Source: Acinetobacter sp. C32I (GTDB lineage: Bacteria; Pseudomonadota; Gammaproteobacteria; Pseudomonadales; Moraxellaceae). From it: 64,000 nt of DNA. The DNA lies in contig NZ_CP098480.1 in NCBI RefSeq assembly GCF_023702715.1, forward strand, positions 2,046,001 to 2,110,000. Reading direction: 5' to 3'. Both the position numbers and the translations under genes were made by a program. The notes under the pieces are model-generated. The model was given only the letters and a program-made list of their open reading frames with translations, searched no databases and had not been told where the DNA came from. Within the stretch, counting starts at the first letter, position 1; every line of letters begins with the position of its first letter. Positions 1-64,000 of this stretch are shown in pieces.

Positions 1-1741
1 TTATCGTGATAAGCAATATTTTCATTGCTTCGGCTGTCAGGCCAACGGCAATGCCATTCGCTTCTTGATGGATATTGATGGTCGTAATTTTGTCGATGTG
101 ATGAAAGAACTGTCGAATAAAACAGGCATCGAACTCCCCAAAGACAATCAGGACAATAAAAAACTCTCTTATAAACGCAGCCCTCAGCAAGTTGCGGCTC
201 CACAGCCAACAGTTGTACCTGTAGTCGAGAATGCCACACCCGCACCCGAGACTGAGGAGTTTATCGACGGACATTTTATCGATATGGATCGTTATATGGA
301 TGATCCTTTTGCCCAGTTCGATCCATCATTCAGTATTATCGATGAACAGGTGCAGGAAGGTAATCTTTACGATTTATTGGAAAATGTAGCGCAATTCTAC
401 GAACGCCAACTCCCAAATAGTCAAAAGGCACAGAACTATTTTAAACAGCGTGGCTTATCCACACAGACCATTCAATTTTGGCGTTTGGGTTATGCCCCTG
501 AAGACTGGCAGCATTTAGAAAAAGCCTTTCCACAAGATATTGAAGGTTTAAAACAACTTGGCTTAATTCGTTCCAGTGACAGTGGTCGAGATTTCGATTT
601 ATTGCGTGAACGTGTCATCTTCCCGATTCGTGATCATAAAGGCCGTGTGGTAGGTTTTGGGGGGCGCGCCTTAAACGATGAGATTAAGCCCAAATATATC
701 AACTCGCCTGATTCGGAAGTGTTCCATAAGAATCAATTGCTTTATGGCTTATATGAAGGCCGTAAACTCAAGGCCAATGACTGGTTGATGGTCGAAGGTT
801 ATATGGACGTGATTGCCTTGCAGCAATATGGAATTAATGGTGCTGTCGCAACACTAGGAACAGCCAGTAATGCCGATCATTTAACCACCCTGTTTAAACA
901 AAATTCTCGAATTACCATTGCCTTTGATGGCGATGCCGCAGGTCAAAAAGCGGCACGACGCACCTTGGAAATTGCACTACCACTACTCAATGATGGTCGT
1001 GAATTAAAATTCTTTGTACTTCCTAATGAGCACGATCCTGACTCGCTGATTCGTCGTGAAGGCTTAGAAAACTTCCAAAAATTATTACAGCAAGCGCCGC
1101 TTTTATCTGACTTTGTGTTTGCTCATTTAACAGGACAGCATGACGTCAGTACCCCTGAAGGCAAAAGTCTGGTCATGGGTGAACTGCGTGAATTAACGGA
1201 GTTATTACCCAAACATGGCTCATTCCGTTATTTGCTGAGTCAGTCTTTCCGTGAAAAACTCGGTCTAGGCAAACGCTTTACCCCGCAAATCAGCCACGAT
1301 GCCTCTTTATCTTTTAATATTCAGACCAAAGATGAAGATTTTGCGGTAGCAATTCTGATGCATCATCCCTTCCTGTATATTCATTTTGAAGAGCTACGCG
1401 CGGTGATTGATCAAAATGAATTATTGGCCAAGATTTTAGCGGCGCTGAATATTGTATTTGATGATCTTCCTGATGATCAGGAATTGGCAACCTATTATGT
1501 GCTGGGCGGTTGTAGTAGTTATAGCCATGAACTGGCTGATATTATGCAGCGTACCAATATCCAATCCTTAACCCAAGCACCTGAAGTTGCCGATAAACTT
1601 GCGAAAGAATATGCGCTAGGGCTACAAGAGAAGTATTTGCGCTTAAAACTAAAATCGCCAATTTCTTTAATTGAATCGCGTAATTTACGTCAACAACTGA
1701 ATGAATTGACCAAACAGATTAGTTTGCGTTTATTGTCTTAA
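1..1741 (+). CDS. dnaG: DNA primase DnaG (5' partial)
   Basis: Makes RNA primers for DNA replication. The reading frame is open from the first bases of the window, so the gene starts upstream. The first codons encode the end of the CHC2 zinc finger (HCFGC followed by QANGNAI). The central Toprim domain shows EGYMD near base 800 and DGDAAG near base 930, the metal-binding acidic motifs of primases. The roughly 150-residue helical C-terminus matches the DnaB-binding region. The first Met visible (base 65) is internal. It converges with hemA, 7 bp away, and no terminator hairpin is visible between them. Identity is certain; only the N-terminus is missing. Confidence 0.97.
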   Translation, partial: YRDKQYFHCFGCQANGNAIRFLMDIDGRNFVDVMKELSNKTGIELPKDNQDNKKLSYKRSPQQVAAPQPTVVPVVENATPAPETEEFIDGHFIDMDRYMDDPFAQFDPSFSIIDEQVQEGNLYDLLENVAQFYERQLPNSQKAQNYFKQRGLSTQTIQFWRLGYAPEDWQHLEKAFPQDIEGLKQLGLIRSSDSGRDFDLLRERVIFPIRDHKGRVVGFGGRALNDEIKPKYINSPDSEVFHKNQLLYGLYEGRKLKANDWLMVEGYMDVIALQQYGINGAVATLGTASNADHLTTLFKQNSRITIAFDGDAAGQKAARRTLEIALPLLNDGRELKFFVLPNEHDPDSLIRREGLENFQKLLQQAPLLSDFVFAHLTGQHDVSTPEGKSLVMGELRELTELLPKHGSFRYLLSQSFREKLGLGKRFTPQISHDASLSFNIQTKDEDFAVAILMHHPFLYIHFEELRAVIDQNELLAKILAALNIVFDDLPDDQELATYYVLGGCSSYSHELADIMQRTNIQSLTQAPEVADKLAKEYALGLQEKYLRLKLKSPISLIESRNLRQQLNELTKQISLRLLS

Positions 1742-1748
1742 TTATCCA

Positions 1749-3032
1749 TTACTGGCGTGGCTTACGTTCGTGTTCAAACACATCTTGCAGATGTTGCTGT
1801 AGCCATTCGAAATAATCTGGGTTTTCGGCTTTCGCCGCTTCTCTGAGTAGAATTGAAGTGGGATGCATCAACTTTTGTGTCAGGCGATGTGCAAACTCTT
1901 GCATCACCTGTTCTGCTGCATGACCATGTTGCAGTGATTCTAAAGCATGCGCCAACTCTTTTTGACTGACTTCTTCACTATGTTGACGATAAGCCTGAAT
2001 GGTACCACTGGCTTCTTTGACCTTTTGTTGGGTCATCAATTGGGTCGCCAATTGATTGACCATAATTTCAGCTTCAACTGCGGCCTGACGACGTTGCGCC
2101 AGGTTCTCATCAATTACGCTTTGTAAATCATCAACACCATACAAATACACGTTATCCAATGATTCCACTTTGGGATCAATGTCACGTGGAACGGCTAAAT
2201 CAACCATCAACATTTGTTGGTAGCGTCGCTTTTTCAATGCAGTTTTAACGTCTGAATATTCAATCACTTGATGCAAACTACCTGTACAGCTAGAGACCAC
2301 ATCCGCTCTATGCAAGTTTTGTGCAAGCTCAGCAAAGGGAATAATTTCCACATCAACTTGATGGGCAATTTCTTGTGCCAACAGATCTGCACGTTCACGG
2401 CTACGGTTACAAATCAGGATTTTAGCAACCCCCATTTCGGCCAAATGTTTGGCGACCAAGCTGTTCATCTCGCCTGCCGCGACCACCATCACTGTCAGTT
2501 TTTCCGTGTGGCTAAACACTTGTGAGGCCAGTTGCGCAACCGCATAACCCATTGAAACAGCATGACTTCCTACCGAGGTTTCAGAACGGACGCGCTTTGC
2601 TGCATAAAAGGCATATTCAAAGACGCTATTCAATTCAGGTGAAACGGTTTCTGCATCTTTAGACAGGGCCAATGCACTTTTCACTTGCCCTAAAATTTGC
2701 GGTTCACCTAGCATCAACGAGTCTAAACCACTGGCAACACGCATTAAATGTGTAACTGCTTGGGCATTCTCGTAACGATAAACATGATGAATTAACTGTT
2801 TTACATCAATATTATTCACTTGGGCCAGCCAAGTCAGAATGCTATCAGCATCTTCTGTCATGGCATAGACTTCGGTGCGGTTGCAGGTTGACACCACCAC
2901 CAGATCATTCAGCGATGAATGTTGGTTTTGTTCAAGCAATAGCGCAGCTAATCGCTCTGCATTGAAAGCAATTTGTTCGCGAAGTTCAACAGAAGCTGTT
3001 TGATGGTTGACGCCCAATGCAAAGAAAGACAT
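1749..3032 (-). CDS. hemA: Glutamyl-tRNA reductase HemA
   Basis: Reduces glutamyl-tRNA(Glu) to glutamate-1-semialdehyde with NADPH, the first step of C5 heme synthesis in the cytoplasm. The 427-aa length is typical. Catalytic Cys50 sits in STCNRTE, and the substrate-site motif [13 protein letters not shown] follows near residue 105. The middle is the NADPH domain, and the C-terminus is the helical dimerisation domain. It is divergent from the TPR protein/lolB operon across 79 bp, an arrangement conserved in many gammaproteobacteria. Confidence 0.97.
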
Positions 3033-3111
3033 ATCAGATCATCATTTCGCTAAATTTATGTTATTGTGCAACATCGGTGTCATAAAAAGCATTACTTTGG
3101 ATCAATAAAAA

Positions 3112-4830
3112 TTGCGTCAGCTATATCGCCGTACCCTTTTTAGCGGCAAGACGATTAGACGGTATTCTACCACAATCTTGTTGTTAGGTAGCATGAGCTC
3201 TTATGTCTCTGCACAAGCAATACACGACATGTATGCAGACAAGAGTTTTGAACATGCCCTACAACAAAGCATGGTGGCTGAATTTTCCCTTGCTTATGAT
3301 GATATTGCAACCGCATTACACAATTATACGGTACTTGCGATTCGCAGCAATTCAACCACAATCAAACAGCGCGCCCTAGATATTGCTCTAGAATACAATG
3401 ACTTGCAATCAGCTTTAAACATTGCCACGCATTGGGTTGAGCAAGAACCGAAAGATGTTCCCGCACTGTTTTATTTGTCTCATATTGCACTCAAGACCCA
3501 TGAATATGAGTTAGCAGCAAAAACGCTGGATAAGATTCTCAATATTGATCCTACCGCCGATCTAGAAGAAATTTTAGCAGGGATTGCCCCTGAACAGGCT
3601 CAGGATCGAGAAATCTTGCTGAATGCACTCCGTGCCAGCGAGGAACGTAATAACCCTTCAATTCTGGCCTTGATCGCAGGTTTAGAAGCACAAGATGGCT
3701 TGTATGAACAAGCACTGAATAATATCAATCGGGCATTGCGCAAACGCTCAAAATCGACCAGTTTTATTCTGATGAAAGCCAACCTGTTAATGGCTTTGCA
3801 GGATGATGAAGAAACACGTAAATGGTTTGAAAAAGCCAGTCGTAAAAACAAAAATAATGTTGATGTTCGCATGGCAGAAGCACGTTATTACATTCAAATC
3901 AATCAGCAGCAAGAAGCCTTGGAAAAACTTGAAGATATTATCAAGGACCATCCCAAGGCCGAAGAAGCCTTGTTTATTGCAGGTTTAACCAGTATTGACT
4001 TAAAACAATACGAAAAAGCCGAGCAATATCTGGTTGAATTGCGCTCATCGGCAAAATATCAGAATGAAGCGTATTACTACCTTGCGATCAATGCACAGCG
4101 TAAACAGCATTATGAAACCGCAAAAGCCTATTATCGCTTGGTGGATGGTAGTTTATATATCGTTTCGCGACGCAATATGATTTCGATTTTTGAGAAACAA
4201 GGGCAACTGAATGATGCCTTACGTTTCTTGACGCAGGAACGAGTAAACTATCCACAACATGCCAGCTTCCTGTATCAGGCACAGGCCGATATTTTAAAGA
4301 AGATGGATAATAAAAAGGCAGCTTTGGCCTTACTGGATGAAGCGATTAAGAGTCTACCCGACGATCCAGAGTTGATTTATGCCGAAGTATTATTACTCGA
4401 CCCATATACTGATCGAGATAAACTAGACAAAACATTAAAGCAACTCTTAATCATTGAGCCAAATAGCCCCACCTATCTGAATGCCTATGCCTATACCTTA
4501 GCGCTGCAAAACCGCCGTCTCAAAGAGGCACGAAAATATGCAGAGTTGGCACTGGATTTTGCCCCTGAACAGGCTTCAATTTTAGATACTTTGGGCTATA
4601 TTGCCTTCCTGCAAAATGATTTTGATACCGCGGCCAAAGTTTTGGGCCAAGCCTATTCCTTAAGTGAAAATGTCAATATCGGCATTCGTTATGCCAAAGC
4701 CTTGTATATGCAAGGGGCACTCACGCAATTTAGCGAGGTGTTACAGCAATTGAAACAAAAACATGCCAATGCCCCACAATTACAACAACTTGATAGCTTA
4801 ATCTTACCCATCACCGTAAAAAAGAGTTAA
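3112..4830 (+). CDS. Exported tetratricopeptide-repeat protein
   Basis: 572 aa, starting at TTG. That start is favoured because it supplies an Arg-rich n-region, a hydrophobic stretch (TTILLLGSM) and a plausible cleavage site after VSAQA. The next Met (base 3193) would destroy the signal. The mature part is almost entirely degenerate TPR helices, for example around residues 185-330 and 370-540. It lies 4 bp upstream of lolB in an evident operon with ispE. TPR proteins at this locus are common in gammaproteobacteria, and a periplasmic scaffold role linked to the envelope is inferred. Exact function is unknown. Confidence 0.85.
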   Translation: MRQLYRRTLFSGKTIRRYSTTILLLGSMSSYVSAQAIHDMYADKSFEHALQQSMVAEFSLAYDDIATALHNYTVLAIRSNSTTIKQRALDIALEYNDLQSALNIATHWVEQEPKDVPALFYLSHIALKTHEYELAAKTLDKILNIDPTADLEEILAGIAPEQAQDREILLNALRASEERNNPSILALIAGLEAQDGLYEQALNNINRALRKRSKSTSFILMKANLLMALQDDEETRKWFEKASRKNKNNVDVRMAEARYYIQINQQQEALEKLEDIIKDHPKAEEALFIAGLTSIDLKQYEKAEQYLVELRSSAKYQNEAYYYLAINAQRKQHYETAKAYYRLVDGSLYIVSRRNMISIFEKQGQLNDALRFLTQERVNYPQHASFLYQAQADILKKMDNKKAALALLDEAIKSLPDDPELIYAEVLLLDPYTDRDKLDKTLKQLLIIEPNSPTYLNAYAYTLALQNRRLKEARKYAELALDFAPEQASILDTLGYIAFLQNDFDTAAKVLGQAYSLSENVNIGIRYAKALYMQGALTQFSEVLQQLKQKHANAPQLQQLDSLILPITVKKS

Positions 4831-4834
4831 ACCC

Positions 4835-5416
4835 ATGCGCTTGTTTTCAAAATTATGCGTCGCGGTATGTAGCAGCAGCGTTTTATTATTAACGGGCTGT
4901 CAACATTTCAGCCAGCCAAATAAAGTCGTGACTTCCCCTCAAGTGCAAGATGAAAACAACTTTAGCCTGCAAGGCAAAATTGGTGTGCGTACACCACAAC
5001 AATCTGGCAGTGCTTTTTTTACATGGGTACAGCAACAAGATCAGTTTGATATTGAGCTCACCGGAATTTTAGGGGTTGGTAAAACCCAAATTGAAGGGAA
5101 ACCAGGGCAAGTGACCTTAAACAGCGCCAAAACAGGCCTGATTACGGCTGAAACACCTGAAGAACTACTTGAGAAGGCGACCGGTTGGCAAGCGCCGATT
5201 ATGCATCTTGCCTATTGGGTACAAGCCAAGCCAGCCACTCAAAACGCCCAAACCAGCAAAGATGAAAGTAACCGTTTAAAGCAATTGGTTGAAGATGGCT
5301 GGACGGTTGATTTTAGTTATAACGATGCGCAAATCCTTCCCAATAAACTTTTGTTGAAGCAAGCGCTTGCCGATGACAAAGAAAACCGTATTACAATGGT
5401 TATTCAAAACCGATAA
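4835..5416 (+). CDS. lolB: Outer-membrane lipoprotein insertion protein LolB
   Basis: Accepts lipoproteins from LolA and inserts them in the outer membrane. It is itself a lipoprotein: the signal peptide ends in lipobox LLTGC with Cys22. The 193-aa length fits the family, and the FSLQGKIGVRTP and beta-rich core match LolB. It sits between the TPR gene (4 bp upstream) and ispE (14 bp downstream), the conserved lolB-ispE-prs order. Confidence 0.93.
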   Translation: MRLFSKLCVAVCSSSVLLLTGCQHFSQPNKVVTSPQVQDENNFSLQGKIGVRTPQQSGSAFFTWVQQQDQFDIELTGILGVGKTQIEGKPGQVTLNSAKTGLITAETPEELLEKATGWQAPIMHLAYWVQAKPATQNAQTSKDESNRLKQLVEDGWTVDFSYNDAQILPNKLLLKQALADDKENRITMVIQNR

Positions 5417-5430
5417 TTTAGATTGTTTAT

Positions 5431-6261
5431 ATGATTAGAGTGCCTTCTCCTGCCAAATTGAATTTATTTCTGCATATCACGGGTCGTCGTGACAATGGTT
5501 ATCATGAATTACAAACCATTTTCCAACTGATTGATTTATATGATTGGATGACGTTTGAACCGATTGCAGAGCCAACTATTCAAATTGAGGGTCTAAGCGA
5601 AGTCACTCTTGAACAAAACTTAATCTATCGTGCTGCACAGCTACTCAAACCACATGCAAAAAAAATCTGTGGCCTAAACATTGCCATTGAAAAAAATATT
5701 CCTATGGGTGCAGGTCTCGGTGGCGGGTCATCCAATGCCGCCACCACTCTGATTGTGCTCAACCAACTCTGGCAGTGCGATCTAAATGAACAACAATTGG
5801 CCGAGTATGCGGTACAGTTGGGGGCGGATGTTCCGATCTTCGTTTTAGGTCGAAATGCATGGGCTGAAGGCATCGGTGAACATTTATCATTCATAGACTT
5901 AGCTCAAAAAAAATTCATAATCTTAAAACCTGACTGTTTTATCAGCACTCAACAGCTTTTTTCGCAAAAAACATTGACAAGAGATTCTAAGATCACTACA
6001 TTTTGCGCCTATCAGTTACAACCTTCTAATTTTGGAAATAACTTTGAACCTCTGGCTCGACAGTTATACCCTGAAGTAGATGAAGCGATGCAATATTTAG
6101 ATCAATTTGGTCTAGCAAAGCTTACAGGTACAGGTGCTTGTGTTTTTACTGAAGTAACCGATGAAATGGATATAGAGCAAATTTTGCAAAACGCGCCTTG
6201 TAAAGCTTACTTGGTCAACAGTTTAGCAGAATCACCTCTCAAACATTTTGAAGTTACCTGA
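5431..6261 (+). CDS. ispE: 4-diphosphocytidyl-2-C-methyl-D-erythritol kinase IspE
   Basis: GHMP-family kinase that phosphorylates CDP-methylerythritol in the MEP isoprenoid pathway. The 276-aa length is standard. The N-terminal PSPAKLNLFLHI and the ATP-binding loop PMGAGLGGGSSNAA (near residue 94) are diagnostic, and LTGTGACVF near the C-terminus is the third GHMP motif. The stop codon is followed after a single base by the first tRNA-Gln, so ispE and the tRNAs are probably on one primary transcript. Confidence 0.96.
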   Translation: MIRVPSPAKLNLFLHITGRRDNGYHELQTIFQLIDLYDWMTFEPIAEPTIQIEGLSEVTLEQNLIYRAAQLLKPHAKKICGLNIAIEKNIPMGAGLGGGSSNAATTLIVLNQLWQCDLNEQQLAEYAVQLGADVPIFVLGRNAWAEGIGEHLSFIDLAQKKFIILKPDCFISTQQLFSQKTLTRDSKITTFCAYQLQPSNFGNNFEPLARQLYPEVDEAMQYLDQFGLAKLTGTGACVFTEVTDEMDIEQILQNAPCKAYLVNSLAESPLKHFEVT

Positions 6262-6262
6262 T

Positions 6263-6337
6263 AGGGGCGTCGCCAAGTGGTAAGGCACCGGGTTTTGATC
6301 TCGGCATCCGTTGGTTCGAATCCAGCCGCCCCTGCCA
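6263..6337 (+). tRNA. tRNA-Gln(TTG), copy 1
   Basis: 75 bases with encoded CCA. The acceptor stem AGGGGCG/CGCCCCT, anticodon loop TTTTGAT (anticodon TTG) and T-loop TTCGAAT are all present. It begins one base after the ispE stop codon. Confidence 0.97.
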
Positions 6338-6365
6338 ATTTTCACCTGTAGATGTATGTAATATT

Positions 6366-6440
6366 AGGGGCGTCGCCAAGTGGTAAGGCACCGGGTTTTG
6401 ATCTCGGCATCCGTTGGTTCGAATCCAGCCGCCCCTGCCA
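6366..6440 (+). tRNA. tRNA-Gln(TTG), copy 2
   Basis: Identical in sequence to copy 1, separated from it by a 28-bp spacer that has no similarity to the other spacers. Anticodon TTG and encoded CCA. Confidence 0.97.
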
Positions 6441-6458
6441 TTACATTTCATCGAATTT

Positions 6459-6533
6459 AGGGGCGTCGCCAAGTGGTAAGGCACCGGGTTTTGATCTCGG
6501 CATCCGTTGGTTCGAATCCAGCCGCCCCTGCCA
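6459..6533 (+). tRNA. tRNA-Gln(TTG), copy 3
   Basis: Identical to the other copies, 18 bp after copy 2. Anticodon TTG and encoded CCA. Confidence 0.97.
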
Positions 6534-6618
6534 TATCTTTAGACAGACTTGTTTTGCATTGATATTTGCTCAAATATATTGACATTATCCTGTAAAACCA
6601 TTAAAGTTCTGCCGCATT

Positions 6619-6693
6619 AGGGGCGTCGCCAAGTGGTAAGGCACCGGGTTTTGATCTCGGCATCCGTTGGTTCGAATCCAGCCGCCCCTGCCA
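6619..6693 (+). tRNA. tRNA-Gln(TTG), copy 4
   Basis: Identical to the other copies. The longer 85-bp spacer before it could hold a separate promoter. It ends 37 bp before the prs start. Confidence 0.97.
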
Positions 6694-6730
6694 TCCAAAT
6701 TCATTATAAGCCAACCGCCAAGGGTGCTTC

Positions 6731-7684
6731 ATGCCCAATCTTGTCGTTTTTAGTGGAAGTGCTCATCCACAGTTCGCCCAAAAAGTCGTAAGCCATTTAC
6801 ATATTCCACTCGGTGCTGCTTCTGTAAGCAAGTTCTCTGATGGAGAAATTTCAGTTGAAATTACTGAAAATGTTCGTGGTAAAGACGTTTTTATCGTTCA
6901 ATCTACTTGTGCGCCTACCAATGATAACCTAATGGAAATCTTGGTTATGGCTGATGCTTTGCGTCGCGCAAGTGCTGGTCGTATCACTGCAGTAATTCCG
7001 TATTTCGGTTATGCACGTCAAGATCGTCGTCCGCGTTCTGCTCGTGTACCTATTACTGCTAAAGTTGTTGCAGACATGCTAACAACGGTAGGTATTGACC
7101 GTGTGGTAATGATCGACTTACACGCAGACCAAATTCAAGGTTTCTTCGATATTCCTGTTGACAACATCTATGGTACGCCAGCGTTACTTGCTGACTTACG
7201 CCAGCAACAACACCACAATCTTGTGGTTGTTTCGCCTGACGTCGGTGGTGTCGTTCGTGCCCGTGCTGTTGCAAAACAAATGGGTGATATCGATTTAGCT
7301 ATCATCGATAAACGTCGCCAAAAAGCAAATGAATCACAAGTGATGCATTTGATTGGTGATGTAAAAGATCGTGACTGTGTCATCGTTGATGACATGGTAG
7401 ATACAGCAGGTACGCTTTGCAAAGCTGCGGATGCACTCAAACAATTTGGTGCACGCCGTGTCGTTGCTTATGCGACTCACCCTGTTTTATCTGGCAAAGC
7501 GATTGATAACCTTCGTAACTCTGTGATTGATGAATTGGTTGTTACAGACACCATTCCTCTTTCAGATGAGGCACTGAACCTAGGCAAAATTCGCCAAGTT
7601 TCTGTTGCAAGCATGGTTGCTGAAACAATTCGTCGTATCAATAACGAAGAATCTATTAGCGCAATGTTCGATAGTTATCTATAA
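6731..7684 (+). CDS. prs: Ribose-phosphate pyrophosphokinase Prs
   Basis: Makes PRPP from ribose-5-phosphate and ATP for nucleotide, His, Trp and NAD synthesis. 317 aa, class I. Visible motifs are [10 protein letters not shown] near residue 37, YFGYARQDR at the ATP-binding flexible region, and the PRPP loop [13 protein letters not shown] near residue 220. It lies downstream of ispE and the tRNA-Gln cluster and is followed by a clear intrinsic terminator. Confidence 0.97.
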
Positions 7685-7703
7685 TAGCCCAGCTTTTTTT
7701 CTT

Positions 7704-7727
7704 AAACCCTAGCTCGCTAGGGTTTTT
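7704..7727 (+). terminator. Intrinsic terminator after prs
   Basis: Stem AAACCCTAG / CTAGGGTTT with a CTCG loop, followed by T residues, 20 bp after the prs stop. Confidence 0.85.
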
Positions 7728-7781
7728 CTATCACTAAACTGGTCGCAAGTTTAGTTATTCAAACTCAATGAGGATATGCCC

Positions 7782-8078
7782 ATGGCAAACTTCGTATTAA
7801 ACGCTCAAGCACGTGAAGTAGCACAACAAGGGAAAGGTTCGAGCCGCCGCCTTCGCCACGCTGCTCAAATTCCAGCAATCATCTACGGTGGTAGCGCTGA
7901 GCCTGTAACCATTACTTTAGAGCTTCGTGAAATCGTTAAAGCTTTAGAAAACAACGCTTTCTTCGAAGAAGTTATCGAAATCAAAATCGGTGACAAAGTT
8001 GAAAACGTTAAAATCCAAGCGTTACAACGTCACCCAGCTAAAAACACGCCTATGCACGCTGACTTCAAACGCGCATAA
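7782..8078 (+). CDS. rplY: 50S ribosomal protein L25 (short form)
   Basis: Binds 5S rRNA in the large subunit. 98 aa from the second of two in-frame ATGs. The TGAGGA ribosome-binding site (7769-7774) is only 1 nt from the ATG at 7776 but 7 nt from 7782, so the protein starts MANFVLNAQ. KGSSRRLRH and IPAIIYGG are the L25 N-terminal 5S-binding features. There is no C-terminal Ctc extension, so it is the short E. coli-like form. It lies between prs and pth, as in many relatives. Confidence 0.93.
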   Translation: MANFVLNAQAREVAQQGKGSSRRLRHAAQIPAIIYGGSAEPVTITLELREIVKALENNAFFEEVIEIKIGDKVENVKIQALQRHPAKNTPMHADFKRA

Positions 8079-8097
8079 GTGTTAAAGGCGTAAATTA

Positions 8098-8679
8098 GTG
8101 TCAAATATTTCGCTAATTGTTGGTTTGGGCAATCCCGGCAAGGAATATGCCCAAACCCGCCATAATGCAGGTTTCTGGTTCGTTGAACAGCTTGCAGATC
8201 GTTATGGCATTTCTTTAAAAGCTGATCCTAAGTTTCATGGATACAGTGGTCGTGGTCAAATCGAAGGTCATGACGTCCGTTTATTACTCCCTACCACTTT
8301 TATGAACCGTTCTGGTCAAAGTGTCGTCCCTTTCGCGAAATTTTATCAAGTTGCACCTGAAGCAATCCTGATTGCGCATGATGAACTGGATATGAATCCT
8401 GGCATTATTCGTTTGAAAACAGGTGGCGGACACGGTGGACACAATGGTCTCCGCGATATCGTTCCGCATATCGGTGCTAATTTCCATCGTCTACGTATTG
8501 GAATTGGACATCCAGGTGCCAAAGAACGCGTTTCCGGTCATGTGCTTGGTAAAGCACCTAGCAGTGAACAAGGCTTAATGGATGCAGCCATTGACCATGC
8601 CCTATCTCAAGTGAAAATGCTTGTTGATGGACAAGTGTCTCAGGCAATGAATCAAATTAACGCTTACAAACCCGCTTAA
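8098..8679 (+). CDS. pth: Peptidyl-tRNA hydrolase Pth
   Basis: Releases peptides from prematurely dropped peptidyl-tRNA. 193 aa. The start is GTG, with AAAGG upstream at 8084-8088. The family signature GLGNPGKEYAQTRHNAGF contains the catalytic His (about residue 22), with FMNRSGQSV, the DELDMNPG loop and GGHGGHNGLR following. It is 19 bp after rplY and probably cotranscribed. Confidence 0.96.
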   Translation: MSNISLIVGLGNPGKEYAQTRHNAGFWFVEQLADRYGISLKADPKFHGYSGRGQIEGHDVRLLLPTTFMNRSGQSVVPFAKFYQVAPEAILIAHDELDMNPGIIRLKTGGGHGGHNGLRDIVPHIGANFHRLRIGIGHPGAKERVSGHVLGKAPSSEQGLMDAAIDHALSQVKMLVDGQVSQAMNQINAYKPA

Positions 8680-8818
8680 ACTGAATTGTTGATCAATCCC
8701 GCTTGCCATATTGCATTTTTAAGCGCAAAATGCGCATCAAACCGCCTATAGCCCGCGGAAAACGTGACAAGTCAACCATAAGATAATCATCTTAGGTCTT
8801 ACTCAGGAGACGCTAGCC

Positions 8819-9199
8819 ATGCTATCTCGTTTATTAAAATGTAAAATTCACCGTGCAGTTGTGACTCATGCAGAGCTTCATTATGAAGGTTCTTGTGCAA
8901 TTGATGGCGTATTAATGGACTTAGCAGGGATTCGTGAATACGAAGAAATCCACGTATGGAACGTCACTAACGGCAAACGTTTCACCACTTATGCAATCCG
9001 CGGTGAAGATGACTCAGGTATTATTTCAGTGAATGGTGGCGCAGCCCATCAGGCTGATGTTGGTGATTTAGTGATTATTGCGACTTTTGGTGATTTTACT
9101 GAAGTTGAAGCCAATCTTCACAAACCACGTTTAGTTTATGCAAATCCAGACAATACAGTGAACCACACTGCCAACTGTATTCCTGTACAAATTGCATAA
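8819..9199 (+). CDS. panD: Aspartate 1-decarboxylase PanD
   Basis: Decarboxylates L-aspartate to beta-alanine for pantothenate/CoA. 126-aa pro-enzyme. The self-cleavage site Gly24-Ser25 in YEGSC gives the pyruvoyl group. Active-site Lys9 (KCKIHRA) and Tyr58-region residues are present. It stands alone here, without panB or panC, and is followed by a strong terminator. The 139-bp gap before it shows no further gene. Confidence 0.96.
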
Positions 9200-9216
9200 A
9201 CCATAAAAGATTCCTC

Positions 9217-9248
9217 AAAAGCCATGAGCCGCAGCTCATGGCTTTTTT
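9217..9248 (+). terminator. Intrinsic terminator after panD
   Basis: A 13-bp stem AAAAGCCATGAGC / GCTCATGGCTTTT with CGCA loop and T-run, 17 bp after the panD stop. Confidence 0.9.
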
Positions 9249-9388
9249 ATTGCAAGAATACAGCCCACTCAAGCACTCGGACAAAATACAAAAACACTGA
9301 AAAATAAGGCCAAGTTTTACCTAAGCAAACTTGTAAAATAGCCCTAAAATTTGTTCAATAAAAAGACAATAAAGATAATTTGAACAAT

Positions 9389-11179
9389 ATGGATATTATT
9401 AGTGTTATTCGTAAAGTCAGTCTCTTTGCTGATCTAGATCATGCAATGCTTGAGACATTGCTGCCCTTTTGCCATATCCGTCATTTACAAACAGGACAAC
9501 AACTGTATTGTGCCCATGATATTGCCGATCATGTCTATATTGTTGCCTATGGACGCGTCAAACTCACCAGCACAGCAGGGCTATTGACCTATTATGGTCG
9601 TCATGAACTTGTCGGTGAAACAGGTGTGATTTCCAATCAGCCACATCATTGCACAGTCAATGCTGTTCGAGATACAGCCCTTGTCGGAATTCCACAACAA
9701 CAATTTCTGGATTTCATTCATCAACATCCCAAAGTGCTGTTTGCCTTATCTCGCTTGATCATCAACCGCTCTCAACCTGAACAGCAACATTGTCATGTAA
9801 TGGGAAGTAGCCGAACACTTTCAGTCATCCCTGTCTCTGCACATATCCCTGCCACCCATCTGGCTGAAAAACTAACCGAACATTTACAACGCTGGCCGCA
9901 TGTACGTTTGGTGACTGCAGCGCATATTGATGCGCTATTTGGGGTAGGTTTTAGCCAAACCCCATTAGATTATAGCCCTGAGGATTTACAACTAAGACAG
10001 TGGCTCGCCAGCTTAGAAGAAAAACATTGCTATGTCCTTTATGCTGCCGATAATAGTGAAGATGAATGGTCAAAGCGCTGTTTACATCAGGCGGATCGAA
10101 TTTTGATTCTGGCGGAGGCCAACCAAACACCAACCCAAACCCCTCTCTCACATGTCCTCAGTCAACACGACTGGCAAAGCCCCATTGAATTGGTGTTATT
10201 GCGTTCCGAAGGTGATCCTTCACCACATACCCTGATCTGGAAACAGCTCTATCATGCTCGTGCCCATTACTTTGTCCATCCTTGGGCACAGAATGATATC
10301 TGTGCAGTGGCGCGTCAGATTTCCAGTCAAGGGGTAGGTTTGGTCCTTGGTGGTGGCGGTGCGCGAGGTTTTGCCCATATCGGTTTGATTCGGGCTTTGG
10401 AACAACTGCATATCCCGATTGATATTGTCGGTGGTACCAGTATGGGAGCCTTTGTCGCAGCACTGGTAGCCTGTGGTTTTGACAGTGTAGAAATGACCCA
10501 TATCGCCTATGAGACTTTTGTGGCACGTAATTATCTCAATGATTACACCATGCCACGGGTTTCCCTCATTCGGGGACAGCGTTTCCACAGTCGTCTGCAT
10601 GCCATCTTTGGGCAGCGACGGATCGAAGAACTCAGACAAACTTATTATTGTATTTCTACCAATCTCACCACAGGACAAGCCGTGATTCATGATCAAGGTG
10701 AACTCGCCACTTGGGTCGGTACCAGCATGAGTGTGCCCGGTGTTGCACCACCCGTCGCATGGCATGAAAATCTACTCTGCGATGGCGGCGTGATTAACAA
10801 TCTCCCCACCGATGTCATGCAAAACCTAGAACGAGGCACCATTATTGCCAGCAATGTCAGCCTGCATGATGATATTCGAGTTCCCGGAATTGGTTTAGAA
10901 GAACCAGATCAGAGCGCCCTGCTCAACTGGAATAAAATTATTAAAGATAAATTGTTGCACGCACCACGACTGGCAGAAATCTTGATGCGTACCGCTACCC
11001 TAGCCAGCGATACCATGATTCAAAGTGCTGCGATTGAACGCGCCAATTTACATATCCGCATGCCAATTGAGGGGATCGGTATGTTTGACTGGCACAAACT
11101 GGATGAACTGGTTGAACGCGGTTATGAGCACGCGCTTGAAATGCTATTGCCTATTCGGGAAACTTTACCGAATACATAA
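9389..11179 (+). CDS. cNMP-fold / patatin-like phospholipase fusion (NTE family)
   Basis: About 596 aa. An N-terminal cyclic-nucleotide-binding fold (residues about 5-120) is followed by a linker and a C-terminal patatin hydrolase of the RssA/NTE type. The hydrolase shows the oxyanion loop GGGGARGFAHIG, nucleophile motif GGTSMGAF (Ser near residue 350) and catalytic Asp in CDGGVINNLP (near 464). In the cNMP fold the stretch after GETGV reads NQPHHCTV. The Arg that normally binds the cyclic phosphate (PRAAT-type) is absent, so cNMP binding is doubtful. A TTG at 9380 could be the start; neither has a strong ribosome-binding site. Lysophospholipase or esterase activity is expected, substrate unknown. 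Confidence 0.85.
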   Translation: MDIISVIRKVSLFADLDHAMLETLLPFCHIRHLQTGQQLYCAHDIADHVYIVAYGRVKLTSTAGLLTYYGRHELVGETGVISNQPHHCTVNAVRDTALVGIPQQQFLDFIHQHPKVLFALSRLIINRSQPEQQHCHVMGSSRTLSVIPVSAHIPATHLAEKLTEHLQRWPHVRLVTAAHIDALFGVGFSQTPLDYSPEDLQLRQWLASLEEKHCYVLYAADNSEDEWSKRCLHQADRILILAEANQTPTQTPLSHVLSQHDWQSPIELVLLRSEGDPSPHTLIWKQLYHARAHYFVHPWAQNDICAVARQISSQGVGLVLGGGGARGFAHIGLIRALEQLHIPIDIVGGTSMGAFVAALVACGFDSVEMTHIAYETFVARNYLNDYTMPRVSLIRGQRFHSRLHAIFGQRRIEELRQTYYCISTNLTTGQAVIHDQGELATWVGTSMSVPGVAPPVAWHENLLCDGGVINNLPTDVMQNLERGTIIASNVSLHDDIRVPGIGLEEPDQSALLNWNKIIKDKLLHAPRLAEILMRTATLASDTMIQSAAIERANLHIRMPIEGIGMFDWHKLDELVERGYEHALEMLLPIRETLPNT

Positions 11180-11192
11180 GCAATGCGTTGAG

Positions 11193-12371
11193 TTATATAT
11201 GAGAAGACTGAATCTGGTAACGATCCAGTAAAGCATCTAAATACCGGTAGGTTTCAGGATCTAATTGCTGCATATAGCCATCAAGAATAGCATGACATTG
11301 TTGCTGCTTTTCAACAGGCATACGTCGGATGATGTCAAAAGTCACTTCCCATTGTGAACGTAACAATGATGCATAAGCAATATGATGCAACACGTGCTCA
11401 TCAATTTGTGCAATCGCTGTCGCCACCACTTCTCTTGCCTCATCATGCATATAATTCACAATCACCAGCATATCGGTCCATAAATCACAACGATCAGCGG
11501 CCTCTACGATACTCTGGATAATCTCTACTCGCCTTAATGCAGGCAAATTGGCAACAAAACTCTGTGCTTGCGCTGACAGGCAAGCGACCACAGGTAACAT
11601 ATCTTCCCATAACTGATCTTCCTGTGTGGCTTGAATAATGGCATTGACCACAGGCTCCCCTTGCAAAACTGCTAAATCACCTAACTCCTGCTTCAAGCCA
11701 TAACTGATATAACTCATCAAGGCCAAAACTTTAGGCCAAACTAAGCGCTGGGCTGGATCACCAATAATCAATAAGGCTTTCTCAATCCGCTGTTTCGGCA
11801 ACACATGCACCAGATGGTCAATTTGCTCACGTGACTCAATAAAAAAAGCAATTTCCAATAGATCACTTTCACTCTCGACCACTTGCGCCACATCTTGTAA
11901 TACCGCATCTGACAACATACTGACAAAGCGACCGATCGTGACAAAATCCCGTTGCTCCAGTAGAACTTTAGTGATGTCTGTAATCTGATGGGTGGTGAGA
12001 TAGCCCAATAATTCTCTTGCCAAGCGCGGGTCTAAATACACTGAAATTGCTGCAACCGTTTTAGCAGGTAGATGCTTTACGATGCGATAAGAACTCTCTG
12101 TCGATAAATACACTGCAATTTGGGCGACAATAAAGGGCTCTAAGAAATGTTTGACCATAAACACACTGATCCAGCGTGGCAACCAATTCACCCATGCAGC
12201 TAAATAACGGAAGCGTTTTTTCTGCTGGTTTTGCAATCGCTCTAATATGGCAAAACGGAATTGTCGTAAATTTTCGGGTGCCAAAGGCTGCAAAAAAGCC
12301 AATTCTGATGCATCAACCTTCAAAATACGCGCCAATTTGATAAGCTCTGCCTGTACTGCAAGTCGAGTCAT
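11193..12371 (-). CDS. Conserved helical protein of unknown function
   Basis: 392 aa with no catalytic motif that I recognise. The sequence is mostly amphipathic helices with repeated short units (for example VAAISVYLDPRLARELLGYL, then VTIGRFVSMLSDAVLQDVA), resembling HEAT-like or MgtE-N-like superhelices. No signal peptide, and only one moderately hydrophobic stretch around residues 60-90. It lies 11 bp after the small gene upstream, so the two form an operon. It converges with the patatin gene 13 bp away. Function unknown. Confidence 0.75.
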   Translation of the reverse strand: MTRLAVQAELIKLARILKVDASELAFLQPLAPENLRQFRFAILERLQNQQKKRFRYLAAWVNWLPRWISVFMVKHFLEPFIVAQIAVYLSTESSYRIVKHLPAKTVAAISVYLDPRLARELLGYLTTHQITDITKVLLEQRDFVTIGRFVSMLSDAVLQDVAQVVESESDLLEIAFFIESREQIDHLVHVLPKQRIEKALLIIGDPAQRLVWPKVLALMSYISYGLKQELGDLAVLQGEPVVNAIIQATQEDQLWEDMLPVVACLSAQAQSFVANLPALRRVEIIQSIVEAADRCDLWTDMLVIVNYMHDEAREVVATAIAQIDEHVLHHIAYASLLRSQWEVTFDIIRRMPVEKQQQCHAILDGYMQQLDPETYRYLDALLDRYQIQSSHI

Positions 12372-12382
12372 GGCTGTGCTCC

Positions 12383-12598
12383 CTATGCCTTATCTCGAAA
12401 CAGCCAACGCAGAAAAAAAGGAGTTTGATACAAACTCTGATTCATTTTCTGATCTTCATTATCTAGGGTGTGTTGTAATTGTTGATTGAGCCAAGTCAAA
12501 TCCTGTTGGGTCAATTGAGAAAATGCTTTAAGACTCATCACAGGCCGATGTAATTGTTGTGCTAATTGTTCCAGCTCAGATTTTTCTATCTTTTCCAT
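12383..12598 (-). CDS. Small conserved protein, unknown function
   Basis: 71 aa from ATG 12598, starting MEKIEKSELEQ; a TTG two codons earlier is possible. Predicted helical, ending in FFLRWLFRDKA. It is the upstream partner of the 392-aa helical protein, which shares the theme of short helices and a WL-rich segment. No recognised domain. Confidence 0.6.
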   Translation of the reverse strand: MEKIEKSELEQLAQQLHRPVMSLKAFSQLTQQDLTWLNQQLQHTLDNEDQKMNQSLYQTPFFLRWLFRDKA

Positions 12599-12784
12599 GC
12601 CCAAACGCTCCGCATTATTGTTGTTTTATCTTTCGAGTGTATGCTCAATTTAAAGCCATTGCCAGTTTCACAGATCGGCTGCAAGACTGGCGTGACGACT
12701 CAGCTTATTTTTTCATTTTTATAGAACGATTCATTCTATAAAAAGTTGCCTTTTCTCATAAAAATCTGGCTATAATCAAGGCAC

Positions 12785-12936
12785 ATCGCTTCAGGGCGGG
12801 GTGTAATTCCCCACCGGTGGTAAGTTAGGCATCACAATCAAATGACCTAATCAGCCCACGAGCCTGTATATATATTTATATATACTCGCAGATTTGGTGA
12901 GAGACCAAAGCCGACGGTATAGTCCGGATGAAAGAA
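12785..12936 (+). promoter_or_regulatory. FMN riboswitch (RFN element)
   Basis: The conserved RFN core is readable: TCAGGGCGGGGTG at the 5' side, CCCCACCGGTGG, a variable AT-rich hairpin around 12865-12890, GAGACCAAAGCCGACGG, and the closing GTCCGGATGAAAGAAG. It lies about 105 bp upstream of the ribB start and should shut ribB expression when FMN is abundant. Confidence 0.96.
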
Positions 12937-12950
12937 GACGAAACCACTGA

Positions 12951-12973
12951 AACACGCTTTTTGCGTTGTTTTT
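12951..12973 (+). terminator. Candidate expression-platform terminator of the FMN riboswitch
   Basis: AACACGC and GCGTTGTT form a short stem with one bulged base around a TTTTT loop, followed by further T residues, just 3' of the aptamer. Weak as a free terminator but well placed for FMN-dependent attenuation. Confidence 0.4.
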
Positions 12974-13041
12974 GTGCACGCTTATTTTTTACATCAGTCC
13001 TGAAATGTTCAACCGTATCCTATTTACGAGAGCGTTTCATT

Positions 13042-13701
13042 ATGTCTAGTTTAATCCAACCCGAACTGTTCTTTTCAGCCCTTTCCCCTGCTGAACAACG
13101 TATTCAACAAGCTTTAGAAGATATCCGCCAAGGCAAACCTGTATTGGTGATGGATGACTTCGACCGTGAAAACGAAGCTGATTTGATTATTGCTGCTGAA
13201 ACCTTAACCGTCGAAACCATGGCACAAATGATTCGGGATGGTTCGGGCATCGTCTGTTTATGCCTAACCGAAGCCTTGGCTGACCACTTAGAACTCCCAC
13301 CCATGGTGGTTGATAATTCAAGCCAGTTTAAAACCGCATTTACGGTGACCATTGAAGCAGCACAAGGTGTAACCACAGGCGTATCAGCCAAAGACCGCGT
13401 TACCACCGTTTTGGCAGCCACCAAAGAAGGGGCTGTGGCGAGCGATCTCAGTCGCCCGGGTCATGTTTTTCCTTTACGTGCACGTGAAGGCGGTGTGCTA
13501 AGCCGTCGTGGTCATACGGAAGGGACTGTTGATTTAGCGCGTTTAGCAGGTTTAAAACCATCTGGAGTACTGTGTGAATTAACTAATCCAGATGGTTCAA
13601 TGGCTTCAGGGATTCAAGTACTTGCTTATGCACAAACCCATGGCTTGACTGTAATTAGCATTGAAGAACTGGTGCAATATCGTCTCAAACATAATGTCTG
13701 A
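13042..13701 (+). CDS. ribB: 3,4-dihydroxy-2-butanone-4-phosphate synthase RibB
   Basis: Converts ribulose-5-phosphate to formate and the C4 unit of riboflavin. 219 aa, the monofunctional length with no GTP cyclohydrolase II domain. Motifs are [12 protein letters not shown] (Mg and substrate acidic residues) and [17 protein letters not shown] followed by [17 protein letters not shown]. The start at 13042 is chosen because the frame further upstream runs through the riboswitch and because GAGAG lies about 10 nt before it. Confidence 0.96.
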
Positions 13702-13708
13702 TTAAAAT

Positions 13709-13737
13709 AAAAAGCCTCGATGATTCGAGGCTTTTTT
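13709..13737 (+). terminator. Intrinsic terminator after ribB
   Basis: Stem AAGCCTCGA / TCGAGGCTT with TGAT loop, flanked by A and T runs. It can serve both ribB and the convergent HAD gene. Confidence 0.88.
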
Positions 13738-13750
13738 ATGTCATCGATAG

Positions 13751-14425
13751 TTATGACACTTTTCGTTCTGCATTCAGTTCAGCCACTGTTTCAATGAGCT
13801 GACTAAACTGTGAAATTTGCGTCACTGGCTGCGCCTGAGCCAATTCTTCTGCTCGACCATAACCATAATTGACCGCAATGGTTTCAATGCCATTGGCTCG
13901 CGCGCCAATAATGTCATATTGGCGGTCCCCTACCATAATACAGTGCTGTGCATCCAGTTGTTGTTGTTCAAGAATATAGGCAATTAAGTCCGCTTTATTG
14001 GTTCTTTCACCAGTCAGCTCACTACCATACATTTCAGTAAAATACTGATCCAACTGGAAATGAGCTAAGATTTGCTTGGCATAAATAATCGGTTTAGCCG
14101 TTGCTAAGAACAAAGCATAGCCCTGCGCCTGTAACTGTTGCAAAGTATCTACCACAGTTGGATATACTTCATTTTCAAACAAACCTGTTACCGAAAAACG
14201 TTCACGGTAAGCCAGCAAAGCTTGCTCAGCCAACGCATCATCTTGAGTATTCAGTAATTTTGCCAAAGATGCTTTGAGCGGTGGCCCAATGGTCCAGTCC
14301 AAATCAACTTCATCTGCTACAGGTTGGCCTAATTTTTCTAGCGCAAAACGGATTGAACCATGAATCCCAGTTTTGGGGTCGGTTAAGGTTCCATCTAAAT
14401 CGATGAGAATATTTTTGATCGTCAT
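13751..14425 (-). CDS. HAD-family hydrolase (phosphoglycolate phosphatase-like)
   Basis: 224 aa. Motif I DLDGTLTDPKTGI gives the nucleophile Asp and acid/base Asp, motif II is LATAKP, motif III is a Lys near residue 140, and motif IV is GDRQYDIIGARANGI. The helical cap between motifs I and II matches the Gph/PpaX-like subfamily. The natural substrate cannot be read; a housecleaning phosphatase or nucleotidase role is possible. It is convergent with ribB and divergent from thiD. Confidence 0.85.
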   Translation of the reverse strand: MTIKNILIDLDGTLTDPKTGIHGSIRFALEKLGQPVADEVDLDWTIGPPLKASLAKLLNTQDDALAEQALLAYRERFSVTGLFENEVYPTVVDTLQQLQAQGYALFLATAKPIIYAKQILAHFQLDQYFTEMYGSELTGERTNKADLIAYILEQQQLDAQHCIMVGDRQYDIIGARANGIETIAVNYGYGRAEELAQAQPVTQISQFSQLIETVAELNAERKVS

Positions 14426-14506
14426 TCGTTCAATCTCTTGCAGTCTTACACAACAGAGTCGAGAGTTTCTCGAAACTTCCCTATACTACCGTAGATTGAA
14501 GAATAA

Positions 14507-15286
<780 letters not shown>

Positions 15287-15314
15287 AACATCCCTCAGCA
15301 AATGAATCTTCAAT

Positions 15315-15341
15315 AAAAAAGGCGCATCTTGCGCCTTTTTT
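15315..15341 (+). terminator. Bidirectional intrinsic terminator after thiD
   Basis: AAAAAAGGCGC / GCGCCTTTTTT with ATCTT loop, between the converging thiD and LysM genes. Confidence 0.9.
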
Positions 15342-15353
15342 ATTTCGGGTCAA

Positions 15354-15827
15354 TTACTGTGGAATACGCAGTACTTGACCTGGAAAAATGTCATCTGCAT
15401 TTTTAAGTAATGGTCGATTGGCTTCGAAAATTTTATTGTACTGGTTTGGATCACCATAATATTCTTTTGAAATCTTCGACAAATTGTCTCCTGATTTCAC
15501 GGTATAAAACTTACTTTCTGGCTCTGGTGTTTCCACTGTAAGTTGATCATCCACTTGTGCAACATGATCAATATTTCCGACCGCAAGTACAATCTTTTCT
15601 TTATCTGCTTGGGTTTTAACCTGCCCTTTAATCGTTGCCGTATCGGTATTGCCATTATATGTGACCGACAAACCATCAATTGGAAGACCTAAACTTTTAA
15701 TCAAACCTAATAGTTTATTTGCAATCTCTTGAGCTGAGGGTTCAGCTGGTGTTGCTGGTGCAGCTTGTGGTTCAGCTGGTGCTGTATTTTTCTTACCAAT
15801 ACCTTTAACAAAATCAAAAAGACCCAT
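15354..15827 (-). CDS. kbp: BON-LysM protein, potassium-binding Kbp (YgaU) type
   Basis: 157 aa starting MGLFDFVKGIGKK. The chosen ATG has AGAGGA 8 nt upstream, unlike the ATG ten codons earlier. An Ala/Pro-rich linker (about residues 14-35) leads to a BON domain (about 35-100) and a C-terminal LysM domain (YTVKSGDNLSKISKEYYGD to PGQVLRIP). This is the architecture of E. coli Kbp, a cytoplasmic K+-sensing protein. No signal peptide, consistent with Kbp rather than a cell-wall protein. Confidence 0.85.
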   Translation of the reverse strand: MGLFDFVKGIGKKNTAPAEPQAAPATPAEPSAQEIANKLLGLIKSLGLPIDGLSVTYNGNTDTATIKGQVKTQADKEKIVLAVGNIDHVAQVDDQLTVETPEPESKFYTVKSGDNLSKISKEYYGDPNQYNKIFEANRPLLKNADDIFPGQVLRIPQ

Positions 15828-15994
15828 TGTTATTTCCTCTGTAATTATTAACCGCATTTATAGTCAAAATAGACCTACATCTAGTTATACAGAAAAAATA
15901 AATCACTCGAGTTTCAATTTAACGCGGTCTTGTAAATATATGTATATGCGTTATAACTTAATGAAAAATATCCTGTTGTAAAACAGATAAGCAT

Positions 15995-16020
15995 AAAAAA
16001 GCCACCTTACGGTGGCTTTT
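15995..16020 (-). terminator. Intrinsic terminator after acpP
   Basis: On the minus strand AAAAGCCACC / GGTGGCTTTTTT with GTAA loop, 15 bp after the acpP stop. Confidence 0.88.
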
Positions 16021-16034
16021 ATCATGCAAGATAA

Positions 16035-16271
16035 TTAACCAAGTTTCTTAGTTACGTAATCGATTGCAGATTGAACAGTTGTGATTTCATTTGAATCTTC
16101 ATCTGGAATCGTGATGTCGAAATCGTTTTCGAAAGACATTACAAGTTCAACCAAATCTAAAGAGTCAGCACCTAAGTCATCCATGAAAGATGCTTCGTTT
16201 TTAATCTCTTCAGCACGCATACCTAATTGTTCAGCTACAGCTTGTTTGATGCGTTGTTCGATATCGCTCAC
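16035..16271 (-). CDS. acpP: Acyl carrier protein AcpP
   Basis: Carries fatty-acyl chains on 4'-phosphopantetheine. 78 aa from a GTG start (protein begins MSDIEQRI), chosen because AGGAG is 7 nt upstream. The ATG five codons earlier would include that ribosome-binding site in the coding region. The attachment site is Ser37 in [13 protein letters not shown]. It is the last gene of fabD-fabG-acpP, and fabF does not follow as in E. coli. Confidence 0.97.
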
Positions 16272-16357
16272 AGGAATTCTCCTCATTGCTTGTGGCGTTT
16301 TAATTTGCCACTAGTTTAATTGAATATAAGATTTTTTAAAAGTTTATACATCGCCAC

Positions 16358-17092
16358 TTAGGCCATGTATAGACCACCATTTACGTGTAAAACTGTACCA
16401 GTAATGTAACTAGCCTTATCGCTGGCAAGAAAACTCACTGCATCAGCAATATCTTGAGGTTCACCTAGACGATTTAAAGCTACTTGATCAGTCATTTTTT
16501 TACGAATATCTTCGCTTAACTGATCAGTCATTTCAGTGGCAATGAAACCAGGTGCAACACTGTTCACTGTAATCTGACGGCTCCCCATCTCTTTGGCTAA
16601 GCTACGACTGAACGCTTCAATCCCTGCTTTTGCTGCTGAGTAGTTCGCTTGTCCAGGGTTAGCAAAGTGTGCAACCACCGAACTGATATTAATAATGCGG
16701 CCAAAACGTGCTTTGGTCATGCCTTTCAATACGCGCTTAGATAAGCGGTAAACAGCTTTCAGATGGATATTGAGAATATCGTCCCAATCATCTTCTGACA
16801 TACGCAGCAACAAGTTATCTTTGGTAATGCCTGCATTGTTCACCAGTACCAGCACTGAACCATATTTTTGCTCAATCTCTGATACCAATGTGTCAATTGC
16901 CTCACCTTCACGAACATCGAGTACAGCGCCTGTTCCATGCTCAGCAAAGCTTGCTGTGAGTTTTTGCGCGCCTGCTTCAGACGTCGCGGTACCCACTACA
17001 AAAAAACCGTCTTGAATGAGTTGCTGTGCAATCGCTGCGCCAATACCACGGCTTGCTCCTGTCACTAACGCAACTTTTCGTTGTTGTGTCAT
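16358..17092 (-). CDS. fabG: 3-oxoacyl-ACP reductase FabG
   Basis: NADPH-dependent reduction of beta-ketoacyl-ACP in fatty-acid elongation. 244-aa SDR. The motifs are TGASRGIGAAI (cofactor), NNAGITKDNLLLRM, the catalytic Ser in ISSVV, YSAAKAG (Tyr/Lys), and a C-terminus ending in TVLHVNGGLYMA. The start overlaps the fabD stop by 4 bp, indicating translational coupling. Confidence 0.97.
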   Translation of the reverse strand: MTQQRKVALVTGASRGIGAAIAQQLIQDGFFVVGTATSEAGAQKLTASFAEHGTGAVLDVREGEAIDTLVSEIEQKYGSVLVLVNNAGITKDNLLLRMSEDDWDDILNIHLKAVYRLSKRVLKGMTKARFGRIINISSVVAHFANPGQANYSAAKAGIEAFSRSLAKEMGSRQITVNSVAPGFIATEMTDQLSEDIRKKMTDQVALNRLGEPQDIADAVSFLASDKASYITGTVLHVNGGLYMA

Positions 17093-18081
17093 GCAATTTT
17101 TCCTTCTGCCACTAACACTGCGTTTAGGGCATCTTCCATACGTGCTTTGCTATCAATCGCAAATGCTTTTTCTATGTTCGGTAATCGCTTGGCAAGATTA
17201 CTCAGTACCGTACCAGGTCCACATTCAACCACGTACTGGATACCCTGATCTTGCAGATATTGCATAGTCCGTGTCCATTGTACCGATTGGTACAATTGAG
17301 CGGTTAATGCCTGACCTAACCGAGCAACATCTGTCGCGATTTCCGCGTTGACATTTTGTATTACAGGAAGGCGTGGTAGCTCAATGGCAGTTTGTTCCAA
17401 AGCTTCAGCAAACTTTTCTGCAGCAGGTTTCATCAAGCTACAATGTGATGGCACAGAAACAGGCAATGCGATCGCCTTCCCTGATTGTTCTTTTGCATCC
17501 GCCATCACTTGCTGAACTAAAGCGGTGCTGCCTGCAATTACAACTTGACCTTGTGCATTATAATTTGCCGCTTCAACCGACCCTTGTCCAGCCGCAGAAG
17601 CATTGGCTTTTTGACAAAGCTCAATCACTTTTTCATCAGCTAAGCCAAGAATTGCAGCCATTGCGCCTGTCCCTTGAGGCACAGCACTTTGCATCAATTT
17701 GCCACGTAAATGAACCAGTTTCACTGCATCAGCCAAAGTCATTGCTTCTGCTGCAACCAATGCGCTGTACTCTCCTAAAGAGTGTCCAGCCAAGTATTTC
17801 GGTGCAATACCACCCAGTTCCAACCAAACACGCCACAATGCAATACTTGCAGTCAGCAACACAGGTTGGGTATTTTCAGTTTGGTCTAAACCCTCACCGC
17901 TTTGGGCAATCTGCCAAAGATCAAAACCTAGCGCTTCTGATGCTTCTGCAAATGTATCTTTAACGACACTAAACTGCTCTGCAAGTTCAGCCAGCATGCC
18001 CGCTTTTTGTGAGCCCTGGCCTGGAAAAACAAATGCTGTTTTTGTTGCTTGAGCAGCCTGCTCAAGTCGTTTAGTCGACAT
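17089..18081 (-). CDS. fabD: Malonyl-CoA:ACP transacylase FabD
   Basis: Transfers malonyl from CoA to ACP. 330 aa from ATG 18081 (MSTKRLEQ), which has AAGGA 7 nt upstream; the longer open frame is not supported. VFPGQGSQ near residue 18, nucleophile Ser101 in GHSLGEYSAL, and the catalytic His in VPSHCSLM are visible. It is the first gene of a compact fabD-fabG-acpP operon. Confidence 0.96.
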   Translation of the reverse strand: MSTKRLEQAAQATKTAFVFPGQGSQKAGMLAELAEQFSVVKDTFAEASEALGFDLWQIAQSGEGLDQTENTQPVLLTASIALWRVWLELGGIAPKYLAGHSLGEYSALVAAEAMTLADAVKLVHLRGKLMQSAVPQGTGAMAAILGLADEKVIELCQKANASAAGQGSVEAANYNAQGQVVIAGSTALVQQVMADAKEQSGKAIALPVSVPSHCSLMKPAAEKFAEALEQTAIELPRLPVIQNVNAEIATDVARLGQALTAQLYQSVQWTRTMQYLQDQGIQYVVECGPGTVLSNLAKRLPNIEKAFAIDSKARMEDALNAVLVAEGKIA

Positions 18082-18212
18082 ATAAAAATCCTTAAAATGG
18101 TCTATCGCCAATTTCATCAACACACATGATTTTACATGAGAATGACAACAGACTCTTTCCCGATGCGGCAATTTACCATTGATTAAATCGTTTTTTAATT
18201 GCGAAAAACAAC

Positions 18213-18240
18213 AAAAAAGGGAGCTTTCGCTCCCATTTTT
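18213..18240 (-). terminator. Intrinsic terminator after rpmF
   Basis: GGGAGC / GCTCCC around GAAA on the minus strand, with a T-run, 39 bp after the rpmF stop. It separates rpmF-yceD from fabD. Confidence 0.85.
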
Positions 18241-18278
18241 TCTATACTTTAAGCTAACGCTTAATGCATATGGTTCAA

Positions 18279-18464
18279 TTATTCAGCATCAGCTGCTTTA
18301 GCGAATAATTGACGACCACGGTAAATACCGTCTTTAGTCACGTGGTGACGACGATGAGTTTCACCAGTAGTTTGGTCTACAGATAATGCATTCTCGGTTA
18401 AAGCGTCATGTGAACGGCGCATGTCACGGCGAGAGCGACTTTTACGGTTTTGCTGAACGGCCAT
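18279..18464 (-). CDS. rpmF: 50S ribosomal protein L32
   Basis: 61 aa, very basic N-terminus [20 protein letters not shown], then [16 protein letters not shown], the L32 pattern. It has no CxxC zinc pairs, so it is the zinc-free type. It follows yceD by 75 bp. Confidence 0.96.
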
Positions 18465-18539
18465 GATGGCTCCTTACAAAGATCGAAAAAATGGATCAGA
18501 AACAAATTCAGTTGTCTTAACTCAACATTATATCACAAA

Positions 18540-19100
18540 TTATGAGTTAAGTTTACCCTTCAAACTTGCCAAAACATCAAACGGGTTATCCCGCTTTTCT
18601 TCGACAACGTCCTGAATGGTAGGTCGATGTTTATGCTCACAAACATCATGCTTGGGAGATAAAGGCATCAACAATAACAGTTCATCTTCTAGTAGTGCGA
18701 GCAAATCAATCGAAGCAGGTGTATCAAAATCACCTTTTTTCGAAGACTCGCTTTCACCTAAAACGATGAAATCAGCATCCTCATCCAAGCGCTCTATCAG
18801 TGACTCATCATCGATCAAAGCCAAATGAAAATCTGAAACAAGTTCAGTTTCAACAGTATCCAGACAACGCTGGCATTCCATTGGAACTTTCGTTTCAATA
18901 CGTCCATCTAGCCATACAATGCGATGATATGCATCCATTGATAGCTTACAGTCTACGTTGATCAATCGATCATTAATTGATCCAACAGCTTCACGAGCGA
19001 TACGAGCAAAGCGAGACAATGGCAGTGTGCCTGACCATGTAAAGCCCTGTTCAGCCCATTTAAACGGCTCAATCTGTGCCGGAAAGGTATTTGCTGACAT
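18540..19100 (-). CDS. yceD: YceD/DUF177 protein (23S rRNA accumulation protein)
   Basis: 186 aa. The diagnostic segment is VPMECQRCLDTVETE (CxxC) near residue 75, then an acidic region and the C-terminal DVCEHKHRPT with a further Cys. It is paired with rpmF as in most proteobacteria. E. coli YceD affects 23S rRNA accumulation; the molecular mechanism is not fixed. No plsX or fabH follows. Confidence 0.9.
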   Translation of the reverse strand: MSANTFPAQIEPFKWAEQGFTWSGTLPLSRFARIAREAVGSINDRLINVDCKLSMDAYHRIVWLDGRIETKVPMECQRCLDTVETELVSDFHLALIDDESLIERLDEDADFIVLGESESSKKGDFDTPASIDLLALLEDELLLLMPLSPKHDVCEHKHRPTIQDVVEEKRDNPFDVLASLKGKLNS

Positions 19101-19196
19101 AATTAAGGCGGCAATTCTACAAATTCATCGGTACTCTGTCAAAGATTAAGATACAATTTTGCACTTCTTTAGACAGAACTCGGGGTAAATTAAGCA

Positions 19197-19859
19197 ATGC
19201 ACCTGTTGCAGCCGCAACTTGAAGTAACAACTTCATTACTTGTAAGCACCCATTCAACCTCTGCTCCTGTATTAACACCAGATCAAGTGCAACGCTCATC
19301 TTGGCAAAAGTTAACATCAGAACCAGAACAGGTCGATTGGCTTATTTTACACTTTAATCACTGGTTTTCCCACCATAATGTCACACTAGTTAAAGGTGAT
19401 TTTGAACCAGAATATTTCCCAGCGACCAATGAGCAAGCCGCAAGAATCCAATTTGCCCATGGTTTCTTTAATAGTGCCCTACATGAGATTAGTCATTGGA
19501 GTATTTCTGGAGAGAAGCGCCGCTTATTGCCCGATCTCGGTTATTGGTATGCACCAGATGGTCGAACGGCCGAACAGCAAGCTTTATTTGAACAAGTGGA
19601 AATCAAACCGCAAGCGATTGAATGGCTATTTGCGACTGCATTTGGTCGGAAATTTCGTGTGTCTTTAGATAATTTAACGGGTGATGGTGGCAACGGCCAA
19701 CAATTTAAAGACCATGTCTATGCACAAGTACAGCGTTATTTTTCTGGTGAAGCCAAATTGCCTCGGGACGCAGCGCATTTCATTGATTACATCTGTCATT
19801 GCACCCGAAATAGCACACCGTTACAACTGAATGAATTTAAACGCGAACACCTTGATTAA
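19197..19859 (+). CDS. epmC: Elongation factor P hydroxylase EpmC (YfcM family)
   Basis: Hydroxylates the modified lysine of EF-P. 220 aa. The core FAHGFFNSALHEISHWSISG carries the HExxH-like metal site, followed by LGYWYAPDGRTAEQQ, EQVEIKPQAIEWLF and VSLDNLTGD, all characteristic of YfcM. The N-terminus is about 35 residues longer than the E. coli protein, and no strong ribosome-binding site marks this start, so a downstream start is possible. epmA and epmB are not in the window. Confidence 0.88.
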   Translation: MHLLQPQLEVTTSLLVSTHSTSAPVLTPDQVQRSSWQKLTSEPEQVDWLILHFNHWFSHHNVTLVKGDFEPEYFPATNEQAARIQFAHGFFNSALHEISHWSISGEKRRLLPDLGYWYAPDGRTAEQQALFEQVEIKPQAIEWLFATAFGRKFRVSLDNLTGDGGNGQQFKDHVYAQVQRYFSGEAKLPRDAAHFIDYICHCTRNSTPLQLNEFKREHLD

Positions 19860-19946
19860 AAGACAAAATTGTCACATCTAGTGCTTGCAACTTGACCTCA
19901 ACACGTTTCATACTGAATTTAGCCATATAGATCAGGGAGTTCAACG

Positions 19947-20564
19947 ATGTTGCATTTACATATTCATCCTGAGAATCCACAGGCTCGCTTAATCACACAA
20001 GCCGTTGAGCGTATTCGTGCGGGTGATGTTGTGGTTTATCCGACAGATGCAGCCTATGCGATTGGTTGCCAAATCGGGAATAAAAGTGCAATGGAACGGA
20101 TTGCACAAATTCGTGGCCTAGGCCCTAAGCATCAATATGCCATTATGTGTTGTGACTTATCTGATATTGCAACCTATGCCAAAGTCGATAACGCCATGTA
20201 TCGCTTATTGAAAAACAATACGCCAGCGGTTACGACTTTTATTTTGCCTGCAACCAGCGAAGTACCAAAGCGTTTAATGCATCCAAAGAAAAAAACCATC
20301 GGGTTGCGTATTCCAAGTAATCCTGTTGCACAAGCCTTATTACAAGAACTCGGTGAGCCACTGTTAACCAGTACCTTGATTTTGCCTGACCAAAAAGATC
20401 CGCTAGATGATCCTTATGATATTGAAAATCAGTTAGGCAAACGCATAGATGTATTTATCGACAGCGGCTTTGGTACCTTATCCACTACCAGTATCGTGGA
20501 TTTATCTGGAGAAAATCCTGAAATCGTACGTCGTGGTGTCGGTGATGTCAGTGCCTTTGAATAA
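19947..20564 (+). CDS. yciO: YciO/Sua5/YrdC-family protein
   Basis: 205 aa. DVVVYPTDAAYAIGCQIGNKSAMERI and the IRGLGPKHQYAIMCCDLSD segment are the YrdC dsRNA-binding/ATP fold; TIGLRIPSN and STTSIVDLS follow. The YciO subfamily differs from the essential TsaC/Sua5 by its RGLGPKHQY pattern, and its role in tRNA threonylcarbamoylation is uncertain. AGGGAG precedes the start. It is a separate transcription unit from epmC by context. Confidence 0.85.
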   Translation: MLHLHIHPENPQARLITQAVERIRAGDVVVYPTDAAYAIGCQIGNKSAMERIAQIRGLGPKHQYAIMCCDLSDIATYAKVDNAMYRLLKNNTPAVTTFILPATSEVPKRLMHPKKKTIGLRIPSNPVAQALLQELGEPLLTSTLILPDQKDPLDDPYDIENQLGKRIDVFIDSGFGTLSTTSIVDLSGENPEIVRRGVGDVSAFE

Positions 20565-20605
20565 GTACTGACATTTATTTATTATTTTTACAGCCGCGCA
20601 TTAGA

Positions 20606-21061
20606 TTAGGCATACGGAAAGTTAGGACATTCCGCCAGAACTTGACTCGCATTTTGTATTTTCTGGTTGGACTCATTAAAAACTTCTATTTGAAATGAGA
20701 GTCTATCTTCAATTAAAAGACCATAAACTTTAGTTCTGGTACTTTGTTTAAGATTCTGAAAAAATTCAAGAACTGCACAGCTTTGCTGTTGAAGCTGCAC
20801 AACGCTTACACCAGTATCGTTGTTATAGTCTCTAAGTTTCATTGTTACAATAATTTGAGGATAAAGATTAGACGCCTGCATATCCAGACCCCATTTAGCT
20901 GCTGCAGGCTTCGAATAATGATTGATGCCACTTACAATCATTCGACCTAAATATTGTCTTAAAAGTTCTTTTTGTACATATGGATGCTGCCAAATGGCAA
21001 AGCCTCCAATTATGATCACAGTCACTATGAGTAATAGCCCTACAATTATGTTTCTTTTCAT
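20606..21061 (-). CDS. Hypothetical membrane-anchored protein
   Basis: 151 aa. One strong N-terminal hydrophobic helix (residues 5-24: IIVGLLLIVTVIIIGGFAI) serves as signal anchor, followed by a roughly 125-residue extracytoplasmic domain with an isolated Cys pair (near residues 95 and 145). No family recognised. It is downstream of the GNAT gene on the same strand by 53 bp. Confidence 0.6.
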   Translation of the reverse strand: MKRNIIVGLLLIVTVIIIGGFAIWQHPYVQKELLRQYLGRMIVSGINHYSKPAAAKWGLDMQASNLYPQIIVTMKLRDYNNDTGVSVVQLQQQSCAVLEFFQNLKQSTRTKVYGLLIEDRLSFQIEVFNESNQKIQNASQVLAECPNFPYA

Positions 21062-21114
21062 TTAAGTGATATACCGCAATAGTGCTCGTTAAAATGACGG
21101 ATAACAATCTAGAT

Positions 21115-21831
21115 TTATATTTCAAAAAAATCAGAAAGTCGCTGCTTCTGAAAGCCTTGCGCATCAAAATTATCAGGACTAAGCCATTGCTGATAAATTT
21201 TTTCTAAATCAGGCCATTCTTCATCAATGATTGAAAACCATGCAGTATTACGGTTATGCCCTTTAGTCATCCGATCTTGACGAAATAAACCTTCATACTG
21301 AAAACCAAAACGTAATGCAGCGGCTTTAGACGGTGCATTACAATCATCACATTTCCATTCAACTCGTCTAAACCCGTATGCAAAGCATTGTTGCAATAAT
21401 AGGAATATCACTTCAGTTGAGGCTTTAGATTTCTTCATTTTATGCGAAAAATAAACATTGCCTATTTCAATAGCACCCTGCTCTAACCTCGGGTTTAACA
21501 AAGCAATCCAACCTTGGATCGTGCCATCAATTTCAATTAAAAAATGAGCCGAACCTTTAAAACCAAATAAATTTTGCAAATCTTGTTTCAGTGAAACTTG
21601 GCTTTGTGGTGCTGCATAAGGCAAATACGTCCAACAGGCTGCATTTTCTTCCGTTGCAACAGCATCCCAAATTTGATTCGCAGCCTGATCAGAGATTTCA
21701 CCTGAAATATGAATCAATTTGACCGATTGCCCATCTAGATTATGTTTAATCGGTTGGTTAGGTTGATGATCGATGGCAAAGCCGACAGTTTGCCCAAATT
21801 GATTCTGTTGTGTTTTTAAATAATGTTTCAT
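21115..21831 (-). CDS. GNAT-family N-acetyltransferase (RimJ/RimL-like)
   Basis: 238 aa. N-terminal strand pattern LIHISGEISDQ, GWIALLNPRLEQGAIEIGNVYFS (core strands), and the late APSKAAALRFGFQYEGLFRQ, in which ALRFGFQYEG is the RimL-type motif before the C-terminal strands. Related to the family of proteins acting on amino-acid or protein amines. The substrate cannot be read. The 241-bp gap to scpA upstream contains no supported gene. Confidence 0.82.
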   Translation of the reverse strand: MKHYLKTQQNQFGQTVGFAIDHQPNQPIKHNLDGQSVKLIHISGEISDQAANQIWDAVATEENAACWTYLPYAAPQSQVSLKQDLQNLFGFKGSAHFLIEIDGTIQGWIALLNPRLEQGAIEIGNVYFSHKMKKSKASTEVIFLLLQQCFAYGFRRVEWKCDDCNAPSKAAALRFGFQYEGLFRQDRMTKGHNRNTAWFSIIDEEWPDLEKIYQQWLSPDNFDAQGFQKQRLSDFFEI

Positions 21832-22072
21832 CGTGATTTATAATAGAAAGAATGGTTTTCGTTGCTAATTTAAGCATAAGTTTTTTCTATGGCCTATGTA
21901 ATCTTGCATAAATACAGAAAATACCCTGAGAACTTTAAGGTTTTTGTAAGTAGGTAATTTATTAAATTGGCAATTTCGATTAGAATAGAGCTGCTCTTGT
22001 AGCATGTGCCTTTCTTTGCACAAAAAATTATATCTTTCATGCTTTTGAAAATTCGCGTGGCTTATAACGGTA

Positions 22073-22867
22073 ATGAACCAAATTCTCCCCCAAACTTTGG
22101 AGTCCACTCCTTCCATTCGCGTGCTTGACGAGTGGCAGGAAGTCATACCTGAAGATTTATATATACCGCCTGCCGCGTTTGAAATTTTGCTGGAACAATT
22201 TGAAGGCCCGCTAGACTTTCTGATTTACCTGATTCAAAAAAATGGCTTTGATTTATTACAGGTCGATATCTCTCCGATTGCCACTCAATATCTGTCCTAT
22301 ATGGATAGTATGAAATCGCTGAATATTGAGCTGACGGCTGATTATATGGTGATGGCCGCATTGCTTGCGGATTTAAAATCACGCTTACTTTTACCCAAAC
22401 CAGCTGCTGTTGATCAATTCGAGAAAGATCCAAAACAAGAATTAATTGATCGTTTGGAAACTTATCTACGTATTAAGCAGGCTGCGGAACGATTGGGACA
22501 GATGCCAATCTTCGAGCGTGATACTTTTAGCACTAATGTCAGTATTGGGCACATCGCTCCGATTTATGAAGGCTATGATGTTGCCGCCTTACATGATGCT
22601 TTATTTTGTGTATTTAACCGCCCTGAACCCATCACCCACGTGGTGGCGCAAGAGCCTGTGTTATTAGAAGAACGTATTGCCTTTATTGAAAGCCAGCTCG
22701 CATCAGGTGAGGCATTGAGTTTTATTGAATTATTAAATCCCATGCAAGGTCGTATGGGGATGGTGGTTACATTTATGGCGGTGCTTGAACTGACACGTCA
22801 ACAAAGAATTCAGATTATCCATACAGGCATTGAAGCTCCTTTAACCATTCAAGGAGTGAGTGCATGA
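22073..22867 (+). CDS. scpA: Condensin kleisin subunit ScpA
   Basis: Bridges Smc heads in the Smc-ScpAB complex for chromosome segregation. 264 aa. FEILLEQFEGPLDFLIYLIQKNGFDLLQVDI is the kleisin N-terminal signature, split here as FEGPLDFLIYLI and DLLQVDI; AADLKSRLLLPKP-like VMAALLADLKSRLL follows. The C-terminal winged helix ends in VLELTRQQRIQI. It overlaps scpB by 4 bp. Its partner smc is at the right edge of this window. Confidence 0.95.
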   Translation: MNQILPQTLESTPSIRVLDEWQEVIPEDLYIPPAAFEILLEQFEGPLDFLIYLIQKNGFDLLQVDISPIATQYLSYMDSMKSLNIELTADYMVMAALLADLKSRLLLPKPAAVDQFEKDPKQELIDRLETYLRIKQAAERLGQMPIFERDTFSTNVSIGHIAPIYEGYDVAALHDALFCVFNRPEPITHVVAQEPVLLEERIAFIESQLASGEALSFIELLNPMQGRMGMVVTFMAVLELTRQQRIQIIHTGIEAPLTIQGVSA

Positions 22868-23463
22868 GTTTAGATCAATTTGAGCAAAATGAAGGCATGT
22901 CGTTTGAGGACATTCATCATGAAGTATTATTGCAAATTGAAGCGATTTTATTTGCCAGTGACTCCCCAGTTTCGCTTGTACGTCTAAAAGAAGCCTTTCA
23001 AAACCAATATAATAAACAGCAATTACGCACGTTTTTACAACAACTGGCGATGTTACAACATGGTCGTTCAATCGAGTTAATTGAAACGGCACAAGGTTTT
23101 CGCTTTCAGGTACGTGCCAAATATCGAAATGTTATTGCACAGGTTTGGCCAGAGCGCCCAACCAAGTTGTCACCTTCATTACTCGAAACTGTCGCAGTGA
23201 TTGCTTACCATCAACCAGTCACACGTGCCGATATTGAGCAGATTCGTGGTGTATCCAACAATAGCCAAAATTTAAGAACGCTTTTCGACTGGAACTGGAT
23301 TAAAGAAGCTGGTTTCAGAGATTTACCTGGAAGACCTGCGTTGTTAATCACAACGCCCCAATTTTTAAATGCTTTTGGTCTAGCTTCGCTAGGTCAATTG
23401 CCTCCCCTGCAGAACGCCAAGGAAGCATTCATGACACTCGACGCACATGCGCCGAAGTCCTGA
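22864..23463 (+). CDS. scpB: Condensin subunit ScpB
   Basis: 199 aa, two winged helices. Features: ILFASDSPVSLVRLKEAF near residue 30, FRFQVRAKYRNVI, then the conserved ETVAVIAYHQPVTRADIEQIRGV and the PGRPALLITTPQFLNAFGL ending. Translationally coupled to scpA through an ATGA overlap and followed by rluB. Confidence 0.95.
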   Translation: MSLDQFEQNEGMSFEDIHHEVLLQIEAILFASDSPVSLVRLKEAFQNQYNKQQLRTFLQQLAMLQHGRSIELIETAQGFRFQVRAKYRNVIAQVWPERPTKLSPSLLETVAVIAYHQPVTRADIEQIRGVSNNSQNLRTLFDWNWIKEAGFRDLPGRPALLITTPQFLNAFGLASLGQLPPLQNAKEAFMTLDAHAPKS

Positions 23464-23505
23464 GAAAGGTGAACTGTTGATCATTATGTCTAAGGTTGTG
23501 CTGTC

Positions 23506-24453
23506 ATGAGTGAAAAATTACAAAAGGTTTTAGCGAGAGTCGGGTTAGGCTCGCGTCGCTATATGGAGGAAGTCATTGCTGCTGGTCGTGTCAGCATTAA
23601 TGGCCGTATTGCCCAAGTCGGTGAACGTATCGAACCAGGTGATGAACTCCGTATCGATGGTCGTAAAGTACAATTCCAAATTGAAGACGAAATTCGTCGT
23701 CGCGTGTTAATTTACTATAAGCCTGAAGGTGAAATTTGCTCACGCAATGACCCTGAAAAACGTCCAACTGTATTTGATCATTTACCTCAAATCGCCAATG
23801 ACCGTTGGGTCATGGTGGGTCGTCTGGATATTAACAGTACCGGTTTATTGTTATTCACCAATGATGGTGAACTTGCTAACCGTTTAATGCACCCTTCAAA
23901 CGAAGTTGAGCGTGAATACGCAGTTCGTGTCATGGGCGAAGTAACACCACAAATTCGCAATAACATGCTAAAAGGTGTTGAGCTTGAAGATGGTCCAGCC
24001 AAGTTTGAATCATTCTCTGAAATCGGTGGTGATGGCATCAACCGTTGGTATCAGGTGGTGGTTAAAGAAGGTCGTAACCGCGAAGTCCGTCGTATCTTTG
24101 AATCACAAAGTTTGAAAGTCAGCCGCTTATTACGTACTCGTTACGGCACTGTCATTTTGCCACGTGAATTACGTACAGGTCGTTGGATGGAATTGGATAA
24201 AAGCGATATCGACAACTTGGCAAAATCAGTGGAGTTAAAACCACGTCAAGGCACAGGTTTATTTGGTATGGCAAAACGTCGTACTGAACGTATGTCTGAA
24301 AAGCCGATGGCAGCACGTCGTGGTGGTTACTTGCGTCAACAACGTCGTGATGATGAACAAGATCAGTCACAGCAACAACGTCCTAGTGGCAATGCAAATA
24401 ATAACAATGGTCGTAAAACCATTGGTTTCAATAAAGGCTTTAAGAAGTTCTAA
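23506..24453 (+). CDS. rluB: 23S rRNA pseudouridine synthase RluB
   Basis: 315 aa. S4 RNA-binding domain at the N-terminus (LQKVLARVGLGSRRYMEE), then the RsuA-family catalytic domain with GRLDINSTGLLLFTNDG, where the Asp is catalytic, and EGRNREVRRIFE. The last 70 residues are a Gln/Asn/Arg-rich low-complexity tail (around DDEQDQSQQQRP) typical of RluB. Linked to scpAB as in many gammaproteobacteria. Confidence 0.93.
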   Translation: MSEKLQKVLARVGLGSRRYMEEVIAAGRVSINGRIAQVGERIEPGDELRIDGRKVQFQIEDEIRRRVLIYYKPEGEICSRNDPEKRPTVFDHLPQIANDRWVMVGRLDINSTGLLLFTNDGELANRLMHPSNEVEREYAVRVMGEVTPQIRNNMLKGVELEDGPAKFESFSEIGGDGINRWYQVVVKEGRNREVRRIFESQSLKVSRLLRTRYGTVILPRELRTGRWMELDKSDIDNLAKSVELKPRQGTGLFGMAKRRTERMSEKPMAARRGGYLRQQRRDDEQDQSQQQRPSGNANNNNGRKTIGFNKGFKKF

Positions 24454-24469
24454 TTCTTAATCCTGAAAT

Positions 24470-24497
24470 AAAAAACGCTCTAATAAGAGCGTTTTTT
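24470..24497 (+). terminator. Bidirectional intrinsic terminator after rluB
   Basis: AAAAAACGCTCT / AGAGCGTTTTTT with AATA loop, between converging rluB and the ABC ATPase operon. Confidence 0.92.
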
Positions 24498-24504
24498 ATT
24501 GGCT

Positions 24505-26238
24505 TTAAGCATACTGAACCATACCTTGCGGGATCGCATTCAGCAGCTTTTTGGTATATTCATGCTGTGGATGTAAATACAGTTCATCCGAGTTGGCAAT
24601 TTCAACTAATTCGCCATGATTCATGACCATGACTTGATCAGAAATGTATTTCACCACTGATAAGTCATGCGAAATAAAAATATAACTCAGACCAAACTCG
24701 TCCTGTAAATCCTGTAATAAGTTCAGTACTTGCGCCTGTACAGAGACATCCAGTGCAGAAACCGATTCATCACAGATTAAAATTTCAGGCTTTAGGGTCA
24801 AGCAACGTGCGATCGCAATCCGCTGCCGTTGCCCACCTGAAAATTCATGTGGATAGCGATCATAGGCTTGCACAGGCAAACTGACGCGCTCTAACAGTTC
24901 CAAGGCCATCTTTTTTCGCTCAGCATCATTTTGACCTATGCCATGAATCCGCATCGGTTCCAATAAAATCTGCCCGATGGTAAAGCGTGGATTGAGTGAA
25001 GCATAAGGGTTCTGGAAAATGATTTGAATTTTGCGTTGGTACTGACAAAACTCTTTCTCACTCATGGCCAGAATATCTTTTCCACCAATCAAGGCTTGCC
25101 CGCCTGTGGCTTCATGCAAACGCATCAACAGTAAACCAATCGTGGTTTTACCTGAACCAGACTCCCCAACTAGCCCCAAGGTTTTACCTTTGGCCAACTG
25201 AAAAGAAACACCTTTAACCGCTTCAAATTCTTCTTGCCCCCACAAGCCCTTACGACTATAAAATGACTTTTTCAGGTCTTTGACCTCTAAAACAATTTGT
25301 TCATCGCCAGTCAGACCACGCGCACGTTGTTTCAGGTTTAAATCAGATAGATGGGTAGCTTCGATCAGTTGTCCATTTTCATCCAACTGCATAAAATCAC
25401 TGGTCACAGGCAAACGGTATGGACGAGTCGAGAGCTGTGGACGACAGTGCAACAAAGCACGGGTATACACATCTTTTGGTTGTTCCAGCACCTGTTCAAC
25501 TGAACCACTTTCCCGAATCTCACCATGACGCATCACGATCACTTCATCTGCGATTTCACCCACCAAGGCTAAATCATGAGTAATAAACAGCATCGACATT
25601 TCATGGCGTTGTCGTAATGACTCTAATAAATCAATGATCTGCTTTTGGATGGTGACATCTAAGGCTGTGGTTGGCTCATCGGCAATCAGCAACTTCGGCT
25701 CACAGGCAATTGCCATCGCAATCATGACCCGTTGTTGTTGCCCACCTGAAAGCTGACTCGGATAAGCATCGATCTTGGTTTCTGGTGCAGGAATACCAAC
25801 TTCTTTCAGCAACTCAAGTACCCGTGCTCTGGCCTGTTTGCGTCCCATGCCTAAATGAATACATAACACTTCAGCAATTTGATCTCCCACGGTAAAGACA
25901 GGATTCAACGAGGACATCGGTTCCTGAAAAATCATGGCAATATCCTTACCACAAATTTTGCGAATCTCTTTGGCCGATAAATTGAGTAAATCTTTACCTT
26001 CAAAGCAAATTTGACTCTGTTCGGCAATTTGACTTTGCCCTTTTGGCAACAGCCCCATCACCGCTAGGGAAGTGACCGATTTACCACTACCCGATTCCCC
26101 AACCAGTGCTACAGTTTTATTTTTAGGAATTGAAAATGAAATCCCTTTGACTGTTTCAATCCACTGCTTATTTTCACCCTTAAAGCTGACACGGAGATCA
26201 TCGACACGTAATAGCGTTGTTTCATTCTGATATTGCAT
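24505..26238 (-). CDS. Fused double ATP-binding subunit of a peptide ABC importer (YejF type)
   Basis: 577 aa with two complete ABC modules. Module 1 (about 10-265) has GESGSGKS, LSGGQQQRVMIA and LLIADEPTTALD. Module 2 (about 320-570) has GESGSGKT, FSGGQRQRIAIA and ILICDESVSALD. Opp-family C-terminal extensions occur after each. It corresponds to OppD plus OppF fused, as in YejF. It is the last gene of a leftward operon whose permease stop lies 12 bp upstream, and GGAG is 7 nt before the start. Energises peptide import at the inner membrane. Confidence 0.93.
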   Translation of the reverse strand: MQYQNETTLLRVDDLRVSFKGENKQWIETVKGISFSIPKNKTVALVGESGSGKSVTSLAVMGLLPKGQSQIAEQSQICFEGKDLLNLSAKEIRKICGKDIAMIFQEPMSSLNPVFTVGDQIAEVLCIHLGMGRKQARARVLELLKEVGIPAPETKIDAYPSQLSGGQQQRVMIAMAIACEPKLLIADEPTTALDVTIQKQIIDLLESLRQRHEMSMLFITHDLALVGEIADEVIVMRHGEIRESGSVEQVLEQPKDVYTRALLHCRPQLSTRPYRLPVTSDFMQLDENGQLIEATHLSDLNLKQRARGLTGDEQIVLEVKDLKKSFYSRKGLWGQEEFEAVKGVSFQLAKGKTLGLVGESGSGKTTIGLLLMRLHEATGGQALIGGKDILAMSEKEFCQYQRKIQIIFQNPYASLNPRFTIGQILLEPMRIHGIGQNDAERKKMALELLERVSLPVQAYDRYPHEFSGGQRQRIAIARCLTLKPEILICDESVSALDVSVQAQVLNLLQDLQDEFGLSYIFISHDLSVVKYISDQVMVMNHGELVEIANSDELYLHPQHEYTKKLLNAIPQGMVQYA

Positions 26239-26250
26239 TTTGTCTCTCCA

Positions 26251-27393
26251 CTATTTCAACTTAGGATCTAAAGCATCACGTAAGGCATCGGTAAACATCG
26301 AGAATGCAGTGACCAACACCGCCATTGCGATAGATGCCGCAGCCAATTGCCACCATTTACCTAAGATCAATTCGCTTTGCGCTTCATTCAACATACTGCC
26401 CCAAGACACCACGCCGACAGGTACACCAAAACCAAGGAAGCTCAGAATGACTTCGGATTTAATGAATGACACCACCAAAATCGAAATCTGTACCAAGGCA
26501 ATATGGCTCACGTTTGGGAAGATATGTACAAACATACGGCGTAGATGACTCACCCCAATGGCTTTGGCGGCAAGTACATATTCACGTGATTTATGTTTCA
26601 TATACTCGGCACGGATCAAACGGAATACCCCTGTCCAACCAGTTAAACCCAAGATCAACACAATCGACAGAATGCCTTTTTGTTGCAGGACTGCTGCAAT
26701 AGCCAGAACCAATAACAAATAAGGAATCGAGGTAAAAATGTTATAGAACCAGTTCAAAACATCATCGACCCAGCCACCAAAATAGCCTGCAATTGCACCC
26801 AAAAAAGTACCAATCACCACTGCCAATAACGCAGACAATAAACCGACCAGAATTGAGGTTTCAGCGCCCTTAATGGTTTTTAACAACACATCTTGTCCCC
26901 ACTTATCCGCCCCAAAAGGCAAAGTGGTTTTGAGCTCTTGTTTTTGATCGAGTAAATGCCCACCGAGTTGTTGATCAATCTGTTGCATATCTTCAGCCAA
27001 AGGATCAACCACGCCATAATTATCAATGACTGAACCACCTTGCTGTTCAGCCTGAATTTCCGCATTCAGCTGCTGAATCACGTCTTTTAAGGGATCGACT
27101 GGATTTTCAGGCAAAGCGGCTGTGCTTTCACTATTGGATTTAATTTGATCTGACTCTGTATCCGCACCCAAGAAAGTGGGTGGTGCATAGCTGACTGCAA
27201 CTTCTTTATTCCAGTTTGAGGCAATCACCCCTGTCATCGATAAAGCGAGCAGGATGAAATAAAATAACACCACCAAAAAAGACACCACGGCGATTCGATC
27301 TGACTTCAATCGATTCAAGGCCAAATGCCACAATCCTGTTGATGCAGAAGATTCATTCGAGGCAGCTTTGCTTTTAAAAATTGTACTGAGCAT
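26251..27393 (-). CDS. Peptide ABC importer permease (OppC/YejE type) with long periplasmic insert
   Basis: 380 aa. The second of two ATGs is chosen: AGGAGG (27400-27405) touches the first and lies 6 nt from the second. The first membrane helix is about residues 33-58, and five more lie between 178 and 375. The BPD-transport loop LAAKAIGVSHLRRMFVHIFPN carries the EAA motif. Between helices 1 and 2 lies a soluble segment of about 118 residues, Gln/Glu/Asp-rich around 80-155. It precedes the usual family motif LPFGADKWGQDVL. OppC-type loops are usually much shorter, so this is an unusual insert. Confidence 0.9.
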   Translation of the reverse strand: MLSTIFKSKAASNESSASTGLWHLALNRLKSDRIAVVSFLVVLFYFILLALSMTGVIASNWNKEVAVSYAPPTFLGADTESDQIKSNSESTAALPENPVDPLKDVIQQLNAEIQAEQQGGSVIDNYGVVDPLAEDMQQIDQQLGGHLLDQKQELKTTLPFGADKWGQDVLLKTIKGAETSILVGLLSALLAVVIGTFLGAIAGYFGGWVDDVLNWFYNIFTSIPYLLLVLAIAAVLQQKGILSIVLILGLTGWTGVFRLIRAEYMKHKSREYVLAAKAIGVSHLRRMFVHIFPNVSHIALVQISILVVSFIKSEVILSFLGFGVPVGVVSWGSMLNEAQSELILGKWWQLAAASIAMAVLVTAFSMFTDALRDALDPKLK

Positions 27394-27403
27394 CGTCATC
27401 CTC

Positions 27404-28342
27404 CTATTTCAACTGCACGCGAGGATCGAGGAGCTTATAAATCAGATCGGCGATCAAGTTAAAAATCATGGTGACTGCAGCGATATATACGGTAATGGCT
27501 TTAATCACTGGAAAATCACTGCGTTCAACCGCAATAATAATTTCCCGACCTATGCCTGGAATACCAAAGAAACGTTCAATCAGGAAAGCACCAATCAATA
27601 AGGCAGGCAGACTGGCCATCACTTCGGTGACAATAGGAATCGAGGCATTACGCAATACATGCACACCCAGTACCCTAGACTCGCCTACACCTTTGGCACG
27701 CGCAGTCCGCACATAATCTTGGTTAATTTCATCGAGCACGAAACTTCGATATAAACGTAGTGTTGGAGCAATACTCACCACCAACATGATTAAGATCGGC
27801 AACAAAGCATAATGGAATAAATTTTGACTGAAGTTATCGCTCCAGCCCTGTACTGGGAACCAACTTAACTGATAGGCCAAAACATATTGGAAGATGATGA
27901 TATACACCAAGATACTGATCGACATGCCAATGGTACACAGCATCATCACCATGCGATCGGTCAATGAACCACGCACTGATGCAACCGCCAATGCCAAGAT
28001 GATTGAAATCACGGTTTGTAAAATGGTCAATGGAATCAATAAGGTCAATGATGGGCCTAATCGGGTCAGAATAATCTGTGAGACAGATTCACCTGTACTC
28101 CAACTAGCACCATAATCGAAAGTCAGAATCTGTTTAATAAAAATCCACAGCTGTACATAATAAGGTTGATCGACCCCCAACTGTTTACGGATGTTTTCAA
28201 TTTGCTCAGGGTTGGACATTTTTCCTGCCAAAATATATGCAGGATCGCCCCCCACCCAGTTAAACAAGAAGAAAATCAGCAAAATGACACCCAACATGGT
28301 CGGGATCATTTGCCATAGTCTACGCACGACATAAGCAAGCAT
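27404..28342 (-). CDS. Peptide ABC importer permease (OppB/YejB type)
   Basis: 312 aa, six predicted membrane helices. MLAYVVRRLWQMIPTMLGVILL at the N-terminus, LGVDQPYYVQLW in the first loop, and the EAA-type loop YVRTARAKGVGESRVLGVHVLRNA are standard for DppB/OppB. AAGGA lies upstream of the ATG. It is 10 bp before the second permease and 12 bp after the M3 peptidase gene. Confidence 0.93.
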   Translation of the reverse strand: MLAYVVRRLWQMIPTMLGVILLIFFLFNWVGGDPAYILAGKMSNPEQIENIRKQLGVDQPYYVQLWIFIKQILTFDYGASWSTGESVSQIILTRLGPSLTLLIPLTILQTVISIILALAVASVRGSLTDRMVMMLCTIGMSISILVYIIIFQYVLAYQLSWFPVQGWSDNFSQNLFHYALLPILIMLVVSIAPTLRLYRSFVLDEINQDYVRTARAKGVGESRVLGVHVLRNASIPIVTEVMASLPALLIGAFLIERFFGIPGIGREIIIAVERSDFPVIKAITVYIAAVTMIFNLIADLIYKLLDPRVQLK

Positions 28343-28354
28343 AATGGCAAATCC

Positions 28355-30373
28355 TTATTTGACCCGTTGACCTGTAATTTCATTAAAGAAGGCTTTGTTA
28401 TCTGGCTCTCTGCCTAAGAAGTCTTTGACCAGTTGCGCTGCATTCTTTTGACTGCCTTGTGACAAAATCGCCTGACGGTAGCGTTGTCCCACTTCTGGAT
28501 TATTCAGGTTATCGCCAAAAGCAGACAACATATCTAAAGCCAAGACTTCAGACCACATATAGCCATAATAGCCCGCTTGATAGCCCATCAAATGTCCAAA
28601 CTGTCCAGGGAACTCGGTGTTCGGTACATAACCCAATGCGGTTGCCGATTCCATTTTTTTCCAGACATCCATCGGCTGTACTTTGAGTGCATCCGCACCA
28701 TGTAAAGCCATGTCATATTGTGCATATAGGGTTTGACGTGCATAACGCAGACCACGTCCATAATTATGTACCGATTTAAGACGCTCGATTAATGCATCAT
28801 CAACACGCGGACAAGCAGGGTCACAATAATCGGCCACTTTAGATAAGGTTTCTTTACGACGCGCCCACTCTTCATACATTTGTGATGGTGCTTCGACAAA
28901 GTCGCGTTCGACCGAAGTTCCTGACTGAGCTGAATAACGGGTTTTCGATAAAATGCCATGTAGGGCATGACCAAACTCATGTACAAAGGTTTCCAGCTCG
29001 TCACTATTTAAACCTTTGCGGTTAAAGTTGGTGACCAACACTGAAATGGGTTTACGTTTGCTCAGCGTACTGCCGCCATATACCCCCCAGACCGCAGCAT
29101 GCCCGTACTTGCCTTCACGTGGGAATTTATCCATGTATAGACTGCCAAGGACTTCACCTGTTTTTTTATCAGTGACGTCGTAATATTCCACTTCATCTTG
29201 CCATGCACCAACTTTGGCTGGCTTAAATTCGATGCCATAAAGATCAGAAGAAATCGCAAATAGCCACTTTTGTGCGGCTAAGGTTGGGAAATAATCACGC
29301 AGTTTTTCTTGGTCAATTTGGTATTTTTCTTTACGGAGTTTTTCACTCCAATAATTGACATTCCAGCGGTTAATTTCAGCTTTTTCTACCGTTGTGTTCA
29401 AGGTCTTGGCTTTAAATACACGGAGTTCTTGCACTTCTTTTTGCTCAAGGGGTGCAACGACGTTGTGTACATCGGCCAAGAAAGTGTTAACGGTTTTTGG
29501 CGTTTTCGCCATACGTTTCTTTAAGGCCCAATCGGCATAGCTTGGCTGACCAAACAGCTGTGCCAGTTCATAACGTAAGTCGATAATCTGTTTAAGAAGG
29601 ACTAAGTTCTTTTCTGTACCGCGACGTGTAAATGCAGTTTGATAACGTTTGCGTGCAGCATCACTATCAGCCAACTCCATAAAGGGTTGGTACTCTGGAT
29701 ATTCAAAACCTAATAAGTAATTGCCTTTATCATTTTTCTTTAGGCCTGAAATATAACTATCTGGTAAGCCTTTTAGCTCGGCAGGCGTAAATTCTAATTT
29801 TTCTGGGTTATCACGAATATTGCGGGAGAATTCTTGCGAAAGTTTGGTCAATTCATCAAAAATTGTTTTGACCCGTGCTCTTTTTGCAGCGGGGAGCTGT
29901 ACCCCAGTATCTTCAAAGGCATCAAGAATATCTTGGCGGTACTTAGTATCGATTGCATCGTTGGCTTTGATGTTTTTAAAATGTTGGTATAACTTCGGAT
30001 TCTGATAAATTTCGGTTTGTAGTTGATTCAGCTTAACTTCACAATCTTCAGCGGCTTGGCGTAATTTAGCATCTGGATCAACGTTGCTATATAAGCTAAT
30101 CGGCCCAGCAAAATCCTCAAAACTAGCCATCAACTGATCCCACTCCGCCAAGACGGGAGCGGCATCGGATTGCGGTTTGACTGTTTGTTTTTCCAGTTGA
30201 GCAATCCGCTGTTTAAATGTCTGTAAGTTGGCATCGCACCATTGTGCACTTTCACTGGTTTTTAAGATCGGTAACGTGCTTCCGATATTTTCAGCCCAAA
30301 TCCCCTGACTCACTCCTGTAACTGCCATCGATAACAGTCCTAGTGTCGACAACTTCAATATTCTTTTCGCCAT
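28355..30373 (-). CDS. Exported M3-family metallopeptidase (Dcp/OpdA-like)
   Basis: 672 aa. The start MAKRILKLS is chosen because GGAG is 7 nt upstream and a signal peptide follows (LGLLSMAVTG, cleavage near IWA-EN). Earlier in-frame starts overlap the upstream gene. Zinc site HEFGH at His465-Glu466-His469, with the third ligand Glu expected about 25-30 residues later (VEAPSQMYEEW region). M3 enzymes are usually cytoplasmic oligopeptidases or periplasmic Dcp. The signal and the place between binding proteins and permeases argue that it trims peptides in the periplasm before import. Confidence 0.92.
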   Translation of the reverse strand: MAKRILKLSTLGLLSMAVTGVSQGIWAENIGSTLPILKTSESAQWCDANLQTFKQRIAQLEKQTVKPQSDAAPVLAEWDQLMASFEDFAGPISLYSNVDPDAKLRQAAEDCEVKLNQLQTEIYQNPKLYQHFKNIKANDAIDTKYRQDILDAFEDTGVQLPAAKRARVKTIFDELTKLSQEFSRNIRDNPEKLEFTPAELKGLPDSYISGLKKNDKGNYLLGFEYPEYQPFMELADSDAARKRYQTAFTRRGTEKNLVLLKQIIDLRYELAQLFGQPSYADWALKKRMAKTPKTVNTFLADVHNVVAPLEQKEVQELRVFKAKTLNTTVEKAEINRWNVNYWSEKLRKEKYQIDQEKLRDYFPTLAAQKWLFAISSDLYGIEFKPAKVGAWQDEVEYYDVTDKKTGEVLGSLYMDKFPREGKYGHAAVWGVYGGSTLSKRKPISVLVTNFNRKGLNSDELETFVHEFGHALHGILSKTRYSAQSGTSVERDFVEAPSQMYEEWARRKETLSKVADYCDPACPRVDDALIERLKSVHNYGRGLRYARQTLYAQYDMALHGADALKVQPMDVWKKMESATALGYVPNTEFPGQFGHLMGYQAGYYGYMWSEVLALDMLSAFGDNLNNPEVGQRYRQAILSQGSQKNAAQLVKDFLGREPDNKAFFNEITGQRVK

Positions 30374-30399
30374 GCGCTTTCTCCAATTTAATCTGTTTG

Positions 30400-32217
30400 T
30401 TATTTCTTGTCTTGAATATCGATATACATCCATTCTGCTGGCAGAACAGGGTGTTTTTTATAACCAATCACACGCGGTTGCGCGACCACGGTGCGGTAAC
30501 GGGTCGACATAAATTGTACGGGCGAATAAAACTCTAACAACCGTGACATTTTGCGATACAACATATCGCGCTCAGGACCATCCTCAAGTCTCAAGGATTG
30601 CTCATAGAGACGGTCATATTCGGGTAATTTGAAGCAGGTATGATTGGTTGCATGAATATTTTTGCCATAAAACAACTGCACAAAATTATCTGCGTCAGGA
30701 TAATCTGCAATCCAAGCCGAAGCCTTAAACATGGTTTTACATTGTTTCTCCGCTTTTAGACCTTCCGCAAAAGGAACAGGCTTCGACACCATATTAATTT
30801 TAATATTGGTTAAATCTTTCTTGAGTAACTCGGCCATTTGCATACTTCGTGCGCTGCTGGTCGATGGCATAAACTCAATTACTAAAGGCTTGCCATCAGG
30901 TAGAGTTCGCCAACCATCCGGACCTACTTTGTAGTTGTAGCGATCCAATAGCAAATTGGCTGCCTTTACAGAATAAGGAATACTGCTTTTATAATTTGGA
31001 TCATGCCCTGCTACACCATATGGAATCGGTGATTCTAATTTTTGGGCATTGCCTTTGGCTAAAATCGTAATAAATTTTTCTTTGGAAATTGCCATAGACA
31101 TGGCACGGCGTAGTGCAATCTTATCTTTGCTAAAACCACCTACTACGGGGTTTTGGATATTCCAATACAAATAATCAATCGAAGGATCTGAGATACGAGA
31201 CAGTTGGATGCCCTTCTTGGCAAGTTCAGGTTTTAATGAACCATCGGATTGCAAAGCCTGTGCAGGTAATTCACCATCAAGTGTAAATAAATCCAAACCA
31301 TCTTTTTGGAATGATAGCCAACCCGATTGTGATTCTTCAATGACTTGAATATCGACCACACCAATTTGTGGCATTTTTTTGCCTTGCATCTGTTGTACGA
31401 TTTTTTGATCTTCAGGAGTGCTGGCCTTAAAGTCCCATGTAAAACCACGATAGTCTGGATTTGCCTTCAATATAATCCGTGAACCTGGTGTCCAATGTGA
31501 CAGTATATAAGGACCTGTTCCCACAGGCCGTCCCATCACATAGCCCGCCTTATCCCGATATTTTTCAATCACCTCTCGTGCCACTGCACCCGTGGGTTGA
31601 TGTGCCAACAGCATCGGAAAATTATGATTCGGTTCTTTTAAACGAATGACCAAAGTATAACGATCTGGTGTTTGTATCCCAGCCATCGGCTGATCGTAAT
31701 TAAATTTTCCTGTTTTACTGGCTTGTTGAATAAAAGGTTCTATTCCCACAATTTTATCTTCGAACAACCAGCTGTTCGGAGAATGCAAATTCGGATCAAG
31801 TAAACGTTTGAATGAATACGCATAATCCGCAGCGGTGAGCTCACGTGGCTTGCCTTTAAATGCAGGATCAGGGGTGAAATAAATCCCTTTCTGAATCCGA
31901 ATGGTATAGGTCAACCCATCCGCACTCACTTCAGGTAAGGCCACTGCCGTTTTCGGTACCAACTTGGCGGGCGAAGCTAAATAATCATAGGTATAGAGCG
32001 TTTCAAAAATCGAATACAAGATATGTGCTGAATATAGATCTTGTGTCGCTACGGGATCAAATCCTGTTTCTGCCACTGGAAAGGCATAGCGTAAGACTTT
32101 TTTAGGATCGGCTGGGTTTTTCGCTTCTGCAAGCGAGCCCCCAAAACTCAGTGTTGTCCCCAGTAGCAGTGCCAGACAGCTCCGTTGCATCGAAAGTTTT
32201 AAATTTTGCTTCATCAT
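30400..32217 (-). CDS. Extracellular peptide-binding protein (SBP family 5), copy B
   Basis: 605 aa. N-terminal signal peptide (CLALLLGTTLSFGGSLAEA). The family-5 lobes are recognisable from LRYAFPVAETGFDP, YTIRIQKGIYFTPDPAFKG and VGTGPYILSHWTPGSRI to FVQLFYGKNIHATNHTC near the C-terminus. It is paralogous to the next gene, sharing FTPDPAFKGKPREL/FTDDPAFKGKRREL and ANPDYRGF. The ends of the two genes are only 11 bp apart. Likely binds oligopeptides in the periplasm. Confidence 0.9.
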   Translation of the reverse strand: MMKQNLKLSMQRSCLALLLGTTLSFGGSLAEAKNPADPKKVLRYAFPVAETGFDPVATQDLYSAHILYSIFETLYTYDYLASPAKLVPKTAVALPEVSADGLTYTIRIQKGIYFTPDPAFKGKPRELTAADYAYSFKRLLDPNLHSPNSWLFEDKIVGIEPFIQQASKTGKFNYDQPMAGIQTPDRYTLVIRLKEPNHNFPMLLAHQPTGAVAREVIEKYRDKAGYVMGRPVGTGPYILSHWTPGSRIILKANPDYRGFTWDFKASTPEDQKIVQQMQGKKMPQIGVVDIQVIEESQSGWLSFQKDGLDLFTLDGELPAQALQSDGSLKPELAKKGIQLSRISDPSIDYLYWNIQNPVVGGFSKDKIALRRAMSMAISKEKFITILAKGNAQKLESPIPYGVAGHDPNYKSSIPYSVKAANLLLDRYNYKVGPDGWRTLPDGKPLVIEFMPSTSSARSMQMAELLKKDLTNIKINMVSKPVPFAEGLKAEKQCKTMFKASAWIADYPDADNFVQLFYGKNIHATNHTCFKLPEYDRLYEQSLRLEDGPERDMLYRKMSRLLEFYSPVQFMSTRYRTVVAQPRVIGYKKHPVLPAEWMYIDIQDKK

Positions 32218-32228
32218 AAACGCATCAC

Positions 32229-34025
32229 TTATTTTTGATTTGGTGAAACAATATCTAAGTATTGCCAGTTGGTATTCATAATTGGATGAGCTTTAAATCC
32301 CTGCACCTCAGGTTGAATCAACCAGTTCCGAATCCGTGTATCTTGTAAAATCCACGTTCCATCTGCTTCAATTTGGCGACTCATTTTTTCATAGAATGGC
32401 ATACGTTTTTCAGGGGCTTGCTGCATCGCCTGTTTATATAAATTGTCATAAGCAGCTGACTGATAACAGGATTGATTACCACGACCAACATTCGGACCAT
32501 AAAGCAATTGCGTGAAATTTTCACCCTCTGGATAATCCGCATGCCATGCTCCACTCCACATCATGTATTGACACTGGGTTGCGGCTTTTAAGTTATCGGC
32601 AAAATTACTGACTTTAAAGTCTGCCCGAATCCCGATTACATCTAGATTTTTCTTCCACAATTCAGAATACATCACGGAAGCTGTACCACTCTCGGTATTT
32701 ATTTTTAAGGTTAAAGGCTTGCCATTGGGCAGATTACGATAGCCATCTGGGCCTTTTTTATAGCCGAAATGATTCAGTAATTTATTGGCTAGTACAGGAT
32801 TGTAACCAATGCTACTGCGATAATTCGGGTTATGACCATTAATGCCTGCAGGTACCAGCATTTCAGCCTTAACGGCCTGACCTTTTCTTAAGATACGAAT
32901 ATATTCATTGACATTAAAAGACATGGCGATGGCACGTCTTAACGCAATTTTATCTAGGCTATTCCCACCAACAACAGGATCACGCATATTCAACATTGAA
33001 TAGGTGATCTCTGCCTCTTTATTGGCATACAAACGTATACCCTGCTTTTGCATTTCTGCTTTTAACTGATTATTTTGATCAAGCACTTTAGGAATTGCAC
33101 TTGAAGTGACCTTATCAAAATCCAGTTGTTTGGACTGAAAAGCGAGCCAACGTGATTGTTCTTCTTCGATAATGCTGATATTGACTTTGCCAATTTGCGG
33201 CATTTGCTTGCCACTCATTTCTTTAACCAGCTGGTTATCCCACGCCGTACCTGTCGATTTAAAATTCCAGACAAAACCGCGATAATCAGGATTTGCAACT
33301 AATTCGATCTTGCTGCGGGGTACATATTTGCTCAGCATATAAGGCCCTGTTCCCACAGGATGCATGGCTAAACGATCTTTATAGTATTCAACCACTTCCC
33401 GTGCAGTCGCACCAAAGGTACTATAGGCCAAAATATAAGGGAAATTATAATCAGGTTGCGTCAAGGTAAATTGAATCGTATATTTATCCAGTGCTTTAAC
33501 GCCGTCAATCTTGGCATCATAGTTAAATGTGCCCGTTTTTTTGGCTTGGTCCACCAGTGCATTTGCACCAACAATTTTATTATCAATAAAAGAAAATGCT
33601 GAGGCATGATTTTTAGGATCTAATATCCGCTTAATGGAATAAACATAATCCTCTGCAACCAGCTCTCTGCGTTTACCTTTAAATGCAGGATCATCGGTAA
33701 AATAAATCCCTGGCTTTATTTTAAATATATAAACCTGACCATTTTTTTCAATCACAGGTAGGCTTTCTGCTGTAGATGGAACCAATTTTACTGGGTTAGC
33801 GAGATAATCGTATTGAAGCAATCTTTCAAAAATTACATCGGCCACATTTCCGCTGTAAAAATTAAAAGTTTTAACCATATCAAAACCATCATCTGGGGCT
33901 TCAAAAGCAACACGGAGTACTTTATCTGCCTGAGCAGGTGTTTTTGCATACCCCATCGGCATAAATGCAATAACGGTTGATAATACAGTGACCGTAAAAA
34001 AAGTTGACTTCAAATCAGTGCTCAC
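32229..34025 (-). CDS. Extracellular peptide-binding protein (SBP family 5), copy A
   Basis: 598 aa from a GTG start; the signal peptide runs through FMPMGYA. Same architecture as copy B: LRVAFEAPDDGFD, IKPGIYFTDDPAFKG, HPVGTGPYMLSKYVP and FTQLLYGPNVGRGNQSC. First gene of the leftward operon. A near-consensus sigma54 promoter lies about 165 bp upstream on this strand. Two tandem paralogous binding proteins served by a single permease pair suggest two ligand classes. Confidence 0.9.
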   Translation of the reverse strand: MSTDLKSTFFTVTVLSTVIAFMPMGYAKTPAQADKVLRVAFEAPDDGFDMVKTFNFYSGNVADVIFERLLQYDYLANPVKLVPSTAESLPVIEKNGQVYIFKIKPGIYFTDDPAFKGKRRELVAEDYVYSIKRILDPKNHASAFSFIDNKIVGANALVDQAKKTGTFNYDAKIDGVKALDKYTIQFTLTQPDYNFPYILAYSTFGATAREVVEYYKDRLAMHPVGTGPYMLSKYVPRSKIELVANPDYRGFVWNFKSTGTAWDNQLVKEMSGKQMPQIGKVNISIIEEEQSRWLAFQSKQLDFDKVTSSAIPKVLDQNNQLKAEMQKQGIRLYANKEAEITYSMLNMRDPVVGGNSLDKIALRRAIAMSFNVNEYIRILRKGQAVKAEMLVPAGINGHNPNYRSSIGYNPVLANKLLNHFGYKKGPDGYRNLPNGKPLTLKINTESGTASVMYSELWKKNLDVIGIRADFKVSNFADNLKAATQCQYMMWSGAWHADYPEGENFTQLLYGPNVGRGNQSCYQSAAYDNLYKQAMQQAPEKRMPFYEKMSRQIEADGTWILQDTRIRNWLIQPEVQGFKAHPIMNTNWQYLDIVSPNQK

Positions 34026-34198
34026 ATCATCGTTTTTTAATAAATACTAGACTTTTGCATAGCATTCAACACTACAACCGTTTCCCTTTCAGCGTGTCTC
34101 ATTCCAACTTTTTATTAAAAAATCATTTGTTTAATGATGTTTTACCAGTTGGAAAAATTAAGTTAAAAGAAAAACCCCTTAAAGATCGAAAATTACCT

Positions 34199-34214
34199 TG
34201 CTAATTTCATGCCA
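34199..34214 (-). promoter_or_regulatory. Candidate sigma54 promoter for the peptide-import operon
   Basis: Minus strand reads TGGCAT-GAAAT-TAGCA against consensus TGGCAC-N5-TTGCA/T: two mismatches, but the essential GG and GC dinucleotides are present at exact spacing. Start of transcription would be near 34188. Confidence 0.5.
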
Positions 34215-34308
34215 CTTTTCAAATAAAAAAATTATGTTTAATTTTTAATCAAAACGTATTCTTAGCAGGTCTAGTTTTCACGCATCTTAAATAAAAGTAA
34301 CTTTATGC

Positions 34309-34393
34309 CAAATCATATTTTTATATATTATTTTCCATTTCAATGAAATAAAAATAATAAACCATATGTTTTATAACAACAAAATATGATTTG
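34309..34393. promoter_or_regulatory. 13-bp perfect inverted repeat, candidate enhancer site
   Basis: CAAATCATATTTT at 34309-34321 and its exact reverse complement at 34381-34393, with 59 bp between. A smaller palindrome ATTTC-AAT-GAAAT lies inside (34337-34349). Distances of about 95 and 210 bp to the two flanking sigma54-type promoters suit an activator site shared by both operons. Confidence 0.4.
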
Positions 34394-34601
34394 CACCATA
34401 AAAAAGCAAAAATAAAACTTTATGATTCATTTTAATGCATTACAAAACCATACCTTATTTGGAACTTTATGTTAACCAATCCACATTTAAAATTATTTCA
34501 ACATTTTTAATATTTAGTAAAAATATGAAAAGCTTATATATAAAAACTAAAACACTTTTACACATTTTATTCTACATTAAGCGAAATCTAAAAATAGGGT
34601 T

Positions 34602-34617
34602 TGGCACAGCTCTTGCT
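34602..34617 (+). promoter_or_regulatory. Consensus sigma54 (-24/-12) promoter for the TonB-dependent receptor
   Basis: TGGCAC-AGCTC-TTGCT matches the sigma54 consensus TGGCAC-N5-TTGCW at every defined position. Transcription would start near 34628, giving a leader of about 45 nt before the receptor ATG. Confidence 0.78.
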
Positions 34618-34672
34618 AAAACGGATTTATTGAATTTTTAGAGTGGCAATCCATTTAGGGGTTAAATAATCA

Positions 34673-37357
34673 ATGAAAAAAGCCAACTTCGCTCAACCAA
34701 GTGCTCTGCCAAAAGCGAGCAAAAAGATGCTTAAACTCAGTACGCTCAGTTTAAGTATGCTGTGTTTAACCATGGTTCATGCTGCTGAGGCCGAATCGCC
34801 TTCCGAGGAAAAAGCAGCCAAAGTCGTAAAAGTTGCGGTTACAGGTTCATCCATCAAAGGCGTTGCAGCACAGAGTGCTTCACCGATTACCATTGTCAAA
34901 GTGGATGAAATTCTAAAACAAGGGGTCACAACAACCGAAGAAGCACTCTCAAAAATTACAGCCAATCAATCAAATTTTGTCACGGCTTCAAATGTAGGAA
35001 CCAGTAAAACACAAGGATCTGCTGCAAATTTAAGGGGAATTGGTGCCAACAAGACCTTGGTTTTGCTCAATGGTCGTCGTTTGGCAGCCAATGCCTATGA
35101 CAGCGGTGTGACCAATTTAAATATCATTCCACTGGCGATGCTTGATCGTATTGAAGTGCTGAAAGATGGCGCATCAGCGATCTATGGTACCGATGCGATT
35201 GGCGGTGTAGTCAACTTTATTACTAAAAAACAATTTAGCGGTTTAAATTTCAGTGCCGACTATCAAAAACCAGAACAAACAGGTGGCGAGCAACAAAACT
35301 ATTCCATCTTTGGTGGTTATGGTGATTTAGAAGAAAATGGATTCAATGTTTTCGGGGTTGTTGATTATCGACGTGGTGACGAAGTCATGGCAAAAGACCG
35401 TAAGGTCAGCCGTCGTGGGGGTGTATTACCCGAATTAGGTGTCAATCGAACCAGTAGTGGTTCTTTCCCGGCAAATTTATACGATACAGAGACAGGTACA
35501 TTCGGCAGTCCTTATGCCAAAACAGGATGTGGCGATAATCCGCTATTCTTCAGTAATGATGGAGTGACCTGCCGTTATAACAGTCAAGCTGTGATTGGCA
35601 TTATTCCAAAAACAGAAGACGTTTCTGTCATGGGTCGTGTAACCGCAAAAATTAATGATCATTTCAATGCGATTGGTGAGTACGTTTACGCACGTAGTGA
35701 AGTGACCACATCCGTAGCACCTGACGTATTTTTTGACTTACCGATGAACCCATCAAGCAAATATTATCCTGGGAATGGTATTACACCTACCATGGATAAT
35801 GTCAGTGGTCCACTAGAATTATATTTACGTTCACAAGCAGGCAATCGTATCAGCAATAGCGTGAATGATTCACACCGGATTTTTGCTGGTCTTGAAGGTG
35901 ATGCGTATGGTTGGGATATTAATACTGGCGTAACCTATGCCCGTAGTAATGCTGCAGATAACGTTTTAAATGGTTATCTTAATTACAATAAAACCGCTGC
36001 AGCATTATTAGATGGCACTCTCAACCCCTTTGGTGCACAAAGCTCAGCCGATGGTGATGTATGGAATGGCTTAAGCGTTAAAGGTAAATATCTAGATGCT
36101 AAATTAGACTCAACTACAGTCGATTTCACTGCAAGCCGCCCGATCTATACATTACCAGCTGGTGATGTCGGTTTTGCTGTTGGTGCAAGTTATCGCCGTG
36201 ATGATTGGCAATCGAAGACACTGGCTGAAATTGCAAGTGTTGCACCAAGTACAGGAGTCGATCCAAATGAACCCGTAAATGAAGGTTCACGCAATATCAA
36301 AGCTGTTTTCACAGAATTACATATCCCTTTGCATAAAACTTTAGAAGCTCAGCTTGCAGCTCGATATGATGATTACAGTGATTTTGGTGATACCTTTAAT
36401 CCCAAATTCTCCCTTCGTTGGGAACCAATCAAACAGTTAATGTTTAGAACAAGCTATACCAAAGGTTTTAGAGCACCGACATTACAAGAAATGCATTCAC
36501 CTAAATCCGTCACCAATACAGCTGCAACGTATAATGATCCGCTACTTTGCCCTGGTGGTGTTCCAGCAGCGGGTGCATTACCTGCACGTGACTGTGGTAT
36601 GCAATTTGATCGACAAAATGGTGGTAACCAAAACCTAGAGCCTGAAAAATCAGATTCATTTACCGCTGGCATGGTATTTGAGCCCATCAAAAACTTGGTC
36701 TTCACGCTCGATTATTTCGATATCAAAGTCAAAAATCAGATTACCACTATTTCAGAGACTGCCATTTTTGCTGACCCTGTGAAATATGCAGATAAATTCA
36801 TCCGTAATGCAGATGGCTCGCTGAACTATATCAATACAACCAATCAAAATTTAGGTGGTATCAAAACCTCAGGATTTGATGTCGGTGCAGCTTGGCGCTC
36901 TCCAATGACCAGCACAGGCCAATTTGGTCTCAGTATTGATGGTACTTATGTAACAGATTACCAATACCAAGAAAACAAAGGCATGCCATGGGTTGGTGTT
37001 GCTGGAAGCTATGCAGGCTTGGATTATCAGGCAATCGTTTTACGCTGGAAACATACAGCTAATTTAGATTGGCGCTATGAGAACTGGGCACTCAACTTAC
37101 AGCAAAACTTCTCTAAAGGTTATAAAGACCAAAACTCTAATGGGCAAGACCATTCTGTAGGCGACTATACCACTTATAACCTTTCAGGCACTTATAAAGG
37201 TTTCAAGAATCTAGAACTCACACTTGGTCTTAAAAATATGTTTGATGCTGAACCACCGGCTTCAAATGTCGTCGATAACTTCCAAATGGGTTATGACCCG
37301 CGTTATGCAGATGCTGTTGGTCGTAGCTATTTCGTTCGCGGTACCTATAAATTTTAA
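34673..37357 (+). CDS. TonB-dependent outer-membrane receptor
   Basis: 894 aa. A long signal peptide with LSTLSLSMLCLTMV is cleaved near VHAAEA. A likely TonB box KVVKVAVTG sits at about residues 50-58. The plug domain carries NLRGIGANKTLVLLNGRRL and DRIEVLKDGASAIYGTDAIGGVVNFITK. The barrel ends in Phe (RSYFVRGTYKF), with FRTSYTKGFRAPTLQEMHSP and a late KTSGFDVGAA motif. The GSSIKG start and size resemble the large receptors of peptide or oligomer uptake rather than a specific siderophore receptor; the ligand is unknown. TAGGGG lies 11 nt upstream. It is divergent from peptide import genes and followed by its own TonB system. Confidence 0.92.
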   Translation: MKKANFAQPSALPKASKKMLKLSTLSLSMLCLTMVHAAEAESPSEEKAAKVVKVAVTGSSIKGVAAQSASPITIVKVDEILKQGVTTTEEALSKITANQSNFVTASNVGTSKTQGSAANLRGIGANKTLVLLNGRRLAANAYDSGVTNLNIIPLAMLDRIEVLKDGASAIYGTDAIGGVVNFITKKQFSGLNFSADYQKPEQTGGEQQNYSIFGGYGDLEENGFNVFGVVDYRRGDEVMAKDRKVSRRGGVLPELGVNRTSSGSFPANLYDTETGTFGSPYAKTGCGDNPLFFSNDGVTCRYNSQAVIGIIPKTEDVSVMGRVTAKINDHFNAIGEYVYARSEVTTSVAPDVFFDLPMNPSSKYYPGNGITPTMDNVSGPLELYLRSQAGNRISNSVNDSHRIFAGLEGDAYGWDINTGVTYARSNAADNVLNGYLNYNKTAAALLDGTLNPFGAQSSADGDVWNGLSVKGKYLDAKLDSTTVDFTASRPIYTLPAGDVGFAVGASYRRDDWQSKTLAEIASVAPSTGVDPNEPVNEGSRNIKAVFTELHIPLHKTLEAQLAARYDDYSDFGDTFNPKFSLRWEPIKQLMFRTSYTKGFRAPTLQEMHSPKSVTNTAATYNDPLLCPGGVPAAGALPARDCGMQFDRQNGGNQNLEPEKSDSFTAGMVFEPIKNLVFTLDYFDIKVKNQITTISETAIFADPVKYADKFIRNADGSLNYINTTNQNLGGIKTSGFDVGAAWRSPMTSTGQFGLSIDGTYVTDYQYQENKGMPWVGVAGSYAGLDYQAIVLRWKHTANLDWRYENWALNLQQNFSKGYKDQNSNGQDHSVGDYTTYNLSGTYKGFKNLELTLGLKNMFDAEPPASNVVDNFQMGYDPRYADAVGRSYFVRGTYKF

Positions 37358-37365
37358 TGCGTTTC

Positions 37366-37401
37366 ATCACTACGGCATGAATATTGTTCTGTCGTAGTGA
37401 T
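37366..37401 (+). other. Inverted repeat between receptor gene and tonB
   Basis: ATCACTACG (37366-37374) and CGTAGTGAT (37393-37401) can pair with an 18-nt loop, 9 bp after the receptor stop. There is no T-run, so it may be a processing or stability hairpin or a protein site rather than a terminator. Confidence 0.4.
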
Positions 37402-37510
37402 TCACCGTAATCCTCTGTTTCATCACATTCCAAGCGGTTGTTGTCAGTCTAAATCGATATAAGCCGCCCCTAATGGATATGAATTACTGATTACAATTTC
37501 AGGAGTATTT

Positions 37511-38224
37511 ATGGGCATCCCCTTTTCTGAGAGTGAAAATCAACCTGCCAAACGCCTTGTCGGTATTGGTCTGGTATTATTTCTACATCTCATTATCGCC
37601 TATATTCTGATGACAAGTTTAGCGACCGACTTTAGCAAGCCTGTCGATAAGCCTGTAGAACTACAGATTATTCAGGACATCAAACCACCACCGCCTCCAA
37701 AACCAGAGGAACCTAAACCTAAAGAAAAGCCACCCGAGCCACCAAAAATGGTCGAAAAAGTGGCCAAGATGCCTGACCCACCTAAACAGGTAGAGAAAGT
37801 CACACCTGTACAAAAACCAGCCCCAGCTCAACCTACCAAAACGGCTGTTGCGACACCAACACCTACGCCTGCTGCAGCAAGTCCGAGCCCAGTTGCTGCT
37901 CCAACAGCGCCTGCCGCACCTGCGACTCCAGCTAAACCAGCAGGAATTTCACGTGGCGTTTCTGAAGGCGAAGCGGGCTGCCAAAAACCTGAATATCCAC
38001 GTGAAGCCTTGATGAATGAAGAAGAAGGTACGGTGCGTATTCGTGTACTGGTAGATGGTTCAGGCAAAGTCATTGACTCAAAAGTCAAAAAATCAAGCGG
38101 CAGTAAAAGCTTAGATAAGGCAGCTATTAAAGCGTATAGCCTGTGTACGTTTAAAGCAGCCATGAAAGACGGTGTACCACAACAAGAATGGTACGAAATC
38201 GAATATCCATTCACGATTTCCTAA
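37511..38224 (+). CDS. tonB: TonB energy-transducing protein
   Basis: 237 aa. A single N-terminal membrane helix (about 18-37: LVGIGLVLFLHLIIAYILMT) is followed by a Pro/Lys/Glu-rich spacer (KPPPPPKPEEPKPKEKPPEP region) and an Ala/Pro linker. The C-terminal TonB domain (from about 155: PEYPREALMNEEEGTVRIRVLVD) contains two Cys (GCQKP and SLCTF) that could form a disulfide. CAGGAG precedes the start. First gene of tonB-exbB-exbD-exbD. Confidence 0.94.
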   Translation: MGIPFSESENQPAKRLVGIGLVLFLHLIIAYILMTSLATDFSKPVDKPVELQIIQDIKPPPPPKPEEPKPKEKPPEPPKMVEKVAKMPDPPKQVEKVTPVQKPAPAQPTKTAVATPTPTPAAASPSPVAAPTAPAAPATPAKPAGISRGVSEGEAGCQKPEYPREALMNEEEGTVRIRVLVDGSGKVIDSKVKKSSGSKSLDKAAIKAYSLCTFKAAMKDGVPQQEWYEIEYPFTIS

Positions 38225-38265
38225 TTAAATGCATTGAACAAACAAATTTTTTGGAGAATTTAAAG

Positions 38266-39141
38266 ATGACAAACACAGCAAAACGTATCTCTCGAATCGC
38301 AGCAATTGGCCTCATCGCAGGAACAACCTTACTTCCTGTTGCAAGCGTTTGGGCGGATGAAACCACGCAAACCACAGCCGTAACAACGGCAGCGACTGAT
38401 GCCACAGCACAAACTACACCGACACCTCCGCCATTGCCTGCAACCGCCGAAAAAGTACACAACCCTTATGGTTTAGAAGCCCTCTGGCGCGAAGGTGACT
38501 TAGTCGCAAAATCAACGTTATTTATCTTGGTACTAATGTCGATTGGAACCTGGTACATCATTCTGTCGAAAGTGTTCCAACAAAGTAAAATCAAACGCCA
38601 TGGCACAGAAGCTGAACGTCATTTCTGGGAAGCAGAGTCTTTAAATAGTGCTGCAGAAAGTTTAAATAGCAATAGTAGCTACCGATATATTGCTGAAAAA
38701 GGCATTCGCTCAACCAAACATCACGATGGCACCTTATTAGAACGTATTGATTTCAACACATGGGTGACCATTTCAATCCAACGTGCCATTGAGAAAGTAC
38801 AAAGTCACTTAAGCAATGGTCTAGCCTTCCTTGCTACTGTGGGTTCAACCGCGCCATTTGTCGGCTTATTTGGAACAGTTTGGGGGATTTATCACGCGCT
38901 TACTGCGATCGGTATTTCAGGCCAAGCATCGATTGATAAAGTTGCTGGACCTGTGGGTGAAGCACTGATTATGACGGCAATTGGTCTTGCAGTCGCTGTC
39001 CCAGCTGTACTTGGTTATAACTGGTTAACTCGTCGTAATAAAGCGGTTATGGACAATGTTCGCTCATTTGGTTCAGACCTACATGCCGTACTCCTCAGCG
39101 GTGACTTAAACAGTAATCACCCAAACCGTGATTCTAAATAA
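38266..39141 (+). CDS. exbB: ExbB proton-channel subunit with N-terminal extension
   Basis: 291 aa from ATG 38266 with TTGGAG about 9 nt upstream; a longer frame inside tonB is rejected. The N-terminal signal-like segment (IAAIGLIAGTTLLPVASVWA) and a Thr/Pro-rich periplasmic stretch precede the first core helix (STLFILVLMSIGTWYIIL). The MotA/TolQ/ExbB core has FLATVGSTAPFVGLFGTVWGIYHAL and ALIMTAIGLAVAVPAVLGYN. This extended form is like the ExbB of pseudomonads. Confidence 0.95.
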   Translation: MTNTAKRISRIAAIGLIAGTTLLPVASVWADETTQTTAVTTAATDATAQTTPTPPPLPATAEKVHNPYGLEALWREGDLVAKSTLFILVLMSIGTWYIILSKVFQQSKIKRHGTEAERHFWEAESLNSAAESLNSNSSYRYIAEKGIRSTKHHDGTLLERIDFNTWVTISIQRAIEKVQSHLSNGLAFLATVGSTAPFVGLFGTVWGIYHALTAIGISGQASIDKVAGPVGEALIMTAIGLAVAVPAVLGYNWLTRRNKAVMDNVRSFGSDLHAVLLSGDLNSNHPNRDSK

Positions 39142-39152
39142 GGAACACCATT

Positions 39153-39581
39153 ATGGGCATGATGATTAATTCAGATCAAAGTGACGATGATGTCATCGGG
39201 ACGATTAACACGACCCCGCTGGTCGACATCATGCTGGTGCTGCTGATTATCTTTTTAATCACAGTTCCAGTGGTCACACACACTGTTCCGGTAAAACTAC
39301 CTGAAGAAAAAAATACACCTTATGCCACCACCCCACAAAATATTCAGCTTTCCGTCAATAAAACGGGGGATATTTTCTGGAATGAACAACACGTTGCAAA
39401 TAAAGAAACTTTACTTGCCCGTTTACAAGCTGAAGCACAAAAACGTCCACAGCCTGAGGTTCATATTCGTGGCGATCAACAGACACATTATGAAGCGATA
39501 GATCAGGTGATCAGCACAACACAGCAAGCAGGGATTGGCAAAATCGCTTTTGTTACGACTCCCCCTGCTTCTACACCATAA
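39153..39581 (+). CDS. exbD: ExbD, copy 1
   Basis: 142 aa. Cytoplasmic N-terminus, one helix with the proton-path Asp in TTPLVDIMLVLLIIFLITVP, and a periplasmic domain. 11 bp after exbB. Partner of TonB/ExbB in using the proton-motive force. Confidence 0.94.
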   Translation: MGMMINSDQSDDDVIGTINTTPLVDIMLVLLIIFLITVPVVTHTVPVKLPEEKNTPYATTPQNIQLSVNKTGDIFWNEQHVANKETLLARLQAEAQKRPQPEVHIRGDQQTHYEAIDQVISTTQQAGIGKIAFVTTPPASTP

Positions 39582-39595
39582 TAGGAGAATCACAC

Positions 39596-40015
39596 ATGGG
39601 TATGAATGTGGGTTCGAAAAATGATGAAGAAGATGTGATGCTCGACGTCAACATGACACCGCTGATTGATGTCATGTTGGTGCTGCTGATTATGTTCATT
39701 ATCACCATCCCAATTCCAAACAACGCCATTAACATTAATTTGCCAAATGGTACACCACCACCGCCAACGGATCAGAAGCCACCCGAAACCATTAATTTAC
39801 GGGTTGATGCGCAAGGGCATATTTTTTGGAATGATCAAGCGGTTGCTGATCGTTCAGCCTTAAAAGCCTTGTTTGATTCGGTCGCGCAAAAAGTTGATCA
39901 AGATCAGATTAAGTTTAAACCTGATGCACAGGCTGAATATAAGAATATCGCGATGGTGATGGCACTCGCTCAACAGAGCAATGTCACCAAAATCGGTATC
40001 GTCAGTAATAACTAA
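39596..40015 (+). CDS. exbD: ExbD, copy 2
   Basis: 139 aa. The helix MTPLIDVMLVLLIMFIITIP with conserved Asp. Clearly paralogous to copy 1 but divergent in the periplasmic part (NLPNGTPPPPTDQKP). 14 bp after copy 1, with AGGAG upstream. Two ExbDs in one operon suggests a mixed ExbD assembly. Confidence 0.93.
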   Translation: MGMNVGSKNDEEDVMLDVNMTPLIDVMLVLLIMFIITIPIPNNAININLPNGTPPPPTDQKPPETINLRVDAQGHIFWNDQAVADRSALKALFDSVAQKVDQDQIKFKPDAQAEYKNIAMVMALAQQSNVTKIGIVSNN

Positions 40016-40062
40016 ATAATAAAAACAAAAAATTAATCAGATAACTACAATTTTACTCCTGC

Positions 40063-40091
40063 GCTAACAAGTTCGCTTGTTAGCTTTTTTT
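40063..40091 (+). terminator. Intrinsic terminator after the TonB operon
   Basis: GCTAACAAG / CTTGTTAGC with TTCG loop and a run of seven T. Confidence 0.92.
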
Positions 40092-40755
40092 ATTTTATTT
40101 CATTGATCACGATCGGAATAAGTTTACTACTCACCTTATAACCTTGTGGCTTATTATTACAGGCATCCCCTGTCACGGTGGTTCGAATCACATAAGGGGA
40201 ATAAGGCATCACATTTAAATAGCCTGAATTATCTCGACCAGTACGACAGTCTTCTGCCCCCAGTTTTTCATCATAACGTCCGTCATAAGAAGACTCCTCC
40301 ACCTCGGTAATCAGTTTGCTTGTCCACTGAGTGAAATAAACTAAGCTTTTACTCGATTCAACAGTACCTTGTCCTGAGCCTGCGCTTTCAATTTCGATCA
40401 GTTGAATCGGTTTACCTTTATAAACGGTTGGATGCACTTTAAAGCTATTTGATTGACCACCAAACTCTTTTAGGATTCGCGCCTGCTTTAATTTTGGACG
40501 GGTTAACACATAGCCAGCCCAAAAATTACGTCCTGCATTTTCAAAACTCACACCCGATAAATAGGCTTCTTCTCCTGAGATCAATTTTACTGCTTCGGTA
40601 GAATCAATCTGAATGGCTTGAGGAGGATTGGCATTTGAATCTTGTAAGTTAGTGATCCAACTGATAATGGTTTTATCTGGAGGTACAGCAGCATGAGTAG
40701 TCGAGATTAGACCTGACAGGCAGAGGGTTATAAAAATAAAATTCTTTTTATTCAT
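40090..40755 (-). CDS. Exported hypothetical protein
   Basis: 221 aa. Clear signal peptide (FIFITLCLSGLISTTHA, cleavage near HA-AV). The mature part has one Cys pair (EDCRTG and GDACNN) and no family that I recognise. Single gene, converging with exbD; the region upstream holds the stem-loop repeat element. Confidence 0.75.
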   Translation of the reverse strand: MNKKNFIFITLCLSGLISTTHAAVPPDKTIISWITNLQDSNANPPQAIQIDSTEAVKLISGEEAYLSGVSFENAGRNFWAGYVLTRPKLKQARILKEFGGQSNSFKVHPTVYKGKPIQLIEIESAGSGQGTVESSKSLVYFTQWTSKLITEVEESSYDGRYDEKLGAEDCRTGRDNSGYLNVMPYSPYVIRTTVTGDACNNKPQGYKVSSKLIPIVINEIK

Positions 40756-40791
40756 TATGATTTCTCTTTAGTGATTAAATCTGAAAGCGGT

Positions 40792-40932
40792 CTTGACGGA
40801 GTCTCTCCCAGCTCTCATCCGATCATAGGAAAACCTTCTTACTTTTCATCTTTGAAAAGTAACAAAAATCTTTTGTTAGACTGACGGTACGTCCTTGCTA
40901 CCGCAGTCTAACTTGGCGGCATCCTTGCCGCC
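40792..40932 (-). repeat. Intergenic stem-loop repeat element, copy 1
   Basis: Three consecutive hairpins: TTACTTTTC/GAAAAGTAA (40839-40862), GTTAGACTG-CGGTA/TACCG-CAGTCTAAC (40875-40912, 14 bp with one bulge), and GGCGGCA/TGCCGCC (40915-40932). The part 40792-40867, read on the minus strand, is homologous to copy 2 near 45.5 kb. It lies between bioD and the exported hypothetical gene and could act as a 3' structure for the bio transcript. Confidence 0.7.
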
Positions 40933-40974
40933 CTCCATAATCCTAGATATTTACTAAACAATAAATACCTAAAG

Positions 40975-41616
40975 TTAGTTAAACTTTTTCAACTCAATCC
41001 ATTCTGCTTCTGGAAAATGCTTTGCCAAATAATCTTTTAAATAATCTGCGGTATCTTTCGAAATAAGTGGATCTTTCGACTCATCTTTTAAGTTATACAC
41101 CAAAGCATGCAAACTCAAACCACGCTGCTTCAAGGCTTCCAAACTCAATAAGGTATGATTAATACTGCCCAAACGCCCAGAAGTAACCAAAATCACAGGA
41201 AATTGATGCTGAGCAATATAATCAATCGTCAACAACTCTGTAGTTAAAGGCACCATCAAACCACCTGCCCCTTCTAACAACACCACCTCAAAACGCTGCG
41301 CCAATTCTTTAGTCGCCGCTTCGATCTTGGCAAAATCCAGATCACGCCCATCCAAACGTGTGGCCAAATGTGGCGAGGCAGGATACGTAAAAATTTCAGG
41401 CATGGTCAACTTTTCATGATCTTCCTGAAACCAGCCACTGCCCATAATTTCACGATGCTTTTCGATATCTTCGGAGATATCTACATTCCCCGTTTGCACC
41501 AACTTCTGGGTAATGACACGCTGTCCCTGTTCGGTCCAAAGCTTGGCGAGATAACCTGTGGCATAAGTTTTACCAATTTCAGTATCAATACCACTGACAA
41601 AATAAATACGACTCAT
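40975..41616 (-). CDS. bioD: Dethiobiotin synthetase BioD
   Basis: ATP-dependent closure of the ureido ring on DAPA. 213 aa. P-loop-like [16 protein letters not shown] at the N-terminus, [12 protein letters not shown] near residue 110, and [19 protein letters not shown]. Its ATG directly abuts the stop of the unknown membrane protein gene. Last gene of the bio operon. Confidence 0.95.
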
Positions 41617-42132
41617 TTACTTAATTTCCTTTCCTGAATCATCCGACTTTCTCGGGTAAATTTCATGAATATAAGGATAGTCTCCAAAATGCTCATTTAA
41701 AGAATACTCGAGACACATTTCACTCATTGGTTGTATTTGCATCTGGTGAGTATAGGAAAACGATTGGCTCGTTTCGTCATTCACCAATAAAAACCGACCA
41801 CTACTTCTGCCTGGTTTTTCAATGTTTTTAGCCCAACCACAGATCGTCTTTCGCGGCGCATTTTGGTTAATATAATCTGTTATCAAACTCGTTGACCAAA
41901 AAGAGAACAGAATTATCAGCAAAACTGCTCCCTCTACAACAGGATTGGGGATTCGGTCTTTTTTCCAAACCCGTACATATCCCAAGCCAATTAGTAAAGC
42001 ACCCAAAATCAAGCAAAATAGTACCGAAGGAAAAGCAGAAAACATCAGAAAAATTAAACTTATGGTTAATGCAAAATAACCATGCACGATATTATTTCTG
42101 GGTGTTAACCGATCTGACATGATTTTACTCAT
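41617..42132 (-). CDS. Unknown membrane protein inside the biotin operon
   Basis: 171 aa. Hydrophobic helices at about 19-35 ([18 protein letters not shown]), 37-52 and 68-86 ([18 protein letters not shown]), followed by an extracytoplasmic domain of about 80 residues with two Cys. The start overlaps the bioC end by 8 bp; an ATG four codons later is possible. The stop touches bioD. No recognised family and no known biotin function; tight coupling on both sides implies coexpression. Confidence 0.7.
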
Positions 42133-42898
42133 CTCCTAAGGATAAAGATTTCGCTCTCCGTGCAATCACATAAATCGGATGATAAGTCAGACGAAAACCC
42201 TGCTCATCATAAAACTGTTGATAATCTGAATAAAACTGCTGCAAGGATTGCTTGGTCCAGCGATGCGATTGAGATGTTGCAGTCACGCCAGTTGCTTTCA
42301 AATGCTGCAATACCGATTTTGGATGATCAAAATAAACTTGCTTATGATCCTGCTGTATCAATAGAATTTCAAAGCCTTGCTGTTCAAGCTGTCGCTTTAA
42401 AGATTCTAAGCCAACATAATTTAAGCCCTGTCCAGTCAGCTGTTTAATTTCCGTTAGATTATCTGGTCCAAAAGTAGAAAAACCAAAATAAGCATTGGGT
42501 TTTAATGCAGCATGAATCTGCTGCAATAAAGCTGGTAGATCAAGCATCCACTGTAATGCCGAACTGGAAATCACTGCATCTAAAGACGGCGGTAAAGTAA
42601 GCCGTTCAATATCACCGATCAGCCAATTTACATGTTTAAGATTTAGAAAATGCTGATCGACATCTGCATATAAATCATTTAAGAACAGTTGCTCAACCTG
42701 AAAATAAGACGCACATAAATGGGTGAGATTGCCTGAACCACAGCCAATCTCAAGGACTGAGTTCAAGCTTTGCGAACAATACACTTTAAGATATTCAAAT
42801 AACTGCGCACTAATCTGTTTCTGTACCACAGCATGCTCGACATAGCTTTGCCCTGCTTTGGCAAAACGTTGGGCTACCAGTGCTTTATTGATGCTCAC
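42125..42898 (-). CDS. bioC: Malonyl-ACP O-methyltransferase BioC
   Basis: SAM-dependent methylation of malonyl-ACP, disguising it for pimelate synthesis. About 257 aa from GTG 42898, which has GGTGGAG 5 nt upstream and forms a GTGA overlap with the bioF stop. SAM motif [12 protein letters not shown] near residue 45; [12 protein letters not shown] follows. The N-terminal [18 protein letters not shown] matches BioC. Confidence 0.9.
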
Positions 42899-44049
42899 AA
42901 ACACTCCACCAATTGCTCCAATTCGTTTTTTTGCACCAAAGAAGTTAAAGAAATACGTAAGCGTGAACTATTCTGTGGCACTGTTGGTGGGCGTACCGGC
43001 ATGGCATAAAAACCTTGTTGTTGTACATAGCGTGCTTTTTCAATCGCAGCTTGGCTTTCGCCCAAGATAATTGGAATGATATGACTACTCGATGGGCTTG
43101 AGAAGCCTTTTGCAATCACCGCTTGCTGTAAATACTGACTGATCTCAGCCAAGTGCTGGCGTTGTTGCTGCATGCTCAATACTTTATGAAAAATAAAATC
43201 TGACCATGCCATCGAAATTGGAGGCAAAGCTGTACTAAAAATCAGTGGGCGCATTTTATTGATCAGATAATCACGGATGATTGAATCACAAATGATATAG
43301 CCGCCTACCGAGGCAATTGCTTTACCAAAGGTTCCCACTAAGAAATCAATCTGATCCAATACACCATATTGTTCAGCACAACCCAGCCCTTGCTCACCTC
43401 TGACACCAATCGCATGAGCTTCATCGACATACAACATGGTTTTGGCAAAACGTTGCTTTAACTGCGCCAATGCAGCTAAATCCGTCTCGTCCCCATCCAT
43501 ACTAAAAATACTTTCGGTCACCACAATAATGCGTTCAACTTGCTCATCTTGATGATACTTTTGCAATAACTGTTCCAGATGCTGCAAATCATTATGGCGA
43601 TAACGTACATATTGAGCAGTCGAAAGTCGAATGCCATCAATCATACTGGCATGTACCAGTTTATCGGCCAGAATTACGGTTTTGCTATCACACAAGGCTG
43701 GCAAAATGCCGATATTCATGTGGTAGCCACTATTAAAGAGTAAGGCAGCACGACCAAAGGCTTTGCTTAGGCTATTTTCAAATTGTTCATATTCTTCAAA
43801 ATTACCCGTAAGCAAACGTGAAGAAGATGAACTAAAGAGCGCTCTTTCGATTTTCAGCGTATCAAGAAATTCTTCTCTTAAACTTAAATCAGCTGCCAAC
43901 CCTAAATAATCATTGGATGCGAGATTCAACATGGTTCGATCTTGAATGGTAATCCATCGTCCAGATTGCTGATTAGAAGTGAATTGACGGAAATTGCCCT
44001 GTTGCTTAAGTTGCTCAAGCTGCTCGGCATAATGATCAAGCAAGGACAT
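42895..44049 (-). CDS. bioF: 8-amino-7-oxononanoate synthase BioF
   Basis: PLP enzyme joining pimeloyl-ACP and L-alanine. About 384 aa. Starts at the second ATG (MSLLDHY), 9 nt from AAGGAG. The PLP Lys lies in [21 protein letters not shown] at the N-terminus and [15 protein letters not shown] are diagnostic. Overlaps bioA upstream and bioC downstream. Confidence 0.94.
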
Positions 44050-45331
44050 TGGCATTTACTCCTTGCATATTTTTTACCACCTCACTCATCTGTGCTAATA
44101 AATAATGGAGTTCATCATCGCTAATCACATACGGCGGCATTACGTAGACCAATTTTCCAAATGGTCGTACCCAAATACCCCGTTCAACAAACTGTTGCTG
44201 TAAGGTTTTCATATCCACATTGGTGGTTAACTCAACCACGCCAATCGCCCCTAAAACCCGTACATCCGCAACATGATCGAGCTGTGCTAAATCCGTTAAC
44301 TGTTCAGCCAGAATCTGTTCAATTCGTTGAATATTGGCTTGCCAATCCTGTTCCACCAATAATTGTGTGCTTCTTAAAGCAACCGCACAGGCCAGTGGAT
44401 TCGCCATAAAGGTTGGGCCATGCATAAACACGCCTGCTTCACCACGACTAATGCTTTCAGCCACTTGCTTGGTGGTCAAGGTTGCTGACAGTGTCATATA
44501 ACCGCCGGTTAAACCTTTGCCAATACACATAATATCGGGTTCGACCTGTGCGTGTTCCCATGCAAACATTTTGCCTGTACGGCCAAAACCCGTGGCAATC
44601 TCATCAAAGATCAGCAATAAATTGTATTGTTCACACAATGCTTTGGCTTGACGTAAATATTCAGAATGATAAAAACGCATGCCGCCTGCGCCTTGTACAA
44701 TCGGCTCGATAATTAGCGCTGCAATACTGTGATGATGTAGTTCAATCTGCTGTTTGAGTTGCTGAATATCTTGCGGATTCCACTCACCATCGAAACGACT
44801 TTGTGGTGCGGGTACAAAAATTCGATTCGGTAAACTTGTACCAAAAATTTGATGCATCCCCGTGACTGGATCACAGACAGACATCGCATTCCAGGTATCG
44901 CCATGATAACCAGAACGCGTCGTAATAAAATTGGTTTTCTCTGGTTTGTTTAATGCAGCCCAATATTGAACTGCCATTTTTAACGCTACTTCTACGGCAA
45001 CCGAACCTGAGTCTGCGTAGAAAATCTTATCTAAGTTCGGCGGCGTAATTTTTAATAATAATTTACCTAATTCAATTGCAGGTTCGTGGGTCAAACCACC
45101 AAACATGATATGCGCCATATTCTGCAATTGATCTGTAACCGCTTGGTTGAGTTCAGGATGGTTATAGCCATGAATCGCACACCACCATGACGACATGCCA
45201 TCAACCAAAGTTCGACCATCTTCTAATTCAATCGTTGCACCGTAGGCACGTTTGACTTTAAAGGTTGGAAGTGGATTCAACATCGAAGTATAGGGATGCC
45301 ATATATGTTCTAAATCAAATAAATCGGTCAT
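44036..45331 (-). CDS. bioA: Adenosylmethionine-8-amino-7-oxononanoate aminotransferase BioA
   Basis: PLP aminotransferase using SAM as amino donor to make DAPA. 431 aa. IWHPYTSML and [13 protein letters not shown] at the N-terminus, [15 protein letters not shown], and the PLP Lys in [23 protein letters not shown] precedes ATG. First gene of the bioA-F-C-orf-D operon. Confidence 0.95.
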
Positions 45332-45502
45332 CCTTTACCTCATTTGCTGCTATTTCAAAATTTACCATTTGCCTGATCACACTTTTCGATACTCGGAAAT
45401 GTCATCTGCAACCTGCGTGGTATAAATAAAATACAAGGCTTCGTACACTTGATCAAAAGAAAAAAATGAAAGAAGTGAACAGGTTTTGCAGATGACAAAT
45501 GG

Positions 45503-45586
45503 TTTTGCCTACTTTTCCCGAAAGAAAAGTAGGTCGCCGAAGGCATATCCTAAAAATGGATGAGAACTCGGCACGATTCCGTTAGG
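45503..45586 (+). repeat. Intergenic stem-loop repeat element, copy 2
   Basis: Central hairpin CCTACTTTTC/GAAAAGTAGG with CCGAAA loop (45508-45533). The following TCCTA, GGATGAGA and TCCGT blocks align in the same order with the reverse complement of copy 1. It lies in the 337-bp gap between bioA and bioH, where I see no supported gene. Confidence 0.65.
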
Positions 45587-45668
45587 CCTATAAAATAAAC
45601 TTTATCTTAAACTTGTCAAAATCTAAAATATATTGCGAGAACTTTCAATTCAAGCAAGATTAAACCGT

Positions 45669-46394
45669 CTATTGAATAAAATCTTCAATTATTTGCACAG
45701 TCTGCTCAACCATAAAACATGGGAAACCATGTGAAGCTCCATCGATCGAAACAACAGATAGATTCTTTGCAGCCAAATCTTTAGTTTTTAGCATAACTTG
45801 GTAAGGAACTAAAGCATCATGCTCGGCAAAGACATGCAACTGCCTACCCTGATAATTTTCATACAACTCAACCAGTTTTAATTGCTCCAGCAACTCTAAC
45901 CCATCTCTAAGCAATGCAATCGGTTGTGGACGAATCAATTTCTGCATAGCTACGAAATCTGTCTTTGCCGAACTTGCACCTTGACAGACCAATAAGCCAA
46001 ACCGTTTTAGCGTGGTAATAGTATCCTGTTCAAATGACTGTTTAAATTGCATAAAGGTTTCAACGGGCATGGCAGTCGTCCAATCAGCTTGTGCCACAAA
46101 ACATGGGTTCGACGCTAACGTGATTAAAACTTTCGGTTCAGCATATTGTTGTTGGATTTGATCAACCAGTAAGGTTGCCAGTTGTCCACCAAGCGACCAT
46201 CCAATGATCACATCAAATTTCACTGCAAGTTCAACATGCTTTTGCAATATCTCATCATTCAGCGCATTAAAGATATTAAGCCGCTCAACGCGATGTCCCT
46301 TTTGTTCTAAAGCCTCATGTAAAGGTTTTAATAATTCGGCACCACCGCCCCACCCTGTGATGAGTAGAATCTTATAGGTCACTTGCTTGCTCAT
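45669..46394 (-). CDS. bioH: Pimeloyl-ACP methyl ester carboxylesterase BioH-like
   Basis: Alpha/beta hydrolase, 241 aa from ATG 46394 (MSKQVTY). GWGGGAELL, nucleophile Ser67 in IGWSLGGQLA, LASNPCFVAQADW (very like BioH ASSPCF...W), EHDALVP with the acid Asp, and a final His in GASHGF. Linked to the bio operon across 337 bp on the same strand, which supports the BioH role of removing the methyl from pimeloyl-ACP methyl ester. Confidence 0.85.
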   Translation of the reverse strand: MSKQVTYKILLITGWGGGAELLKPLHEALEQKGHRVERLNIFNALNDEILQKHVELAVKFDVIIGWSLGGQLATLLVDQIQQQYAEPKVLITLASNPCFVAQADWTTAMPVETFMQFKQSFEQDTITTLKRFGLLVCQGASSAKTDFVAMQKLIRPQPIALLRDGLELLEQLKLVELYENYQGRQLHVFAEHDALVPYQVMLKTKDLAAKNLSVVSIDGASHGFPCFMVEQTVQIIEDFIQ

Positions 46395-46424
46395 TTCCAA
46401 AAACTTCAATGCAGTATACCCTGA

Positions 46425-46754
46425 TTAACACTCCTCATTATTTTCCAAATCTACCAAAAGCTGCGCTGGAATCACTTGCTCCCAATGTTGCTTGAACTGT
46501 AGATGAACTTGATCAATATCAAAGCAACTATTTCTTGCCACCTGCTGAGCATGAGCAATATCTTTGGCACGCATATAAGCAAGTAAATAATTTTCTCCCT
46601 CTATCTCAAGTTGAAACCAAGATTCAATTGTTACCCCTTCTGCTTGAAGTGTTTGAATGGCTTCGGCTTTACGTTGTTAAATTTCTTGCTGCCAAGCCTC
46701 GACCTCTGCCTGCGTATTGGCTTTTAATTTAATGAGAACTGCACCAACATCCAT
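46425..46754 (-). pseudogene. Small DUF6176-like gene broken by an in-frame stop
   Basis: Read on the minus strand from ATG 46754 (AGGA about 7 nt upstream), the frame gives MDVGAVLIKLKANTQAEV and then EAWQQEI. A TAA at codon 26 (46677-46679) interrupts it, and the same frame continues without another stop for 83 codons (QRKAEAIQTLQAEGVTIESW onward) to a natural stop at 46425. The join is coherent protein sequence, so a single nonsense change in a roughly 109-aa gene is the simplest reading. The family name is tentative, from the LIKLK...WFQLE pattern. Confidence 0.72.
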
Positions 46755-46888
46755 TGATTTTCCTTTTCTTTTTCTAAATCGCTATTCAATTGAAATATAT
46801 AAAGCAGAGCAAAACCCTGTAAAGAATTTTCTACCACATCCAATCTCTAAATTTGCTAAAGTAGCTGCTATTACACTTTGAGATCAAC

Positions 46889-47464
46889 ATGATGAATACG
46901 ATAAAGTCCAAAGTTTTCGTTTTATGTAGTTCACTTTTTTTACTCAGTGCACCAACGCTCAGTAACGCACAAACTACCTTATTTTCTAAGCAAGATACTG
47001 CACAAAAAGAATGGGTTGGACAGTCCGCGCCAGACTTTAAACTGCAAGATCAAACTGGCAAATGGCACACCTTAAATCAATATAAAGGCAAATGGGTGGT
47101 GCTATATTTTTATCCTAAAGACAATACTGCAGGTTGTACTCAAGAAGCCAATCAATTTAAATCACTGTATCCACAATTTACCAAATCAAATGCTGTTGTA
47201 CTGGGTGTCAGTCTGGATGATGTCGCATCACATCAAAAATTCTCAGAAAAACTTGGCTTACCGTTCCCAATTCTTGCTGATGATCAGGGCGAACTGGCTA
47301 CTAAATTTGGTATTGTTCGAAACTTGGGTATTACTAAAATTGCCAAACGCGAGAGTTTTTTGATTAATCCTCAAGGCGCGGTGATGTATCACTACACCAG
47401 CGTAAATACTCAAACTCATGCCGATCAAGTGTTGAAGGATTTAAAAACATTACAAAGCAAATAA
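46889..47464 (+). CDS. Exported peroxiredoxin (Bcp/PrxQ family), single-Cys
   Basis: 191 aa. Signal peptide through APTLSNA, then the thioredoxin-fold peroxidase: GQSAPDFKLQDQTGKWHTL, YFYPKDNTAGCTQEA with peroxidatic Cys83. The usual resolving Cys five residues later is Asn here, and the mature protein has no other Cys, so it must use an external thiol. Reduces peroxides, probably in the periplasm. Followed by a terminator. Confidence 0.9.
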   Translation: MMNTIKSKVFVLCSSLFLLSAPTLSNAQTTLFSKQDTAQKEWVGQSAPDFKLQDQTGKWHTLNQYKGKWVVLYFYPKDNTAGCTQEANQFKSLYPQFTKSNAVVLGVSLDDVASHQKFSEKLGLPFPILADDQGELATKFGIVRNLGITKIAKRESFLINPQGAVMYHYTSVNTQTHADQVLKDLKTLQSK

Positions 47465-47504
47465 TCGCTTCAAATATCTCGAGTCAATTTCTGGATTGAT
47501 CATC

Positions 47505-47534
47505 TGCCTAGTTTTTTAAAGACTAGGCATTTTT
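47505..47534 (+). terminator. Intrinsic terminator after the peroxiredoxin gene
   Basis: TGCCTAGT / ACTAGGCA with a 9-nt loop and TTTTT, between the peroxiredoxin gene and the converging benM. Confidence 0.85.
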
Positions 47535-47542
47535 ATACGCGT

Positions 47543-48502
47543 TTAAAAATCAATGCCATTGGAATCATCAATTGGATTCTGATCCAGTGTAAACACAGTC
47601 CGTTGATACGGAATACCTTCCAGATCATAGACCTGATAAACACAATCAAATAACAGCTGTAGGTCTTCACTGCGATCCATTGCCCGTGCCGTCAGAAAAA
47701 TTGGACTGACAGCGCCATTATCCAGAATTGGAATGTAATTGAGATGTGGAAAACGAATGGTATCGGCACTAGCAGGAATCACACACAAGCCTTCACCTGC
47801 GGCCACCAACCCTAAGGCCAGTTGAATTTCCCGCACTTCATGCATATTTTTCGGCACTAAACTATGCTCGGCAAAGATATTCAAAAGCTGGGTCGAAAAA
47901 TTCGGTTTCGGTGAAGTCGGATACATAAACATCTTTTCGTCAATCAGATCTGCCAGATAAACCCCTTCTGTCCGCTGTGCAATAGGATGGCTGGTATGCG
48001 CCGCTACAACCAATCGCTCCTTGCGCAATAAAATCCGTCTGACCGCAGGATCACTAATCCGCAAACGTCCAAAGCCCACATCAATGCGTCCTTCTTTTAA
48101 GGCTTGTAGTTGTTCTGTGGTACTCATTTCAACCAGTTGAATATTGAGATGTGGTTGCTGTTGTCTGAATAAATAGATGATTCTAGGTAGCAATCCATAC
48201 AGTAACGATCCGACAAAACCAATGGTAACACTGCGTTCAATTAGTCCAATCCGTTTCGCCATACTTTTAATTTCTTCAGCATTAGACAAAAGTTTAATCG
48301 CATGCTGATAAAAGAAATGTCCCGCAGGTGTGGTTTGTAGAGGTCGGCTACCGCGCTCAAACAGTTGAATACCCAACTCACTTTCCAAGTTTTGAATCTG
48401 TCGACTCAAAGGGGGTTGAGCAATAAATAGTTTTTCTGCGGCCTTGGTGAAGCTCTGTTCTTCAACAACCGCAACAAAATACCGTAAATGACGTAATTCC
48501 AT
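47543..48502 (-). CDS. benM: LysR-type regulator of benzoate genes, BenM type
   Basis: 319 aa. N-terminal winged helix MELRHLRYFVAVVEEQSFTK to PPLSRQIQNLE, then the effector domain. The sequence closely follows Acinetobacter BenM as I remember it (IGFVGSLLYGLLPRI, GFGRLRISDPA, PSSPKPNFST-like segments). Arg160, reported in BenM for the secondary benzoate site, is present in ILLRKERL. The position equivalent to BenM Tyr293 is Tyr292 (QVYDLEG); CatM has Phe there. This favours BenM over CatM. Activates ben genes with benzoate and cis,cis-muconate. Divergent from benA. Confidence 0.9.
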   Translation of the reverse strand: MELRHLRYFVAVVEEQSFTKAAEKLFIAQPPLSRQIQNLESELGIQLFERGSRPLQTTPAGHFFYQHAIKLLSNAEEIKSMAKRIGLIERSVTIGFVGSLLYGLLPRIIYLFRQQQPHLNIQLVEMSTTEQLQALKEGRIDVGFGRLRISDPAVRRILLRKERLVVAAHTSHPIAQRTEGVYLADLIDEKMFMYPTSPKPNFSTQLLNIFAEHSLVPKNMHEVREIQLALGLVAAGEGLCVIPASADTIRFPHLNYIPILDNGAVSPIFLTARAMDRSEDLQLLFDCVYQVYDLEGIPYQRTVFTLDQNPIDDSNGIDF

Positions 48503-48511
48503 GAGGTTTCC

Positions 48512-48526
48512 ATACCTTTAAGATAT
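48512..48526. promoter_or_regulatory. BenM-like operator, site 1
   Basis: ATAC-CTTTAAG-ATAT resembles the ATAC-N7-GTAT BenM/CatM site with one change. It lies 10 bp before the benM start codon, so binding should also repress benM. Confidence 0.6.
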
Positions 48527-48563
48527 ATAAAAATATAAATTCGGTCTTAGACAGAGTTTACTC

Positions 48564-48578
48564 ATTCTTTTAAGGTAT
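48564..48578. promoter_or_regulatory. BenM-like operator, site 2
   Basis: ATTC-TTTTAAG-GTAT exactly fits the ATTC-N7-GTAT form of BenM sites. Its centre is 52 bp from site 1, about five helical turns. Confidence 0.7.
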
Positions 48579-48750
48579 AGACAAGAGATAAACCGATTAA
48601 GTTATGAATCGCTTCCGCTAGATCCAGCTGCCCACATTCATCCTTATCGGTTCAAGCAACAACACTCGCCACATTCAACTTATTAGGATATCGAGACGCT
48701 TTTAGCGCAACTCGATGACTTCCACAGTTTTGGAAAGTCGGAGAACGGAC

Positions 48751-50133
48751 ATGCCACGTATTCCTGTAATCAATACTAGCCATCTTGACCGCATTGATGA
48801 ATTACTGGTCGATAATATCGACACGGGTGAATTTAAACTGCATCGCTCAGTATTTACCGATCAAGCCCTATTTGATCTCGAAATGAAATACATTTTCGAA
48901 GGCAATTGGGTTTATCTTGCACATGAAAGCCAAATCCTCAATAACAACGATTTCTACACCACCCATATTGGTCGTCAACCTGTCATTATCGCCCGTAACC
49001 GTAACGGCGAACTGAACGCCATGATCAATGCCTGTTCGCATCGTGGTGCGCAACTTTGCCGTCATAAACGGGGGAACAAGGCCACCTATACCTGCCCTTT
49101 CCATGGTTGGACCTTTAACAACTCAGGCAAACTCCTCAAAGTTAAAGACCCAAGTGAAGCAGGTTATTCAGATTGCTTTAACCAAGACGGTTCACATGAC
49201 CTGAAAAAAGTCGCTCGTTTTGAGAATTACAAAGGTTTTTTGTTTGGCAGTCTCAATCCAGATGTACCTTCACTTGAAGAATTCTTGGGTGAAACCAGTA
49301 AAATCATCGACATGATTGTTGATCAATCCGAGCATGGTTTAGAAGTGCTACGCGGCACCTCCTCTTATACCTATGAAGGGAACTGGAAACTCACGGCTGA
49401 AAATGGGGCTGATGGTTATCACGTTTCAGCCGTGCACTGGAACTATGCCGCAACCACACAACACCGTAAAGAAACACAGGCAGCCGATAATATTCGTGCC
49501 ATGAGCGCAGGTTCTTGGGGCAAGCAAGGGGGTGGTTCTTATGGTTTTGAAAATGGTCATATGTTGCTATGGACGCAATGGGCCAATCCAGAAGATCGAC
49601 CAAACTTCCCGAAAGCAGATGAATATACCGAGAAATACGGCGCCGCCATGTCGAAATGGATGATCGAACGCTCGCGTAATCTGTGCCTCTATCCAAACGT
49701 ATATTTAATGGATCAGTTCGGTTCGCAAATTCGAGTGTTACGCCCTATCTCAGTCGATCGCACTGAAGTGACGATTTATTGTATTGCGCCGAAAGGTGAG
49801 GCCCCAGAGGCACGTGCTCGTCGCATTCGTCAATACGAAGATTTCTTTAATGCCTCAGGCATGGCCACACCTGATGACCTAGAGGAATTCCGTGCCTGTC
49901 AGGCAGGTTATGCAGGCATCGCACTGGAATGGAATGACATGTGCCGTGGTTCCAAGCACTGGATTTATGGCCCCGATGATGCAGCCAATGAAATTGGGCT
50001 TAAACCGATGCTCAGCGGAATTAAAACCGAAGATGAAGGTCTCTATCTAGCACAGCATCAGTATTGGTTGCATACCATGAAACACGCCATTGTCGCTGAG
50101 AAGCAAATCGCGGCTCAAGGAGAAAACGCATGA
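48751..50133 (+). CDS. benA: Benzoate 1,2-dioxygenase, large (alpha) subunit BenA
   Basis: Catalytic oxygenase subunit forming benzoate cis-1,2-dihydrodiol. 460 aa from ATG 48751 ([10 protein letters not shown]), preceded by GGAGAACGG. The ATG 12 codons upstream lacks a site and gives a tail not expected in BenA. Rieske cluster ligands are Cys95/His97 and Cys115/His118 ([15 protein letters not shown]). The mononuclear iron site is at [12 protein letters not shown] (Asp221, His224, His229). Translationally coupled to benB. Confidence 0.96.
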
Positions 50134-50630
50134 GTATTCAAGATCAAAGCAGCTTGGAAAATATTGCCCAATTTCTCTATCGCGAAGCACGCTTTTTAGA
50201 TGATGAACAATGGGATGATTGGCTGAATTGCTATGCGCCTGAAGCCAGTTTTTGGATGCCAGCGTGGGATGACAATGATCAACTGACTGAAGATCCACAA
50301 GCTGAAATCTCGCTGATTTATTACCCAGATCGCCAAGGACTGGAAGACCGTGTATTCCGCATCAAGACCGAACGCTCTTCTGCCACCATGCCTGATACCC
50401 GTACTTGCCACAATATTGCCAATGTTGAAATCGTAGCGCGCGACGGAGATAAACTCACGGTTCGCTTCAATTGGAATACCTTGAGCTTCCGCTATAAAAC
50501 CACCTATAGCTACTTTGGCATGTCACGTTATGTCATTGATTGTTCGGGTGATGAACCGAAAATCCTGAGCAAATATGTGGTACTTAAAAATGACTATATT
50601 AATCAAGTGATTGATATCTACCACCTGTAA
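50130..50630 (+). CDS. benB: Benzoate 1,2-dioxygenase, small (beta) subunit BenB
   Basis: 166 aa, structural beta subunit of the ring-hydroxylating oxygenase. [20 protein letters not shown] and [20 protein letters not shown], then the cone-shaped NTF2-like fold ending in [13 protein letters not shown]. Overlaps benA by 4 bp. Confidence 0.95.
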
Positions 50631-50666
50631 AAATAGGTCTCCTCAGCCAAATGGACTGTTGGTTAA

Positions 50667-51719
<1,053 letters not shown>

Positions 51720-51740
51720 TAGCTACAGGAAAATCAAACT

Positions 51741-52526
51741 ATGTCTCAAACTCAAAGATTTAAGCATAAAGTGGTGATTGTCACAGGCAGTGCTCAGGGC
51801 ATTGGCCGTGGGGTTGCACTACAACTGGCGACAGAAGGTGCACAACTGGTCTTGGCCGATCGTTCTGATTATGTGCAGGAGGTACTAGCCGAAGTCAAAG
51901 CCTTGGGTGCTGATGCCATTATGGTTCAAGCCGATCTGGAAAGCTTTGCAGGTGCGCAAAGTGTGGTTGCCAAAACCATTGAACAGTTTGGTCGAGTTGA
52001 TGTTCTGATCAACAATGTCGGTGGTGCAATCTGGATGAAACCTTTTCAGGAATTTTCTGAAGAGGAAATTATCAAGGAAGTGAATCGCTCGTTGTTTCCA
52101 ACTTTATGGTGCTGTCGAGCGGTCTTACCTGCAATGATTCAGCAACAGGCAGGTGTGATCGTCAATGTTTCATCAATTGCCACACGCGGGATTAACCGTA
52201 TTCCCTACTCTGCTGCCAAAGGTGGGGTCAATGCGCTGACGGCATCGTTGGCCTTTGAACATGCCAAAGATGGAATTCGCATCAATGCCATCGCCACTGG
52301 TGGAACCGAAGCCCCACCACGTAAAGTACCACGTAATCAGAATCCACTCAGTCAAAATGAAAAAGATTGGATGCAGCAGGTCGTCGATCAAACTATAGAC
52401 CGTACGTTTATGGGCCGTTATGGCAACATTGAGGAACAGGTCAAAGCGATTGTCTTTGTTGCATCTGATGATGCCTCCTATATCACAGGCAGCGTCATCC
52501 CAGTGGGAGGTGGAGATCAGGGGTAG
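51741..52526 (+). CDS. benD: cis-1,2-dihydroxy-cyclohexadiene carboxylate dehydrogenase BenD
   Basis: 261-aa SDR oxidising and decarboxylating benzoate diol to catechol. TGSAQGIGRGVAL cofactor motif, NNVGGAIWMKPF, catalytic Ser in VSSIATRG, YSAAKGG for Tyr/Lys, and a C-terminus VIPVGGGDQG. 21 bp after benC. Confidence 0.95.
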   Translation: MSQTQRFKHKVVIVTGSAQGIGRGVALQLATEGAQLVLADRSDYVQEVLAEVKALGADAIMVQADLESFAGAQSVVAKTIEQFGRVDVLINNVGGAIWMKPFQEFSEEEIIKEVNRSLFPTLWCCRAVLPAMIQQQAGVIVNVSSIATRGINRIPYSAAKGGVNALTASLAFEHAKDGIRINAIATGGTEAPPRKVPRNQNPLSQNEKDWMQQVVDQTIDRTFMGRYGNIEEQVKAIVFVASDDASYITGSVIPVGGGDQG

Positions 52527-52582
52527 CCCTGATCTTTTGCATTTCAGATAAAGTATAGGATGTGCATGGAGGCCATCAGCGA

Positions 52583-53776
52583 ATGACAACTTTATTCAAA
52601 ACATTAAAACAAGATTGGTCCATTTCAGCCACAGTTGCGGGTTTTCTTGCGGTGCTGATTTCCTATTCAGGACCACTGATTATTTTCTTTCAGGCAGCGC
52701 AACGTGCCCATGTCTCAACAGAGATGATGGTGTCATGGATTTGGGGCATTTCCATCGGTACGGCAGTTGCTGGGATTTATCTCTCTATTAAATATAAAAC
52801 CCCCGTGATTACCGCTTGGTCTGCACCAGGGACGGCGTTATTGGTCACGCTATTTCCTGATATTTCGCTAAATGAAGCAGTCGCCGCTTATATCACTTCT
52901 GCGATTGTGATTTTTCTGATCGGGATTACAGGCTGTTTTGACAAACTACTGAAATGGATTCCTCAGGATGTTGCTGCGGGTATGATGGCAGGCATCCTGT
53001 TTCAATTTGGCATTAATCTATTTACAGCCACAGATCGTATGCCGCTGATTGTGTTTAGCATGTTGATTGTGTTTCTGATCGCGAAACGGCTGATGCCGCG
53101 CTACACCATGATTTGGGTATTGGCTGCTGGAATTTTATTGAGCTTGGTTCTGGGTAAAATGAATCCTGTAGAGATCAGTTTTAACCTTGCTATTCCGCAA
53201 TGGATCAGCCCTGAATGGACATGGAACTCGACCTTGAATCTGGCGCTGCCCTTGATTCTCGTGAGTCTGACAGGTCAATTTTTACCGGGTATGGCGATCA
53301 TGAAACTGAGTGGTTATGACACGCCTGCCAAACCGATTATCAGTGCAACCAGTATTGCTTCTTTAGCCGTGGCTTGTGTCGGTGGTATTACCATTGTGCT
53401 CGCGTCCATTACAGCAGCCTTATGTATGGGTAAAGATGCGCATGAACTGAAAGAAAAACGTTATATCGCAGGGATTGCCAATGGGATTTTTTATATTCTC
53501 GGTGGACTGTTTGCGGGCAGTATTGTAATGCTATTTAGCTTACTACCGAAAGAACTGGTTGCTGCATTAGCGGGTTTGGCTTTGCTGGGTGCAATTTCCA
53601 CCAATATTGCCGTTGCCATGAAAAATGACCAACAGCGCGATGCTGCACTGATTACCTTTCTGGCCACAGCTTCAGGCATGCATTTTTTAGGATTAAGTTC
53701 TGTATTTTGGGGCATTTGTATTGGGGTGATTGCTCATTTCATTCTCACTCAACGCGCTGCAACACAATCCGCTTAA
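52583..53776 (+). CDS. benE: Benzoate/H+ symporter BenE
   Basis: 397 aa. Starts at ATG 52583 with GGAGG 10 nt upstream; a GTG seven codons earlier includes that site. About 11-12 membrane helices. Characteristic runs are WIWGISIGTAVAGIYL, TAWSAPGTALLVTL and GITGCFDKLLKWIPQDVAAGM. Inner-membrane benzoate uptake, last gene of the tight benABCDE group. Confidence 0.92.
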   Translation: MTTLFKTLKQDWSISATVAGFLAVLISYSGPLIIFFQAAQRAHVSTEMMVSWIWGISIGTAVAGIYLSIKYKTPVITAWSAPGTALLVTLFPDISLNEAVAAYITSAIVIFLIGITGCFDKLLKWIPQDVAAGMMAGILFQFGINLFTATDRMPLIVFSMLIVFLIAKRLMPRYTMIWVLAAGILLSLVLGKMNPVEISFNLAIPQWISPEWTWNSTLNLALPLILVSLTGQFLPGMAIMKLSGYDTPAKPIISATSIASLAVACVGGITIVLASITAALCMGKDAHELKEKRYIAGIANGIFYILGGLFAGSIVMLFSLLPKELVAALAGLALLGAISTNIAVAMKNDQQRDAALITFLATASGMHFLGLSSVFWGICIGVIAHFILTQRAATQSA

Positions 53777-54249
53777 GAAAAAAGAGAACAACTCCCTCGA
53801 CTCTCCGCCTTACTGTCGAATAACAGACTACTTTGCCCACTAAAGCTGAGCAATCAAAATTCAGTAAGGCAATTTTAAAAATCTCACTTTAAAGCCTCCC
53901 CCTCATTCAACTTAATTAAATACTCATCATTATTTTAACCAATAGGTAAAATAAAATATTCTGACTTATTTTAATCACACCATAAGTTTATTTAATGATT
54001 TTTCAATTATAAAAAATAAGATTTAAACATCATAAAATAGCTAAAATTCTCACCATTGAATATTTCAACCATATTTAAAAAGAAATTAAATAAAAAAATA
54101 ATAAACATATAAATTTCAATGTATTAATTAAATAAAATCACAATACCTTAAAGACATAAAGATATATCAATTAGGTTTTTGACTCTCACCCAATAACAAA
54201 ATAGCTTAATAAAAAATAACTCGGTACTTCACAAATTGGAGGTGAAGCA
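53777..54249. other. 473-bp AT-rich gap between benE and benK
   Basis: No gene or terminator hairpin that I can support. Very AT-rich from about 53920. Contains one BenM-like sequence near its 3' end (listed separately), so benK probably has its own promoter here. Confidence 0.6.
54143..54157. promoter_or_regulatory. Possible BenM/CatM-like site upstream of benK
   Basis: ATACCTTAAAGACAT shares ATACCTTAAA with the reverse complement of benA operator site 2 and ATACCTT-AAG with site 1. It lies 93 bp before the benK ATG. The right half-site is degenerate. Confidence 0.45.
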
Positions 54250-55605
54250 ATGGATACACATAAGGTCAATATTAATGAGATTATTGATAAAGCCCGTTTT
54301 ACGGCATTTCACTGGAAAGTATTAATCTGGTGTCTCATCATTATTATTTTTGACGGTTATGATCTGGTGATTTACGGGGTCGCCTTACCCTTGCTGATGC
54401 AGCAATGGTCACTGACTGCCGTGCAAGCGGGATTGCTTGCCAGTGCAGCTTTGTTCGGGATGATGTTTGGTGCCATGATTTTTGGCACGCTCTCAGACAA
54501 ACTGGGCCGTAAAAAAACCATTATGATCTGTGTCACTTTATTCAGTGGCTTTACCTTCTTAGGTGCTTTTGCGAAAAGCCCCACTGAATTTGCCATTTTA
54601 CGATTTATCGCAGGGCTTGGCATTGGTGGTGTGATGCCAAACGTTGTCGCATTGATGACCGAATATGCACCGAAGAAAATCCGCAGTACCTTAGTCGCAC
54701 TGATGTTTAGTGGCTATGCCATTGGCGGGATGAGCTCTGCCTTACTGGGTGCATGGTTAGTCAAAGACATGGGCTGGCAAATCATGTTTTTAATTGCAGG
54801 CATTCCGCTATTGCTGTTGCCTGTAATCTGGAAATTTCTGCCTGAATCATTGGCTTTCTTAGTGAAATCGAATCATCACGATCAAGCCAAAATGATTGTC
54901 AGTAAAATCGCACCTGAAACTGAATTAAGCAATCATTCAGAACTGGTTCTAAATGAAAGTACCACGACTGATGCGCCCGTTCGTGCCCTATTCCAACAAG
55001 GTCGTAGTTTCAGCACCTTTATGTTTTGGGTAGCCTTCTTTATGTGTCTGTTGATGGTCTATGCATTGGGTAGTTGGTTACCAAAACTGATGCTACAGGC
55101 GGGTTATTCTTTAGGTGCCAGTATGCTGTTCCTGTTTGCACTGAATATTGGAGGTATGGTTGGCGCGATTGGCGGTGGTGCATTAGCGGATAAATTCCAC
55201 TTAAAACCAGTGATTACCAGCATGTTTGTGATCGGCGCGGCTGCCCTGATCTTACTTGGTTTTAATAGCCCACAATTTATTTTATACAGCCTGATTGCAA
55301 TCGCAGGCGCAGCCACGATTGGCTCACAGATTCTGCTCTATACCTTTGTGGCGCAATTCTACCCAACCGCAGTACGTTCAACTGGGATGGGATGGGCTTC
55401 GGGTATTGGCCGAATCGGTGCCATCATCGGCCCTGTGCTCACTGGTGCTCTGCTGACCTTTGAATTGCCTCATCAAATGAATTTCCTCGCCATCGCGATT
55501 CCCGGCATTATCGCGGCTCTCGCCATCTTCTTGGTGAATTTAAAAGCCTCGGTTGCGGCTCAACCAGCAACGAGCTTCAACCCGCAATCTTCACTGACAC
55601 AGTAA
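54250..55605 (+). CDS. benK: Benzoate MFS transporter BenK
   Basis: 451 aa, aromatic acid:H+ symporter family. 12 predicted helices. The DGYDLVIYGVALPLLMQQW segment and GTLSDKLGRKKTIM (MFS loop 2-3) are typical of BenK/PcaK. GGAGGTG lies 5 nt before ATG. Second uptake route beside BenE; followed by the porin gene at 48 bp. Confidence 0.92.
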   Translation: MDTHKVNINEIIDKARFTAFHWKVLIWCLIIIIFDGYDLVIYGVALPLLMQQWSLTAVQAGLLASAALFGMMFGAMIFGTLSDKLGRKKTIMICVTLFSGFTFLGAFAKSPTEFAILRFIAGLGIGGVMPNVVALMTEYAPKKIRSTLVALMFSGYAIGGMSSALLGAWLVKDMGWQIMFLIAGIPLLLLPVIWKFLPESLAFLVKSNHHDQAKMIVSKIAPETELSNHSELVLNESTTTDAPVRALFQQGRSFSTFMFWVAFFMCLLMVYALGSWLPKLMLQAGYSLGASMLFLFALNIGGMVGAIGGGALADKFHLKPVITSMFVIGAAALILLGFNSPQFILYSLIAIAGAATIGSQILLYTFVAQFYPTAVRSTGMGWASGIGRIGAIIGPVLTGALLTFELPHQMNFLAIAIPGIIAALAIFLVNLKASVAAQPATSFNPQSSLTQ

Positions 55606-55653
55606 TAAAACCATGTGCGCCGAGGACTGGCGCACTGACTTCGGATATGGATT

Positions 55654-56922
55654 ATGAAATTATTACAGCGCTTTTCCCTTACGCGTTTAACGCTTGCAAC
55701 CCTATTGACAATAGGCAGCTGGTCTAGCTCGGTTGCTTTGGCTGCGGAGACAGCTCAGTCAACTCAAGATCAATGGAAATTCACACTTAAAAATGCCTAT
55801 ATTAATCGTGACTATGACAATCCAAACCTGAAAGATACAGGCAGTTGGTCACAGGCAGCCTCTTTATTCTACAAATCAAATATGCAGGATACCCCCCTAC
55901 AAATCGCAGACAAAGCAATCACCATCGGGGCGGATGCTTCGGTGCAATATGCGGTACGTTTAAGCAAGGATAAGCATGTCGCAGATACGGTGTTGCCCTT
56001 TGATCCCCAAACGCAATCACAAGCGTCTGACTATTTAAAATATGGCGCGACCCTCAAACTGGGTTATGACAAAACACTGCTCAGTGTCGGTGAACTCTGG
56101 CTGGATCTTCCTGTGACGGCGGTAGATGCCAGTCGCCAGTTATTGGCATCATATTGGGGCACCAATTTAAAGTCACAACTTTCTGATCAGCTCTATGCCG
56201 AAATAGGCCGAGTCACCAAAGTGTCACCGCGTAATGAAGAAGATTTTAAGAAATTTTCTTTTACTGCCAATGGCAAAACTGAATATTCTGATGGTTTGAA
56301 TTATCTCGATCTGCGTTATCAGCTCACGCCATCGCTGAAGGCCGAATACTACTTTGGTAATTTAGAGGACCTCTACAATAAACACTACCTTGGGCTAGAC
56401 CATACATGGAAACAAGCCAGCTTCACCCTGAATTCCAAGTTTAAATATTTCAATGCCAAAAATGATAGCAGTAACTTTGATATTGATGCGCAAAATATTG
56501 GAATACTGGAAATGCTGAAAGTGAATAATCAGTCTTTTGGTTTAGGCTATCAACAGATTATCGGGGAGTCGGCCTATCCTTTACCTGATGGTTTCCTGCC
56601 TGAAACCTATTTTATCAACTGGAATGCCACAGGCTTCTTCAAAAAGAATGAAAAGTCTTATCATTTGATGTATGGCTATGATTTTAAGGACTATGTGCCG
56701 GGGCTAAATGCGATGCTGAAATATGTCTATGGTCATGATTTTAAGGCGGCCAATGGTGAGAAAAATCATGAAACCGAGTCCAATATTATTGTGAACTATG
56801 CTTTTCAACAGCCTTATCTCAAAGGCTTTGCGCTGCAATACATCCGCATTGACTATGATGTGAAACACGGCAATGACTTTGGCGAAGATCGTTTATTCGT
56901 GAACTACAGTAAAAAATTCTAA
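55654..56922 (+). CDS. benP: OprD-family porin BenP (BenF-like)
   Basis: 422 aa. Signal peptide (LATLLTIGSWSSSVALA, cut near ALA-AE), an 18-strand-type barrel with alternating motifs, and a terminal Phe. FTLKNAYINRDYDNPN and KAITIGADASVQYAVRLS resemble OprD specific channels. Position after benK indicates benzoate entry across the outer membrane; the symbol follows the Acinetobacter name. Confidence 0.85.
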   Translation: MKLLQRFSLTRLTLATLLTIGSWSSSVALAAETAQSTQDQWKFTLKNAYINRDYDNPNLKDTGSWSQAASLFYKSNMQDTPLQIADKAITIGADASVQYAVRLSKDKHVADTVLPFDPQTQSQASDYLKYGATLKLGYDKTLLSVGELWLDLPVTAVDASRQLLASYWGTNLKSQLSDQLYAEIGRVTKVSPRNEEDFKKFSFTANGKTEYSDGLNYLDLRYQLTPSLKAEYYFGNLEDLYNKHYLGLDHTWKQASFTLNSKFKYFNAKNDSSNFDIDAQNIGILEMLKVNNQSFGLGYQQIIGESAYPLPDGFLPETYFINWNATGFFKKNEKSYHLMYGYDFKDYVPGLNAMLKYVYGHDFKAANGEKNHETESNIIVNYAFQQPYLKGFALQYIRIDYDVKHGNDFGEDRLFVNYSKKF

Positions 56923-56966
56923 GTCTTAGTCTGTCAGTTAACTAAACAATTTATCCCCCTAAAACA

Positions 56967-56998
56967 AAAAAGAGAACTTCATTTGAAGTTCTCTTTTT
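56967..56998 (+). terminator. Bidirectional intrinsic terminator after benP
   Basis: AGAGAACTTC / GAAGTTCTCT with ATTT loop, flanked by A and T runs; serves benP and the converging bfr. Confidence 0.92.
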
Positions 56999-57024
56999 AT
57001 GTCTCACACCTTCAATCAGATCGA

Positions 57025-57489
57025 TTAAATTTGTGACTGAATATAATTCTGCAAACCAATCAATTCAATTAAACGTAATTGCTTTTCTAACCAATAGGTA
57101 TGATCTTCTTCTGTATCAGAAAGCTGCTGACGCAACATATCACGGCTAATATAGTCGCCTTTTTCTTCACACAGCTTAATACCCACTGCCAATTTTTCAC
57201 GCACATGGTATTCAAGTGCCAAATCTGCCTTTAAACAGCTCACAACATCTGTACCGACATTGATGTCTTCACGATTCATGTTTGGTTGAGCACCTAAGAA
57301 CAACACACGACGAATGATTGAATCCGCATGAGATGCTTCTTCTTGCATTTCATGGTCAATACGCTCGTAGATTTTGCTCAGGCCCCAATCTTCGTACATT
57401 CTTGAATGAATTAAATATTGATCACGAGCAGCCAATTCACCGCCAATGAGCATATTTAAATAGTCGATGACTTCTGGATTGCCACGCAT
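57025..57489 (-). CDS. bfr: Bacterioferritin-like iron storage protein without heme Met
   Basis: 154 aa, four-helix ferritin fold. Ferroxidase ligands are all present: Glu18, Glu51, His54, Glu93 (equivalent to 94), Glu127, His130. Position 52, the heme-binding Met in E. coli Bfr, is Ala ([11 protein letters not shown]), so this subunit should not bind heme by itself. [10 protein letters not shown] ends the protein as in Bfr. May work alone or in mixed shells. Converges with benP. Confidence 0.92.
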
Positions 57490-57842
57490 AATACTTACTC
57501 CTATCGAATGACAATATTATGGCCAAGTTACAATAGAATTGCAAAAACAAAAGTGTGTAAGTTTATGATTTTTATAAAATTAAAATGAGAAACATACGCA
57601 TTTACAGTTCTAATTAGCTCAATTTATCTAAATAAAATAAGCCTTTGCATATCATTTATGATTTTAAAAAGAGATAATTCCATTGAAAATCATTTGTTTG
57701 ATTTTTTGTAACGATTAGCAATGCTTCTTATTTCGCCGATGTTTTGATCAAAAAAGCATAAAAAATGACTGCTCAGCTGTTGTTTGTTTAAGCAAAATTC
57801 GGTAAATAACAGCAATCACAAAAACATAATGTGGAAACCACA
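57490..57842. other. 353-bp gap between bfr and the reductase gene
   Basis: AT-rich divergent promoter region. I see no gene, clear hairpin or recognisable Fur or OxyR site. Confidence 0.6.
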
Positions 57843-58898
57843 ATGGATAAAAGCAAACCAATTTTGGTCACTGGCGCGACGGGTTATATTGCAGGCTGGA
57901 TTATTGAACGTCTGTTGAATCAAGGCTATACAGTTCATGCCACAGTGCGTGACCCATCGAAGAAAAATAAGATTCAGCATTTATATGATCTGGCAGATCA
58001 ATCTTCTGGGAAGATTGAATTTTTTAAAGCAGATTTGCTTGAACCGCGTTCATTTGATGATGCAATGCAAGATTGTGAAATCGTGATTCATACCGCATCT
58101 CCATTTGTAGTAACGAATTACAAAGATGCCGTCAAAGACATTATTGAGCCTGCGGTGAAAGGCACAGAAAACGTATTAGACAGCGTCAATCGCACTGAAT
58201 CGGTCAAACGTGTGGTGCTGACATCAAGCATTGCTTCAACCTATGGCGATGCAGTTGAGATTCAAAATACCGCCAATAATGAATTTGATGAGAGCCATTG
58301 GAACAATACCAGTAGTGAAACCCATCAGCCCTACCCTTATTCAAAAGTTGCTGCTGAGCGCAAAGCATGGGAAATGGCTGAACAACAAAGTCGTTGGGAT
58401 TTAGTCTGTATTAATCCCGCCTTAGTGATGGGGCCTTCCCTCACCGATGCGAGCCAGTCAGGTAGTATTGAAGTATTACAACAGTTTGGTAATGGCACCA
58501 CCTTATTTGGTGTACCGCCGATGTGGAATGGTATTGTCGATGTACGTGATGTTGCCGATGCGCATGTGGCGGCAGCACTGAATCCACAAGCACAAGGCCG
58601 TTATATCATTTGTGGTGGCACACTGAGCTTATTGGATATGGGTAAAGCACTCACACAAAAGTTTGGTTATAAGTTTCCGTTCCCACACTTTACTGTGCCA
58701 AAGACCGCCTTTGCTTTTGTGGCGCCTGTTCTCGGACATTCACGTGAGTTTGTAAAATTGAATATGGGCTATCCAATTTATTTTAATGCGCAACGTAGCG
58801 TCAAAGAACTCGGCATTGAATATCGCGATGTGCGTGAGAGTGTCTGTGAGCATTTCCAGCAATTGCTGGATGACGGTATTGTAAAAAAATATATTTAA
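57843..58898 (+). CDS. NAD(P)-dependent aldehyde/ketone reductase (dihydroflavonol reductase-like extended SDR)
   Basis: 351 aa from ATG 57843, with GTGGAA 8 nt upstream; a GTG start four codons earlier is less likely. VTGATGYIAGWIIERLL nucleotide motif, ATVRDPSKKNKI, catalytic Ser in TSSIAST, and YPYSKVAAERKAWE (YxxxK). The DFR/cinnamoyl-CoA reductase-like subfamily reduces diverse aldehydes; the substrate is not readable. Stands alone, followed by a strong terminator. Confidence 0.85.
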   Translation: MDKSKPILVTGATGYIAGWIIERLLNQGYTVHATVRDPSKKNKIQHLYDLADQSSGKIEFFKADLLEPRSFDDAMQDCEIVIHTASPFVVTNYKDAVKDIIEPAVKGTENVLDSVNRTESVKRVVLTSSIASTYGDAVEIQNTANNEFDESHWNNTSSETHQPYPYSKVAAERKAWEMAEQQSRWDLVCINPALVMGPSLTDASQSGSIEVLQQFGNGTTLFGVPPMWNGIVDVRDVADAHVAAALNPQAQGRYIICGGTLSLLDMGKALTQKFGYKFPFPHFTVPKTAFAFVAPVLGHSREFVKLNMGYPIYFNAQRSVKELGIEYRDVRESVCEHFQQLLDDGIVKKYI

Positions 58899-58904
58899 TA
58901 CAAG

Positions 58905-58934
58905 AAAAAAGGCGGCATAAATGCCGCCTTTTTT
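58905..58934 (+). terminator. Bidirectional intrinsic terminator
   Basis: AAAAAAGGCGGCA / TGCCGCCTTTTTT with TAAA loop, between the reductase gene and converging ligA. Confidence 0.93.
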
Positions 58935-58969
58935 ATCAGTTCATACTGACTCAAAATTTAAATAAAGAA

Positions 58970-60997
<2,028 letters not shown>

Positions 60998-61013
60998 TTA
61001 AATTTCACCATAT

Positions 61014-61035
61014 AAAAGGGCGGAAAAACCGCCCT
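61014..61035 (-). terminator. Weak hairpin between zipA and ligA
   Basis: AGGGCGG / CCGCCCT with TTTTT loop and only a short T-run on the minus strand. May attenuate ligA relative to zipA. Confidence 0.5.
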
Positions 61036-61068
61036 ATAATTTTTACTAAATTTATTATAAAAGATTCA

Positions 61069-62073
61069 TTAGACGGTTGCTTGATTTGGACGATAATCAA
61101 TCACATGATGACGCCAATGTTCTTTCAACTGCGGCGTAAACTCTAAATTGTTTTCATCATAGACTTTACCATCGACTTCACGTGCAATTAAGCCTGCAAT
61201 ACTGGTCATCATGTCATAACCTGTAACCGCTTTACTATTTGGTAAAGCCAAGAAGAATGCAAGACCTTGCACCTGCTCGCCCGATAAAGTTTCCAAATCA
61301 AAACCTGCAGGACCATTATCCGTCATACGCAGCACAGAGAACATCAAGGCACTTGGCTCATCAGTGTTTTCATAACGATGGAAACACGACATTTCACCGA
61401 AACGTAGGCCGTATTTCAATAACACTTTGAGTGCTTTATCACCCGATAAGGCACGACGTGGATTCGGATAAACATTCAGGGCAATGATCTGCTCTGCGGT
61501 TGCTAAAGCACTTTCATCATCATAGCGTTGCTGTTCATGTAAATGCACATCCAGAATATTACTTTCGCCATCAAACTCTTCAATCGCGACGGTTTCAATA
61601 TTTGGATTTAAACTAAGCTCAGCTTCCGCTTTGCTTTCCTCTGCTTTCTCTGTAGCTTCTACATTTTCAGAGACGATTGTTGTTTCTGCTTCGGCTGCGA
61701 CTGTCTCATCTTTTTGAGCCGCTTCGACCTCTGCTACAGCTTCAACCACCTCATCTGCTTTAGCAGTTTGTTCGATTTCCGTCGTTTTTGTTTCAACACC
61801 AGCCGCTTCAACTGTTTGCTCTGCCACAGGCTCCGATACAATTGCTTCAGTATTTAAACTTGGCTCAACACGCTCAGTTGTGGCCACTACTTCATTTTGT
61901 AAAAGCTGGTCACGTACGTGACGTGGGATCACAGGTTGCTGACTTTCAGGATTAATATGTAAATCTGCTTCTAATGACGGCTCAACTGGTTTTGGTTTTC
62001 TTAAAATCATGATTAAACCAACGAGCATAATCGCAACGGCGGCAACAATGCCTATTATTGTATTCATTTCCAT
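61069..62073 (-). CDS. zipA: Cell division protein ZipA
   Basis: 334 aa from ATG 62073 (GGAG 8 nt upstream), 1 bp after the smc stop. N-terminal membrane anchor (IIGIVAAVAIMLVGLIMILRKP), then a long acidic Glu/Ala/Val-rich linker (about 45-175). The C-terminal FtsZ-binding domain runs from about 190 (IIALNVYPNPRRALSGDKALKVLLKYGL). Anchors FtsZ at the division site. smc-zipA-ligA order is known in relatives. Confidence 0.9.
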   Translation of the reverse strand: MEMNTIIGIVAAVAIMLVGLIMILRKPKPVEPSLEADLHINPESQQPVIPRHVRDQLLQNEVVATTERVEPSLNTEAIVSEPVAEQTVEAAGVETKTTEIEQTAKADEVVEAVAEVEAAQKDETVAAEAETTIVSENVEATEKAEESKAEAELSLNPNIETVAIEEFDGESNILDVHLHEQQRYDDESALATAEQIIALNVYPNPRRALSGDKALKVLLKYGLRFGEMSCFHRYENTDEPSALMFSVLRMTDNGPAGFDLETLSGEQVQGLAFFLALPNSKAVTGYDMMTSIAGLIAREVDGKVYDENNLEFTPQLKEHWRHHVIDYRPNQATV

Positions 62074-62074
62074 A

Positions 62075-64000
62075 CTAAGACTCCGCAACTAACCCGTATT
62101 CTTTTGCCTGTTCTAAATCGACAGTCACTAATTTTGATGTACCTGGCTCTGGCATGGTGACTCCAAGTAAATCAGTTGCCATTGTCATCGCCAATTTATT
62201 ATGTGTAATGTAAATGAATTGCACTTGTTCAGAAAGCTCTTTTACCAAATTACAATACCGTTGTACATTGGCATCATCAAGTGGCGCATCAACTTCGTCC
62301 AGTACGCAGAACGGTGCAGGGTTCAATCTAAAGATTGCAAACACCAAAGCCAAAGCGGTTAGGGTCTTTTCACCACCTGAAAGCAAAGCCAAGGAACTGT
62401 TACGCTTGCCGGGTGGGCGTGCCATCAGTTTGACCCCAGACTGCCAATCATCTTCAAGGCTTAAAGTTGCTTCACCACCACCAAACACCTTTGGAAACAG
62501 CAGTTGCAACTCTTGATTGACCTGATCAAAAGTCGTCATAAACAGTTTACGGGTTTCCTGATCAATGCTTTTCATCGCGTCTTTGAGCTGATCAACCGTA
62601 TTTTGTAGATCCTGCATCTGGTGACTCAACTCATCAAAACGTTGCGACACTTCCTCATATTCCAATGAAGCCGCCAAATTGACTGCACCGATTTTTTCGA
62701 ATTGCTGCTGGGCTTTTTCCAGTTTCTGCTGGTGATCTTTAATTTCAATTGAAAGATCAGATAACGCTTCCGCATTAAGTTCTTTCAACTGTTCCAGATA
62801 ATGTTCACGATCTGATTTCGCCGCTTGCCAAGCCAAACGCTTTTGTTCCAACTGCTCGCGCACCTGCTCATCTTTCTGTTGAGCTTGATGGCGTTGTTCC
62901 GTCAGTTGCTGTTGTTTCTCTTGCACTTGATTCAGTTCAAGTTGCCATTCATTCCAGGTTTTTTGCAGCTTTTCAGTTTGCTGAAATTGCTCGTGGAATT
63001 GCGACTCTAAATTCGGTAGTTCAAGCTGAATTGGGTCAACAAATTTCTTGGCCTGCTCAATTTGTTCGATGATTTGACGATACTGCGTTTTCAGGAACGA
63101 GATATCTTTTTCCAATAACTCAATTTGTTGATTGGCTTGTGAGGTCTGGCGACGTAAAGCTTCACGTTGCTGCTGTTGTTGACTCAACTGCTGTTGTTGC
63201 TCATCCAACTGTTCATTCAAGTTTTCAACCTGAAATTGCAAAGTTTTATAATTCGGCAATACAGCTTCTAATTTGATTGCTAATGCATGCAGATCAATTT
63301 CTAGATCATCACGCTGCATGGCATCTTCTTCAAGCTGTAGATCAAGCTGTTTCAGTTGATCGGCCAATTGCTGTTGCTGCAACACAAAGGCCTGTGCTGT
63401 ACTTTGCAGTTTGGCAATTTGCACATCCAGCTGTTGCAGCTCTTTTTGCTTTTGCTTCAGACTTTGCTGTTGTTGCTGCAAACGCTGTTGCTGCTGTTGC
63501 AAGGTTTCCTGCAATTGAGAAAACTGATGTTCCAAGTCAAGCAACTGCGGTTGTTTTTGTGCCAGTTGCTGTTCAATTTCCTCTAAACGGACTTGATGAC
63601 TGAGCATGCCCTGTGCCGTTTGACTGTCTTCATCATAATGCAGCGCAATCACCCAATCGGCACCAACATGATAACCATCAAGCGTTAAAATGGATTGTGC
63701 GTGCTGGAGATCCGCTTGACGTTCCAACGCAATCGCTAAATTCTCTGCAACGGCTACATTTGCCCAGAGTGAAGATTGGGGGGCTTCGATCCAATCACTC
63801 AAACAAGTCAGCTCTGCAACTTGAACAAGCTGCTGTGGTGATGATTTTAACTGTCGTGCAATCCCCTCTTGGAAGGCTTGCCCATTCTCAAGCAACTGCG
63901 CTTGTAGCCACTTGGCCAAGAACTTCTCAATAATGTTTGCATGCGCTTTAGCTTGAGCACTTAAACGTAGGCTTTGCATCAATCGAACTGCATTTTGATC
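62075..64000 (-). CDS. smc: Chromosome segregation protein Smc (5' partial)
   Basis: The frame is open to the right edge, so the N-terminal head and first coil are outside the window. Visible are the end of the hinge (GYHVGADWVIAL), a Gln-rich antiparallel coiled coil of about 350 residues, and the C-terminal head. The head has the ABC signature LSGGEKTLTALALVFAIF and Walker B FCVLDEVDAPLDD. Works with ScpA-ScpB, encoded 40 kb away in this window. Confidence 0.95.
   Translation of the reverse strand, partial: DQNAVRLMQSLRLSAQAKAHANIIEKFLAKWLQAQLLENGQAFQEGIARQLKSSPQQLVQVAELTCLSDWIEAPQSSLWANVAVAENLAIALERQADLQHAQSILTLDGYHVGADWVIALHYDEDSQTAQGMLSHQVRLEEIEQQLAQKQPQLLDLEHQFSQLQETLQQQQQRLQQQQQSLKQKQKELQQLDVQIAKLQSTAQAFVLQQQQLADQLKQLDLQLEEDAMQRDDLEIDLHALAIKLEAVLPNYKTLQFQVENLNEQLDEQQQQLSQQQQQREALRRQTSQANQQIELLEKDISFLKTQYRQIIEQIEQAKKFVDPIQLELPNLESQFHEQFQQTEKLQKTWNEWQLELNQVQEKQQQLTEQRHQAQQKDEQVREQLEQKRLAWQAAKSDREHYLEQLKELNAEALSDLSIEIKDHQQKLEKAQQQFEKIGAVNLAASLEYEEVSQRFDELSHQMQDLQNTVDQLKDAMKSIDQETRKLFMTTFDQVNQELQLLFPKVFGGGEATLSLEDDWQSGVKLMARPPGKRNSSLALLSGGEKTLTALALVFAIFRLNPAPFCVLDEVDAPLDDANVQRYCNLVKELSEQVQFIYITHNKLAMTMATDLLGVTMPEPGTSKLVTVDLEQAKEYGLVAES

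What the first reader, a model, noticed from the sequence alone, without database searches (positions are those of the whole stretch)
24505..40015. Divergent receptor/TonB and peptidase/ABC operons look like one dedicated peptide-uptake system
Seen: back-to-back operons contain every layer needed to take a peptide from outside to cytoplasm. These are an outer-membrane TonB-dependent receptor, its own TonB-ExbB-ExbD-ExbD, two peptide-binding proteins, an exported M3 zinc peptidase, two Opp-type permeases and a fused double ATPase. Known: TonB receptors with private TonB systems, and YejABEF-type importers, each exist separately. Inference: this locus joins them into a capture, cut and import machine for larger peptides or peptide-linked ligands (including possible antibiotic or siderophore peptides). 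I do not know a characterised example with this exact gene set.
Basis: partly seen in the sequence, partly recalled or inferred. Interest (0 to 1): 0.78.

Follow-up and report, generated by a model that had tools for sequence, protein, structure and literature searches.

The report
Nitrogen-regulated TonB peptide-uptake locus
A block of eleven neighbouring Acinetobacter genes looks like one machine for pulling peptides through the whole cell envelope; it appears to be switched on by nitrogen shortage rather than iron shortage, and its outer receptor is repeatedly swapped for different versions between species.

Summary
In 119 Acinetobacter genomes the exported M3 peptidase occurs in 61 and the receptor in 52; 51 have both, and in the 48 with both on one contig they are always neighbours. 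The pairing recurs in another Moraxellaceae genus (without the peptidase), Collimonas and Glaciimonas. New: both operons carry conserved sigma-54 promoters (receptor side 60 of 61 loci; importer side 49 of 58 receptor-bearing loci, but 2 of 27 loci with no receptor on the fetched DNA, and those two genomes have it on another contig). Eight of the genome's other ten perfect sites precede NarK-like, ammonium-transporter, amidase and associated genes, and NtrC is one of four strong activators: peptide-nitrogen scavenging is the simplest reading. Also new: the receptor body is exchanged as a cassette (31 of 81 close pairs under 75% identity; 0 of 81 for each other gene), mostly in outer loops. The 'YejABEF-type' label fails; a Yej operon lies elsewhere. 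Peptide transport, NtrC binding and use of the adjacent TonB are inferred, and the modules also occur apart. Closest kinds: Fus, RagAB, SppR-SppABCD.

The parts
24505..26238 (-). fused double ABC ATPase (Opp/Dpp type)
   Evidence: Pfam ABC_tran, 2 stretches; below the YejF (562 vs 834) and GsiA (589 vs 1077) cut-offs
26251..27399 (-). OppC-like permease with a long stretch between the N-terminal segment and the permease domain
   Evidence: BPD_transp_1 at residues 197-382, weak OppC_N at 23-53
27404..28342 (-). OppB-like permease, the best conserved protein of the locus
   Evidence: BPD_transp_1; mean identity 0.918 over 45 loci
28355..30373 (-). exported M3 (thimet/neurolysin-like) zinc oligopeptidase; ORF open to 30433
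   Evidence: Peptidase_M3 343 bits; HEFGH at residue 485 of the 692-aa ORF with downstream Glu; best solved relatives neurolysin and thimet oligopeptidase
30400..32217 (-). peptide-type solute-binding protein 2
   Evidence: SBP_bac_5; WIADY aligned to WCADY of OppA
32229..34025 (-). peptide-type solute-binding protein 1 (GTG start), 46% identical to SBP2
   Evidence: SBP_bac_5; identity; WHADY aligned to WTGDN of DppA
34199..34214 (-). sigma-54-like promoter of the SBP-M3-ABC operon, TGGCATGAAATTAGCA (GG-N10-GC kept), beginning 189 nt before the SBP1 start
34392..34397 (+). TGCACC, possible NtrC-type half-site between the two promoters (inconclusive)
   Evidence: TGCAC in 37 of 51 intergenic segments, shuffled mean 4.5, but not at one fixed place
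34602..34617 (+). sigma-54 promoter of the receptor-TonB operon, TGGCACAGCTCTTGCT (perfect consensus)
   Evidence: strict site in 60 of 61 loci, shuffled mean 0.015
34673..37357 (+). TonB-dependent receptor, 22-strand barrel by my reading of the model, with large outer loops (L2 77, L7 57, L8 42 residues)
   Evidence: Plug and TonB_dep_Rec; AlphaFold2 pLDDT 82.2, pTM 0.80; loops
34950..37500 (.). exchanged cassette: receptor body replaced by another allele in close relatives; limits approximate
   Evidence: against L011, L012, L089: 500-nt bins from 35000 are 60-70% identical, bins before 79-98% and from 37500 to 39999 90-97%; edges in 60-nt bins
37511..38224 (+). TonB
   Evidence: TonB_C 8.9e-19
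38266..39141 (+). ExbB/TolQ-type motor protein (ORF open from 38188)
   Evidence: MotA_ExbB 3.6e-32
39153..39581 (+). ExbD, first copy
   Evidence: ExbD 3.6e-31
39596..40015 (+). ExbD, second copy
   Evidence: ExbD 2.8e-25

Best explanation
The locus is a nitrogen-scavenging import system for peptides or small proteins. Under nitrogen limitation NtrC with sigma-54 would switch on both operons. The receptor captures a bulky peptide-like ligand with large, strain-variable outer loops and is powered by its neighbouring TonB-ExbB-ExbD-ExbD. In the periplasm the M3 oligopeptidase trims the ligand; two binding proteins pass fragments to the Opp-type ABC importer; the cytoplasm releases the nitrogen. 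Shown here: gene content, conserved linkage, conserved divergent sigma-54 sites, absence of the importer-side site where the receptor is absent, receptor cassette exchange. Inferred: the peptide ligand, NtrC as the activator, receptor use of this particular TonB, and the order of steps.
For: Linkage: both proteins in 51 of 119 genomes, adjacent in 48 of 48 same-contig cases; divergent layout also in six Collimonas loci, Glaciimonas soli and another Moraxellaceae genus. Regulation: sigma-54 site before the receptor in 60 of 61 loci (shuffled mean 0.015) and before the importer in 49 of 58 receptor-bearing loci. Nine of the genome's 11 perfect sites sit 43-158 nt before a gene: two NarK-like transporters, an ANTAR regulator, an FmdA-like amidase, an NMT1-like binding protein, an ammonium transporter, two Gcw_chp proteins, and this receptor. 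NtrC is present above cut-off. Peptide side: M3 with HEFGH; two SBP_bac_5 proteins whose Asp aligns with that of OppA or DppA. Loops diverge most, while the N-terminal segment expected to hold the TonB box is 97-100% identical between allele types of L011, L012, L089 and the window.
Against: M3 occurs without a receptor match in ten of 119 Acinetobacter genomes, and 13 of 22 betaproteobacterial M3 loci show no receptor in the fetched DNA, some cut by contig ends, so the importer can probably work alone. M3 is missing from some receptor+ABC loci. No clear NtrC site was found. The seven Collimonas/Glaciimonas loci and the sister genus lack the importer-side site. The receptor's nearest solved folds are B12, siderophore, colicin and heme receptors, and the SBPs also resemble heme-binding protein A. 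A review reports that A. baumannii tonB1 mutants grow poorly when iron-starved.
Confidence: 0.62

Rival explanations
1. Two separate members of one nitrogen regulon that happen to share a divergent promoter region: the ABC importer takes peptides that enter through porins, while the receptor imports an unrelated nitrogen compound.
For: The parts also occur apart; in Collimonas, Glaciimonas and the sister genus only the receptor side carries a recognisable sigma-54 site.
Against: Adjacency in 48 of 48 judged Acinetobacter genomes and in two other lineages; importer-side site in 0 of the 25 loci without a receptor once the two contig-cut cases L041 and L059 are set aside; L062 has receptor and M3 side by side with no SBP or ABC genes found.
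Confidence: 0.2
2. An iron-source system (heme, hemoprotein or peptide siderophore): the receptor takes up an iron-carrying peptide or protein and the peptidase frees the iron, as in Fus.
For: Fus-type logic (passages); SBPs resemble HbpA; receptor weakly matches hemoglobin/transferrin and hemin receptor models, below cut-off (137 vs 324 and 129 vs 317 bits); A. baumannii tonB1 mutants are iron-growth deficient per review.
Against: The promoter is sigma-54 type, of a kind found mainly before nitrogen genes in this genome; the same review says only tonB3 is induced by iron limitation. No Fur-box scan was run.
Confidence: 0.1
3. The cassette exchange reflects escape from phages or bacteriocins that use the receptor, not changes in ligand.
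For: Divergence concentrates in outer loops; TonB receptors are common bacteriocin and phage receptors (general knowledge; pectocins on FusA, passage).
Against: Nothing here separates this from ligand specialisation; it is compatible with the main explanation.
Confidence: 0.5

Closest known systems
Fus / protease-associated import systems (FusA-FusB-FusC; YddB-PqqL)
   Same: TonB-dependent receptor, a TonB-like partner and a periplasmic protease act on an imported protein (passages)
   Different: Their protease is M16, here M3; the E. coli relative is iron/Fur-regulated, here sigma-54 sites; here two peptide SBPs and a full Opp-type ABC importer are linked
RagAB of Porphyromonas gingivalis
   Same: TonB-dependent uptake of peptides; four receptor alleles among strains (passages)
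   Different: RagA works with the lid protein RagB; no such lid gene matched in this locus, and another phylum
SppR-SppABCD of Pseudomonas aeruginosa
   Same: Cited as a 'putative xenosiderophore transporter'; as recalled, a TonB-dependent receptor with an ABC importer (citation seen)
   Different: As recalled, no peptidase and no own TonB-ExbB-ExbD-ExbD; sequences were not compared here
NppA1A2BCD of Pseudomonas aeruginosa
   [quoted passage not shown] two SBPs by name
   Different: No linked receptor or TonB known to me; the paper was not held and sequences were not compared
TonB1-ExbB1-ExbD1.1-ExbD1.2 of A. baumannii ATCC 19606
   Same: Same gene set by name, with two ExbD; the review says only TonB2 and TonB3 complement an E. 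coli tonB mutant (passage)
   Different: Identity by sequence not tested; a linked receptor or ABC importer is not mentioned in the passages read

Membership tests
YejABEF (microcin C importer) | permeases above the NCBIfam YejB and YejE cut-offs | tested here: not met
   115.7 of 445 and 112.9 of 439 bits; the genome's other operon passes with 451.8 and 466.5
YejABEF (microcin C importer) | ATPase above the YejF cut-off | tested here: not met
   562.2 of 834. The other operon's ATPase also falls short, 565 of 834, so this cut-off alone is weak
Opp/Dpp-type peptide ABC importers (broad family) | SBP_bac_5, two BPD_transp_1 permeases, Opp-type ATPases | tested here: met
   all above Pfam cut-offs
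Opp/Dpp-type peptide ABC importers (broad family) | Asp that binds the peptide amino end (recalled as OppA Asp419) | tested here: met
   WIADY of SBP2 aligned to WCADY of OppA, WHADY of SBP1 to WTGDN of DppA; W.ADYP-type pattern in 67 of 78 SBP1 and 83 of 86 SBP2 copies
Opp/Dpp-type peptide ABC importers (broad family) | binding and transport of peptides | not testable with these tools
   needs binding or uptake assay
Peptidase family M3 | Peptidase_M3 domain with HExxH and downstream Glu | tested here: met
   343 bits; HEFGH in the window's protein and HE[FMA]GH in 93 of 96 copies
Fus-type protease-associated import | M16 protease beside the receptor | tested here: not met
   the peptidase is M3; no M16 match among the eleven proteins
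Fus-type protease-associated import | receptor with TonB-like partner and periplasmic protease linked | tested here: met
   TonB_C protein downstream; M3 with signal-like N-terminus (by eye) in the divergent operon
SusCD/RagAB | SusD/RagB-type lid protein | tested here: not met
   no such Pfam match among the eleven proteins or the nine other neighbouring ORFs scanned
sigma-54 promoter | TGGCAY-N5-TTGCW / invariant GG-N10-GC | tested here: met
   receptor side perfect; importer side keeps GG-N10-GC with one changed base in the second box. Activity not tested
NtrC regulon | NtrC binding sites upstream of the promoter | tested here: inconclusive
   TGCAC half-sites in 37 of 51 segments, not at one place, no clear palindrome
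A. baumannii TonB1 system | orthology to tonB1-exbB1-exbD1.1-exbD1.2 | not tested
   no ATCC 19606 sequence was compared; gene set by name only

The most novel reading that the evidence does not exclude
A complete envelope-spanning uptake system, with TonB-energised outer-membrane capture, periplasmic cutting and ABC import, that is run by the nitrogen (NtrC/sigma-54) regulon and whose receptor is a horizontally exchanged, loop-variable cassette inserted into an otherwise stable locus. This would make TonB-dependent transport a nitrogen-foraging function in Acinetobacter and would explain what the TonB1-type system is for.
Probability: 0.5. Interest if true: 0.75.

Novelty: new variant of a known kind. 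Interest (0 to 1): 0.62.

Why it matters
TonB-dependent uptake in proteobacteria is studied mainly for iron and B12 (general knowledge). A TonB system tied to nitrogen regulation and to an exported oligopeptidase would widen that picture and could give a function to a TonB set whose role is puzzling (per the review, TonB1 does not replace E. coli TonB and is not iron-induced; that it is the same set is not tested here). The receptor cassette exchange points to strong local pressure on a surface protein, useful for understanding ligand range and phage or bacteriocin recognition in this genus.

Tried and rejected
Rejected: YejABEF membership. Rejected: a dedicated activator inside the locus; no reading frame with a bEBP GAFTGA-type motif behind a Walker A was found in the 64-kb window or in the loci fetched by then. 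Rejected: a known structured RNA in 24000-41000; Rfam gave 0 matches at gathering scores. Sigma-70 and terminator scans were near shuffle level (8 vs 10.6 sd 3.5; 4 vs 2.9 sd 1.9). Set aside as probable chance: two of the 11 genomic sigma-54 sites (L122, followed at 34 nt by a 99-aa reading frame and at 330 nt by a Sel1-repeat gene; L126, antisense inside a 487-aa ORF). Not resolved: the enhancer site. A class-wide survey with M3 found 10 of 369 genomes at E <= 1e-90; of the nine other than the window's own, none showed an SBP or permease match in the fetched DNA, several cut by contig ends (one, L095, had a 28% ATPase match; one, L094, had TonB and ExbB matches). The structural comparison listed no FusA or RagA among its 50 best rows, which does not exclude them. 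A Fur-box scan was not run.

Literature: PMC searches returned no listed title or abstract start that I recognised as describing this gene set; the library is open-access only. Read as passages: PMC8811193, PMC3859900, PMC12728205, PMC7406228, PMC12702245, PMC11817032, PMC8443478, PMC6793856. Zimbler 2013, Runci 2019, Pletzer 2015 and 2016 and Madej 2020 were not read: seen as citations or recalled only.
Full report
WHAT IS THERE. The window holds two divergent operons around a 647-bp intergenic stretch. Leftward: SBP1, SBP2, M3 oligopeptidase, OppB-like and OppC-like permeases, fused double ATPase. Rightward: TonB-dependent receptor, TonB, ExbB/TolQ, ExbD, ExbD. In NCBIfam neither SBP and neither permease reaches the cut-off of any listed transporter model; the ATPase falls short of YejF and GsiA but exceeds the cut-offs of several half-size ATPase models (NikD, NikE, CntD, CntF, PRK11308, PRK10419), which a fused double ATPase does easily (the Yej operon's ATPase does the same). 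The genome has one other SBP_bac_5 protein; it sits with permeases that pass the YejB and YejE cut-offs. The M3 scores 290 of 927 bits on the oligopeptidase A model; the genome's second M3 protein is presumably oligopeptidase A, not tested. The locus M3's best solved relatives are neurolysin and thimet oligopeptidase, it has HEFGH and, by eye, a signal-like N-terminus from residue 21 of the long ORF.

IS IT A UNIT. In 119 Acinetobacter genomes, counted by hand from the listings: M3 orthologues (57-100% identity) in 61; full-length receptor orthologues (55-100%) in 52, plus one C-terminal piece in G100 (which scored at most 7 candidates a genome). Both occur in 51; M3 without a receptor match in 10 (one of these, G111, is only 64% complete; nine of the ten were also looked at as fetched loci, G003 was not); receptor without M3 in one, G103. 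Of the 51, three have them on different contigs (G048, G109, G112); in the other 48 the starts lie within about 7.1 kb. Of 80 loci fetched with M3 (the best 80 of 132), 58 are Acinetobacter: 47 of these show the divergent receptor; of the other 11, L033, L041 and L059 are cut by contig ends and by their coordinates belong to G109, G048 and G112, which have the receptor on another contig. Among 22 betaproteobacterial loci, nine have a TonB receptor in the fetched DNA: six Collimonas and Glaciimonas soli with the orthologous one (about 50% identity), and two with distant ones, L077 and L086; in L086 a TonB-ExbB-ExbD-ExbD set also sits beside the ABC operon in another orientation. In a family sample, the OppB-like permease passed E <= 1e-80 in 14 of 119 Moraxellaceae genomes, from 2 of 16 genera; one genome of the second genus (G496) has the whole divergent layout without M3, and only distant M3 proteins (29-32%).

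NATURAL EXPERIMENTS. The parts are not inseparable. G103 and G496 keep receptor, TonB set, SBP and ABC but no M3. L062 keeps the receptor set and M3 with no SBP or ABC gene found within its 22 kb. L021-L023 show no receptor-TonB set, with the right-hand neighbours (the 221-aa gene and bioD) beside SBP1. G100 keeps TonB-ExbB-ExbD-ExbD and only the C-terminal part of the receptor, with no ABC genes in 17 kb. G038 has an interrupted M3 and no SBP1 match; G093 has only a short TonB piece beside ExbB-ExbD-ExbD.

REGULATION. A perfect sigma-54 consensus, TGGCACAGCTCTTGCT, lies at 34602-34617, 55 nt before the receptor start. One perfect site in 64 kb is not by itself remarkable (25 of 100 shuffles have at least one); its conservation is. 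TGGCAY-N5-TTGCW occurs within 450 nt of the receptor start in 60 of 61 loci, against a shuffled mean of 0.015 loci; in the one miss, L107, a site lies just upstream of the ORF. On the other strand, TGGCATGAAATTAGCA at 34199-34214 keeps GG-N10-GC and begins 189 nt before SBP1. This looser form occurs in 49 of 58 receptor-bearing loci; the nine without are L053, where the SBP1 match is poor but a site pair is still found, L107, and the seven Collimonas/Glaciimonas loci. Where no receptor was on the fetched DNA it occurs in 2 of 27, namely L041 and L059, whose genomes have the receptor on another contig; the shuffled mean was 0.02 of 85. So in Acinetobacter the importer-side site goes with the receptor. 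The DNA between the two sites is poorly conserved. The shuffles keep base composition only.

NITROGEN CONTEXT. The same perfect pattern occurs 11 times in the genome, against 3 for the reversed control. Nine sites lie 43-158 nt before a gene: two NarK-family-like transporters (304.6 and 301.4 of 311.7 bits, just under cut-off), an ANTAR response regulator, an FmdA_AmdA protein (above the Pfam cut-off; 88 of 500 bits on the formamidase model), an NMT1-like binding protein, an ammonium transporter (above the TIGR00836 cut-off), two Gcw_chp proteins within 6 kb of it, and this receptor. The other two are probably chance. The genome has one sigma-54 gene and eight matches to the activator domain, four strong (173-249 bits) and four weak (25-28 bits). 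Of the strong ones NtrC (751 of 620 bits) and RtcR (806 of 650) are above cut-off; the other two have no model above cut-off and by content and neighbours look like SfnR and PilR types (these two names are my reading). NtrC is therefore the likely activator, but I could not show its binding site. A paper on Pseudomonas stutzeri says amino-acid/peptide uptake genes are upregulated by NtrC there (one passage).

RECEPTOR EXCHANGE. Over 45 complete loci, in 81 pairs whose other ten proteins average at least 95% identity, the receptor is under 75% identical in 31 and none of the other ten proteins is in any pair. The change is abrupt: against A. proteolyticus (L011), A. gyllenbergii (L012) and A. 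dispersus (L089) the 500-nt bins from 35000 are 60-70% identical, those before it 79-98%, and those from 37500 to 39999 90-97% (edges). The window's receptor is 86% identical to that of the more distant Acinetobacter sp. NIPH 298 (L052), whose M3 is only 70%. Receptor types need 11 changes on the tree of the other ten genes, against 8 at least; the receptor data reject the gyllenbergii-type species as one clade (p-AU 1.3e-12, quick tree; the group was chosen after seeing the identities). One control receptor of the same genome stays at 95-98% in the five relatives where this one is 62-66%. Equal contig lengths suggest two receptor types within A. dispersus and within A. proteolyticus (inference). 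On the AlphaFold2 model (pLDDT 82.2) the segment expected to hold the TonB box is 97-100% identical between the window and L011, L012, L089, plug 82-86%, strands 67-70%, outer loops 50-51%. Loop and turn sides were assigned by the usual barrel topology. This fits one periplasmic partner and a changing outside.

HOW IT PROBABLY WORKS. Nitrogen limitation, then NtrC and sigma-54 at both promoters, then receptor capture of a bulky peptide or small protein, TonB-driven entry, trimming by M3, delivery by two SBPs to the ABC importer, and release of nitrogen inside. Peptide chemistry rests on the M3 family, the SBP family and the aligned Asp, not on an assay. The main doubt is whether receptor and importer act in series or are two nitrogen genes side by side.

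RELATION TO KNOWN SYSTEMS. It works most like Fus (receptor, TonB-like partner, periplasmic protease) but fails the M16 test and has a different promoter type. It resembles RagAB in proposed peptide cargo and in receptor alleles but has no lid gene. SppR-SppABCD pairs, as recalled, a receptor with an ABC importer (citation). The TonB set matches A. baumannii TonB1 in gene names only. I rate it a new variant of a known kind.

Noticed in passing
40090-40755 (-): 221-aa protein with no Pfam or NCBIfam match, found at 75-99% identity beside the locus in a number of relatives; stays next to SBP1 where the receptor set is missing in L021-L023, L025, L026.
   Followed up: partly
41617-42132 (-): 171-aa protein with no match above a cut-off (weak hits are to membrane proteins) between bioC (TIGR02072, above cut-off) and a bioD-like AAA_26 gene, among biotin-type genes at 40975-45331.
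   Followed up: partly
L076: Noviherbaspirillum locus with four tandem SBP1-like genes before SBP2-M3-ABC: binding-protein expansion.
   Followed up: no
L102 (G100): TonB-ExbB-ExbD-ExbD kept beside a receptor remnant with no ABC genes in 17 kb; may show how a TonB set becomes an orphan.
   Followed up: partly
L062: Acinetobacter calcoaceticus JUb89: receptor set and M3 are neighbours, no SBP or ABC genes found in 22 kb, both sigma-54-type sites present.
   Followed up: no
26251-27399 (-): OppC-like permease has a long Gln/Glu-rich stretch between its N-terminal segment and permease domain; role unknown, conservation of the stretch not examined.
   Followed up: no
G000:C1:3284772-3290145: Two Gcw_chp proteins with perfect sigma-54 sites near the ammonium transporter: possible nitrogen-regulated envelope proteins of unknown function.
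   Followed up: no
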